Source of the DNA: Branchiostoma floridae
Taxonomy: Eukaryota > Chordata > Leptocardii > Amphioxiformes > Branchiostomatidae
DNA: 64,000 nucleotides
Assembly (NCBI RefSeq): GCF_000003815.2
Contig: NC_049982.1
Span: 16,980,691-17,044,690, forward strand
Direction of reading: 5' to 3'
The position numbers were made by a program, and so were the translations under genes. Under the pieces are notes generated by a model. The model ran no database searches. It was not told the DNA's origin and saw only the letters and a program-made list of their open reading frames with translations. Position 1 is the stretch's first letter. Every line of letters begins with the position of its first letter. Positions 1-64,000 of this stretch are shown here, one piece after another.

Positions 1-2513
1 AAAAACGTTACAAAAACAGCCGGAGCCTAACCTCTGCTTGGAGAGTAAAGCGACCCTACAGGGCCACAGCAAACTCCTAGGAGGACCAAATTTACACCGC
101 TTAAAGTTTTTGGCAACAGGTATTCGCCACCAAAACATTACGACCACAGAGAATTCAGCGCCAAAGTAATGTAAAATTTCCTACTGTAGTAAGGTCAATC
201 AACAGGTGCTCAAAATCGACCTTCAACATCCAAATTATGCCACCTACCCACTTGATGAAAACACCATCGCAATCTTTCCAGCGGATCTTGAGATATGATA
301 TAATATACCCCAAAAACATCATTCCATTTTTCATGGCGGTAAACAAGGAGGTTTAACCTCCTTGGCGGTAATAAAGGTAACGTTAACGTTAAATGTCTAA
401 GCTACACATTTTGGTAAGTTAGAAAATATTTCAATGTTTTTCAACAGCTAACCCCAACATTTTCCTACAGAGAAAACCCATAGAAAACTGAGCGGTTGAG
501 AAATATATATTTCGCGCCAAAATTTTTAATTTCATGCGAGGGTCTTGTGACGTCATTTTTGTTGTGCAGCGTGTTATCATGACGTGTGCACATAAAGGGT
601 CAGAGGTTAAATCACACGTAGCTCCCGGGACCTCCATACCTGTTGTTTTCCCAGCTGATCGGTCATTTTCATGTCGTTGTTGTAACATCTACGAACTGTC
701 TGCAAGGTGCAAATGTCAGGAACATAGAAGTACGCTATAATTGCGACATCATGGGTTAGAAAGCTGGTTGTGTTAGGTCTGCACGCGCACGTCAGTTAAG
801 GTGCACAAGGAGCCAACCTGCGCTGCTGACAAAACATACTCAGGTACGTAACAGCTGTGCATGTACACAAAAACAAGCGGTACACAACATTCATCCGCGA
901 CCCAACACTCCTTAAAAGTACAAACGTGATGGGAAGTCTCCTTTTGGACATTAGACTGGTGAGGAAATATTGCTACGAGGTTGTGTAATATTAGGTCACA
1001 GTCACATGCAGGTGTTATATTAGTGTGCTGTTAAGGATATTAAAATCGGACATGTTGTTTGAAAGATGGCATATATTGCAGGAAATTCGTTGACATTAGA
1101 ATGCACAAAACACAGTACTCGGGACAAACGTAGCCATGTCGCAGCTTAAAGTCAGGTGTGCATAATTACAGGTGCAATTATTATGTAACCAGGGGGTTTT
1201 CTTTGGTGCATATACATGTAACATTACATATAACTAAGGGGAACGGTCCTGATCCCGACATAGCCCTGATACCAACATATATAGGCTTAGTTCCATTTCA
1301 AACTGGGGCCCAGCCAGGATGTTTGCGGAAATGAAAAATAAAAGTATTTACCAAGGGATATACACAAATTATGCTTATGACTAATTTTGTTTACGTCCTG
1401 TGTGTCTTGTTGCCTTTTATATCATATCTTTAATTTATGAAAGTTACCCGGCTGGGCCTGGGTTGGGAATTGGGACCTAAGCCATTGTTAGAAAAACAAG
1501 CCTTGCAGCATTATACATGCATGACCATGAATCATGAGTACCAACAGCAGTGGACTAAGCTGTTACAGACACTTGTATTCCACGAACAGTTTAAGATTGG
1601 AAGCTATTACTATACGCTGTGACCACTATATCAGAACCTGACAAGTTCAGAGAGAACACCTGAGGAGCCAGCAACATAATAACTGTACAGCCCCAGTTCC
1701 TTGGCGCTTTATCCCCAACAAAAGGGGTATTGCCCAGTACATATCCAGAACCAGAACGACTTCTCCATGGTCACGGGATTCAAAGTCATATGAACACTAA
1801 CGGGAAAAGCATTATGTCCATATTAAAAAATGAATATGTGCAATAAGAAAATCAGAAATGACATCTAGAAAGTTTCATATTTCTTTTCTACATGGTAATC
1901 AGTAGAATTTGTTGCTGTTAAACAGAAGGCTCCATCTAGGTCTCGTACCCAAGGAGCAGAACAGGCACCAGAAAGCATTTTTTCAAACTTTGCAAGTCCC
2001 ACAGTACTGAGTGGCATAATGGAAAAATTGGATTTGGTTGTGACAACAACAAAAATAGTGCAGTGTTCTTTTTCATGTTTCAAATGCTTGTTTTTCATAG
2101 TTCAAAGTAAGGGCGTACCTTTTGTGCTGGAACGTATAACCAACTGTCGCTTCTGTCTACCATAATGCATCAGCACAAAGCACTAAAACATGGACAATCA
2201 ATACATGTGAAGCTTTTTTTTCAGTTAGAAGTATATACAAGATTGAGGCTAATGTTTCTTAAATGTCATATCTTAACAGAAGTGGTGCACATTTGCTTAG
2301 TACATATGTTGGGATTAGGTCCATTCCCATTACTGTTACCATTAGTATCATATTTATGACTTTGACTTTGACTTTATTCAGATCCACTTTTAGCTATTAC
2401 AACAATGTCAAACATTATGTTGCCAGCTTGCCAGCATTCAGTAATCTTATGTTGTACCCACACACTGAATGCCTTGTTTCTACTGCTGCTATTATCATGC
2501 TGTAATATTTCAG
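1..2513. other. Upstream region of RNF141, no protein gene seen
   Basis: Only short, low-quality ORFs occur here and none resembles a known family. A good splice donor (CAG/gtacgt) lies at 843/844, and a good acceptor (atttcag) ends at 2513. A 5' untranslated exon of RNF141 ending at 843 and spliced to 2514 is therefore possible but not shown. One perfect palindrome lies at 344-364. Confidence 0.5.
344..364. repeat. Perfect 21-bp palindrome (CAAGGAGGTT arms)
   Basis: Two 10-base arms, CAAGGAGGTT and its exact complement, are separated by one base. Related hairpins with CAAGGAG/CTCCTTG arms occur at 18161-18184, 37011-37053 and 47309-47329, which suggests a dispersed family of very short hairpin elements rather than a local regulatory site. 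Confidence 0.6.
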
Positions 2514-2615
2514 GACAGATCTTCAGACAGTGTTACCCCCATGTCCAGGTCAGGTCCACTGTACTGGTAGTACAAGTTGAGGAGCTGCACAGCAGGAGGT
2601 GCAGACACAGAGGCT

Positions 2616-5600
2616 ATGGGACAGGATCAGTCCCAGGAACACTATTTCTATGACGATTCGGATGAAATGTGGCACGAGGGTGCAGAAGAGGAACGCTCTC
2701 CCGAACACGAGCTGGAGTCCATCTCCAGCACCCAGTCCCAGGAGGGGGACGCAGGCGTGTACCTGCAGAGTTACCTGCAGAGTAAACTACGGCAGGTATG
2801 TACATCAAGTGTGGGTGGGTGCGGGCAGGATGGGAGTAGCCTTACGAAGTAATGCTTCTACCTGCCCTCCCACTTTTCAGATCCTTTGAGCTTTGTGGCA
2901 CAAACGGTATTGTAATCCTGCGGCTTGGCCATCAATAGGCCGGACCACAATTCTGGCAATGTCTAGCTAGGGTCGACCCCAACTTGGACATGTTGTAAGG
3001 GATTGCATAGTTACATCATTTGGGATGGTGAGGTACAGCCCCATGTATGAGGGAGCTTTAGGCGTAATTCTCTTTGTCAAACCTCTGCAACTAACAGAAC
3101 AAAACACACTTATCGAGAAAAGTAGCGTTACCTGTTGTGCTTGGCGAAACATGCAATTAGTAGCGAAGCTGCATAGCACTGTTTAAAATAAGCTAATGAA
3201 AAAGTATTGTGTTTCATCCTTAGTCTGATGCTCGACCACTTACTATGTGATCAAATTTTACTTTGTCTCACGTGGTAAGACCTCTTACTTTATGATATAT
3301 TGGGCAAATATTCTGCCACTCAAGCTTTTGTTAACAAGTGTCTGACCGTTCAGCAGGGAAGCACTGATTTGGACAGATAAATGTGCTGGACACCAGACAG
3401 TGAATATGGTCACGGATACCCAATGTTGTGTTTCTCCCCTGCCACAGGGTTCTGATATGGTACTTGCAGTTCAGGGCCGGCTGCAGAAGCATGCAGCTAT
3501 CTTGAGGAAGATTGCAGTGCTGGATTACAAGGACCTACAGGATGCAGTGAAGGAGCTGAATGAAGTGTAGGAACAGATTCTTCACTTAACCTGGTGTACT
3601 TTAGCACTGATATCAAGAAAAGTTGCTGGGATCTTACAATAGAAGAATGGAATTTATGGCTGTAACATTAATAATCTGCTTCCCAATGTATATGCCTATG
3701 CACCCTATCTGTATCCTTTATAGCTGGTATAACTGCCCTTCGGCGTAACACACCAGCTTCGTAGGCACAATTGGCACAGCAGCTGATGTTTATATTACAC
3801 TGAATGACCTGTCACACCCAACTCTTTGCACATCTAGCTGCAAGCGTAAAAAGAGGAAATATACTACCCTGTACATCTATTATTACTAATGATGTAAACT
3901 ACTGCTGTAAACAGCTAGTTGCATTTTATTGTACATGTATATCAACACAATCTGTAATGTGGAGGATGACAAAGATTCATAAAAAAGATTCTAATAAAGT
4001 AGGCTTGAACATGTTTCATATCCTAGGAAACATTGGCAGAAAAGCTATTAAAAATGAAAACCCTGGAACTGGATGGCATGCAGTCTTGGTGCCTGAGTAA
4101 AAAAAAATTCATTTGAAAGTGTTGTTTAGCAATATGGCTGCTGAGGACCTTTGAACTTTGATGCTGTGCTTGTATCATGTTCCTTGTCTCTTGTAGTGGA
4201 TGTCCATGCAAAACAGATAGTTCAGATCTAACAGGAAGTGTTCTCTCCGTTTGCAGAACCAAGACGTTCAGTGAGGTGCAGGGTAAGCACCTGGTATTCA
4301 CAATTAAGAAGGGCACAGATGAAGGGGCACTTTGGAAGGCGACTGTCAGAATTAGATGTTTAAAGGTAAAGTTAACATTTCTAAGATATACAGAGCCTCT
4401 TTGCTTCATTGGAATTATTTTTTGAAGAACAGTTTCCATCTTGTTGTCTTAATTTTTTTTGGTTGCATTGTATCTACTCACACCATTGGTTTTTAAGTCA
4501 CATCATGTTATGATGACAAGTGTAGGTTTAAACTTGTTCTGAAACGTGGCAGCCTATGAATGATACATGGTGCCAGATAATTGGACGGCCATGGTTGAAT
4601 TGGTGCATAATTACAAGTGACCACCTGCTGATGTGTACAGCATATTCTATACAGCTCAAAAAAGTGTGATCTTATTCAATTTTCCAATGTACTGACCTTA
4701 TTCTACTACAAATGAAGATGGTGCTAACGTCCCTGCTTCCCTGTGGCAGATTGACTCTGTTTGTGGAAGAATAGAGTCCACGCGGCTGCTGAACCTGAGA
4801 CAGTTCATCGCCGTGTACAACACAGTTCTGCAGCAGGCCGAGGCTGCGGTAGGCAAGCAGGGGAAAGAGCCGAGTACAGGAGGGGATGGCACGGGTGAGG
4901 AGGAGACCCCTGCTGAGTTGCAGGCCTCCATCATCTTTACAGGGTAGGTTTGTGTTGTCATACCTGCTACAACAGACATAAGGACACACATAATGTATGC
5001 AGGCATGTAAAAGTTACTGTTTAATGATTTTTGTCACTCATAAGCTATTTTAAGTGTACCTTATCAATTACAATCTAGGAATGTCATCCTCATGTCAGAT
5101 TCAAACTCAAGTTCATGTCCCTAATGTTTCCCACATTTCCAGACTGCAGTCTATGCAGGAAGAAGATGACAACGAATGCTGTATATGTATGGACAGGAGG
5201 TCAGAGGTCATCCTTCCCTGTACACACAGTTTCTGTCAGGAGTGCATCGACAAATGGTATGTACACTTCTTGTCTCTTTGCAGTACAGTACTTCCTTGCA
5301 ATTGGTACTTGTGGTTGTTGCAGTTTGTGACTACAAAACGGCAAGGTATCAAAGTCTGTCGCAATCAATGGAAAATGCAGACTTCAAGTTGCACGCACAA
5401 CTGTTCTTACAGTATTGGCTTCAACAGAATTGTGATGTTGAGGCTGGTAAGATTTATGTAGAAAGAATACAAACCAGGTTGCTTCTTTCCCAGTATCTGA
5501 ATACTCTCAGTTTTTCTCATCTCAAATACTCAATTTAGCTAGCTGGCATTGCCACTTGGCCAGTTGCATTCCCACTATGGAAGTGTTCATCTGTTTCTGC

Positions 5601-5756
5601 AGGAATGTCATACATAACACATGCCCGAACTGTCGTGGGCGGAATGACCCCAAGGACTCCTGGGTAATGCCGGACATGCCGGACAGTCAGGAAATCAGAG
5701 ACTATCTAATGGGTGTCACTGAGGGCAACGGCAATGGAAGTCAGAAATTGAAGTGA
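2616..5756 (+). CDS. RNF141: RNF141-like RING finger protein
   Basis: Coding exons are 2616-2795, 3448-3566, 4257-4365, 4750-4943, 5143-5256 and 5603-5756, joining in frame to 289 aa. The start is the ATG giving MGQDQSQ, which matches the MGQ start of vertebrate RNF141 and leaves Gly2 for likely N-myristoylation. The middle carries the family block [18 protein letters not shown] (exon 3) followed by the [12 protein letters not shown] segment (exon 4). The RING is C3HC4: [20 protein letters not shown] in exon 5 and then NTCPNCRG in exon 6, so the last zinc ligands sit across an intron. Vertebrate RNF141 is 230 aa; this copy is longer mainly in the acidic N-terminus. Likely an E3 ubiquitin ligase by its RING; the substrate is unknown. 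A 5' UTR exon may begin at 2514. It converges on the large minus-strand gene at 7734. Confidence 0.9.
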
Positions 5757-6963
5757 TAAATGAATATCTGGCATGAGCTCTTGATAATAATACATGCATA
5801 TTTTACCACAAGAATCAGTGGTCACTAGTCAGTTGAGACTGTCATAAAATCAGCCGACTTTCAGTGCTTAAGTTGCAACTTTCTGCTTGTAGAAAAAGGA
5901 TGATTTGTGTGACATATTCCCTTTATAAAGGGACATGTCTGGATCCATAGCAAGTAGCAAGAGCAAGACCTTTCACTTCATAACATGTGAATTTCCATAC
6001 CAATTTTGGTCATGTGCATGATGTATATACCCAAATGGATTATACATTGAGGCTGTTGATCTTCATCCGTGTCTGAAAGTCATGGTTTCTCCACACTGGG
6101 AATTAATCTCTCTATATAAGCAATATCTTACATTCATTTCGTCATACCATTGTTATTCATAAAGTGAATACATGTATTATGCTTTTCAAATGCAAATTAG
6201 GCAGCAATAGGAGTCAATCCTAGAGGTTACTGATGCTCAGGGTGTATAAAACAGCTCTGGAAGCTTACTATGTCAGCTTGGGTGTAATCAAGTTAGTTTA
6301 GTGTAGTTGAAGTGAGGAGATTGTGATTTTTTTTTGCTAGAAAGGAATGTTGTGTGATATCGTGTACAAACAAAAGCTGGGCAAGATGTTTCTTTCAAAA
6401 TAGTGGTGGTGAGACAGCATGCTTACATTATGCCTTTTTAACACAAGACATGTCAGCTATACGTCTATGCATTACATTGATTTAATCCAAGATCTAAACA
6501 TTGGTGACATGAGAGTTATTGTAAGTAATGTAGGGTGACAAAAAGTGTTTGAATGTAAGTGAAAGAGAAACTAAGTTACTAATTTAAAAAGATATGATGA
6601 TATGGTATAGACATTACTTTTCTGCAGTCAGACGTTAACATAGGGAGTGATGAATTTCAGAAATGGAGAATACCTGAAATAGCATGGACATGCATTGTAT
6701 ATAATGTCTTTGAAACAAGCAAAAGCTTCCATACATTGTCACAAATTGACAGTTTGCCTGTGATGGTCTGTATTGACTGCTATAGCAATAACAAAGACCA
6801 TTATGTTGTGTGTAAAGTAATGTATGACCTATTGATTTTACCAATACATAGAGAGCAATATCGCATTCTTGGCTGAAATATCTGGTCAAAGTGTTAGAAT
6901 ACTAGGATCCACTGTTCTGACAATGTAATACATTGTGAAATCTGGCACAAGATAAAACAGAGA

Positions 6964-6969
6964 AATAAA
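6964..6969 (+). terminator. Candidate poly(A) signal of RNF141
   Basis: This is an AATAAA hexamer about 1.2 kb past the RNF141 stop. I noticed no earlier canonical plus-strand hexamer after the stop. Transcript ends would be needed to confirm it. Confidence 0.35.
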
Positions 6970-7198
6970 AGATAAACAGATATATTTGTTGTTTGTTGAT
7001 CAATCCTGACAAGGACAAGGATTAAAACTTGCCATGCTGGTAACCAATCAATGGTAAGTTTGATAACAACAGTAATATTGCTTGGCATATTTCCATCCTG
7101 TTTACATCGCAACAAAATGCACAAAACATTAAACATTATAATCTATTGGGGTACATATTCAAGTTCCATGATACTTAAGTGCCAGAATAGGACACAGG

Positions 7199-7204
7199 TT
7201 TATT
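7199..7204 (-). terminator. Candidate poly(A) signal of the giant mucin-like gene
   Basis: AATAAA on the minus strand lies about 530 bases past the stop codon at 7734-7736. Its position suits the 3' end of the minus-strand gene. Confidence 0.4.
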
Positions 7205-7733
7205 AGAGAATGTAGAAAAGGGTACTTTTTTTAAAACTAAAAGACCAGGATTGCAACACAGTACCCTACATTTCAACCCTAAAAGATGTGGACTCCGTAT
7301 TTTGAGCAAAATAATTACAGCTTTTACTGTGTTTGTAACAAGTGAAGGACTACAATTCAAGCAATCATTATGAGAACTTTGTTTAAGAGTTTGATAAGTG
7401 CGATAGTATTAACATGGACTCTGAAAATCTGATACCAATAAAAACACCACAGTATGACTGTAGCAATACCATTTAGTGACTTAGCTATGTTCAACTGTTT
7501 TTTTCTAATTACATCTTATGAACCAGTATTAACTCATTCTGCCAGTTCATTCTAGTGATGAATGTCACTCAAAATGTCTGAAAATAATCTCCAAATAATA
7601 TCCAGTTCAAGAGATTGAATTATCCTTAAATACCATTCCTAAACTAACTAAAACATCAATAGTGCAAAGTGTTTTCTTGGTTGGCTTAAACAGGTTCTTG
7701 ATAAAGGAAAGCATACTGAGAACCCTGTATGTC

Positions 7734-8845
7734 TTAAGAAGAAGGCTTTGCCTCCTGACATGTGTCACAGTAGCAGGCATCTATCCTTCGATAGTTGTAG
7801 GTAGTAGAGGTGCCATCAGTACACTGCATGGGGACAGCCACATCTGTCCAGGCCTTGTCCTGACAGCATGTGCACTCATGGTTCATGTCATGTGCTGTGA
7901 AGAAAAGAGATTTCTATATCACACATGTGATCTTATCCAACAGAATAAGATTTTGAGTAGGCTTGACCAAAAAATAATGGCTTGTTTGAGCATGTACTGT
8001 AATCTAAACAAGTTTGGGTTGATACCTGGGATGATATAAAACATCTGATATTCTCTACACAGCTGCAGTCCAGGTAGATCTGATTTCTGACCCTCCATTA
8101 TGCCTAATTAAATATAATTGCTTATTCTGGCTTGCCCAACATCCATCCAGTTACAGCCCCGGCCACACGGAGTTTGTGTTGCACAGACTACATGTTATGA
8201 CTGTACCAAAATATATTTACTTTAACCTGAATTCCATGCTCTAGGACTAGGAGAACAATAGATACATTTCTAAATAATACGCATTGCTTTTCTTGCATTT
8301 ATTAACCAGTGATTCCTTTAGTCGTAGCTGTGTAAGACCAAACTGTAAAGGTGCACTCTCACTGCACTTGTGTCAAGCTTGCGTCACTGCGGAGTTCGAA
8401 AGATACTCAACGAATTTCAGAAATAAAGAATGAATTTTCTTACTTTTTTGTGTATCTTGTCATCTTCTAAGTCATACTTTTACGTATTATGCAATATCTA
8501 AATTATAAAAAATTGGAGAAAATAACAAAGCAGTGATGCAGTGAACGATCCCCGGAGTGACACAAGCTTAAGGCAAGTGCAGTGAGAGTGCACCTTAAGG
8601 TTTGATCCACTCAAATTGGGAAGGACCCCAACTCTTTTTCGTAAGAGTGGCCATCTTTAACTTGCTTGAGACATGGTTCTTCTCAAAGACGAGGTATGCA
8701 TGTATGAACAGGTGTCTCTCACCTTGGTACATGACGCTGGACCTGCACCTTCCCTCGCACCATGTGGTGTTGACCGTGCTAACACTGGTGCACTCATCAA
8801 TCTGCAGGGTCTCCTCTTTGGTAAATACTTTACAGCTTTCCCTAC
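7734..8845 (-). other. C-terminal cystine knot (CTCK), last two exons
   Basis: Exon 8723-8845 reads ETLQIDECTS, VNTTWCEGRCRSSVMYQ, and exon 7734-7894 reads HDMNHECTCCQDKAW through IDACYCDTC to the stop. The spacing (CEGRC, then CTCC, then CYCDTC) is that of the vWF and mucin CTCK domain, which dimerises those proteins through their C-termini. The two exons join phase 1 to phase 1, giving the continuous MYQAHDMNHECTCC. Its presence shows that this is the true protein end. Confidence 0.92.
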
Positions 8846-11800
8846 CTGTTGACAGGCGAAACCAAATGTATTACATAAGAGTCATAAGTAAGCAAGACTG
8901 AGAAAGGTACATTTGTACAGGGATCATCTGTGCAAATTCTTGTCAGGGCCTAAACTTTGATTTTGGCTCGTCAATGAAGGTTCGACATCGAGGTAATAAG
9001 ATACACCAAAAAGCAATTACTTAAGCAACTGGATATGATTTTGTAAACGGTTAGACGTTTCAGACAGCCATCCGGCATCTGGAGAAATCTTGCTGGAGAG
9101 AGTTTTTATATCCTAGCTGTAAATTGATGTGCAAAAGAGATCTAGCTGTAGAACCAGTTTATTCTAACTATCAATTAAAATGCAAAAAGAGGAAGACAAT
9201 TTTTAAGTAGTTTAAAGGAAACAAGGTTAAGACAAGTTAAGACTAAGTTGATGGAAATGAGTTAATTAGCTCCTCTTGTTTGAATTGATTTTGGCTTTTT
9301 ATTTTTTTCATCCAACATAAGGCAACAAGGAGATGTTTCCTACTTACAGTTGGTATCATCATACACCTTGCAGCATCCATCGGTAGTATTAACTTCCTTC
9401 AGCAGCTCCACTGGGCAGTTTCTTGGGGGGATGAGTGATGGACAGGGTCTGGTCATGCACTGCTCCACTGGCTGACCATTCATCCAGCTACATGAGCAGG
9501 TCCTGCAGTGGTCACTCTGATCAGTCCACTCTGTACCAACCTATGGACAGGAGAAGAGATATATGTAATACTGTAGTGTAGAATCTGTGAAATCAAGGTT
9601 GAAAGTTTTAGTGAGTGAAAGATGACAAAAGCACAAGACCAGGTGCATGGATTGTGGAACACATTTACATACTGGGTAGGTGATGTTGAGTTGCACGCAG
9701 ACAGGTTCCCGAGTGCAGTTGACATGCTTGCATCCACATTCGTCCTCGTGGACAGTCTTGCTGTAGCCAAGAGGGCAGGCGGTCTGGGGGTCAGGAGGGC
9801 ACAGGCTTGTCCTGTTCAGACAGTCGATGTGATGAAAGCCAGTTGTCGTATCTATTTGTACTGTGCACCGACACAGCTGACAAGGGCCGTCATTCCAGCT
9901 GGAACCAACCTACACATAAACATCCCAAAAGGTATGAGTTTCCTACAGTGGCAGTTTTAAGAATGAGCTTCTACTATGTATTTAGTTTAAACTTAAGATA
10001 CTAACAAAATGCAATGATTTAACATAACATCCCAACTCTGAATTAGTAAAGCCATCCCCCAAATCAAGGTATTTTAACCCTCTCCCTACTTTTGTAGCCT
10101 TTGAGCACCAAATAACAATTTGGTTACTGTGCTATGTAGCAAAGAGAATGTTGTATATTTGATACACAAGACCAAGAGGAGTAGAGTTTAACATCAAAAT
10201 CCTTTGGCACATTTCCATGGTAACATCCTTTGGTCTGATGGCTGGAACTATCCTTGGTGCTGAAAGTTATGACAAGAGCTTTCCACTGAATAGTACAATT
10301 GCACGAACCTGATGAACTGTATCCTGGTACACACAGACAGGCTCCTGTGTACAGTTGACATGTTCACAGCCGCACTGGTCCAACAGGACAGTCTTTGTGT
10401 AGCCAATAGGACAGGACTTCTCCACAGCTGGGCACAAGGAGGAAAGGTCCACACACTCCACCCAGTGGAACCCAGTTGCCCTGTCCCATTCGTCTGTACA
10501 ATCACAGCGCTCACAGGGACCCTCATTCCATGTGGATCCAATCTACCAAAGAAAATGGACATTATTATTAGGACTGAAAACTGTGTTTTGTGTAGCTGTA
10601 GAATAATTTTGTTGTGGGAAGGATTTGCCTGTCAATTTAGTGAGATTATACATGAATTTACCTGATGCTCCGTGTTGTGATGCACACAGACCTGCTTACG
10701 AGTACAGTTGACAAGGCTGCAGCCACATTCGTCCTTCGTGATGGAAATGCCGTAGCCCACAGGACAGCTTTCCTCCACATAGGGACAGCTGCGCTGCACA
10801 CAATGTACCTGGTAGAACTGTGTGACCTGGTCACGGTCATTTGTGCACTGGCACTGATCACAGGCTCCTTCATTCCAGCTGGATCCAATCTACAGTAGGA
10901 ATATAGCTCAAAATGTTAAAATCCATGTGAACTGCTGTGTGTGGGAATGAGCCTTCTATCTTCTGGTAATTACATTACAGATGAATTCTTTTCCATTTGT
11001 CAGAATCCCAACCTACTCAACTTGACAAGAGTCTGATGCTTAGACAAACAAATGTTATGGTCAATGTAAACACCATGAACAGACATGGATCTTACTACTG
11101 CACACATGAGAACATTAAATCCAACTCTATAAATTACCAAGTTGATTGTACCTAATCAAATTTTGGATGAAAAAAGAATATTAGATGATGGCCTTGCTGC
11201 TCAAATGCCTTCTATCTTAGAGTATTAAATGTACTTAATAAGTGGGCAAGCTAAGATTTACTCTACCTGATATGCAGCACCCAGATGTACACAGACTTGC
11301 TCCTGGGTACAGTTGACAAGCTCACAGCCACACTCGTCAACAGAAATGACCTTACTGTAGCCAACAGAGCAAGTGTCAGGTGGAGGGCAGACTGTGCGAC
11401 GTTTGGAACGCCGTACTACATGAAAGCCACTGTTCTGGTCCACGTCTGGGGTGCATTCACACTTAGCACAGGGTTCTTCAGTCCACACAGTTCCAACCTG
11501 AGTACAAAAGAAAGGGTACTTGTTCACAGCTTAGTGTCAGAACCCCCCCCCCCCCCCCACACACACACACACACAAAAAGAAAATTACATTGTACGTCAA
11601 AGTGAGGTACACATGACATGTACTTACCCCAAACTCCATGTTCTGGTACAGACACACATTCTTACGTCTGCAGTTTCCATGGCCGCAGCCACACTCATCC
11701 TTGCTGATAATCAGGTCATAACCAATAGGACAGGTCATGTCCACAGCAGGGCATGGCCTGGGCTCACAGTTCAGGACATGGAAGTTGGTGGTCAGATCTA

Positions 11801-14800
11801 TCTCAGGTGTGCAAACACATTCCAAACAGGCACCTTCAGTCCATGCTGACCCGATCTGTGGAATAGAAGAATCTCTGCTCAAAATGAAATGGTTATCAAT
11901 GGAGTCTTCAGTTTTACTGGAGCATATTTCATTGGTCTAGTTACATGTAATAACATCAGGACATAATGGAAGAATGATATAGTGAAAGCCTACTTGGTAA
12001 GTGATATTGCCATGCACACAGACAGGCTCCTGTGTACAGTTGACATGTTCACAGCCGCACTGGTCCAACAGGACAGTCTTTGTGTAGCCAATAGGACAGG
12101 ACTTCTCCACAGCTGGGCACAGAGCTGAGAGGTCCACACACTGCACCAGGTGAAAACCAGTTCCAAGGTCCACTGTGTTTTCACAGGTACACTGTTTACA
12201 CTGCCCTTCATTCCAGGTGTCCCAACCTACAAGTGTGAGACATACATGCACATTTAGAATAGCTGAATACACAAGAAGTTCTGTACTCCACATGCACAGC
12301 ATCCTTGTACCAGAAGCATGCTTTGAATTGGAAATTCTACCTTGGATTCACCACAATTCTGGTTGCAAATCAAATGTCTTTGTTGTGGTAATTCTCTGCA
12401 GAGATTTGTTCACCATAACAACTTCTGCTTCTATTGTAAAACAAGCAATTAAGTCGATCACCCTGCCAGCAGATAAAATGTGTTAAGATGTACAGAACAC
12501 ATTATCCTACTGTTGCTTTTGTAAAAAGATGTAACCCATCTTGCCTGGTGTTCTATGTTGAGGTGCACACAGATTTGTTTCTGAGTACAGTTAACCTGTG
12601 TGCAGCCACAGCGGTCACTGCTGGTGGTCAGTGTGTACCCCACAGGGCACGCCTCCTCCACATGTGGACAGTCCTTCCTACGACAGCTGATGGTGCGGAA
12701 CTGTGTATCCACATCAATGTCCTCTGTACACTCACATGTCTCACACATGCCTTCACTCCAGGAGTTGCCCACCTGTTAAAAGCAACCACCAAACCTTACA
12801 TGTATTGCACATGATTTTATCTGAAGATTAAAAAAAAGATCCTGCAGTTATGAAGGAGGATAAAGGACTCAATATTTCAATTTGCTTTTCTAAATTTAAG
12901 ACATTCAGCCTGACAGCAGGTGGTTCTGACAATACGTATTCCTGCTCTGCTACTTATATAGATTTTCAAGGGCATGTTGCATACAGCTCACTAGAAACTG
13001 GAACACAATGGATCAAGCCAAGGGCAATCCAAGTAAACAACTTTCAACCTGACTTCTCAAATGTATGTTGAACTGTACCTTTTTGCTCTGACAGTGTAAA
13101 CTTCCTAGAAAAGTGATGCTGTGTATTCTACAATTTTGTAATTACCTGATAGGTCAGGTTGTTGTGGACACAGACGTCCATCTGTGAGCACTGGACTTCA
13201 CGGCAGCAGGAGTTCTCTACTATTGTTGTCATGAAACCGGTGGCACAATGTTGCTGAGGGGGGCATGTCTTATTCTGGTGGGTCAGCTGGTTGTGCCCGG
13301 TGCAGCAGATCAGCTGACAGCTGTTACCGTAGGGAGTCCAGCACTCGCCCAGTCTGCGGGGCATGTTGTACTCATCCACACAGCCATCTGTCACACAACA
13401 CAGACAAGAAAGCAATGAATACCTCTATCTGTGTCTAAATATAGACTCCTTGGTATGACTCTCTCAATGGGTACAAAATGTTATACATTATAAACATGCT
13501 TTCTTATACTTGGCCCATGTCCTTTGCTATATTCTTAGTTCTTCATCCATGCTTAGTTCAACATGGTTAGTTCACTGCTACAGTTTGATCATATGATAAC
13601 ATCAATTTGTAGGCATATAATGCTAAAGGTGTAAACATTGTATAACATATGAGAGGCATAAAAATAAGATCATAACTAATCATCAATAAAAGTGGATAAA
13701 ACTTACAACATGTGTCAGGGGTCACACATACTCCAGTCTGTGAATGGAGCACCAGCCCATCCTCACAGAAACAGCCTTCAGTTGGTGTAGCACAGTCAGT
13801 CTGGCCAGCAATGTCCTTGCTGTCACAGGTCTGTTCACAGCTGCAGGCTTTGTACACAGCACCACTCCCACAGCTAAGAGCTGCAGATATATAGGTAAGA
13901 GCTAAGATTTCAGACACATGACGAAATAGCTATCCCAGGTACTGAAATGTAGGTTGCTGTTAATTTGATTATAGGACACATTCATTCATCAAATAAAACT
14001 GATGAGGTTCTGTGTGATAAACACATTCTGGTAATTTTGACTTACAGCAATTGTTGGCCTTCCCCCTCCAATCCAGACAGACCCCCAACCGCAAGCATTC
14101 GGAGGCATATGCTGACAGAGCGCTACATTCTGTAGCACAATGTTGTGTGTCATACAGACATGCCTGGTGGTAGGTGTCAACAGGCACAATGGTATGGCAG
14201 GATGAAAATGGTCCAACGGGATCCTGTCAAGCAAAAACAGAATCAGACAAAGCACCCTGTTACCTCTGTGTGGCATAATATTTTTTTTTTTTGCAATAGA
14301 AGTCATCAGTACCACAGACAACGTCACAGAGAGTCAAAGGATAATATAGAATGCATGTTTTGCCCCATGGAACTTAGAAAAAGCAAGGTGATTTTAATCA
14401 TGTACATTTTCAACACAAATTCACACTTCCCATGCACTCCTCTTGTGCTGTCTACCACATCCCTAAAGTCTGTGACACAGAACAGCACTGGTGACAGCAT
14501 ATATGCAAACTTTGCATTTGTTATAACTACCAGTATGTACTTACATATAATATCACATGTGTGTCATGGTGAGGAAATAAAAAGTTCTTACTGTTAACAC
14601 TTGACAGACACTATCATCACATTTGTGACATGGTGGGCTGGCACACTCAGGCTTGCCACAGGATGACTCCACTGGGCCTGTGTTGGGTACTTTCCACTGG
14701 TGCAGGCACTCACAATCATTGCATTCATCCTTCAGGTTATCACATCGACCTGTGCAACATGGATAAGTCATGACCATTGGTAAGAAGTTACCATGAAGCC

Positions 14801-17800
14801 CACAGTAATTGGAAGTCATGGTGATGGGATGAGTGCTGGTTTACCTAGCCATCATCTATTTCTTAGATGTCAGTAAATTTAATTGAAACACTTGAAAAGT
14901 ATGAGTTTACAGATGGCAAGTGTGTTCCAGAGGGCAAATAAAGGAATGCTTGTGATGAGACTGGTTACAAACATTTGGTGCATAGGTTCAATATGAGGCT
15001 GCAAGCCATGTCGCAAGAGAAAAGGACCCAATTGTGGAATGACTCCTTTCCCTTCCTGCATATTAGGTGCTTGTGCACTGAAAATAACTATAAAAGTCCA
15101 ACATATACAACTTATTAATAAACATCTTTAACTCTCACAGAGACCTATACTGAGTCTCCTGTCTTCCTCTCCAAAATATGAAAATAATACTTAAGTGACT
15201 ATACTTCTGTAATCTGGTGCAGACCTAGATTTTCTGTGCTGGTACCCACCCCTAGTCTTGGTGCATCACATACGAAATTTCAATCATTAATCAAATCATG
15301 TTTCTACGACTTACAATAATCACTCACCACATAACCCTTCCGTACGGTTCCCAAACAATTTGGGAGGCACAATGATGAAGAACTGACTGCTCAGCCAATC
15401 ATAAGTCGCCGTGACCTCAAGTGCTGGGATCTGTAATACCAGCTCAATCCCCTTAGTGGCTACAGTCATTCCTTCATAGGTGATGGGTAGCCTCCACTCT
15501 GATCCATTAATAAAGACCTACAAAACAAGTGCCAAATGAATTGAGTTTGCATGTAAAAAATACATAATGTATGAGAATATTGAACTGTATTATTTAAGTT
15601 GCAACACAATGTTGCATCAACAATCTTGAGATAGAGTTTCAGCACCTTCTGTTTAGGCCTGAGAGAGACCTCATGGCCCTTGTACTTGACAATGACAGCA
15701 TTGGTGCAGGTTGTTGTTCCAGCCGGAGGGTCACATTCCCCATTTTCACCAACAATCTCAAACTCCTGGGTTCCAATAGGCCGAGCAAGCACAAACTGTC
15801 CATCCCCTTGGAACATGAAGTACTGCCCATCAAAGTTGAGGTAATGTGGGTCTCCATAGCCACGACACATACCTGAGGAAATACATGTTTAAAATATATT
15901 CTATTGTGTTTCTTTGTGTTGAATATATGCATTGTACATGTTGTATGTACCTGTTGGAACTAACTACAGATGACTTACAGGTTTAACCATCATGCAGCAA
16001 TATGGCATAACATAGTATACTACCAAATCCAATGTACTTTTAAATTACCAAAAGTGCAATGTGATGTCATCTTGACAGGGTAGATAGGCTATCAAGAACC
16101 ATGTAACCATGAAGTTCTCATATTTTCCCCCTCTTACCTTGCTCTTACCTAATGATACTCTTCAAAACTTATGATCAACATCATACTTATGTCATCAACA
16201 TTTCAAGCATGCTTTATATTGATGCTACAACAGACTTACATCCACATGTGTACTGGGGACAACAGTCACCAACGCTGACAGGTGGAAGGCCATTCAAGCA
16301 TGTTGGTGGCTGTATCTCAGGACAAGTCAGGGTGTTCTCCATGGAGATGAGGCCACAGTTACAGCTGAAGAGTGTACGCTTGCAGTGGTTGTCTGCATCA
16401 TACCATGTCTCTCCATTCTAGAAAAGACAATGGCACATGGTTTAAAAAATCTCATGGTAGTTGTCTCTATAAACACTGCTGACATGTATTCTGAACAATT
16501 TCTTGAAAAGCTTTCTTTTGCCCTTAAAATATATATAAAAGTATAATGTAACAGTTTATTACTCACTTTCCTTGGCTGTCCAAAATTGTCCACACATGAC
16601 TTGTTCTGTGGGGATTCACAGCAGTAGACACGCACAGCATAGTCATAGCATGTACCTGGACCCCTGAGTCAATATAAAAGCATCTTTAGCCACGGCAATT
16701 TCATATTCAATATGGAAACAAATTCTTATTTCTTATGTTCCATCAAAGAGTACTTTAACCAGATTCTCACCAGATGCTGGGAATGTTGCTGGACAGACAG
16801 TGCAGTCCTGTGTTGACATCACACTCCACGCCTTCCTGTTTGACTGTGCTGAAGGGGAAGTCAGGTGCCTTGCTGTTTCGACATTGGATGTCCTTTGGCT
16901 GGGAACAAAACTCCAAACCAGCTGCACGCAGGTGCTCATAGGTCTCATCATCATCAGCTGGAGACAGAACAGAGAGGGACATGTTGATATTATGTCAAAG
17001 GGTACACAGTCAAAGGGGGCACAGCAACATAAGCAAGGTGATCACAATAACCATTATAGCAAGGAGATAAAAATGTAGTCTTACGTGGACTTTTGGACGG
17101 TGTGTCTGAGTTCATCCACGGGCTCCATGAGCAGACTGGTTTCTCCTGGCAACCACAGGTCATGACATCACAGCCACACTCGTCTTGACTTGTAGTGGCT
17201 ACAGTGTTTGGGGGGCAAGTCTTGGAACTACTTGGACACACTGCAAGAGGCAGAAAAATAGTAGGCACATTTAAACTGTTACAAGACATCGCTGTATCCT
17301 GATTTTTATATCATTGACCAAATTTTGTACATTCTTCAAGATCACTCATGATTGATTTCATCAAATGCAGGGAAGGTCTTTAAAACTTACTTTTATGATA
17401 TTCATCTTCAGATTTAGAAAAAAAATAGGGCAATAAACAACAGAACATAATACAGTAGAAGCCATTTATTTGGGACACCCCATTTGCCAGTGTATGTTGT
17501 GCAATTATCCGTGTAGTGCAACAATGCAAAGTTATCCAGCTGGACCGCACTTGTTTGGGATTTGCAGACTCTGTGCAATTAACAGAAGTGTGCAGTAATT
17601 GGTTGTGCAATTAACTGGCTTCTACTGTATAGAAATACTATACCAGCTTGCGATATAATGCAGCACCCGTCTGCTGTTGGGACCTCCCTGATACGGTCAG
17701 CTGGACAGGTGGATGGTAGATAGTGTTCTACACATGGCATTCTGGGGCAGAATGCAAAGACTCCTGCATCACTGCTGCTGCATGTGCACACATGGCAGGA

Positions 17801-20800
17801 ATCCGTGGGAAGTGTCCATGTTGAGTTGATCTGAAAGATTTTAAAATGTATAGATCTTAACTGGCAAATAACATTGACACGGTCTTAAGAAAACAGGCTT
17901 GTGCCCTGGTCCCAGGGTTTGGAGATGGGTTATGTTAATTTCACTCCACCCTGTACTCATGGTGCACCAACAGATGTTTTGATGAGCCGCTCATGATTGT
18001 TTTCTAAACAAGGCGATGAAGAAGATTCCATACTCCTTTATGCAATGATTGCTACCGGTAGTACCAATTCCATAGATGTGGCATTGCATGGCAGCTGCCT
18101 TCTGTGATTTTTTCAATGATGTTAAAATTTATGCAGGGAGACATATGCGTTCAATCAGACCAAGGAGGTTATATAAGCTCCTTGATCAGACAATGAAAAT
18201 GCTTTTAATAGATAGGGATGACTTACTGGATGGCTGGTGACCTCTCCATTCAAATTTGTTTCACAGCAAGAAGTGGCAATACACTGGCCACAACACTGGT
18301 CCTGGGCTTTGTGGTACTCATGGCACTGAAGGATAGGAGGAACAGAAAAACAGTTCAACATACCATCATTCATCCTTCAAGCAACACTTTCTTCATATGT
18401 ACAAAACAAAGACTTCCACAACCACAGAAGGAGTTGGGCAAAGGTGTTGCAATTAACATTGATATATTCAGCAGTAATGAGAAAGTCAAAGTTTTCTCAT
18501 ATTGGATCAAATTGTAGCTCAACACCTAACATGATCTTTCTTGAAACATTTTTAAACTAATGACCCGTTTGAACTAATGACCCGGTGCATAGGGCAGTTC
18601 CTATCTCCCTTTTAATGGTCCTTGCACCATACAGCTTCACACACTTGCTAGAGTAGGGGCTAGAACAATGGTAATGATGTGTGTNNNNNNNNNNNNNNNN
18701 NNNNNNNNNNNNNNNNNNNNNNNNNNNNNNNNNNNNNNNNNNNNNNNNNNNNNNNNNNNNNNNNNNNNNNNNNNNNNNNNNNNNNNNNNNNNNNNNNNNN
18801 NNNNNNNNNNNNNNNNNNNNNNNNNNNNNNNNNNNNNNNNNNNNNNNNNNNNNNNNNNNNNNNNNNNNNNNNNNNNNNNNNNNNNNNNNNNNNNNNNNNN
18901 NNNNNNNNNNNNNNNNNNNNNNNNNNNNNNNNNNNNNNNNNNNNNNNNNNNNNNNNNNNNNNNNNNNNNNNNNNNNNNNNNNNNNNNNNNNNNNNNNNNN
19001 NNNNNNNNNNNNNNNNNNNNNNNNNNNNNNNNNNNNNNNNNNNNNNNNNNNNNNNNNNNNNNNNNNNNNNNNNNNNNNNNNNNNNNNNNNNNNNNNNNNN
19101 NNNNNNNNNNNNNNNNNNNNNNNNNNNNNNNNNNNNNNNNNNNNNNNNNNNNNNNNNNNNNNNNNNNNNNNNNNNNNNNNNNNNNNNNNNNNNNNNNNNN
19201 NNNNNNNNNNNNNNNNNNNNNNNNNNNNNNNNNNNNNNNNNNNNNNNNNNNNNNNNNNNNNNNNNNNNNNNNNNNNNNNNNNNNNNNNNNNNNNNNNNNN
19301 NNNNNNNNNNNNNNNNNNNNNNNNNNNNNNNNNNNNNNNNNNNNNNNNNNNNNNNNNNNNNNNNNNNNNNNNNNNNNNNNNNNNNNNNNNNNNNNNNNNN
19401 NNNNNNNNNNNNNNNNNNNNNNNNNNNNNNNNNNNNNNNNNNNNNNNNNNNNNNNNNNNNNNNNNNNNNNNNNNNNNNNNNNNNNNNNNNNNNNNNNNNN
19501 NNNNNNNNNNNNNNNNNNNNNNNNNNNNNNNNNNNNNNNNNNNNNNNNNNNNNNNNNNNNNNNNNNNNNNNNNNNNNNNNNNNNNNNNNNNNNNNNNNNN
19601 NNNNNNNNNNNNNNNNNNNNNNNNNNNNNNNNNNNACATGTATGTTGCCCCTGCAATTTTCAAGCATTTCACAGCTGACAGCATAGTTGTCTGTGATAGG
19701 GTCCACCTCTGCTGTACACTCACACCTCTTACATTTACCCTCCATCCATGTGTCCTTCAGCTGTCAACATTGATGTCAAAGGTTTTAGGGCTATTGCACA
19801 AGAGAACACACAGCATTGTACTATATCTGCTTCAACATTTTCAATGAACTTTACAGAGCTACATGTAACTTAATATGCCAAAATGGAAACTCACATTGTG
19901 GTTGGTGTCGTTATGGAGACAGTAGCGACATCTGATGTGTTCACATCCACACTCATCTATAGATCTCACAGCCTGCCCTTTTGGACACAGGGTTACTGCA
20001 GGACATGTTGGACAGACACAGTCAGCGTAGCGACAGCCATACTCATCCACAGGTGCTGTCTTGTTACAGCATGGACCGCACGTCTTGTCAACAATGGGGT
20101 GAGCAGGGCACTGGTCTGGGGTGATACATCTTCCTTCATGGAGAACTGTTCCATTCTGAAGAACACAAGGAGAAAATGAGCATTTTTCTTTCAGTTAGCA
20201 CTTAAAGAACTTGAATGCAGCTCACCTTGAAGACTTTTCTACACAAGTATCACAGGCAGTCAATTGGAAAATGAAGCTCTGTTTTAACTAATAGATAGAA
20301 GAAAAGTTAAAGGCACAACATTATTTGATTTCACCATCATTGAAAAGATTTGTAAGACACCTGACATGACTAACAATTAAGTTGACATTTTTTATGATTA
20401 CGACTGTTGATATGACAGTGACACATGGAGATGAATTCATGTACATGTATTACCTTGCACTTTGGATGACAACCCTCCAGACAAGGTAAGTCACAGTCGG
20501 TGGGGTGGCAGTCTTCACAAGTGGCAGGACAGGCAGTGCCACACGGATCATAGTGCCACTCACACACATCCTCCTGATTGAAGTCCTCACACTGGGTAGC
20601 TACAGAGACATGTTGCACATGTTAAGGGAACACACACTGGCAAAACACCTGACTCCTGGCAATAACAAACATCCAATATCCAGGTGCTAATGTAGTTGCA
20701 GCATATTTGTAAACGATATCATGGAGAGAAGAAACTGTCAAACAACTGTTGTATTCATGATGCATGCATTGCAGGCATGATGTTTATCATTAAAGGCCAT

Positions 20801-23800
20801 ATCCTCACATAAACATTTTTTCTAATAAACATTTATACATTACACCCTGGACAAGCAGAAACAAAAAAGGCCTAAAGGATAGTTATTGCTATATTAGCTG
20901 CCATAGGTGAATGGAAAATAAATATTATTATTATTATTATTATCATTATAATAACAATGACAATGAAGTTACTTACGGCAAAAGTCATGTGTCCTCCACC
21001 GAACATGTACTCCCTGGAGATTGCACATGTCTCCGTATGCAGCCACAGCAGTGCACAGACAGTGGCAGTCCCCGCCCCCATCACAGGCACAGGAGTCAGA
21101 CACACACGCATCGTAGAAGGGCTGGGGATCAATCTATACAACAGGCAATGAAACAATGTAATGCTGTATGGCTACAAAGCTACGAAACGTACTACCATAT
21201 ACTAACATGATATATAAGTGTAAAAGTGAGGATGTAGGAATTTTCAGATAATCAAATGGGCAGAATAAGGCATACAAGTCTGATTCCCTATAACTGTCAC
21301 CATATGATTGTCTAATTCAGACACCTTGATTTTCCCCTACGTCGATATGTATAACAAACCATACCTTGTGATGACAAGCTGCAAACACATCATTCAGTAG
21401 TACTCGACATTCTCCCCTGGCCCAAACCTCACGATGCTTGTTTTCCTCACATGGGCTGGGAGCAGGCTGTGCCATGTCTGGGCAAGCCTGCAACACACAA
21501 AAATGTCTTCAATTGTTTGATGTCTCACAAATGCACATAACCCGTCCATAGACAAAGAGAAAATTAAATAAAACGTCAGCCCTTGGCAATGCTTTTACTA
21601 AGTTTTAATAACATAAAAATCAGCATACTTGGAAAAGCAACATTCTAGTCCAGTAATCTTGTATTTGTTTCACTGATGTTTGGTTTCGTTTTCTAACACT
21701 GCCTGTTTTCACATTACTCCCAGTCATGGTATGACATATATATAAATTAATGTCTTACATTTCTGACCTTTTTAATTCACCAAACAGTAGCAATATTGAC
21801 AAAGACAAAGGTCTGATAGCAGATGAAAGCTTTTCTTTAAAAACTTACAGCAGAAGTCTTCCAACTGTTTGCAAACAGTTGCACAGATGACTCTANNNNN
21901 NNNNNNNNNNNNNNNNNNNNNNNNNNNNNNNNNNNNNNNNNNNNNNNNNNNNNNNNNNNNNNNNNNNNNNNNNNNNNNNNNNNNNNNNNNNNNNNNNNNN
22001 NNNNNNNNNNNNNNNNNNNNNNNNNNNNNNNNNNNNNNNNNNNNNNNNNNNNNNNNNNNNNNNNNNNNNNNNNNNNNNNNNNNNNNNNNNNNNNNNNNNN
22101 NNNNNNNNNNNNNNNNNNNNNNNNNNNNNNNNNNNNNNNNNNNNNNNNNNNNNNNNNNNNNNNNNNNNNNNNNNNNNNNNNNNNNNNNNNNNNNNNNNNN
22201 NNNNNNNNNNNNNNNNNNNNNNNNNNNNNNNNNNNNNNNNNNNNNNNNNNNNNNNNNNNNNNNNNNNNNNNNNNNNNNNNNNNNNNNNNNNNNNNNNNNN
22301 NNNNNNNNNNNNNNNNNNNNNNNNNNNNNNNNNNNNNNNNNNNNNNNNNNNNNNNNNNNNNNNNNNNNNNNNNNNNNNNNNNNCACTACAGTACCAGGGT
22401 TGCCTATTCATATGGATTTTATAGTATTCGTACAATTTACTATTTGCATAACTTTTAATTTTACTGCATACTATTTGTATAGATTTTATTAAATTCATGT
22501 GATTCACTACCAAGAAATGCGCAAGTTTTAAGAGGTGCATATGACCCTTACTGTTAGTAAAACTCTTATGAATTCCATTAGATATGTATGTTTCTTAGAA
22601 GTGGATCATATGAATTCTATAGAATTTGGATGTTTCTTTTAAAACTGTATGAATTGCATAAAACTTGTATTGATAACAAGGCACCCCCGGGTACTGGAAT
22701 GTAACATATAGTATAGCTGAGACAGAGAATCTTACCTGTCAGATATGTAAGGTAGAGATGAGACCTCAGCTGAATTAATGGTTAGAGGCTTGTTTGGTGT
22801 AATTTTGATCTCCATACCAGACTCCAGTCTTGTCATGATGGCCAGACCACAGGTGGAGGGGCCACTTCCAGAGGTACAGGGAAGCATCTCTGCATGTACA
22901 CTGAATGTGCCTTGTCTGTCATTACAGTGGTCCTGCAGGAGACAATAATAGGACTTGTTAAAGGACAGGTGTGCACATGCCCCTTCAGAATATTATGCAT
23001 ATTTATAGCAAACAATGCTTCCATGTAATCAAGTTCTACATCACCAAATGATATGCAGCTCCTCTCTGAGTCAAATGATTTAACACCAAAAGTGAGGTCA
23101 TTGTATGCCACTTGAAATTTCTCATCTACACAAAGAATATTGAAAATCTGCATACTACTAGGTACATTTTAAGAAAACATCACCTGAGCAATGACATGGT
23201 TACATCCATCCTGGAACTGATATCGTCTGCCATCAAACGTGAGGAAGTGGCCTTCCCCGTACACAGCACATGTCGCCATGCAGAGGCGTTCTGTACAGGT
23301 CCAGGACCCATGGCTGCAAGTACTGTAAAGAAATAAAATATTAACAGATCGCTGCTGATTAAACAAGGTGATTCTTTGGTTATTTTACCCTGTAAGGGAC
23401 AGCAGAAGGCTAATTGTTGCTTAACTGAATCAGGGAATACATTGCATAGTATGCATACAATTATTATTTTGAGGGTACATAGTGCCATGCCAAAACAACA
23501 AAATACAAACAGCTTAACAAAACTAAGCCCTAGACCAAAACCCTTACCAGGTATTACAGTCCACAGAGATGGATGCTCCAGGCTGGTACTCCTGTCCACT
23601 GTACCAGCATGGGCAGTCCTGCAGGGGTACACACTTGTCCTGATACCTCAGTAGGCCTGGGGCACACACACAGCCTGGACAAGCAGGGACAAATGTCACT
23701 ACACCATACTTGTAACAAAACACGTAAACTTCAAGATTCAAGGTCCAGGTGATGACACTTGTTTTTAAAAGTTTATACTGTGTAATATTTACCTGAAATG

Positions 23801-26800
23801 CAGGTATTGTCTAACAAGCAGTCCATCCCTGGGTTGCTGCAGGAAGCTTCACATGCCAGCCCAAACTCACCATATCCAGCATTGGCACAGTCAAAGTACA
23901 CAGTCTCATTGGAGCATTCCTTCTCTGAGTAGAAGGATACACATACACAGGATTTTGTACAGTCTTAACAACAGTTGTATTTCTCAATCAAGTTATTGAG
24001 ACAGCAAGTGAAAATAGAAAGTACATTTATGACTTAATGCTGGACATACCAGGTGGTCTCTCTTCACAAGACATTACACCATTTTCACAGGAGCTATTTA
24101 GAGAGAAAAAAACAGTGATGAGAATGTTTCATTTGTTGGTATCTAACAAAATATCTGAAGTGCTACATGACTCAACCACTCTAATCACAACCCCTTAAAG
24201 AAAAGCAAGGATAATTTCAATGTTTTTGCCAACTCTCAGACTAAAAAAAAAAGCAAAATACAATGAGTAAATAACTGTTGAAAGGCCCAAAAGTACTTCA
24301 TTAAACAATTGCTAAGGGGTCCTCACCATCTGGAATATGTATCAGCAAACTCCACTGTAGTTTGTGCTTCATAAACATCTCCTTGGTGGTAGCACGGGCA
24401 TTCACTAGCTAGCACACAGGACCCATCCTCTGACTGGTACAGTCCAGATGGACAGTTGCAGCCAGCCACACAGTCCTCTGTACAGCTTGAGATGGAACCA
24501 GACAAGTGACGACAGCTTCTTGTACAGCTGGAGCCACATTCCTGCCAAACCTGGCCACTTTGGGGACATTCCACAGCTGTAACAATACAAATGAACATGG
24601 AAACAATACATGTATGTATATATATCTAAATATCTATATCTTATGATGTATACAGAGGTGCTGTGAAATTTAGATGTACCTATATGGTGTAAGTTTATTC
24701 ATTGTTAGAAGCTCTGTTACTAATTGATTGACTGAAACATATGACCATGGAAACCTGAATGATTTTCTTGGAAGAAAAAAATTGGCTAACTTGAATGACG
24801 TACTACCTAAACACTAGCACATTTTTGATACTGAACAGGATTCAAGACAGTGTTTGCAGTCCCTGTGGGCATCAGAAACCTGTAGCTTACATTCTGTAAC
24901 TTTCCTTAGTGCTGAAAATAAGGGCGTTATCAATGTTGGACTTTCTTCTCCCTGCCTACACCATCTTTCACTCACCAAACGGTACTAGTTACATTGTGTA
25001 CATTATGGATTCTTAAATCCAGGGATGTGATTGTTAGAATATATAACAAAATATCTTCACTCAAGCAAAGAAGGCACCATTTACCGCAGAGTGTGCCTGG
25101 CCGCCAGTCAATCACAACCCCTGTCTGTGCACACTCCCTTGCATAGTGAGCAATAGACGAACACAGGAAGTCCGTTGGATCTGTTCCCTGGCACACGTCA
25201 TTCTGGCAGTGGGCAATCTGGTGTGACGGGTCAATCAGGTCATGGCAGGGTGCAAACAGGGGACCCATCAGGATGCCACAGTTTTGTACAGCAAAGAGGG
25301 CTGTGGGGCAAAAAGGGAAGAACTTTTTATACATTCCATCCATATGCAAGAAATACAGTTATACATGTACAATAGTCTACTGCACAGTGTCAGTTTCAGG
25401 TGTGTTATGCACTGTAATCTTTTGTGGAAAAGAAAGTCATGAATTTTTACAATATTACAAACTATGGGTACATCCCACATCATCTTTCACAGATTTTATC
25501 TGAATTTATCTGAACCATTATTTGCATGAACATTTGCACTAATTTGAAGAGGTAAATAATAGAATAGCCAACTTTGACACATTTTATATCTAATGAAAGA
25601 ATAGAAATAAAATAATTCTCAAAACATACCACGTTGGTTATTGATGGCACAAGGACTTAGCCCTCTCTCTAGCCAAGAATCAGGACATTGCTGTGAGACC
25701 TTCCATGATGAAGAGAACTCGGCAGGGCAGCCAACCACAACCCCACTCTGGGTGGTGAAGTCATCCCGCTGGTTCCCATTGAATGTACCACAGAGACCAT
25801 TGGTTTTACCATACATTTCTGCATCAACCTAGGAGCATGGAAGTGCAAAGATAGTGTGTGGGCTTGCTATGTTGTTATTGCTTTATTGTTTTCGTTATTG
25901 AAATGTCTAGCTCACAGCTTCCTCCCTGGGTGCACTTTATACATCTACTTACATGTATCCATGCTGTATAAAAGCTTATGATCATGAGTTGTGTGTATAC
26001 CTGGCACAAACTACTACCCCATCAAATGCCTTTAATGAACACTGGAGCAGATGCAGAATTCTTCAGCTATTGTAACTAGAATCAATTGGATAAATACAAT
26101 AGCAAGCTGTCAAGATTCTGGACACTTCTGCTTAATGTATTTGCGTCTGAAGGAGATCAAGAGGGATAAAAAGGATCCAGGCTCAAGATGCAATCATGAT
26201 TCATAAGATAAGGCTGTTGCACCTACTGTGGCATAGAGACTTGTCCTGCCATCCCACAGAACAGTCAGACCAAAGGTTGTCTTCACCTCCACATACAGAG
26301 AAGACAGTTGATAGATGGTGTATTCAGCTGAAAGACAAAATTATGAAAGATTCTTTGGGAAAAGACTTACATGTCAGATTCTGCTACATTTTAAGTTATT
26401 CACAAAGTATGTGTAGGTGGCACAAAGGTGATAAATACCAATATTTTCAAATCAATTTTTCCCATAGCATTAAAAAAAAACATAAAGCACCGTAAAGCAC
26501 AACAAACAACCTGTGGTTATTCATTGTTTTGCCAACATCATGGTCTCTTTGACAGAAGTACAATATTACATACTTCCATAGTACGGCAGGGTGACTGAGA
26601 TGTTTCCAACTGAGACAGATCCTGCTGGAAGGAGTTTGACCCTGCCTGCAGTACCACCCTGGAGCAGCAGGCTAGCAGATCTGTAGAAGTAGGATCACAA
26701 GAAAATAGACATCACAATATTTAACGGTACTCATATTATGCTTATTTTCTAGCATCTAAAGTCTTCCTTCAAAATGTGCTTGTTACAAGTCAAGTGAATT

Positions 26801-29800
26801 GCTTGCTGGAGCAACTTATTGAAATAAAAAGAAACATAATTTTGCATTTGATAGCAATATGTCTTCATGACACATTCTGTTAGTTTGTGCATGCTGTACC
26901 ATGAGATGATAACTGACCGTGTGCAGGTAGTTTTAGGGTCTGTTCCACACTGCTGGTTGTTGGAGATGAGTGTGAACTTGTCAGTCTTCACCAGAATATG
27001 CTGACAGGCACTGCCAAACTCATAATGGTGTCCATCAAATGTACTGTAGTGTAGGTTACCATGGACACTGCAGGTAGCTGAGAAAGTAGACAAGGATTTC
27101 CATCAAACATCTTTGCAATTTGTCGCAAAGTTGTATCAGTAATGAATGGGTGGGTATCATCCATCACAAACAGATTGGAAGAAACTCAACAAAATCCACA
27201 CCTAATGCTCTAGAGAAACTCCAGTTCAAGAGTTCCTGATACCAACTAATACATGATATACATATATCAAACCTGACCTGGACAGATGTTTTCAGTACAG
27301 ATCCACTTCCTTGCCATGCAGGTACTGTACAAAAGGTATAAAAGACAACCTTATCCATTCCATGTACATGTATCTATTTCTGAGGAATATGATGTCAATA
27401 TTGTCCTGTGAAGTCTGAACAAGTAATGATTAGTTATTTGCTATGGCAACCATGTGACAATATTGGTAGATAGCAAATTCAATGGGCTCCCTTGGAAATC
27501 AGTCTGCTGACTGAAGGGACCACCCTATAAGATCAATAAATAAAATAAATGACTGATATAATTTGAATACTTGTGTTCTGGCCTATTTATGCTGTAATAG
27601 TGTAAACTTACACTAACCTAATGTCATTTCATTAACTACAGACAGAAAATAGCATTGAAAATACTATCTAACTTACCACACATTGCAGTCCTGGTGTATA
27701 GTGTCTCCAGGCCTGTATTCCTGTCCCTGGTGCACACAGGGACAGTCCTTCACCCCTACACACTGTGTTCCATTCCACACGGTCCCGGCTGGACAGTGGC
27801 AGCCATCCACACATCTGTCCTTACAGTCCTCGTCAGGCTGGGGGTTCTGACATGTCCCAGGACAGGCAGTGCCACATTCATCATACACCATATTACTCGG
27901 ACAGTCTTTACCTGACATAAATGAATAAGATGGTCCTTAAGTCAGAATCTGACCAATATGTAACATTGTTGTTAATTAAGGAGTTCTCAGCAAACAGGAA
28001 AATCAGCTCTAGTGTCCTTGAAAATGACTTGTTTTCAATGTCCTACTTCAGACCTTGGTTGCAGTAAATAAGTTTGTACAATGTATCCTTCAAGCCCAGT
28101 CATTTTCAAGTTATTATGATTTCTGTACCTGAGACTGAATCATAACTTCCTCTAAAGCCAAGTTATGTTCAATTCATACTATGGTCCATTATTATTAGTT
28201 ATTATCTATATTATGAAGAAATATCAATCAATGTCCCTGAAGATTTTTCAAATCAATGTTATCCTTCCAAATCCTGATTTTGAATCATATGTGGACTGGC
28301 ATTTTGGTTAATTTTCTTTACGTAGAACTGCATCCAAACTGCCCACATAGTCCCTGTCCTTGGTGCTGAATTTCACTTGGAGTGAAATTGTTGCAAAAAT
28401 GACTTTTTTATTCTTACTTCCACTTTGACATTGTTTCATCATTTCTTTGCTGTAGTAAAATCAGTCCACCTACCACAAAAATTTGGCTGTCTCCAATTCA
28501 GAGAAATCCCATGAGAGGCACAAGCACGCGAGTACTGAGTCAGGGCATCACACATACAGTCCTTTCTATTGGAGCAGAGGGAAGTAACGTGTACACCGTT
28601 AGGATTTGTTGTGGTGTTCTCCAACCATCATAAACGTAAACAAATTTATTTAAAAAATTCCTAAAAGGCCTTTATCAACTTGATAAGCCTTAAACACCCA
28701 TCTATCAAGATTATTACCCTACTACATGTAGTCAGTGTGATTGTCTTTTGTATCAAGCATTTAGCAGATTTTCTACTCTCCATTCAATGATTTTCTCAAA
28801 GTAAATACTGCAAACAATGTGTAAGATTGACATCTGACCTGCTTCCATTGCTGCATCTGCACATGTCGAGCTTGCAAGTCTCTATGTACGGGAACGGGTC
28901 AACATCCTTATGGCAGGGCTGGAAGGACTCAAGCTGCTTCATAATGTCACAAGCTTCCTGAATGCCCTGAAAACACATCAATCGCCACAGAAATAATTCA
29001 AAAGGAAATCTGAAAATCTGTAGTCTGGAAGCTACATTACATAAGAAATGAAGCTATAGCTCGTAACATTACAGTAGGCTTTGTCATTGTCTAAATTGTC
29101 TCAAGGGCACTACAAGGAAGTTCACTGACCTCAAGGTCTTCCCTCTGTAGAGCATCACAAGCACCTGGGTTGTCCAAAGGCACATCAGGGCAGGTCTCAT
29201 CAGCCTCCGTCATCTTCCAGCTATTCCCAAAAGCTATTGGGCTGGACATAGTAACCCCTGCAAAAGAAAATCAAATAGATTTCAGGCTGCTAGTGACTTG
29301 TTTCTGAGAATAAACGTAACAGTTTCAATAGAAACACTGACAATGCAAATGTTAGTTACAATGCTCCTGGTACTATGTCACCTTTATTCTACAAGCCAGT
29401 TTGTAAAAATATCCTTGTACATTTTTAGGCATAGGTTTATGCCTCAAAATAAAATGCCCTTCATATAAGGCCAAAAGAAAATTTTTACCGACCTGATCTC
29501 AGTGTGAAATCGTCATCAGGGTTTCCATTTGAGTTCCCACATAACCCACACATCTGTCCCTGCAGTGAGGGGTCCAGATAGGCATACACACTGGAGAAGC
29601 CATCCCAGTAAACTACAGCCTGGAGAAACGAATGGAAGTTAGGCTCTACAAATGAACAAGAAGGGACTCGATGTGTCAGTGGTTGAGCTCAATAGCTATT
29701 TTCCTTAAATAGAATTGTGACACAGAATGTTAACTCAATGTTCACATATTAACAGTTATCAGATACTTATTAGCCAAAAGTTTCAAAAGGACATTACCAG

Positions 29801-32800
29801 TACACATTTAGTGGAACTGCATTCAAACTGCCCACATAGTCTGTGTCCTTGGTGCTGAATCACATTTCAAGTGAAATTGTTGCAAAAATGCCTTCATTTT
29901 CTTACTTCCACATCTTTTTATCATTTCTTTATTATAATAAAAAGAATTCACGTACCACAAAAATTTGCTTGTCTCAAATTCAGAGTAAGCTCAAGCAAAT
30001 TCATGTTTACATTAACAGGTATCAGGTATTAGCCACAAGTTTCAAAAGGACATTAGCAGTACACAATCAATGGAAAAAAATTTCTGCTGTTTCCAGTACC
30101 TTTCTCTCTGGATGGATTGCCACTCGAACATAATCTCCTACTCTATCAACTAGCAGACCTCGAGCCACAAATGGCAGAGACAACCTGGAGGCAAAAAGTA
30201 CAAATAAGACATAACATTTTACATCTATACATAAATGAATACACTTTAAGATATGATAGCCCTTATTCGAAACTAAAAGCTTAACACATCTCCCTAGCAC
30301 AAGAATTAAGGGCAATGCAAAATAAATGTATTTCACATCTTAAGTGTAATTGATGTAGAGAATTCCTGTGTCATGTGATCATGTGACAAATAGCAAACTA
30401 GGTAAGACAAACAATTATTACGTACGTCTGGTTGCCCATGGTGACCACATGATCCTGTTGTAAGGTCAGGTCAGAGGTCAATGTAGGCATGTAGAGGTGC
30501 ACCTGATGTCTGCATGGAGCATCATGGGTAACGCAGTCCATGTCACTTCGGAATAGTAGCTGTGGCAAAGAGGAAATACACATTTAAAGTTTCAGCAATT
30601 TTAACCATGGAATGTAAAAGAAATACTGCAACATAACTTCAGACCAGTCATATGACAGTACATTAGATGATTGCTTTTAATGTACAGTTGCTTTTGATAG
30701 ACCCCTTTCATGTCTGATAAAATAACAGTTTTTGGCCCAAAATGTATGATGGTGTGAAATATTTGGCATTCTTCCCGAAAATTTCTTGCATTTCCACACT
30801 GAGATGAGTGAAGTGGTTATGAATCATTTCTAAAATAGGAAAGAGTCATAGACAATATTTCTGCTCTGATGCTGGTACACCTCACCTGAAACAACTCTGC
30901 CTTACAGTCTCCAGTCAGCAGGTACTGACAGGTCCCAGGGAAGTCGATCAGGTTCCCATCATATGTCTGGTAGTGGGACTGACCAAAGGCCGCACAATAA
31001 TGTTGCACTGTGCTGACCGTCAGGACAGGCGTTTTATCTGTTAAGCAAACAAACAAGCAAACAAACAAAAACAGCTGTGGTGAAGAGGGAACAACTGCAC
31101 AAAGATTGACTAAGCACATTCATACAACTACAGAAATGGGAAACAGCATGTAAAAACAAATAATTGTAATTGTGTGTCTCCCCTAAAAATACAATGACGG
31201 TGTAAATACAATGCTGCTGCCAAAGCCCAAACACAAGACCATACAGTCTGCGATTTGAAATCCTCTCGACTGAATGCAGACATCGTAGTCAATTGAGGTG
31301 TTTAATTTGTTTGTTTGTCTTTGTGTGTATACACAGTTATGTGATTTTTGCAAGATGTAACGTGTAAGGATGAAATGGCACTGTAATGGGATACTTGGAT
31401 GATTGGAGGCATGGCTTAGCTCATCAATAACTGAGGTACTGTACTGCTTTGTGAAATGTTAATCGGTTAATAGCTTAAAGAAGCTGAATTCCCTACCATT
31501 AAACAGCCGGGCAGTGACACCCCAGCACCCCATCCGTGATNNNNNNNNNNNNNNNNNNNNNNNNNNNNNNNNNNNNNNNNNNNNNNNNNNNNNNNNNNNN
31601 NNNNNNNNNNNNNNNNNNNNNNNNNNNNNNNNNNNNNNNNNNNNNNNNNNNNNNNNNNNNNNNNNNNNNNNNNNNNNNNNNNNNNNNNNNNNNNNNNNNN
31701 NNNNNNNNNNNNNNNNNNNNNNNNNNNNNNNNNNNNNNNNNNNNNNNNNNNNNNNNNNNNNNNNNNNNNNNNNNNNNNNNNNNNNNNNNNNNNNNNNNNN
31801 NNNNNNNNNNNNNNNNNNNNNNNNNNNNNNNNNNNNNNNNNNNNNNNNNNNNNNNNNNNNNNNNNNNNNNNNNNNNNNNNNNNNNNNNNNNNNNNNNNNN
31901 NNNNNNNNNNNNNNNNNNNNNNNNNNNNNNNNNNNNNNNNNNNNNNNNNNNNNNNNNNNNNNNNNNNNNNNNNNNNNNNNNNNNNNNNNNNNNNNNNNNN
32001 NNNNNNNNNNNNNNNNNNNNNNNNNNNNNNNNNNNNNNNNNNNNNNNNNNNNNNNNNNNNNNNNNNNNNNNNNNNNNNNNNNNNNNNNNNNNNNNNNNNN
32101 NNNNNNNNNNNNNNNNNNNNNNNNNNNNNNNNNNNNNNNNNNNNNNNNNNNNNNNNNNNNNNTGTCACCTATCTTTGGACAGAACATGTGACAACATATT
32201 CAATCAAATTCATTTTAAAAGTTGCTTTCCAAAACTAAGATGCTGACATCAGTACAATACACAATACAGTAAAACTTGCCCAAGTGACCACCTCTTTCTG
32301 GCAACCACCTGGCCATTACGACCGCTTTTTCTTGTTCCCGAAAATTTTCCCCATCGACATAAGCATTAAGCAACCTCTGTACAGCGTACACCTGGCCAAC
32401 GCGACTGCGACCTCCAAAAATTGGGACCAAATCCCTGACCATAACAACCGCGTCCATTTTCAAATCTTGAGGTGTCATCGATTTTCAATGATAACTAGCA
32501 CGATTATGTAAATGGCTCCTGACAGTTCGGGATGACCCTAATCTTCAACCTAGACATCTTACCTCATAGTAGCGTCCATCGGGGAGTAAACACCCACAGT
32601 CAGCCGGCAGAACACAGGTCTCTCCACTCAACACGTACCCTTCCTTGCACTGGCAGCCTTCCAGGCACCGCTCCCCCACACAGTCTGCAGGGGTGTTATC
32701 ACGGCAGGTGGCCTGGCAGGGACTGACACAGGTGCTGTATGTGCTGTTTTCTGGACACTTCAGAAGGGAGTCTGAAACATCAGATGTACATGCAATGAGT

Positions 32801-35800
32801 GTCAAGATATGAAGATACACATTGTCAAAATTATCATAATTTTGATATTCTCATAACACTGTCCTTTAATCAACATGAGCCATGAGCCTCAATTTATTCT
32901 TTCTTTCTTGCCAAGCAATATGATTTTCAATTAATTTTGCTGACAAAATGCTAATTCTGTTGTTGACAAATGATGAACCACTTTAAATGACCATAAACTT
33001 TGTGTGTACTCACCACATCCTGTTGCAGTTCTCCAGTCAATGATAACACCATGTTCTGCACAGTCCTCAGCAAAGGTGGCAAAGCTGTCGCACCGATGTT
33101 CCTCACTCTCATCTTCACACATGTCAATCATACAGTTCTCAGTGTACATCTGTCAACAGAACCATAATGTGTGACATTAAAAAAAAATACCACATGGACA
33201 CATGCAAGTGTAACAAAGAGCAGTTTCCAAAGAATGTCATTTCTGACATATTACTTACACGTATGCATAGCCTCAAGCATCAGCATTCACTATCAAGTTG
33301 TAGACAAGAAAAAGCAAGAGAGTAAAGAATTGTCCAGCTAATTCATACATACAGACTCTGGCTCTATTCAATATCAGCATTACAAAGTATTGCTGCAGAT
33401 TAAAGTTAATCTAAGCCAGTCATGTTTCAAGAAACATTATTGGTGGCAGATTCTAGTATAAAACAGCATCTGCACAAAGGTTCTGATTGAACAATTTGCA
33501 TGTGCTTAAGATGACACACAAGGAAGATGTGAAGTAGTTGAAAGAAATTCTAGTAAATAAAATAAAAGTAATATTTTACTACAGGCAAGTGACAGGTATT
33601 TGAGAAAAGTACCTGGGCATCCAAAAGTAAGTGGCAGGCAGAGAACTCCAAGTCAGGGTCTAGCAGAGCCTTGCACTTGTCCTCCACACGTCGCTGGATA
33701 CTGGCAGGACAGTTGAACACATACTCATCCTCCATCTCCCTACACCTGCACCAGAGACAAAATACTACTTGTATACAGAAGCAGAACATACACATGGCTA
33801 AATGACAGCATGTAGATAGCAAAAAATAAATGTGAAACTGTCAACATTTTACATTATACAGTAGGATTTTCTTTAAATAAAATTACTGTAGGTATTATGT
33901 ACAGCAAGGGGATGGCAAATAAGGCTGAACTGAATGTTTTTTCAAAACATATTTCATCTAGCAATGTGCACATGCTGCCATCATTCTTGTTGAATATGTT
34001 TCCAACTGTGACCTAATATGTCTACAATCGAGTCCATAATGTTCACTGTATATAACGTTATTCTCAAGGGCCCATGTTGACATATATACTCTAGGTCAGT
34101 GTTCCAGCTGTTGCCCATGTCGGTGGCACTGGCTGCCGGTGTACCATCAGCCTTCAGCAGGTCATTACTCTTGTCCATGTTAAAGTCCTGGCACATCCCC
34201 ACAAGTTTCCCCATGTAGGGTGGGGGCACATACACCTGTGGACACACAAGCCTCCTCATAGTGCAACATTTACAATCATGTATTCAGCCATGATTACACC
34301 CTTAGACAAGAATGCAATAATCAAGCTAAATGTTCAACAGGGCCATTAATGCCTTTGGTACATACATCAATCATCATGACAATAGAAGATTTAATGTTAC
34401 GTTATACATTATTGGTATTGAAACCTTCACTTAATTGTACATGCTGAGAAATAAAGACTTATAGATTGATGATATACAACCTTTCCAATGTGTCAAATGG
34501 TGATATAAATGTCTAATTGACTTGCCAAATTACTTGATATGTATGCAAGAGGACACAGTCAGGGATATCACCACTGTCATACCTCTGCCATGTTAAGTCC
34601 ATTGAAAGCGACTCTGACCCCAAAGTCCATGACAACCACCACCTGCCGGCCCTGGAGATGGATGGTGAAACCCACTCCTTTGTACGGCAGCCTGGTAAAC
34701 ACCCCGTCAACCTGGGCAGTTAAACATCATCAGCAAGGAGGGACATGGAATGATGTTATAAAATGCAGCCAAGCTAATAGTACAAAAGTACAGAATACAA
34801 AAGAAAAAACAACAAGTTTTGAAAATTTCATAAATCATACATTCTATTTCTCCTTGAAATGGAAGACTTTGAGAGTGTCAGTACGTGATATGATCTGCAG
34901 CAGCTACAATGTGACGTTATAACGTTATTAAAGGTAACAGTGTCTCACCAAGACCCTTCTTCCCTTCTGCAGTGTGATGCGATGACCACTGACATCAACA
35001 TACACTTCTGCAGTGTATGACACATGAAAATTGTTTCTTCGATGCTCATTCTTGACTTCCACATTGAATGGCTGCAGTGTGTCGTTGCTAGCTGTGCTCT
35101 GGTACTTGGACATTGTGTAGGTACAGATGCCCATAAAGTCGTAGTTCCTGCCATCGAAGGTTTGATAGTGGGGATCACCATAGGCCCTGCAGTATGCACC
35201 ACGGGCCACTGGATAATACATTTTTATAAAACAGAAAAAATATAGACTATTAGATTAGCAAACTAATTTTGTCAAATCACTTTTCCCTTAGTTTATCCCA
35301 TACATTTTTACACCCTTTGCGACATAACACAAGCAGAAAGCTAAGGCACACATTTTCTAATCCAAAATGTCCTTATTTAAGTGATCAATACATTTAGCAT
35401 TACCAACCTAAACCTTTCAGTCTTGCACATAACAGCAGTACATTATGCAGCATATATATGTAGCCCTCTCATCACCAACCTACTTTATCATTCATAATTT
35501 TTCATCTTGGACTCACCTGGTGGCAGTGTAGGTGTGACTTTGTCCATGCCTGCAAACAGATGGAAAGATTTTAATTTGTATTTTGTCATCATAATCAATG
35601 TAACGTTAATATTATAATATTATCACACAAACTGCTTCATTGCTCAATAATATTGTAATTCAAAAATACGAAAAAAACTACATCCAAGACAGCTACCAGT
35701 CAGTAACTAACTAGCAAACTTGACTTACCAACAATCTGGTAGACTTGGTTGGACCAAGGGCCTCCTTTCCCATCATATCCACAGGACAGTGACCGTCCAT

Positions 35801-38800
35801 GCTTCCAATAGGTGTCCTGTGCTGTTTTGGAAGAGAAACACTGCCCTCCATTTTGAACAGCAAACACTGTAAAGCCACGGCTCAAGGCAACTTGGTAGCA
35901 CCTGTGAATGGCATTTGGACGTTTGTGGTAGTTGAATCTATCCAGTAACTGGTCCGTCCCTTCTAAAGTGTCAACTGCACGGTCCACAGTGTCTATCCAG
36001 CAGCCAAGACTCTTGTATGGCCCTGACAGAGGAACAATCATAAAAATTAAAACCTGCAGTCAATAAACACTTTATACAATGTAATGTTCTGGCTCAACAA
36101 GAAACTGCAAGATTAACAACTGCATTGATTTGAATTCAAAAATGTGAGTCCTATGTTTCTGACTATACCTAGAAATTGCATAGCTGATGGCTAAACAATG
36201 ATCCAACACAATATCAATAACTAAACTTTTGTCTACAGCCTTCTTCAGATTTGAACAAATGACCATTCCTCAAAGGATATGACTTGATATGAAAAAAAAA
36301 ACATTGCATCATTTGTATTCTATCAAATACTAAATGACTATTAAAATGAAAACACTGCAATTATATAAATTCATGACATTGAAAACAAACACAAGTAATG
36401 CTAGTAGTAAGATATAAATTTGATACATTTCTCCCATGTTACCTTAAAATTGGTCATCTGAAGCCTGTTGCTACTGCCTATTTTGTTTGGATGTTTTGAT
36501 ATAACTGACCTTCACACACTGTCTCCTGTAGTGCCTGTGCAATGGTGGCAAGTGATGAAAAGTCTGAGACGTGTAGAATTCGGCTTGGATCCCCAGCAAT
36601 ATGTTCTAATGTCATATCATTCACACCGTCCCCAACGCCCACTGCATAGACAGTGATTCCACTTTGTGCTGCATGTCGGGCTGGGTCCAACACGCTGTCA
36701 TACGACTCTCCATCCGTGATGACAATCAATACATTGCGGATATCCTCACGGTCACCATTGGAGGGTCTAAATTTTCTCCGGCGAACAAAATCGATGGCTT
36801 TCCCGGTATTGGTGCTTCCCTTCTTGTAAGGAATTCTCTCGATGGCCGATAGAACATGTGACCTGTCAGAGTAGCTAGGCAGATATATGTAAACAGAAGA
36901 TATTGTTAAACATATCAATTTGGTAGTTAACGTTACATGCATACACTGTCTTTTCCTGAAATGTCTACGCTCAACAACATGTGTAATGGTACCAGTCGGT
37001 ATTTAATACCAACTTGAAGGAGCTTTAATTTATACAGTATAAAAGCTCCTTGGTATTACTGAATCATTTTCAATAAAAGTTGAACAACGTTCAATAAAAG
37101 ATGAACAACAAATAATATTCTGTGTGTGTTACCTGTTCATGTCAAACTCAGTGTTGGGGAATGTGCTGTACTGTACCACTCCGACCCGGGTGTGGGTGGG
37201 GGAGATGTCAAAGGTGTTGATGACTTGGGATGTAAAGTCCTTCAGCTTTTGAAAGTTGGATAGTCCTATGCTGCCTGATCCATCCAGGAGGAAGACCAGG
37301 TCCACTTTTAGCTTCTGTGTCTTGCAAGAGAGCTCTGTAAGAGTTTAACGTCAAAGCTGTTACATGACTCAATCTAATGTTATATTTCATGTGGGCTGCA
37401 GCTGAGGGGTTAGGTGCAAAATGATTGTAACAGTTGCTATTAGATTGTCAAGACCAGACAAATTTGTACATATTAAGTAGGCATTGATGTAGTAGACAAC
37501 AAAGTCAACAGCAGGAATTGAGAGATTCTTCCTGTGCAAGTTTTTGCAGGCACTGAAAGAGGCTGTAAAATTCAGCCCAGTTTGTAACAGCTGTAACGTT
37601 ACTCTCCTGTCAAAAAGGTTGGTGAGTTTCTACACTGTGACAACTCTAGGTTTTGACATCCCTATGTTGGCCACGATTTACTCCTGGATTCAGGTAGGGG
37701 GTATTGGAACATATATAACGTTATACATTGTATATATGTAGGGGCGTCGGAACATAAGGGTGCCAGGAAATAGGGGCGTAACCTACCAGTACAGACTCTT
37801 CCATCACCACTGTATCCGGGCAGACATTCACATCGGTACTGGGTGGTACCCAGGGGGACACACCTGGCCTGATCCTCAGGGGCACAGTCGGACCGGGCAC
37901 ATGGGTCAGCTGGGGGTCGGGCAGCACCAGGAGGGCGTAGGGCTGAGGAGTAGAGGCAAAGATGCACCTGTTATGCATGGGATATCTGTAATATCTGAAA
38001 AATTGCTCAGTCCCAAAACTATTTGAAAAAAATCTCAAGATTATTTGAAAAATCTCAAGATTGTTGGAAAAATTTCAAGATTGTTGGAAAAATCTCAAGA
38101 TTCTTTGAAACCATATCATTTGAAAGCAATGTTAACCAAAAAACCCAAGGATTATTTGAAAATCTCAATACTGTTTGAAACGAACTCAAGATTGTTTAAA
38201 ACAATGTTAAGGTTCAGTGTTACTGACGAAAACTGGTGGATTCCAGTTGAAACGTCTGACCGTTTCCAAAACCATATCCAGTTGCTTGAGTAACTACTTT
38301 TTGGTGTATCTTATTACCTGGATGTCTAACCTACACCGACGAATGTTAAGGTTAATTGACAAAATTTCAAGATTGGTTTAATCGATCTCAAGATACTTTG
38401 AAAAAACTTCAAGACTAATTGAAACAACCTTAAGATAACCATACGCATGATCGTACCCTTTGCATCATAATTGCATTGATATCAATCGAAACTCGGTTAC
38501 AGAAAAGTCTTTTTAGCGAATGCCCACTATATCCATAAAGATGTCGGCCGTCGCACCCATGAGTTTAATATACATGTGTAACGTTATTTGCACAGTAGTG
38601 ATATGCTTCGAATTTCTTCATCAAACTAGTAGAAAGAACTGAGGAAACAACCTTTGCAAACACTTCCATCTCCGTTGACATCTTGAAATCCTGGTAGACA
38701 ATGGCAGCTGTACTGGGTGTCGCTGATGGCCTTACAGAAGCCTCCTGCAGGAGCACAGGTCGCCTGATCACAGGGGTCGGCTGGGGGCTGCCAGGAACCA

Positions 38801-40766
38801 GAAGGGTGGAGGGCTGACCGATCGAGAAAAGGCAGGGATATACCAATTATGCTTAGTCTTGATATGCTTTAAATTTCTTCATTAAATTAAGATAAAGGAT
38901 TGTGGAACCAACCTCTGCAAATACTGCCATCTCCGTTAACATCTTCAAATCCTGGTAGACAACGACAGCTGTACTGAGTGTCGCTGATGGCCTTACAGAA
39001 GCCACCTGCAGGAGCACAGGTGGCCTGATCACAGGGGTCGGCTGTAGGGAGGGAGAAGGACGAGCGCAGTTTGAGTGTAGATAATGATGATAAAAACAAT
39101 TTTCACAAGTCGGAAAGATGAAAAAAGCTGCAGTTATATGTTGCAGGAAAGCAAAGTTATGAATTACATTGATGGATATGGTAGACACACAGTGCTGAAA
39201 ACTTGTAATTCCTCGATGGAGGACAAATTTTATCAACATTTCCTGTAACGTTACATCTTTCCTCTGACACTCAAGTGCCAGGTAGAGACCCATTTTATAT
39301 TCAAGCTGCTATGAGGGTAAAGGGCCTTGACACTCGAGGCCGCTGGAATAATGAATATTGCTTAATATTGGCTTGTCCCCCATTCTTAGACCATCTTTCA
39401 ATAAACAACATGATGCTGGGTGTCAGCTTTTGACGTCTTGTTCGAATCTCTGTTGATATATGAAGAGGTTTAAATGAGTTAGGAGGGCAGCAGAAAGGTA
39501 TCATGAATGCCTGTGATATTGACGAGCCAAAAATATTGATCTTTTATCAAGGTTTGTTCTGGATTTAAAAATGACTTGATAGAGCTTTCGAAGAAGAAAA
39601 CAATGTATAACAACAAAATTCATCCTGACCTTGTGATGCTCTCTTTACAACCGACTTGACATCGTTTCTGTTCACTGCTAACCCATGGCATGCTAGAAGG
39701 ACAAAAATATGATAACTTAAACTGTGTCATGAGAATTAGTGACTGACAAAATTCAACCCAGTCTGCTGCGTAAATCCAAAGTAGATGTCTCTGAAACAAG
39801 ATGATAAGTAAAGATTTAAGAATCAATTTTGCTTGTACTACGGAAGTCTAGTAGACTCTCGATACGGAAACAAGGGAAACTTCTGCCCTATATATAGGCA
39901 CGAGAAAGGAACCACCTGCCATTTAAGCCATGTGTGCATGTGTTCTAGATTCCCTAACGGTCCTCGTTCTTCCACCTTTTCCTTCAGCACGTCTTGTTAA
40001 CGAGACTAGGAAGCCTCAGAACAAGTAACAATGGGCGGATGTCCTGTTCATGTTCGTCTCGTTCGGATTGGGTCTGACAAGTGTGGTCCGACAGCCATGT
40101 ACCTTTGTTCAAGAACTTTTTTGTAAGACGTACCTTAAAACAAGAATTCAACTGATAAAGCACTAATTGATTCGCTGAGTCGTTATCAATTTCAACCGCA
40201 GAGAATGCAGAACAAAACATGGTGTGATACATGTTCCGGAGTGAGTGGAACGTTTTGAGTTTTCGAAACCACCTTACAAGAGAAGAATCGAGATTGATAA
40301 CCATGTCTTGCCTTGATAGTTACCGAACACGCTTCATACCCCAAAACGAAGTACCACTCTGCACAATGCTTGGAACCACGCACATGAAGAGGAGGCCATG
40401 GTGAACATCGCGGCACAGCTGTAGCAGTAGTCCAGAAGTGCGTTACAACTAACCCCCCGGAGTCAGTTTTAGACGTAATTTAATTTAAAAGAGGAGCCTG
40501 ACATTACCGTTTCCATCATGTACACTCACTTCAAATCCTTCCCTGTAAGCGAAGAGGTCCCTTTTATTGTTGTGAGAAGCGGCATGTTCCATAAATTGCC
40601 GATGAACAAAACGAAGCCCAATTTTCTCATTTTGACGAAGACAACGGTACGAAATCCATAAAACGCAGTTAAATAGAAATCCCTCTTACTGAAGCTTACC
40701 TGTTAGTATAGTTGCGACAAAGACTGCCGTGTGGGTGAACACACCCCCTTTGCTCAGTTTCATCAT
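7734..40766 (-). CDS. Giant secreted vWF/gel-forming-mucin-like protein (EGF-VWA-WSC-D domains-CysD-C modules-CTCK)
   Basis: I could place 63 exons, from ATG 40766 to TAA 7734, all in one continuous phase chain except inside N gaps and at one exon (see 11994-12226). Exons, high to low: 40766-40700, 39692-39630, 39041-38913, 38780-38652, 37909-37787, 37334-37133, 36874-36510, 36022-35729, 35549-35517, 35208-34949, 34711-34583, 34235-34090, 33745-33613, 33149-33014, 32771-32563, gap, 31037-30886, 30559-30426, 30184-30100, 29619-29493, 29257-29130, 28966-28839, 28565-28474, 27911-27677, 27324-27278, 27077-26918, 26680-26574, 26327-26227, 25828-25630, 25300-25085, 24576-24327, 24093-24050, 23924-23793, 23674-23548, 23322-23184, 22932-22736, gap, 21895-21849, 21487-21365, 21133-20977, 20599-20454, 20155-19895, 19760-19636, gap, 18325-18227, 17830-17644, 17240-17085, 16957-16771, 16663-16567, 16417-16240, 15872-15646, 15517-15328, 14749-14592, 14223-14046, 13880-13707, 13387-13146, 12772-12545, 12226-11994, 11855-11628, 11497-11267, 10889-10662, 10542-10309, 9909-9673, 9540-9348, 8845-8723, 7894-7734. 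The product is at least 3,400 aa, secreted, and probably disulfide-multimerised like vWF and mucins. That role is inferred from the family. Confidence 0.85.
8349..8596. mobile_element. MITE with about 45-bp terminal inverted repeats
   Basis: The two ends are inverted copies: the first 21 bases from GGTGCACTCTCACTGCACTTG are exact at both ends, and the next 25 or so are similar. The element is about 250 bp, AT-rich inside, has no ORF, and lies in the intron between the two CTCK exons. TAA-like bases flank both ends and may be the target duplication. Confidence 0.75.
9348..9540 (-). other. VWC domain exon before the cystine knot
   Basis: The exon starts VGTEWTDQSDHCRTCSCSW and ends TDGCCKVYDDTN. 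The CxxCxC and the late CC pair are the VWC signature. The split codon at the donor (T + GT) restores a cysteine at the start of the CTCK exon. A VWC directly before the CTCK is also the order in vWF and mucins. Confidence 0.8.
11543..11574. repeat. Poly(C) and (AC)n tract
   Basis: Sixteen C are followed by about eight AC units, within the intron between two Cys-module exons. Such tracts are prone to length change and sequencing error. Confidence 0.9.
11994..12226 (-). other. Cys-module exon with a one-base deletion
   Basis: The six sister exons have lengths divisible by three and read (V/I)G-x-x-W. Here the acceptor is followed by GTTGGGACACCTGGAATG, one base short of V-G-x-T-W-N, so the exon is 233 bases and the downstream frame is off by one relative to the acceptor. 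The rest of the module is intact in the shifted frame. This may be an assembly error or a real lesion. Confidence 0.75.
13146..13387 (-). other. Cys-rich linker module after the fifth D unit
   Basis: The 81-residue exon contains GCVDEYNMPRRLGECW, CQLICCTGH, CPPQQHCATGF and NSCCREVQC, and ends CVHNNLTYQ like the modules that follow it. It enters in phase 1 and leaves in phase 0, which makes it the adaptor between the phase-1 TIL exon and the phase-0 module run. It is VWC-like by its CC pairs. Confidence 0.7.
13707..15872 (-). other. Fifth VWD-C8-TIL unit (D4-like)
   Basis: Exon 15646-15872 opens CRGYGDPHYLNFDGQYFMF, the start of a VWD domain. Exon 15328-15517 carries the central strand region and ends at GLCG. 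Exon 14592-14749 starts RCDNLKDECNDCEC, so the family CGxC-type motif reads GLCGRC. Exon 14046-14223 is a C8-like segment (CLYDTQHC, YASECLRLGVCLDWR), and exon 13707-13880 is TIL-like (CGSGAVYKACSC, CFCEDGLVLHSQTGVCV). By position, after CysD and before the C modules and the CTCK, it corresponds to vWF D4. Confidence 0.85.
16240..16417 (-). other. VWC domain exon between CysD and the D4-like unit
   Basis: It reads NGETWYDADNHCKRTLFSC, CNCGLISMENTLTCPE and VGDCCPQYTC. CxC, the CP and the final CC pair are VWC features. The donor is phase 1 and the split codon gives a Cys just before the VWD start. Confidence 0.75.
16567..17240 (-). other. Mucin CysD (WxxW) domain in three exons
   Basis: Exon 17085-17240 ends with CSWSPWMNSDTPSK, which has the WxxW motif. 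Exon 16771-16957 reads DDDETYEHLRAAGLEFC, DIQCRNSKAPDFPF and GVECDVNTGLHC. Exon 16567-16663 reads TCYDYAVRVYCCE. The order WxxW, ETY, C, QCR, V-x-C, GL-x-C, C-x-DY-x-VRVYCC is that of the CysD domains of MUC2, MUC5AC and MUC5B. Only one copy is readable. The first exon also holds a TIL-like Cys segment (TCPPNTVATT, DECGCDVMTCGC) ahead of the WxxW. Confidence 0.85.
17453..17627. mobile_element. 175-bp Tc1/mariner-type MITE with TA target duplication
   Basis: The element starts CAGTAGAAGCCA and ends with the exact complement TGGCTTCTACTG, flanked by TA on both sides (17451-17452 and 17628-17629). The inner bases are partly inverted too, and there is no ORF. It lies only 16 bases beyond the donor of the exon ending at 17644. 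Confidence 0.85.
17644..18325 (-). other. VWC-like domain in two exons
   Basis: Exon 18227-18325 reads CHEYHKAQDQCCGQCIATSCC, and exon 17644-17830 reads INSTWTLPTDSCHVCTCSSS, CPRMPCV, DRIREVPTADGCCII. CxxCxC after a Trp and a late CC pair are VWC features. The exon before 18325 is lost in the gap 18685-19635. Confidence 0.75.
18161..18184. repeat. Near-perfect palindrome of the CAAGGAG family
   Basis: Twenty-four bases, CAAGGAGGTTAT and its complement with one mismatch, lie in an intron of the giant gene. The arms are shared with the hairpins at 344, 37011 and 47309. Confidence 0.5.
18685..19635. other. Assembly gap (N)
   Basis: This run of 951 N cuts into a Cys-module exon that starts at 19760 (KDTWMEGKCKRCECTAEVD). 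At least the rest of that module is missing. Confidence 0.99.
19636..20599 (-). other. TIL-like and Cys-module segment after the fourth D unit
   Basis: Exon 20454-20599 is TIL-like (CEWHYDPCGTACPATC, CDLPCLEGCHPKC). Exon 19895-20155 continues with GTVLHEGRCITPDQCP, then CGPCCNKTAPVDEYGC, and a module tail with DECGCEHIRC. Exon 19636-19760 begins a module of the kind seen downstream (TWMEGKCKRCEC) and runs into the gap. If a Ser/Thr-rich mucin tract exists, this gap would be the place for it; none is seen in the readable part. Confidence 0.75.
20923..20946. repeat. (ATT)n microsatellite
   Basis: About eight ATT units lie directly 3' of a C8 exon donor, in an intron. Confidence 0.85.
20977..23322 (-). 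other. Fourth VWD-C8 unit (D3-like), partly in an assembly gap
   Basis: Exon 23184-23322 contains CSHGSWTCTERLC followed by TCAVYGEGHFLTFDGRRYQF, the VWD start. Exon 22736-22932 carries the next strands (TCGLAIMTRLESGMEIKI). The part that should hold the CGLCG motif is hidden in N 21896-22383. Exon 21849-21895 resumes with VQLFANSWKTSA, exon 21365-21487 with CPDMAQPAPSPCEE, and exon 20977-21133 is C8 (CVSDSCACDGGGDCHCLC, YGDMCNLQGVHVRWR). The preceding extra TIL/E segment makes it correspond to vWF D3. Confidence 0.85.
21896..22383. other. Assembly gap (N)
   Basis: This run of 488 N lies inside the fourth VWD domain. The exon before it ends in phase 2 and the partial exon after it ends in phase 0, so part of an exon and probably one further exon are missing. 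Confidence 0.99.
23548..24576 (-). other. TIL, E-like and second TIL segment (D'-like)
   Basis: Exon 24327-24576 is a TIL (CPQSGQVWQECGSSCTRSC, CVAGCNCPSGLY, CPCYHQGDVYEA). The short exon 24050-24093 is E-like (CSCENGVMSCEERPP). Exons 23793-23924 and 23548-23674 give a second TIL (CANAGYGEFGLACEASC, GCVCAPGLLRYQDKCV, CPCWYSGQEYQPG). An extra TIL-E pair before a VWD is the D' arrangement of vWF and mucins and fixes the D1-D2-D'-D3 register. Confidence 0.8.
25085..27324 (-). other. Third VWD-C8 unit (D2-like)
   Basis: Exon 27278-27324 supplies CTCMARKWICTENICP. Exon 26918-27077 opens TCSVHGNLHYSTFDGHHYEF. Exon 26574-26680 (SASLLLQGGTAGRVKLLPAG), exon 26227-26327 (FGLTVLWDGRTSLY) and exon 25630-25828 (KTNGLCGTFNGNQRDDF, FSSSWKV) complete the VWD, with GLCG present. 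Exon 25085-25300 is C8 (CHDLIDPSHQIAHCQNDVC, YARECAQTGVVIDWR). For the exon ending at 26918 I chose the gtcagt donor; the alternative gtacag donor at 26899 would create a stop with the next acceptor. Confidence 0.85.
27677..31037 (-). other. Second VWD-C8-TIL unit (D1-like)
   Basis: Exon 30886-31037 holds CAAFGQSHYQTYDGNLIDF. Exons 30426-30559 and 30100-30184 are the middle strands. Exon 29493-29619 contains QMCGLCGNSNGNPDDDF with the full CGLCG motif linked to vWF and mucin assembly. Exon 29130-29257 has FGNSWKM. Exons 28839-28966 and 28474-28565 make the C8 (CHKDVDPFPYIETCKLDMC, YSRACASHGISLNWR), and exon 27677-27911 is the TIL (DECGTACPGTC, CVDGCHCPAGTVWNGTQCV). Confidence 0.87.
29758..30066. 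repeat. Intronic duplication carrying a copied exon edge
   Basis: Bases about 29811-29990 are a diverged copy of 28321-28510, including the donor end of the C8 exon 28474-28565 (the shared stretch reads taccacaaaaattt). The copy sits in the intron before exon 29493-29619 and is flanked by two direct copies of an approximately 48-bp sequence (29758-29806 and 30019-30066, core TTTCAAAAGGACATTA). The copied exon piece is too short and mutated to act as an exon. Confidence 0.75.
31541..32162. other. Assembly gap (N), probably hiding one exon
   Basis: This run of 622 N lies between a TIL exon that ends in phase 0 (32563) and a VWD exon that starts in phase 1 (31037). The phase step requires at least one unseen exon, most likely the short Cys exon that links TIL to VWD elsewhere in the gene. 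Confidence 0.95.
32267..32420. mobile_element. Pogo/Tigger-like terminal fragment
   Basis: The sequence TA-CAGTAAAACTTGCC, followed by repeated GACCACCT and ATTACGACC-type words, resembles the inverted terminal repeats of pogo/Tigger elements. I find no matching right end, so this is a one-ended relic. The right boundary given is approximate. Confidence 0.45.
32563..35208 (-). other. First (extra) VWD-C8-TIL unit
   Basis: Exon 34949-35208 opens YCRAYGDPHYQTFDGRNYDF. Exon 34583-34711 (VVVVMDFGVRVAFNGLNMAE) and exon 34090-34235 (YMGKLVGMCQDFNMDKSNDL, DMGNSWN) complete the VWD. The CGLCG position reads VGMCQDF, so one Cys of the pair is missing. Exons 33613-33745 and 33014-33149 are C8 (CHLLLDAQMYTENCMIDMC, FAEDCAEHGVIIDWR). 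Exon 32563-32771 is a TIL (CVSPCQATC, CLEGCQCKEGYVLSGETCV). This unit is additional to the D1-D2-D'-D3 set that follows. Confidence 0.87.
35517..36022 (-). other. WSC-like Cys domain plus short linker exon
   Basis: Exon 35729-36022 (98 codons, phase 1-1) reads YKSLGCWIDTVDRAVDTLEG, AIHRCYQVALSRGFTVFAVQ and NGGQCFSS, with CGYDGKGGPWSNQVYQIVG near its end. The pattern (GC-W/F at the start, a central FxVFAVQNGGxC, GPWxNxVYQ at the end) belongs to a WSC-like domain common in marine invertebrate proteins. Its carbohydrate-binding role is assumed, not shown. The 33-base exon 35517-35549 is a Pro/Thr linker to the first VWD. Confidence 0.75.
36510..37334 (-). other. VWA domain in two exons
   Basis: Exon 37133-37334 reads VDLVFLLDGSGSIG, the DxSxS metal-binding (MIDAS) motif, then VGVVQYS. 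Exon 36510-36874 continues KKGSTNTGKAIDF (the MIDAS Thr) and VLIVITDGES (the MIDAS Asp), then VYAVGVGDG, and ends ALQETVCEG. All MIDAS residues are present, so divalent-cation-dependent ligand binding is plausible. In vWF the A domains lie after D3; here the single A domain is N-terminal to all D units. Confidence 0.92.
37011..37053. repeat. Hairpin repeat of the CAAGGAG family
   Basis: AAGGAGCTTTAATTTATA faces TATAAAAGCTCCTTGG across a 3-base loop in the intron between the two VWA exons. It resembles the hairpins at 344 and 18161 but with a longer AT-rich stem. Confidence 0.5.
37787..39041 (-). other. Three EGF-like exons
   Basis: Exons 38913-39041 and 38652-38780 (43 codons each) and 37787-37909 (41 codons) are all phase 1-1. 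The first two are near-identical: ADPCDQATCAPAGGFC, YSCRCLPGF (HCLPGF in the second) and NGDG. The third reads ADPCARSDCAPEDQARC, YRCECLPGYSGDGRVC. All have six Cys in EGF spacing. The near identity of the first two suggests recent duplication. Confidence 0.88.
38019..38110. repeat. 20-bp tandem repeat in an intron
   Basis: Four to five copies of a 20-base unit (TTGTTGGAAAAATCTCAAGA and variants) run head to tail, with exact 20-base spacing from 38041 to 38100. More diverged words of the same kind continue at about 38150-38200 and 38370-38430. Confidence 0.8.
39630..40766 (-). other. Signal peptide exon and short second exon
   Basis: Exon 40700-40766 starts MMKLSKGGVFTHTAVFVATI, with a short basic N-region and a hydrophobic core, fitting a signal peptide. 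Two adjacent ATGs exist; I use the first. Exon 39630-39692 (63 bases, phase 1-1) gives ACHGLAVNRNDVKSVVKRAS, which I do not recognise. The start is supported by a TATA-like box about 100 bp upstream. Confidence 0.7.
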
Positions 40767-42322
40767 CTCAGCTTCAGTCCAGTGTCCTCTGGACCGCAGA
40801 ACTAGACCCGGGCAGGTTTCAGTTGAACATGGGTAAGTGTTGCTTGCGACCTGCCCTCTGCTTGCTTATATATGATTGTATGCAAATTGGTGGTGGTACG
40901 CCAAAAGTTGGTGGCACGCCAACTAGACAGCGGGGCGTTATTGATGTCTGATGATACCAGAAGTTTACAAATAAAACTAAATGTCAACTCTGTCATTGGC
41001 AGACGTTTTCCACGAAAAGTACAAGATATCAATGCGCTCTGTTGGTATAGGAGGAAAGCCATATCCTTTGTGCGTGGAAGTTGTGCGTGTCTGATTTTTG
41101 TGATAAAGAACTGACGTCCTCACTGTTTGTAAAATGCTGTTGTGGCATGGTACGTTCTCGGAGCCTGTGCGGAAGCTCCTGCCGCCAAACGGTCTATACC
41201 ACCCACTGTGTGCGTATGATCAGCACGGACGGACGGACGCAGAAAATGTCAGTAACTTGGGCTAAAGTCACTAATGTATTGCACACTTCACTCCTTTGAA
41301 AGAAATGATTTCCAAACACTGATCCAAACTTTGATTCTTGTGATATTTGTGTATGTTATTGCGATTTTTTTTCTTTGTGCAAACTTTTCTTCCTGCACAA
41401 GTGACACAATCAAGCACTACCGCGCTCGACTCCATGATGTCATGAAGGCGAAGTGGGCGGGTAAAGTTTCTAGATAATACTGTATACAGAACACAGTATC
41501 ATAGTTATCAAACAGTGCTCTACATGTGTACATTGGAAAACTATCAGACAATTTCAAAAGTAATCCTGATACATATTTCAACGTATCACATTTAAAATAT
41601 GACATTCGTTTCGGTGTCAAACAGGACTTATCTGACTCTGACGAATCTGCCTCTCTGAATTCATCCATATGAGCTTTGTGAGTTTTTGTGTCTTCTACTT
41701 GTTCCTTTTACGTTACTCCAACAGAACTCGTGGAAGATTTGTACAGTTGACCTTGAAGAATGTAGGTCAGCATTATGACGCTGATGACGTGGTAACATTA
41801 CTTCTTATCGCATCTATTCAGACGCTGAACCAGCTTCCGCTAAGGAAGGCTCTCCGTGACTGACATGTCTTACCATTTCCCCAAACAGTATTGCTTTCCT
41901 TTCCAGTGTTTATATGATGATCCTTGAGTCTGAGTCACTGTGAGCTGCACGATCTTAACTCCGTGTCTCCGTTAGAGTAGCGGAAATCTTACTACGCCTT
42001 GTGCCACGTTGCTTACGTGACGCCGTGCTCAGCCATTGATCATTTCTGATGGTTGACATTTTGTTGAAACGTCATGACACCCGTGTGAAAATTCTACTTA
42101 GTTTCAGACAGTCAGACGGCAACCTGTCTTGTCGCGGCAGTTGGCAATTCTTCGATATGACGAGGCCATTATTCACAATTGAGTAATATAACTGCCAGTC
42201 AGTGCTAGTTATCTGATTACTAATTATTAATCAAAGTTCAAGAGAACGACAATTTATCCATGTTTGAAAACATAGCACTACTGGGCAGTCTTTAACTGTT
42301 ATGATATTGCTGATTTGCCCTA
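40767..42322. other. Intergenic region, no gene seen
   Basis: This stretch separates the 5' end of the giant mucin-like gene from the 3' end of the first decarboxylase; both lie on the minus strand. I see only short random ORFs and no repeats of note, apart from a small GGAC-rich word near 41230. Confidence 0.6.
40865..40872 (-). promoter_or_regulatory. Candidate TATA box of the giant mucin-like gene
   Basis: TATATAAG on the minus strand lies about 100 bases upstream of ATG 40766. With a start about 30 bases downstream this would leave a 5' UTR of about 70 bases. It is the clearest TATA-like word just upstream of the first exon. Confidence 0.45.
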
Positions 42323-45296
42323 TTATAAAGCATTGCTTTGAAAGGACCCCCAAAGATGGCCACGCTTCTCCCGGATCAAAGCCAAGCATAGTTCAATATG
42401 CTCAATGTGGGTCCTGAAGCACAGGACACAGACACGCAGGTAGAACTGGCCGTAAAGTTCAGCAGGCGTCATGAAGATTTTCCCATCAGACACCAGGTCG
42501 TTCAGTAGCTGTTGGTTGAAGTTGTTGATGTCGACGCCAGGTGGTGCTGTAGCACGAAACACGACCACGGACACCTCCGGCTCCAACGGTAGCTCGAATT
42601 CACCAGTCTCTATTGATTGATAAAAATGACTATTTGGTTACATTTGGGAATAAAATCAACAAAAGACGGATGAAGTCCAGACGGAGATGTAAATCTACAA
42701 GACGTGCAGGAATTGGTTTTAGTAATTACAGACACCAGAATACCCGTCCCAAGCATTGAGACAAAATGGTCAATTTGTACCTTTCAGCTTCCCGTAGAAG
42801 TAACGTGCCAGTAGGAGTTTCTCTTCCAGGGCCGCACGGAAAACTCCAACACCAAACATTTTCAGCGGAAGCCACATCTGAGCACCTCTGGAAGGAACAG
42901 GTAAGGAATGAGACAAGCCTTAATGAGTTTCCGTTAAAAAATAAACTTCAAGGATTGATAGATAGACTGGCTGCAATTTCTACGTTTACCAATGAAACCC
43001 CATATACGTTATGCTGGTGTCATTTTTAGCCGAAACGAATAGCAAATTTAAGTATCTAAAAAACGATAACTGACGACTGTCAAGAACAAAACTGTATCGT
43101 AGACGACAATGTTAAAATTGAAACTTCAATGCCCATGGGGAAGGAAATGTCAGTTAGCAAAGGAAAGGAAATGCGATTTTTATTTGTCGTTATCAAGTAC
43201 CGAAGACATTTCACCTGAATGACCTGGTCAGTTCAAAGGACAGCTCACATGGAGACAGATGATCAGCTGAAAAGAACTGCATCCCCTTGAACACGCTAGA
43301 TGTTTGCTCCGAGAAGCAACACTCTTGGAGCTTCTTTCCATCTTTCACAACAAGAACCCCGACACCACTAGGAAGAAAAAGCCCTGAGGATACAAGTTAG
43401 TGACATAACCGTAGACTACGTCGTAAGACCATGAATTAAACTATTTCTATTTTACAACAAATTCAAACAATACCTTTCACTAAAAATAGTGACTTGTGGA
43501 TAAAATGATTGCATGATTCCTACATTATTCCGACAAACCTTTGTGTGGATTGACCACGATTGAATCGCTCCGCTCCACACCAACAAACAGCTGTTTCACC
43601 TCATCACACAGAGCGAAGAAGCCTCCATACGCGGCATCGACGTGGAGCCAGAGTTGGTGACGGTCACACACATCGGCGATGTCGTTCAAAGGATCAACAC
43701 TTCCGGTCAGCGTGGTGCCTACAGTTGCCACCACCAGAAAGGGCAACAAGCCGGCCTGATTGATATAATAAAGTAACAGTTTGTACTGTCAGCAAACGTC
43801 GCCTCGACACTGCATTGTGTTGTGATAAGGGATAAAGTAGTGCCACTAACAGACCATTATGACTACGGGCAATAAAGCAATATGTAGAGATCTTGGATGA
43901 ACAAAGAGAAGTCTTCAGTTAGAATTTCCTATCCATGAATTGTCTCACTTTCTTGTCGTCATTGATCTGCCTTTCAAGAGCCGCTGCTGTCATTTTTAAC
44001 TCCTTGTCCACTGGAGGTGTCTTCATAATGGCTTCCCGCATCCCAACGGCCCGAAGTCCCTTCTGCACAGCATAATGGGTGAACTCGCTACAATAAACCA
44101 CACATCTGTGGAGAAACATCGAAGACATCTAAGTTTCTTGATCTGTTCTTAGTGGTGCAACCGTTGCCATAATGACACTATCATGATACACATGTTTTAA
44201 GCTATAGCTTAGATAACATAACCAAAACCAAATATCTACCTGTGAAAGTCTGCTGCCTTCAGCTCCCTGCTGTCCCGTGCGACAGCTAACGCCGTGAGAG
44301 TGGCGAGAGAACCTCCTGATGAAATGTTCCCAGCATGCCCTGCGGGATAGCCGAACAGGTCTGCCACCCATTTGATCAGCCTGTTTTCCATCTGGACCGC
44401 TGCTGGGCTCTCCAAATGGACCACTGTGGTGTTTATTCAAACATAAATTATCTTATTTTCATTTCCACCCCCGTCCCACAAGTAATAAGAAATAGAACAG
44501 TTAATGGCCATTGATCTGCTATTTTGGTATTTTGGGTATTCAATGCGTTGATGGGTGAAAGTCAGGAAGGTAAACAACACCTGCTACTGCTTGAGTGTAA
44601 CGTCTCCAGGCCACAAGGTTATGTACACACCTGAGTACGTAGTGAAGGCTGCAGGAAGGAAACCACCCAGGGCTGCGGGATAGGTCCCATGGCCAGACGG
44701 AATAAACCCGAGGAACATCGGGTGGCCTGGGATGACTCCGGCTCTTACCAAACGATCGTTGAGGTCTTGCATAACGGAGTCTGTGCAGGCATAAATGGAG
44801 AGAAGCTGTTGGCAATATCAATTTGCTATCATTCTTATCTTATTGCATGTACGAAATACATCCCTGCTTGCCTCAATGTTGTATCAATACAATACGCTAA
44901 TTACTAGTAAAGTCGTGTTCAGTTATCGGCAACCCTGGACTTTGGCCAAACAGTCGGGTACTTTGACAAACAGTCTTCTGATACAGTCATCAATCTTCTC
45001 TCTTTACTATTAAACGTTACAAATACTTGTTTAAACTAAAGGAAACTGTATTCATTTTTTCTCTCACCAAAATCAACTGGGTTTTCACTGATGTCATCCC
45101 TAGTTTCAAGGCTTCCCTTGTCCAACATCTTGATCGGTCCGTAGGTTAATTTTGTTACATTGTCATCATACGCGTTAATCAACTGTACGGTCTTTTTAGT
45201 CATGGCATCGCGATCGACCTCTTGAACTTCCAAAACAGAGGTCTTTGTTTTCAGGTCTGCTAGCCTCTGACGAAGGTTGTGATTTGCACCTGCCAT
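42323..45296 (-). CDS. Group II PLP-dependent decarboxylase, copy A
   Basis: Eight exons: 45296-45068, 44780-44631, 44423-44240, 44105-43949, 43755-43539, 43383-43215, 42887-42781 and 42609-42323, joining to 499 aa. Fold landmarks in order are GTYPAALGGFLPAAF, MENRLIKWVADLFGYP, SSGGSLATLTAL (PLP phosphate loop), YCSEFTHYAVQKGLRAVG (the His that stacks on PLP), HVDAAYGGFF (the Asp pairing with the pyridine N) and VVNPHKGLFLPSG (the Schiff-base Lys). Animal aromatic amino acid decarboxylases usually have NPHKW; the Gly here places the enzyme in a separate branch closer to microbial-type decarboxylases. The residues needed for PLP chemistry are present, so activity is likely. The substrate (tyrosine, tryptophan or another) cannot be told from sequence. 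Copy B at 46882-51061 has the same intron positions. Confidence 0.9.
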
Positions 45297-46881
45297 TGCC
45301 TGGAGAGAAAATAGTCTCGATTAGTCACATGTTTCTCCCGCAACATGTCGATTAAGGCTACACACAAGAGGACAGGAAAATTAAAAAAACGCGGCTTCCC
45401 CTGTTTTGATCAGCTTTATGATATTGCACTTACATGTGAAATAGCCTGTACTATACCAACGGTACCGTACCAACCTACCGACTGTCAAGTTTTTGTACTA
45501 GTGTCAAGGCTGCTGTCAAGAAATCCACCAGTCGGTCTGTGGATGCGGAAATGTACTTTGACCCTCAGTTAAAGCACAAAGGTCATGGGTAATGGGACAA
45601 ACGGTGACCCAGGCGTCGGGTTACTGGCAAGGAGAAACACAAAATCTGGTCGTAGGGTTGTTATTGTGACGCATTACCTTTTAGTAATGCAGCAAAATTT
45701 CCGTTTTCTGTATAATTTGACCTGTACTTGTTGTGGTATTTTTAGAGTGTGGCAGGTACTAGTAGCTTGTGATGTGCGGAAGAAGTGGTGTATGTTTGGG
45801 CCCCATAGCAATTTGCTCTGGAATTGCAGGGGCGTTTTTGTCAAAATCTTACAATAACGGAATAAAGGTACGATGGATTTCCATGATATTTAGTTTGCAT
45901 GTAGCTTAGACAGAGATGCACATAATGAAGTTAAGTGTAAATGATGAAAATTGAGATTTGATTTGCATATTCATCGAGGAAACATTTACAGTGTTTTCCA
46001 TTATGGAACTCAAATATGTAGTTTGTGGCAGGTATAAGATTAACAGATACTAGTCATGCAATAAGAAAGCATCGATAATGTAGATGAGAAAGCTATTTGC
46101 ATAATCATAATATTTCAAGGATATGCGAGGTCTCCGAACTCAATTAGTTAACGTTCAAGTTACAAACTCAGTGGATCAAGACTTCGTGTCTACGCTACTG
46201 TCATCTACATCATACCAAACCTCAGTTGAGATCCTAGGCCTGTGTATTCCCCACGATTGTGAGCCTTTCCATTCCACTTTGAGCCTTTCCATTCCACCGG
46301 CCACGACGTATCCTTTTAGCTCTTTGCCACACCCCATTGTACAACTCCAGGCGCGGAAAGTTTAACTTAACGTTGTAATGCACATGTATGGATTATATGA
46401 AGGAACTTGTTGGCTGTTTATCTATATTCGTGATAGATATTTTTCTTATCACACTTTTATGTATAGCAATCGTGGACAAAACAATACCTGTCAGTCTTAT
46501 CTACGATCATTTTCTGAGACCGGCAGTACTCCGGTGTTCCTGACTATTTTACCTAATGTAAACAGATATAATGTTAAATACAAAGTCACCATAAAACGCA
46601 TAAAGGTCCAAATAATATAGTTTTACTTTTGATTCTTCAGCCATATGGTCTGGTATCGATCTGAGAGTTGCCAATTCATCGGGATTATATCATTTCTACA
46701 AGTATATATTATCACATAGGAATACAGACTTGAATGTGCCTACTATCGGTTGTTTGATACAATTAGCATACAAATGTAGTTATCCAATCTCAGTCACGAT
46801 GAAAGGAAAAGGGCTAAAACAACGCAGACATATATGCCCCGTCTAAACCAGTATGTTTGTGCAATTATTTTGCCATGGGCA
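45297..46881. other. Intergenic region between the two decarboxylase copies
   Basis: No gene is seen. It holds the promoter side of copy A and the 3' side of copy B. A 20-bp tandem duplication (GAGCCTTTCCATTCCAC twice) lies at 46261-46297. Confidence 0.55.
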
Positions 46882-49800
46882 TCAACGAGACGACTTCCAA
46901 AGATGACCGCGTTTCTCTACGATCAAAGAGAAGCACATATCTATATGCTCAATGTGTGTCTTAAAGCACAGAACACAGACACGTAGGTAATACTGATCGC
47001 TGAATACAGCAGGAGTAATGAAGATTTTCCCATCAGAAATCAGGTCGTCCAGTAGCTGCTGGTTGAAGTTGTTGATGTCGACGCCAGGTGGCACTGTAGC
47101 ACGAAACACGACCACGGACAACTCCGGCTCCAGTGGCAGCTCAAACTCACCTGTTTCTGTAGTCAGTGTTTAAGATTGAAAATGATAATGAGGAATAACG
47201 TCAGAATGAAAAGAAAAGCAGATTAGCAGATAATTAGTATCTTGTTTTCACCTTCGTAAAAGAGATGCTGTTTTGTTATGACTGTTTGCTTCCAAAGACT
47301 TTGGCCACCAAAGGAGTTTGACCTCCTTGTATAGATTGTTTGATTGAATGGGTATTATTAGTATTTATGGCATTAGATGCCGGAGGTATTTGGTATTAAA
47401 AGTAATTGAAATGACTAGATATAGACAAAGAACGGATAAAATATAGCGGCTCCCCTGCCCTCATCGCCCAATGTTATGATAATTCAAGACGTCAACTGTT
47501 CACCTTTTAGCTTTCTGTGGAAGTAACGTGCCAGCAGGAGTTTCTCTTCCAGGGCCGTGCGGAAAACGCCGACGCCAAACACTTTCAGCGGAAGCCACAT
47601 CTGAGCACCTCTATGGGGAACCATTGAAATGATGAACGACATACCTGTACATGCATCCGTAATATGAGATTTGATACCAAATCAGTAAAATTCATTTTCT
47701 TCACCCAAGCTTCTTGCTTCATCGTATCTTCCTGAACCTTTGTCTATTTGAAATCGAAAGTCTGATGAGTAAATGATATTGGTGCAAAGATTCTACGTTT
47801 ATCGTGAAAATATTTTCTTAGCCTCCTTGTGATAGCGAACCCGTTTTACCTGAATGGCCTGGTCAATTCGAAGGAAAGTTCGGACGGAGACACATTCTCA
47901 GCAGAAAATATCGAGTGTCCTTTAAAGAAGTTGAATGTTTGCTCCAAGGAGCAGCACTGTTGGAGCTTCTCTCCTTCTTTCACCACAAGAACTCCGACAC
48001 CGCCAGATGTGAATAGTCCTGAAAAGAAAAAAAGAAAATGAAGTTAGGGCTTCAATACAGCACATGGTATTTAAACTACATGTTGAATGTATTCGGACCT
48101 CGTAGACGATGATTTTAAACCCTAGGCCTCAACGTACTCAGATTTGAAATTTACATCCTATTTCTACACCTTTATGTGGATGTGATTCACCTCAACGACA
48201 TCACTAGGTAGGAAAAGACCTGACAATAATGGATTGGAAAAGTTGGTAAAATGACCACAACCACACCAGTTTTCACTTCAAGTATCGACTTCTGCCTCTG
48301 GATAACATGATTTCATCATTTCGCCTAGATTTCCCATACACACCTTTGTGTGGATTAACCACGATTGAATCGCTCCGCTCCACACCAGAAAACAACTGTT
48401 TCATCTCGTCACACAGAGCGAAGAAGCCTCCATACGCGGCATCAACGTGCAGCCAGAGTTGGTGACGGTCACACACATCGGCGATGTCGTTCACTGGATC
48501 CACACTTCCGGTCAGCGTGGTGCCCACAGTTGCTACCACCAGGAAGGGCAGCAAACCGGCCTGAGTAGGAAATTGGCAATTCCTATGAAGAAAGTTCTGT
48601 TCCGCAAAATTTTATATAACGTAACGTATGGTTTAATTGTGTAAAAAAGCGTATACTCATATATTGTTCTCAGTCCCCTACCACATCAAAGTAATAACGT
48701 TACTTTAGGATACAATACGATGGATTTAACAAATAAAGTAAACGGCATTTGTCTTCAATCCAAATCTTGAACTAGATTCTGGCATCCTCCTACGCAAGGT
48801 CCCCAACGGCTAGCTGACCCCAAGGAGTTTGGACACGACTGTGGGTCCCTCTGCGTAGGAGAATGGATTCTGGATGCGAATAAAAACATGATCAAAGTTT
48901 GTATTTAGCGTGTAAGGAATTGTCTCACTTCTTTATCTTCATTGATCTGCCTTTCAAGAGCCGCTGCTGTCATCTTTAACGCCTTGTCCACTGGAGTGTT
49001 CCTCAGAATGGCTTCCCGCATACCAACGGCCCGAAGTCCCTTCTGCACAGCATAATGGGTGAACTCGCTACAATAAACCACACATCTGTGGAGATCCGGA
49101 GAAACAACAAAGACATTTAAGTTTCTTCATCTGTTCTTGGTGGTGCAACCGTTGTAATTCTGGGTAATCGTTTGCCAGATAGGTTCTATGAAAACTGGCA
49201 TTATTATTATCTATTATAACTCACATGTTTTAAGCCATAGCGTATACAACGTGAGCAAAATCAAACCAAATATCTACCTGTGAAAGTCTGCTGCCTTCAG
49301 CTCCCTGCTGTCCCGTGCGACAGCTAACGTCGTGAGAGTGGCGAGAGAACCTCCTGATGAAATGTTCCCAGCATGCCCTGCGGGGTAGCCGAACAGGTCT
49401 GCCACCCATTTGATCAGCCTGTTTTCCATCTGGACCGCTTCTGCATTCCCCAAATGAGCCCCTGTTCTTTCAAAAACATATTACACAGTATTCCCATCTT
49501 TCAACTTCAACAATTCGAAAGGAAGGAAAGTGTGACCAACTTTCAAAAACCTTTGAAACCATCAAATACATTATTATAGAATATTACAAAGATTTAAAAT
49601 AAATTCTAAACAGGCAACAAACACCCGTGCGGTGTCTTAGAATGGACTCTAAGGGGTAACATGCACATGAGACACTGGGTATGTGGTTACATGGTGGTGG
49701 CTAAGTACGTTTGACTTATGCAGAGAACGTGCATTGGGAAGGACATAATAATAAAGGGATCAACATTGTTCCTCCCAACTGAATTCTAAGTTATTCCATG

Positions 49801-51061
49801 TGTATCGTTCTGTACACACCTGAGTATGTTGCTAAAGCTGCAGGAACGAAGGCGCCCAGCGATGCGGGGTATGTTCCACCGCCGGCGTTGATAAACCCAA
49901 AGAAGGTGGGATGACCATTGTTGACTCCGGCACTTACCAAACGGTCTTTGAAGTCCTTTACTACCAAATCTGTACAGACAGATACAATGGACATGGACTT
50001 AACAACACACATTTACGTTGATCACATTTTGCTGATAAACGTTACTCGATCCAAATCTATCAGGACAGAATCAGTTTATCGAATTACTACTAGTATCTGT
50101 TTAGTCAACATCGAATCGTTAATTTCGTTAAACGGCCGGATACTCTGACTTTTGCATGCGTGTGTCATTAATAGTAGATAATAGATTTTGCAAATAAATC
50201 AATTAATAGTAATACGAGAATGCATTCTTATCCTCCTTGCAGACTTCTAGAGGCGTTGCCTTTTTTTGGGGGGGGGCTGATTTGAATTTCAACATAACAA
50301 CTTATGCCTCAATTTACAAGTTTATACAAATTTTACCATATCTACCACAGTGTCACGGGAAGTATGCCAAGTTAGTGTGCTTCCGAATGGCCATCGCTGC
50401 TAAACGTCTGAGAAGGAGGCCAAATGTATGGTTACCATTCATTCAAGTTTTCAACGCCTTACTCTTCTCATGTTCGAAATCAGGTGGATGGCCGGATGTC
50501 CTGTCAAGATGGACGTGCACCAGGCGATAATTGCGGAGGATATTTCAGATAAACGTAGCTGTTTTGTCGATTCGTAAAAGATTAGTCAACTGAAAGGAAC
50601 TGGTTCTGGAACTAGCAGACATCCGGCATGACAAACACTCTGCGTTAAAGGCACGAAGGCACGCACTACACTCCGCAGTCTATTCTTGCACAGATTAGAC
50701 TAGATTTTTGAGCTCCCAGGTTTCAAAATAACAGCTATTCTATCCAGTACTCTGCTCTGACTAAAAGACCACGTAAATACTGGTATACTATTCATAACAT
50801 TATCTCACCAAAGTCAACTGGATTTTCACTGATTTCATCCATAACTTCAGAACTTTCCCTGTCCGTCCTCATGACCGGACCACACGTCAGTTTTAACAAG
50901 TTATCGTCATACGCCTTCAGCAACTCTGCGGTCGTTTTAGTCATGGAATCCCGCTCAGCCCCCTGGACCTCTAAAGCCGATGTCCTCACTTTCAGGTCTG
51001 CTAACATCTGACAGAGGTTGTCATCTTCGGCCGACTCCTTGTTACCATTTGATTGTGCCAT
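46882..51061 (-). CDS. Group II PLP-dependent decarboxylase, copy B
   Basis: Eight exons: 51061-50809, 49969-49820, 49461-49278, 49085-48929, 48560-48344, 48018-47850, 47610-47504 and 47156-46882, joining to 503 aa. It shares every intron position and phase with copy A, and its internal exons 2 to 7 have the same lengths (150, 184, 157, 217, 169, 107). It has the SSGGSLATLT loop, the FTHYAVQKG His, HVDAAYGGFF and the NPHK Lys. After the Lys it reads GLFTSGG where copy A has GLFLPSG, so the pocket edge differs. The N-terminus (MAQSNGNKESAEDDN) is slightly longer. No stop or frameshift is seen. It is a tandem paralogue that has either been converted in part by copy A or copied from a common ancestor. 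Confidence 0.9.
47309..47329. repeat. Imperfect hairpin of the CAAGGAG family
   Basis: CAAAGGAGTTTGACCTCCTTG has inverted arms with small mismatches and lies in an intron of decarboxylase copy B. It resembles the palindrome at 344-364. Confidence 0.4.
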
Positions 51062-51442
51062 TATCTGAAAAAAAAATCACGCAAGTTGCGTTTTCTTAGA
51101 TAAATTTCCTTTGTCGAAAACAAGCAACCCATTCAAATTGTTATCCAAATATGTATAATGGTTAATCGTTTCATAACATATTACAGATCTTGGCACAATA
51201 TTTTATCCATATGGCGGTTTGGAATCCCCTGCATGCTGCTGATAGGACAGCCTGAATGGTATTTTTTGTCACTTGCAATTAGCCCTCGGGCAAGAACTTG
51301 CAATAAAACTTAAAGTATGATCACCCATGTCTCAAGCGGCTACGCAATAGGCCAGACGCCACAGGAACAGATGGCAAGAACAGCAGTCCTGTCAACTGAC
51401 GACCACAATGTGCGAGGTGTGGACGCCTGTGTTCATTGCAAG

Positions 51443-51813
51443 TGTAATAGAGCCCATATTGACAACATCTGTTTAAAATGATTCTTGGGAAGGTTTCTCG
51501 GAAATTAACAGAAACAGATAAACATCTTGTATTTTAGCTGACCAGTAGATCAGATAAGGAAGAACAAAGGGGCGACCACAGTTAATTAATGACCTGTCGA
51601 GTACATGTGGGAAGAATTTGTTTTGTTTACGTCAGCACCCAGCTAAGAGATAAAAAGAAGGAACACCAGGGATGAGGGGTGAGTTCGGAGAGAGGGGACA
51701 CAGAGACAGTCATGATGTGACAGAGAAGAATAAAGATCGTTTCCCGGCCACGGCAGATCTTGTGTGTCTGTGATCATTTTCTACGACACCAGTTCCGAAC
51801 TTCCTTCATTACA
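51443..51813. mobile_element. Solo LTR (371 bp) with 4-bp target duplication
   Basis: It starts TGTAATAG and ends TTCATTACA, so the ends are the inverted hexamer TGTAAT/ATTACA. CAAG lies directly on both sides (51439-51442 and 51814-51817) as a target-site duplication. Inside are a TATA-like word (gagataaaaag near 51646) and AATAAA at 51729-51734, in the order expected for a plus-oriented LTR. There are no gag or pol remnants, so this is a solo LTR left by recombination. The superfamily is not assignable from the LTR alone; a Ty3/gypsy-type origin is a guess. Confidence 0.85.
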
Positions 51814-52407
51814 CAAGCCACATGAGGTTACTCTCCAAGCAGAGGTTGATGGGGAAAATCATGACCTGTTCCTATATATGCCGTCATTTTTTGTCAGCTA
51901 TTGTTGGTGGGGATAGTTGACACAAGGAAAAGGTCACGATTTTCCGCATCACTGCCTCTGGCTCTGCTTAGAGAGTAACATGAGGTCACACATCCCCGAT
52001 CGTTACGAGTACACCAACAAACCACGAAGGACTACCTTCGATGCATCACTTATCATCTATCCAAGGACTCAAGGCGGTTAAATCACAGTCGACATCAAAA
52101 TTGATATAAAGTAGATGGTCAAGTCAGTGTGCAACTGTGCCACCATGTAGTTGACTTGTACAGCATGAAACATCATGAATAGGTCACACACACAGCTACA
52201 GACTGGACATTTCAAAGAACACTGCCACTATGGACTAGCTGCGATTTCGAAGTGCAAAAATTGGCAAGCGATGCAAAATCCAAATGGACCCATTGTTGTT
52301 TTGAACACCGAATGACCGCGACGGATTTTTGACCATCATCATGATTCAGCACAATACACCTACGTAAACTGCGAGATGACATAATAGCTCTCGCTCTCAT
52401 ACGCTGT

Positions 52408-53948
52408 GGCTATTGACACACTCAGTGTGCCAATAGCCAAACAGGCTATTGACACACCGAGATGCCAGTCAGCCAATCAGAGCTTGTAACATGCCTTTCC
52501 GGCAATATTTTACACAAGCAATAGTTGATTAGACATTGTTCGGAAGATTAGACATTGGAATCTTTGAATCTTGGAATGAACGGACGTATTCAAGTTATGC
52601 CCTACATCTGGATACCTAATAATACAGCCTTCAAGATTGATAAATTCAGGGTCAAGATTGACTGATTGTGTTAAGAGAAATGTCTTGCAAGGCCTTGGGT
52701 CCCCTAGCTATGACTTGGGTTGTTGGCTTGTCGCCAGAGTGAAGTTGGGAGGTTATCTTGGCTATGCGCCAATAGAAGCAACCATAGCGGAATTAAGGGA
52801 AAGTTCATAAGTTTCACATTAACAGATTTAGAGAGCTAGCAATGATTTACATGTACGTTAGCTTCGGTAGAGATAACCAGAAACCGTGTAGTAGAAGTTG
52901 CTTTAAAAGAACTAAGTTTCCATATCGGTTAGAGGGGGAAATGTTTTGAAGCCATGTTCAAGGATGAGATTTTTTGGGGAGATGAAATAACGTTTACCTA
53001 TAAAAGTTGGAAATAAATTGAAGAAGAGATTGGAGAGAGTTAAGATCAGAGAGAGAGAGTGAACAAAGAAGTACCGACGTAGCACCGACTCCTCGTGTTT
53101 TTCTTGGGTTTTGTGTGTACGAACTAACATCGGCAGCTAATCGCACGAACTCCATGTAAGGGACGCCATCGAAACCAGCTACCACACTACCACTACCCTT
53201 ACATGACGTAGCGTAGTGGGTAGAGCGTTGACCCGGGAATTCATGATACCAGTTCCAACCCGGTTCGAGTCCGCGCCGGAGTTTTTTAAATTTTTTTTTT
53301 TTTAAATTTTTCTTGTCCCTTTTTAAACATCCATTTGATATAAGAATATTTTATATATAAACAACTTTTAAAGTTTCTGTTAACAATATAAACCAAAAAT
53401 AACACTGACCACGAAACATGTCATAATTTTCGGCCGTGTGGTTCCGGCGCTATCGGCAGCGACTCGGAAGAATATTTCTTTCACATTAAAAATAATGGAG
53501 GTAAAACAACAACTATAACTTCGCTTCCTTAGTGATATAAGTTTTGAGGCCGAAAATTCTCCAATATGGCAGGAATTCGTCGGTAAACACAGCTGAAAAC
53601 GTGTTCCTTACCGATCCAACATGGCTGCCATGATCACATGCGGTGACAGTAAAACTAGCACCCTATATGATAGCAGATTCCGATGTTTAAAATTGTGCCG
53701 TAAACACGTGAAAAAGATCGTATTTTGGGTTGATAATGGACACAGGATGCCATTTGTATTTTTCAGAGTGTTGATTGTCAAATATAATCGTAAGATTTCC
53801 TCATTTTAGTGGTTTCTATCACTGGGTGTGTCAATAGCCTAACAGGCTATCGACACACTCAGTGTGCCAATAGCCTAAACAGGCTATCGACACACTCAGT
53901 GTGTCAATAGCCTGTTAGGCTATTGACACACTGGGTGTGTCAATAGCC
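52408..53948. mobile_element. 1.5-kb non-coding element bounded by palindromic hairpin repeats
   Basis: A 31-base near-palindrome (GGCTATTGACACAC, a short centre, GTGTGCCAATAGCC) marks the left end at 52408-52438, with a half copy at 52444-52457. At the right end are a half copy at about 53820-53839 and full copies at 53845-53875, 53882-53912 and 53918-53948, spaced by 5-6 bases. The interior has no credible ORF. Both ends together look like a non-autonomous DNA element with subterminal hairpins. I see no clear target duplication next to the ends, only a shared TCGCTCTC nearby (52391 and 53949). Confidence 0.6.
53205..53285 (+). ncRNA. tRNA-like pol III sequence (SINE head or tRNA pseudogene)
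   Basis: TAGCGTAGTGG fits the A box and GGTTCGAGTCC fits the B box, 53 bases apart, which is longer than in a standard tRNA. The T arm has one mismatch, and the acceptor halves do not pair. A T-rich, A/T tail follows at about 53283. It is better read as a tRNA-derived SINE head or a pseudogene than as a working tRNA. It sits inside the palindrome-bounded element. Confidence 0.5.
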
Positions 53949-54380
53949 TCGCTCTCTGTCATAAGAGCACGAGATACAATCATGTAGGCTAAACTACCAC
54001 CGTACCGGTACCTTCAGTTGGTCCTCTCGTAGCTGTACGTAGTGCCAATGCCTGAATGTATTGCAGGATACCGTGTTGCAGGATACCGTAGTCAACCGTC
54101 CAAAGGTCGTGTGGTAAACAAAAGGGTTCAAATGTAGGTCGAGCCCTGCCAGGCTTCTCTTTCTGGGGCCCCTGAGGGTATGAATGGGGGTTCAATGGCC
54201 CCTAAATGAATTGACACAGGAGACACTCCAGGGAATCGAAAATCGTAGGATGGGGCAAGCAATGATAGGCTTTTATAGTAAGTTAGTTTGTCGTCTTCTT
54301 CTTCATTAGTTTGTCTGCCACTCGGTAAGTGTGCGAGCAGTGCGAGCTTGTATAGTTATGTCTGTGCGCCACGGTGTCAC

Positions 54381-54420
54381 GGTGTGTGTGCGCGCGCGTG
54401 TGTGTGAGTGTGCGTGTGTG
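54381..54420. repeat. GT/GC-rich dinucleotide tract
   Basis: Alternating GTGTGTG, CGCGCGCG and GTGTGTG runs could adopt Z-DNA. It lies in the intergenic region. Confidence 0.8.
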
Positions 54421-56469
54421 ATGTTCATTTCTTTTATGCAAGTCAGCATAATGGCTGACAACCATGCATACTTTCTGCCACACTATATGCTCATCGTAGG
54501 CCTGACTACACTGTCCATCATCCATGCTTGAAAAAGTGGGGTCCTGTAGTGGAATCTATCGATATCTAAAAGTTGAAGATATTCTCCAGAAATGAAACCT
54601 TCATGTAAATGACAACCACTTTTTAGGATCTTTGTACAAATGCATTATCATTTCGTATTTCTTTTGTTTATAAACTGTTGCACAAGGCCCACTGAGTTTC
54701 TAAACCCATTTCAAACGTTGACGCACCTGGTCATAACAATAATAGTGTATGGTTGGTAGGTCTCCTAGGCCTAGAGTCGACTAATTAGTTAAACACACTC
54801 CAGACCGGCTAGATAGCAACGGACGTTATGAAGGTCTTCTTTGAGAACACCTGACGGTAGAATTGATCTATTTTGTGGGACATCCATAAATTGGGTTAGG
54901 CCATGTTGATTCGATTATGTTCATGACATCCCATGGAAGACTCGAAACTGATGCGAGCGCGTGAATAAAAAGAAACGTTTGGCGAAAAAGTTACATTGTA
55001 TATATGGTTTCGAAAAACAAGTAACATTGTCTAAAACATGGCAGTCAAGCAGTCAAACCGGCTTAAATACATTGGCATTGACTCACTGGAGCAGGACACT
55101 ACATTAGAATTGACTTACTGGTATTTACTTATCACAAATAAATTACGGCAAGGACATAAACTTTTAAACAGTATTTCCGGGGATATGAAATAAAGGGTAG
55201 AAGGCTGTCACGACAAATTAGAAGACCTCTAACGTTAACGTTACATTGCCAACTATTAAATTCAATTGGATTTATTTTGAAATCTAAGTGGTCAGGAATG
55301 TCTGGCTGTAGTTTTTTATTGGAAACATTGCATTTGCAAGTTCTTTTAACAAACACTGTGGCTCTACAATAAATGGCAATGTCTGAAGACCGATTTTATC
55401 ACATGAAAGAAGGTAGACAGTCGAAAGACTGGAAGTCGGTGACGCATTGATGCAGTTTTTATTAACGTCGCTAGGCGCCCTCGTTGCTGCGTCATGTAAC
55501 CTGATCTAATCGTTGTCCTTTCGGCACTAGCCGCGACACTTGTTGCACTGCCTTCCAGGTGACCACTGAGACGATTCTGTCCTTGACAACCACGCGCCAT
55601 CTGTCGTGAGAACCCACCAGATGACCAGAGGCTGTTGGAGAGAACTTTACCAAGCGAGTTGCCTAGCAACCACACGAGGCTGTGTAAATGCGCAGTTGAG
55701 CTGCGCAGTAAACGCCACTTTAGCTTTTTACATGTTTTGCACATCAACAAACAGACAGCAAAGATTACTTGGCACAACTCGCAGGTTTCCGAGACAGTGA
55801 GAGGACATAGTAAGTACTTTCAGTCAAATCACCTTAACTGTGTCGTTTTTAAGAGATAAAGCTGAAAGTTATGCGCGTGTTATTGAAAAAAAGAAAACCG
55901 AAAAATGATTTATTGAGGTGGGAGGGGGGCATTCTCGGTCTTAGGTGAAAGTGAACTGTCAAGCGAAAATGTCCGATAAACAAAAAGAATAGTGGCATTA
56001 CGTTTGGATGAAATGGTCCGGTAGATAATGACTACGTGGTCGTTCATGTTTCTCACTTCGATGTAAACTTTTATACCCTGGATGGCGCTCTGACTACTTT
56101 ATGGCCTTGTGTCACGCACTGAACCAAAAGCTGCTGTAACGTTCACGCTATAAACCAAGGAGCTTTCTTGCTACAATATACTAGTAAACTGTTATCAATC
56201 ACATGTGTTTCATTTCAAGGGATAGTTCAGCTCATGACGAAGCAAATAATACATTACCTGTCGGTCACTTTGACAGAGATTTTCATTTGCATCTGTGGAC
56301 ATTACACATGCCATTGATATGTAACGTTAAGGTTTGTTCACAGTGTTTCCATTTCCAAGCAGTTTTACTTTACATTTTGTAGTATTGCATATTTTGCTGT
56401 GTTGAATGATTGTCTGACCTCCCCATCTCAGCACAACAATATCAAACAGAGTACATCCAGGTGTGAGGC

Positions 56470-59400
56470 ATGGAGAAGCAGATCCCAGGTGAGCCCCTCC
56501 CCTCCAGGGAGCCTACCATCAGGAGCAGCTTTGGAGGGGAGCAGTCCGCTGATGGGAAGAACTTGGTGGAACAGGTTGAGGCCATCTTACAAGAAAGGAT
56601 CCGAAACGGAGACCAACATGCCAGGTTCACACTGGGGCAGTTCTACTTTGAAGAGGTAGGGGGAGTGGATGGTCATTACTAGCAATACCGGTAAATAATA
56701 CCTAAAATAAACCCTAGGATGTGTCCTACAAGAACAAGATATGATACAGGTCAATGTATTGATGATTGATTTCCCGAATATCTGTTTCTTTCCACAGGGC
56801 TTGTACAAGGAAGCTATTGTGCAGTTTGAAAGGCTGAAAGATAAAGATTGGCAGGCCATGTATCAGCTGGGAGTCATGTACTATGATGGGCTGGGCACAA
56901 AGGAGAACCATGTAAGACTGGATCTTATCTGTAACTGTCTGTACCAGGCAATCAGTAAAACTGTGCTTCAGTGGTATATACCAGCTACACAGACACATTG
57001 TTAATCTCTGTACATCCAACTCTAGCTCTAAGCATTGTTTAAAATTAGTAACATTAACACGTTACATATTTCTAATTCAAAAATTCCTTCTCTTTTGACG
57101 ATAACTATTCTACGATAGTTCTGAGACAGAACAATGTTAACATATTTTGAATATTACTAATTGTAAGTTGTAATCTTGTTTTTGATACAGAAACTTGCCT
57201 GTGAGTACATGAGAAAAGTTGCTACATCTGACAGTCAGCGTGCTAAACACCTTATCAGAGCAGCCCAGTACAATTTGGGGAGGGCATATTTTCAGGTGTG
57301 TCCAGACGTGTACGTTACTTTATAAAAAGGTAAAGACTAATATCACCAAAAAGGAGGATGCCTTGGTGGCAATTATTGTTCTGTGCTGTAGCTAAAATTG
57401 TGATTAAACTTGATTCAACAATCTTTTGAAATAAGTAAATTTGTACCAAGTTCCCTTTGCCATTATGTAATGTTTGAATTGTGCAAGTTTTTGAGATTGA
57501 AGAACTATTTCCCATTTCTTATTCTCCTGGTGCAATGCAGAAGCCCAATTGGCCATTTTTTTCTGTCAGAACCAGCTGGTCAGAACATTATCTCACTTGA
57601 TGCATCAAGAAGAACATTTTATATTTCTTACCAACCACCAATAAAACTTTGTCAAAGCTATCTGTATCAGCTCCTTGTTCATAAGGATCTGGTGGAAGAA
57701 TCAAGTGATTGACTGATATCAATCTTTATTTCTAAGTTATTGCATCACTGTAGATGCCTAACAAGGAAACTTGTCCCTACAGGGTTATGGTGTGGCCCAG
57801 TCGGACGCAGAGGCAGAGAAGTTTTGGATCCTGTCGGCTGATGACGGGAATCCTGAGGGCAGTGTGCGGGCCATGACCATGCTGGGCATGTTCTACTCCA
57901 GAGAGGACACCAAAGATCTGAAGAAGGTGCTGCAGTAAAGCTGAATACTCATAGTTAGAGCCATCAGTGAGGCATACCTCTATATGCAAATGTTCTTTGC
58001 CCAGATTCTAGTTTTAACTTTCGGAATTCTCAAAGACTGGTAGTATAACTATGTCTGGTAGTATAGCTATGAGATTCTGATATTCTGCTAAATGCGTTTA
58101 GGTACACAGGTAACAGGTTATACATTGACTTGTGTACAGTTTGTAGAAGGTGCAATTTGCGACGTGAGACAAGGTCTTTCCAGCCAAGAGCAGACAGGTG
58201 TTCGTTGTTGACATACAACCTATACGACAAACCAAGTATGATTCTCGCTGCACGGTTTTGTAGCTTCTGTAACTTGTCAGTTCTGTAACTTGTTAGTTCT
58301 GTAACTTGTTGCTCCTCATAAGGCATGGGTTAGAGGTGCTTGCACATAGATGTGGAGGCTGGATAGCAGCTCACCAGCAGCTATATATCTCTAGGGTTTG
58401 CACTGTGATGGTTGAGGAGATGAAGATCTTCCCTTACATGATTACTGTTACATGATTGAAGTAATATGCAAACAATATTTTATGCTTGGTGATCCAATCT
58501 TATATCACAGTGTCCTTTATTTGGTATGATCACTCAGTTATCAAACCCAGAATGACCTTTACATAATTAGCATGCTATGATCCAGACAACTCCATTTAGT
58601 CTGGTACATGGTAACCAGTGTCATCTTGCCATTCCAAGCTGATTTGTATGTTGTGGTTTACAGGCCTTCTTCTGGCATTCAGAAGCCTGTGGAGCTGGCA
58701 GTTTGGAATCACAGGGTGAGTAGTGAAGGAAATTACTACTGTAGGGTTGTGTTGTATGATAGCACTTGAAACAATGTAGATTTTGTCCAGATTGGCACCT
58801 AATGGCAACAGCAGTTTTTAAAAATTCATGTTAGAGTACTGTACTTCACTTGTTTCATAGGAATTCGAAATGCATTGTGGAAAGTTTACAACCATAATGA
58901 TTCAAATTGCAGTTTTGCTGGTCAGTGCAGACAAAATCACAGTAGTACCAATGCTAATGTAGGCTCACTGATACTACAAGTATGGTATAAAAATGGCTTG
59001 AAGATTGACATATATTGTTTGAAGGTGCCTTGGGTGTCATGTATGAACATGGCCAGGGGAAAAGAAGGGACCCTACCTCAGCCTTTGAGTGTCTGAAGGA
59101 GGCATCAGAGAGGGGCAGTGTATATGCCATGGGGAACCTGGTGGCACACTACTACAACAGGAAACTCTACACCAAGGCTGCAGACCTGGCAGCAAAGTGA
59201 GCACTGATTATGTATCATACATTAATCTGAATTCAAATTAAGCCCTGTATGTCAATCTAAGGTTGCAGGGCTTAATTCAGTGGAGAACTGGGTAAAGGAG
59301 CCATATGCTAAATTTCAAGTTCAGTGACAAAATGAAGTGGATGCTACAAGCCCTTGAAAGAATCAGTAATACAGTTGTAAGATAGAGTACACTTTCACAA

Positions 59401-60494
59401 ACATGAAAAAAGCCACTGCCAACATTGCCCGAGGTATGTCAGTACTTGAAGTTGCTAAGGAGGAACACCAGGAACTACATCAGGGCACACTCTTTCCAAG
59501 AACTGCCCAGTCGTCAGCAGAATTGTTGAGCCCATAGTGAGGATATGTATTTAACTTGACTATGCCATCACAGAACAATTGACACCTATCTCACCCATCC
59601 AGGGTATCTCAGTACCAACCAGAAGATGTGCAGACAATAGCAGCCCACACTGACTGTATCTCAGGATTCATTGCAAAGGGCATTGCCATGGCATGCTTCT
59701 TCTACGCACGCTGTCTGCACATGGGTCACGGGGTCCGACAAAATAAGGAGGAAGCCAAGACATACTACTCAAAGGTCGGATTTTATAATTGGTTCTAGAG
59801 GGATGTTTGTTCATCAGTTGTTTATGCATACATAAGTAAACAAAGACAATGAAACACAGTTAATAGTACAAGGTTATCCAGTAGCCACAAGACAGTCATG
59901 ACAGGAATTTCTCATGTGAAAGCCATTCTCAACCCACTTTATTGTCTGGACACACTTCTTTTGATATGACGAGGAAGGTCAATTTTACTGTAACCTTAAT
60001 TCATTTCTTAGTGTAACAGGTGGGTGATAGCTCCACGAACAACATTTCAACTGCAAAGATAAGCAGATAAGCAGATACTAAAAGTTGCTATAGTATATTG
60101 AATATATGTATGAATATATATATATATATATTCAGGTTACAATATGCTTTGTTTCAAATGGGCAGACCCCACAGACCCCTACATTGGCCAGATGTAGAAA
60201 TGCAAAGGAAAATTAAGTGATTGTGCAAAAATGATCAAAGGATGACATGCAGTTGCCCAGTTATTTTGACAGGCAAAATAATACTCGTACATCAGGACTC
60301 GTAGAATCTTTTAAAGGTACAAAGTTGTCCCACAAATGCCTGCTAGCATTGACTACCTTCCACGTGTTGCAGCTATAGCTAAAAGATTACAAAATATTCA
60401 TTATTCATATTCTGTATTGATGTTTCAGGCCTTCACCTTTGACCCTGACATGACAGCCATGCTTCAGAACCAGATGACTCATGGCAGGATCTGA
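56470..60494 (+). CDS. LRP2BP: LRP2-binding protein-like, Sel1-repeat protein
   Basis: Eight coding exons: 56470-56655, 56798-56911, 57191-57295, 57783-57926, 58664-58715, 59025-59196, 59603-59774 and 60429-60494, joining to 336 aa. Vertebrate LRP2BP is about 347 aa and aligns along its length. Recognisable blocks include ARFTLGQFYFEE, AMYQLGVMYYDGLGT, QYNLGRAYFQGYG, AMTMLGMFYS, FFWHSEACGAGSLESQGALG, VMYEHGQGKRRDPTSAF, ECLKEASERGSVYAMGNL and ACFFYARCLHMGHGVRQNKE. These are Sel1-like helical pairs (LG-x-x-Y-x-x-G) that act as a scaffold; in vertebrates the protein binds the cytoplasmic tail of megalin (LRP2). Cytoplasmic, with no signal peptide. The start fits because the preceding acceptor at 56431 leaves a short 5' UTR. 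Confidence 0.92.
58030..58326 (-). mobile_element. Non-LTR retrotransposon ORF2 C-terminal fragment (antisense in an LRP2BP intron)
   Basis: The minus strand reads DKLQKLQNRAARIILG, LGWKDLVSRRKLHLLQTVHK and LLPVYLNAF, typical of the region after the reverse transcriptase domain in CR1/L2/Jockey-type LINEs. Only about 90 codons remain, with no catalytic RT motif. It is a 5'-truncated relic between exons 57926 and 58664. Confidence 0.75.
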
Positions 60495-60578
60495 TGCATT
60501 GTGGGATACAGCCTTAAGAGGGGACTTTGTAAAATATATGCTTGTAAAAGATGATTCTTAATGGTTACATTACAAGGA

Positions 60579-60584
60579 AATAAA
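60579..60584 (+). terminator. Poly(A) signal of LRP2BP
   Basis: AATAAA lies 85 bases past the stop codon, a usual distance for a short 3' UTR. Confidence 0.6.
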
Positions 60585-61146
60585 GACAGGCAATAGAAAA
60601 TGGTAAGTTGTTGGAAAAGGTAATCATTGTTGTGGAATTTGGAGACATAATGCCACAAATGGTATTTTACACCAATTATGTATTTTAATACATGTTTGTA
60701 GCATTGATAAGTTCAGCTGAATATTGGCATGATATCAAAGGTTTGGTTGCTAATATGTTGTAAAAGATAAAATCTGTCTGAATACAGAATTTTTGTAATG
60801 TTTAGTCATGGTGTCACTAGAAGGTGATCTTCAGCTATCTTATGTTCTTTTGGAAAAAGAATCATTAAATGTACTTCTCAATGGTAGAGCAGCCTTTCTT
60901 ACAACTCTTGGTGTGTTTTAATGCCTGTAAATATGATGTACTTTCTTGAATAGTGCTGGATACAGCATTTGGAAGATATAGTTATTATTTACATTTTGTT
61001 ACCACCCAAGGCAAACCTTGATACATCTCAAAATGTCATTTCCACATATTTTGTAAAACTTGTTTGTGATATAACTTTGTATTTGTAATGTATCATTTGT
61101 ATAAAACCATGAGCAATACAGAGATGTTTGGGTATTTTTACTCTGC

Positions 61147-61172
61147 GAGAGAGAGAGAGAGAGAGAGAGAGA
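61147..61172. repeat. (GA)n microsatellite
   Basis: Thirteen GA units form an uninterrupted run in the intergenic region. Confidence 0.95.
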
Positions 61173-62071
61173 ACGAGAAATAAAGAAAAATATATTCCCG
61201 AACGTTGGAAATTTAAGATGCCTCGGAGCGTCGGAGCGTATTACAAGAACATGTCTTACCATCACGACACCATCATGGCTGTAAAGCCCGGCGTGATGTC
61301 AGAACACCACATTAGCACGTACGCAGCATCAGCATGGAAGGAAAGCCATAGTATGTGTGGTACGTTTCCCATTTGATGAACGTACCGAGGACAGACAGAC
61401 GCATGTCAAACTTAATACTTTGATGGAAACTAAACACAAAACTTAGGGATTATGAACCGTGTGGAAACGAAAGGGACTATAGGAATGGGACATTCCCTGG
61501 CAAATGTGGCGGTCACCACACGGATATCAGCCTGCACCATTGTCAGACTATAAATATTTCAGCTAATTTGTGCAATGGGCAAAAGCACAACAGCGTAGCT
61601 GTCATAGCGACTCCTGTGTTGGATGGCGTGCGTCAGAACAATTAATGACAATGATGACTCCGCATTGTGAAAGACAGTTCAGGCATACTTTATTCATTGG
61701 TTACGGGGGTAATAAAGCGAAGGGTTGATGCAGGGGTTTTGTGAAAATGATTTTTACATTAATACTTAAAAGATAAACTTTTATTTTCCTTGCTAAGTGT
61801 CTATGGTAATTGGAGGAAAGTCATTTGGCAGAAACAAAGATACTGAATAACCAGTCTTATGGGGGTACTGTTTGATAACTGTTGAGAGTCTGTTGTGTTA
61901 CAAACCCCTTTCAAGCCATCGAAGTAATCTACTCCTCATTCTTGATCCTGTTGATAAACTCAATTGACATTAGTAGCCTTTATCATTGTGTCGTAGTTCA
62001 GGTTATGGTATGTGACAGGATCTCATTCGATATATACTAGTCTAACGTTACCTTACTTCAGTTTGCCTATT

Positions 62072-64000
62072 ATGTCAGCAAAGTCTGAGCAAACTGATAT
62101 GAAAGAGCCGCGATTCGGAGCCATGGACGAGCGGAATGTCGGTAGAAACAACGTCGCCAAGTTGGACACACCTGTTCGGTCGGCCCGCCCTAAAGCCCAT
62201 GGACAAAATGGCGACGTGGACGGCAGTGTTCCCGGTGACAGATCACTGTCAAAAGAAGATCAACGTGCGTTTGCGGTTCGTCAGTGTCTAAAGCCTGTTT
62301 TAAGCCACGCGGGGATTGTTGCTCTTCTACTGATCTACTGCTTCGTGGGAGCCGCTATTTTCCAAGCGATTGAGTCTCCTCGAGAGATAAAGGAGCAACA
62401 AGAACTCATAAAATCCCGCGACTTGGTTATCGAGATGCTTTGGAACAACAGTCAAATAATGGACCAAGAAAACTGGACTCGGTTTGCAATGATGGAAATC
62501 GGAAATTTTGCACATTCACTTGACGCGGCTTTTCATCACGGTGTTACGCCAGGCTCTGCGGAGAAGTGGACCTACTACGGCTCCCTGTTCTTCGCCGCAA
62601 CCGTAGTCTCAACAATAGGTAAGGCTTGATGCACGGGGAATGTTTTGAGACATATTCTGAGATGAAGTTGAGATAAAAATTCAAAGTAGGTACATGTATA
62701 TAGGTTCCTTAGTCTAGAGGTTGGACTACTTTAAATATGGATTAGACAGAACAGCAAGGTATTCGGATTGCCAGTGCAAGATGTACTTCAATATTTTACT
62801 GTCGTCTTTTTCGGCTTGTCTCCTTAAAGGTAGAAAAAAGTTCTAAAGAACCCACCGTGTGGTTTGATTTCAAACACAATGACTGATCTTTTGTCATTCA
62901 GAATGAATGAAGCGTCATATTTGTGTGAAACATATTAGTCACGGTGGTTACTAGTAACATAAGAGGTTATTGAACGGCAGGAAGTTTTGTCCTTCACCAG
63001 TATGGATGGTATTAAATATTTGATGATCGATGTTATAATTGCACCATTTGGGACTGTTTGGCATTTACTGACTCACATTTGCTGAAGCCACGTAGTTTCA
63101 AGGGGTGAAGGAGTCTGCGTATATGTCACGCATACTCTTACAAGGAGCAGATTTTCAAGATTCCTAGCTCGGAGTTTATTACCTTCGCCGATAAGGTTAT
63201 GTTTGGGGGTGAATTAAATTCAAGAAGGGAGTTACGAATAGTTATGGCTTTCAGTATTCAGATAGTTTGAGAATAATTGACATCATTAGATGTTTGAGAA
63301 CTTACGGTTTATAAACTTACGTAGCACAGATACAAATGCACAAATAGTTGAGCTTACAAGAAGTTTGATTTTCTCATTATGTATTCTATTTTCAAATCCA
63401 TAGGTTACGGCCACCACGCGCCTGTGACGCCGGAAGGGCGGATCGTCTGCATCCTGTACGCGCTGGTGGGCATCCCGCTCTACCTGTTCTGTGTGGCGGA
63501 CCTGGGGCTGATGCTCGCGCGCGGAATGACCAGACTGTTTTCTCTTGTCGGATATCAGCTCTGGCGACTTGAGCGAGACAGAAGAAAGCAGAGATTCAAA
63601 GACAATCGCAAGGGTTCTCCGTCAAATGAGAGCGTCGCATGGAGTAACACGTCGGGAAATAGCAATCGCACCGAGTTTACAACGTCAAGTCCAAGAGATT
63701 CACCTAAAATATCAAATACAACGTCTGAAAAAGAAGACCCAGATTCAGCATCGCCACTGAGGAAAACAGCATCTATTGATAGCGAGGACATAACACCATC
63801 AGGGGCACAATCATCTACAAGTGGAGGTCTCCCCGAAACAAAAACAGGACCCGACAGATATAAACGTGCTGACGGCGAAACTTCTACGTCATACAACGCC
63901 CGTAGCTGTCGGACAGGGGAGAGCAGACAAAGGGGTGTGGTCTTGGTGGACCAAAACATGGACGTCATCTCCTTGGACGATGATGATGAAGAGTCTGTTC
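62072..64000 (+). CDS. Two-pore-domain potassium channel (TRESK-like), 5' part
   Basis: Exon 1 is 62072-62618 and exon 2 begins at 63404 and stays open to the window end; the gene is cut there. Residues 1-75 are a polar cytoplasmic N-terminus; TM1 is about 76-98 (VLSHAGIVALLLIYCFVGAA). An extracellular cap with N-glycosylation sites follows (NNS, NWT). The first pore has WTYYGSLFFAATVVS and the filter TIGYG at 181-185, split by the intron. TM2 is about 193-222 (ILYALVGIPLYLFCVADLGL). After TM2 the frame runs on for over 150 residues of Ser/Thr-rich and acidic sequence without TM3. A long loop at this place is the mark of TRESK (KCNK18) among vertebrate K2P channels. I chose ATG 62072; an in-frame ATG at 62012 would add 20 residues. 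The second pore lies beyond the window. Confidence 0.85.

Follow-up and report, generated by a model that had tools for sequence, protein, structure and literature searches.

A Probable Lancelet Mosaic Gene with a Gel-Forming Mucin Core and an Added VWA-Containing Head

The stretch of Branchiostoma floridae DNA analysed here (the window, 64,000 nucleotides, C4:16980691-17044690) contains modules in the order shared by von Willebrand factor (VWF) and gel-forming mucins, preceded by a head of EGF, VWA, WSC-like and D-type modules. Does this locus hold a single gene, and is such a gene an old form approaching the condition that preceded the divergence of VWF and mucins, or a lineage-specific fusion, as a first-pass annotation had alternatively proposed? 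Our analysis favors, with good though not full confidence, a lancelet mucin-derived mosaic, in which a gel-forming mucin core without a PTS region carries a shuffled-in head and would form a disulfide multimer displaying that adhesive head.

The gene was assigned to the minus strand, a point absent from the first-pass annotation, where the frames are Cys-rich and contain domain-like sequence; a plus-strand reading has no domain-like exons and was rejected. The same exon-chainer run across the span gave the minus strand a score of 1450.8 and the plus strand one of 296.2; because minus-strand sequence from this very region served to train its codon model, the contrast is flattered. The curated model comprises 62 exons and 57 introns, running from an ATG pair at 40766/40763 to a TAA at 7734, in agreement with the span annotated earlier (7734-40766). 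It falls into five segments separated by three N gaps (18685-19635, 21896-22383 and 31541-32162; 951, 488 and 622 bases) and one out-of-frame exon; all 57 introns inside these segments are GT-AG, and the segments contain 0 internal stops. Small predicted exons whose sole role was phase repair were discarded by eye. At 233 bases, the exon at 12226-11994 is 1 base out of frame; a sister exon at 10542-10309, with which it shares a 205-base stretch of 84% identity, measures 234. The exon preceding the shorter one would need a GC donor. This frame break may be an assembly error, an allele or a frameshift. Elsewhere in the window lie a RING-finger protein (2596-5752, plus; zf-RING_2 2.2e-7), two tandem PLP-dependent decarboxylase-like copies (42781-51064, minus; Pyridoxal_deC 1.5e-54 for the only copy scanned, with joined exons 49969-47504), a Sel1-repeat protein (56523-59774, plus; 7.1e-19) and ion-channel exons (62079-63934, plus; Ion_trans_2 1.4e-13).

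We scanned the predicted protein with Pfam in ten pieces. The resulting order is a signal-like exon, three EGFs, VWA, a WSC-like domain, a VWD-C8-TIL unit here called D0, D1-D2-D'-D3, VWC-like modules, CysD, D4, eight VWC modules and CTCK, as follows.

40700..40766, minus: exon 1, start codon and signal-peptide-like sequence MMKLSKGGVFTHTAVFVATILT (by eye; ends in phase 1)
38913..39041, minus: EGF 1 (Pfam; exon phase 1-1)
38652..38780, minus: EGF 2 (exon phase 1-1)
37787..37909, minus: EGF 3 (Pfam; phase 1-1; in-frame alternative acceptor at 37942)
36510..37334, minus: VWA in two exons, with DGSGS, T and D of the MIDAS (Pfam)
35729..36022, minus: WSC-like domain with 4 Cys (phase 1-1; under the Pfam cut-off)
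35517..35549, minus: short linker exon (phase 1-1)
32563..35208, minus: D0, with VWD (GDPH), C8 and TIL, FCGBP-type (Pfam, tree; E exon presumably inside N gap 1)
31541..32162, no strand: N gap 1, which separates head from core
27278..31037, minus: D1, with VWD, C8, TIL, E and a CGLC motif (Pfam, alignment)
24050..27077, minus: D2, with VWD, C8, TIL and E-like module; TNGLCG, first Cys of CGLC lost (Pfam; E-like by alignment)
23548..23924, minus: D' (TIL'-E') (Pfam, alignment)
19895..23322, minus: D3, with the end of E', first half of VWD, N gap 21896-22383, C8 and TIL (Pfam)
within 19895..23322, minus: VWC-like half module after the D3 TIL (by eye)
17644..19760, minus: VWC-like modules flanking N gap 18685-19635 (by eye)
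16567..17240, minus: VWC-like half module (by eye) and single CysD (Mucin2_WxxW, Pfam)
13146..16417, minus: D4N, D4 (VWD with GDPH, C8, TIL-like) and an adjoining module (D4N by MUC2 alignment)
9348..12772, minus: VWC modules, eight exons and eight Pfam stretches, including the frame-shifted 12226-11994
7734..8845, minus: CTCK in two exons with the stop codon; CxCC dimer cysteines present

In the head, EGF models matched in three stretches (cEGF 1.2e-9), followed by VWA (5.6e-50) and by the VWD (2.7e-24), C8 (5.4e-16) and TIL (5.4e-12) of D0. The core gave VWD matches in D1 (4.3e-31), D2 (4.2e-33) and D4 (7.5e-28, with C8 at 1.8e-14), and in D3 a match to the first half of VWD (1.8e-10), the remainder lying inside the N gap, with C8 at 8.7e-22. 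A single Mucin2_WxxW match was found (3.2e-19). Pfam matched neither the D4 TIL nor any VWC in the piece spanning D3 to CysD, where the modules were named by eye, nor the CTCK, which does match the CTCK structures of VWF and MUC2 (1.3e-7 and 1.4e-6). Hence the domain search on joined exons that the first-pass annotation had proposed confirmed the architecture it had read from the letters: the D1-D2-D'-D3 ... CysD-D4-C-CTCK order, the three EGFs, the VWA with a full MIDAS and the extra VWD-C8-TIL before D1 are borne out by Pfam, alignments and structure matches.

The head is continuous over 14 exons (40766-32563, 761 aa), in phase and without a stop or gap. EGF 1 and EGF 2 differ at 10 of 126 nucleotides and, judged from this, are a recent tandem exon duplication. 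The VWA carries DGSGS, T and D, which we take to be the MIDAS motif; among solved structures, collagen VI alpha 2 matched it with 92.4 bits over a single stretch and PTMP1 with 115.9 over two, and the best VWF A-domain structure reached 70.6. WSC domains have 8 Cys. The module following the VWA has 4 and matches Pfam WSC at 1.7e-5 (25.4 bits, below the cut-off of 27.8), so that the label "WSC-like" given to it at first pass is apt; a single-sequence structure prediction of this module was unusable (pLDDT 34.2). D0 scored 151.9 bits with an FCGBP unit and 106.8 with VWF D2, and in a tree of 19 D units it grouped with two FCGBP units apart from all others (support 97), the branching inside the trio having a support of 62 only. 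On these comparisons D0 is assigned as an FCGBP-type D unit with GDPH. Its VWD exon has the same phases (1-0) as that of an FCGBP-like unit on C17, the two exons ending in KGRRVL and KGPRVL. Between the signal exon and D0, every one of the seven module boundaries is in phase 1, compared with 25 of all 57 introns; random choice of boundaries would give this with a probability of 0.0018, in a test chosen after the pattern had been seen. Such phase-1 boundaries are a mark of exon shuffling.

Several head-type sequences recur in the genome (513 Mb, 431 contigs), where at E 0.001 we found at least 165 VWD, at least 143 CysD and at least 150 WSC-like matches. The WSC-like matches to 35729-36022 are mostly 50-65% identical and form a large, apparently expanded family just below the WSC cut-off. 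One, at C13:3.83 Mb, precedes a VWD exon and has upstream exons resembling a true WSC and a C-type lectin (by eye), and another precedes a VWD exon at C13:4.70 Mb (from match listings). Window positions 36203-35823 have a 98.7% copy at C1:15980702-15981080 that ends at an N gap and probably represents either a haplotype fragment put in the wrong place or a recent duplication. FCGBP-like units also occur elsewhere: C6:15469000-15505000 holds an array of very similar VWD-C8-TIL units at a spacing of about 1,942 bases (match listings), and at C17:2776001-2786000 such D units are interspersed with EGF-like exons and one exon resembling a kringle (by eye).

Cysteines that would serve a disulfide-linked polymer are conserved in the core. 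D3 keeps both cysteines that are Ala in the VWF-XTEN construct 7kwo, presumably VWF C1099 and C1142, and the CTCK keeps the dimer CxCC in alignments to the VWF and MUC2 structures. In the VWF dimer the bonds are Cys2771-Cys2773', Cys2773-Cys2771' and Cys2811-Cys2811' (PMC6333368). D1 carries CGLC, while D2 is without its first Cys (TNGLCG), a loss that might weaken assembly. Part of the D1 C8 exon and its following intron is duplicated (28322-28511 and 29811-29993; stretches 78% and 88% identical); the second copy of the exon piece is intronic and looks dead by eye. VWF has a furin site after D2 and has no CysD. We found no furin-type site between D2 and D' in the window protein, the only R-X-[KR]-R match being at residue 2905 in a C module. 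GDPH is present in D0 and D4, and in D0 a Cys lies five residues before the Asp; the GDPH sites of FCGBP self-cleave, with the halves remaining disulfide-linked (PMC10880436).

No PTS region was detected in the window protein, in which 0 of 661 forty-residue stretches reach 0.6 S/T/P, versus 29% and 33% of those in two long frames of a mucin on C4 described below; nor does the minus strand of the span hold an S/T/P-rich open frame of at least 60 aa. The 951-base gap at 18685-19635 could hide a short PTS. By Pfam, A1-A2-A3 are absent between D3 and D4, the only VWA preceding D0, and three A domains would not fit into this 951-base gap, provided its stated length is correct. Thus, of the features that define a gel-forming mucin, D1-D3, D4 and CTCK are found and a PTS region is not. 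Neither this absence nor the FCGBP affinity of D0 figures in the first-pass annotation, whose author could not see the relatives elsewhere in the genome.

To place the core, we compared it with a lancelet PTS/CysD mucin at C4:17.99-18.06 Mb, 1 Mb from the window gene, and with others. In the 19-unit tree, in which some units are incomplete, the D2 of the C4 mucin joins exons 23 kb apart and supports were taken from the Newick line (a re-rooted listing shifts some labels), window D1, D2 and D3 are each sister to the corresponding C4 mucin units (bootstrap 96, 100 and 100). Window D4 stands beside MUC2 D4 (99); the tree contained no further D4, that of the C4 mucin having been left out. For a five-taxon core alignment of 1084 columns, 5 of the 15 topologies were tested by AU, which keeps only the pairing of window and C4 mucin. 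Placing the window core with VWF, with MUC5AC, with the C8 mucin or outside both lancelet mucins was rejected (p 0.0003-0.0006). Over D1-D3 the window core is 53.3% identical to the C4 mucin (874 positions), compared with 44.2% for C8 (840), 36.1% for VWF (892) and 33.1% for MUC5AC (658). The first Cys of the D2 CGLC is lost in both the window gene (NGLC) and the C4 mucin (KGLC) and kept in the C8 mucin, VWF and MUC5AC. Six core exon pairs of window gene and C4 mucin (354 codons) gave a pN of 0.264 and a saturated pS of 0.751, from which we read the two as old duplicates under constraint. Beyond lancelets, the core matches human VWF 34-915 in a single stretch of 588.8 bits, whereas FCGBP reaches a higher total of 838.3 bits, yet spread over 7 stretches, and D4N-D4 matches MUC2 in one stretch of 160-162 bits. 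The sister position of D1-D3 to a PTS mucin argues for descent from the gel-forming mucin lineage.

These placements bear directly on the suggestion that the locus may resemble the condition preceding the VWF-mucin split, an old form retaining both a VWA and mucin-type parts. Such a form would combine VWA, CysD and the common D/C/CTCK order in one gene, as the window does, and lancelets branch outside vertebrates. However, the core is sister to a lancelet PTS mucin to the exclusion of the four tested alternatives, the VWA scores higher with collagen VI alpha 2 than with the best VWF A structure and sits ahead of D0 rather than between D3 and D4, and the extra D unit is FCGBP-type. The VWD tree that had been proposed as a check, built here with VWF, mucins and FCGBP, speaks against a pre-split form, which the comparisons already contradict and to which we give almost no credence.

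Further evidence comes from other lancelet mucin-type loci. Among the matches listed, about seven loci, judged by eye, have both VWD and CysD matches (C4:18.0, C2:16.4, C2:18.1, C2:25.6, C8:12.1, C10:4.2 and C10:13.3-13.7 Mb). We examined three of these for a head (C4:18.0, C2:16.4 and part of C8:12.1), with flanks covered to 18.080 Mb, to 16.465 Mb and from 12.040 Mb, respectively. Within these flanks no VWA, WSC-like or EGF 1-3 match was found at E 1e-3, and no D unit precedes D1 at the three loci; some of their D exons score best with D0 pieces, but sit inside the D1-D4 series. The C4 mucin has D1-D2-D'-D3 (D2 being split by 23 kb), 14 CysD matches, D4N-D4, C modules and CTCK, with six EGFs of another subtype ahead (teneurin and EGF_2 models) and PTS open frames of 1106 and 1520 aa, in which the S/T/P share of 40-aa stretches rises to 0.82. 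At C8:12.05 Mb the locus combines five EGFs with D1-D3, CysD and PTS-like sequence, and at C2:16.4 Mb there are D units and CysD. A lancelet-mucin core with head modules lacking at these three loci supports the other alternative, a lineage-specific fusion, and, as architecture, a gel-forming or clot-type scaffold with an added head.

The fusion presupposes that head and core belong together. The single object described at first pass holds in its modules and their order; that the head (40766-32563) and core (31037-7734) form one transcript is not confirmed, and a single gene is likely rather than proven because the two meet across the 622-base N gap 1. The D0 TIL exon ends in phase 0 with a good donor, and the D1 exon begins in phase 1. 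In the C17 FCGBP-like unit a predicted TIL exon of phase 1-0 is followed by an E exon of phase 0-1, so that one missing E exon (0-1) within the gap would join D0 to D1. Phase-1 entry also holds for the D1 exon of the C4 mucin, but is not shown to be general, since a phase-0 entry is predicted for the D1 exon of the C8 mucin.

A split in or near the gap would instead leave two adjoining genes, a secreted EGF3-VWA-WSC-like-D0 protein and a PTS-less mucin-type protein starting at D1. Head and core are parted by the gap alone, a hydrophobic run that leads in frame into the D1 exon begins with an ATG at 31119, D1 entry in the C8 mucin is predicted to be in phase 0, and the three mucin-type loci examined do without VWA, WSC-like match or unit before D1. 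However, the bases that encode the hydrophobic run are the pyrimidine tract belonging to a good acceptor (score 6.3; the exon starts at 31037). Two genes would require a 3' end and a new promoter within about 1.5 kb. Neither visible flank of the gap holds an AATAAA, with a single ATTAAA at 31306, and the phases of D0 and of C4 mucin D1 fit a junction through one E exon. We regard two genes as improbable, though likelier than the other rival readings, and give a single gene roughly three chances in four or somewhat better.

An assembly artefact, in which haplotype merging or a chimeric join set an unrelated head beside a mucin-type gene, would also place these modules together. The chromosome assembly described for B. 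floridae (19 chromosomes) was haplotype-merged from Sanger reads (PMC7269912), which matters if it is the one used here, and the copy on C1 that abuts an N gap is a sign of misplaced pieces. The head nonetheless runs gap-free to D0 across its 14 in-phase exons, and the three gap sizes are not round, which suggests mate-pair estimates. The core-side flank of gap 1 has 19 genome matches; the window's own alone extends over its full length, and the remaining 18 cover a dispersed repeat or short stretches. An artefact is thus very improbable.

Taken as a single mosaic gene, the window gene can be set against known relatives. It shares with the C4 mucin D1-D2-D'-D3, CysD, D4N-D4, C modules, CTCK and the loss in the D2 CGLC, but the C4 mucin has a PTS, its 14 CysD matches and EGFs of its own subtype, and lacks the VWA, the WSC-like match and the unit before D1, all three of which the window gene has. 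Human VWF is collinear over D1-D2-D'-D3 (with part of the window D3 VWD in a gap), shares D4, C modules and CTCK, has the same D3 and CTCK dimer cysteines and likewise has no PTS; it differs in having A domains between D3 and D4 (PMC9169620) and no head. Human MUC2, MUC5AC and MUC5B share D1-D2-D3, CysD and CTCK, and MUC2 also D4N-D4 with GDPH, but they have a PTS and neither VWA nor an extra D before D1. The D units of human FCGBP resemble D0, GDPH included, whereas the protein as a whole has 12 D assemblies plus a VWD and forms no disulfide polymer (PMC10880436). A described analog in design is Ciona Ci-GFM1, a mosaic protein whose mucin/VWF core carries a small PTS of 50 residues and additional modules; among these is a chitin-binding domain, and the available part of the source does not mention a VWA head or extra D (PMC6109156). 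The same source locates Ci-GFM1 in the Ciona gut membrane and states that lancelets and tunicates feed by endostyle mucus nets. The available parts of PMC9080433 and PMC4224354 hold nothing on this architecture, and the literature searched yielded no title or abstract on this gene, which is no proof of its being undescribed.

We propose that an old duplication of an ancestor common to the window gene and the PTS mucin at C4:17.99-18.06 Mb was followed by loss of the PTS stretch, and that phase-1 modules (three EGFs, VWA, WSC-like and FCGBP-type D) were shuffled in ahead of D1. In the product, the CTCK would join chains tail to tail and D3 would join them head to head through their conserved cysteines, with D1-D2 acting as assembly template, giving a secreted disulfide multimer. 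Lacking a furin-type site between D2 and D', the mature chain would be expected to keep D1-D2 and the head. D0 would be expected to self-cleave at Gly-Asp|Pro-His with its halves held by a disulfide, and a VWA head held in this way beside a self-cleaving D0 could be released by reduction. Each subunit would then show an EGF3-VWA-WSC-like head, for which family knowledge suggests metal-dependent adhesion, in mucus, the gut membrane or another secreted matrix.

VWF has been described as a mucin-type core with VWA in place of PTS (PMC9169620, PMC6109156). The VWF likeness of the window gene looks like parallel change, and the gene does not look like a VWF ancestor. More tentatively, and with more doubt than belief, we suggest a full parallel to vertebrate VWF: a lancelet adhesive multimer made from a gel-forming mucin, with the PTS absent and an N-terminal VWA beside a self-cleaving FCGBP-type unit. 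If true, an invertebrate chordate would have combined VWA and a PTS-less mucin core a second time and independently, which would make the change repeatable. The parallel would also offer a natural comparison of the core features that adhesive multimers need (the D3 and CTCK cysteines, the D1-D2 template and CGLC), in which the loss of the D2 CGLC cysteine in two lancelet genes would serve as a natural test of the motif. The gene would further illustrate how phase-1 exon shuffling can feed a mucin core.
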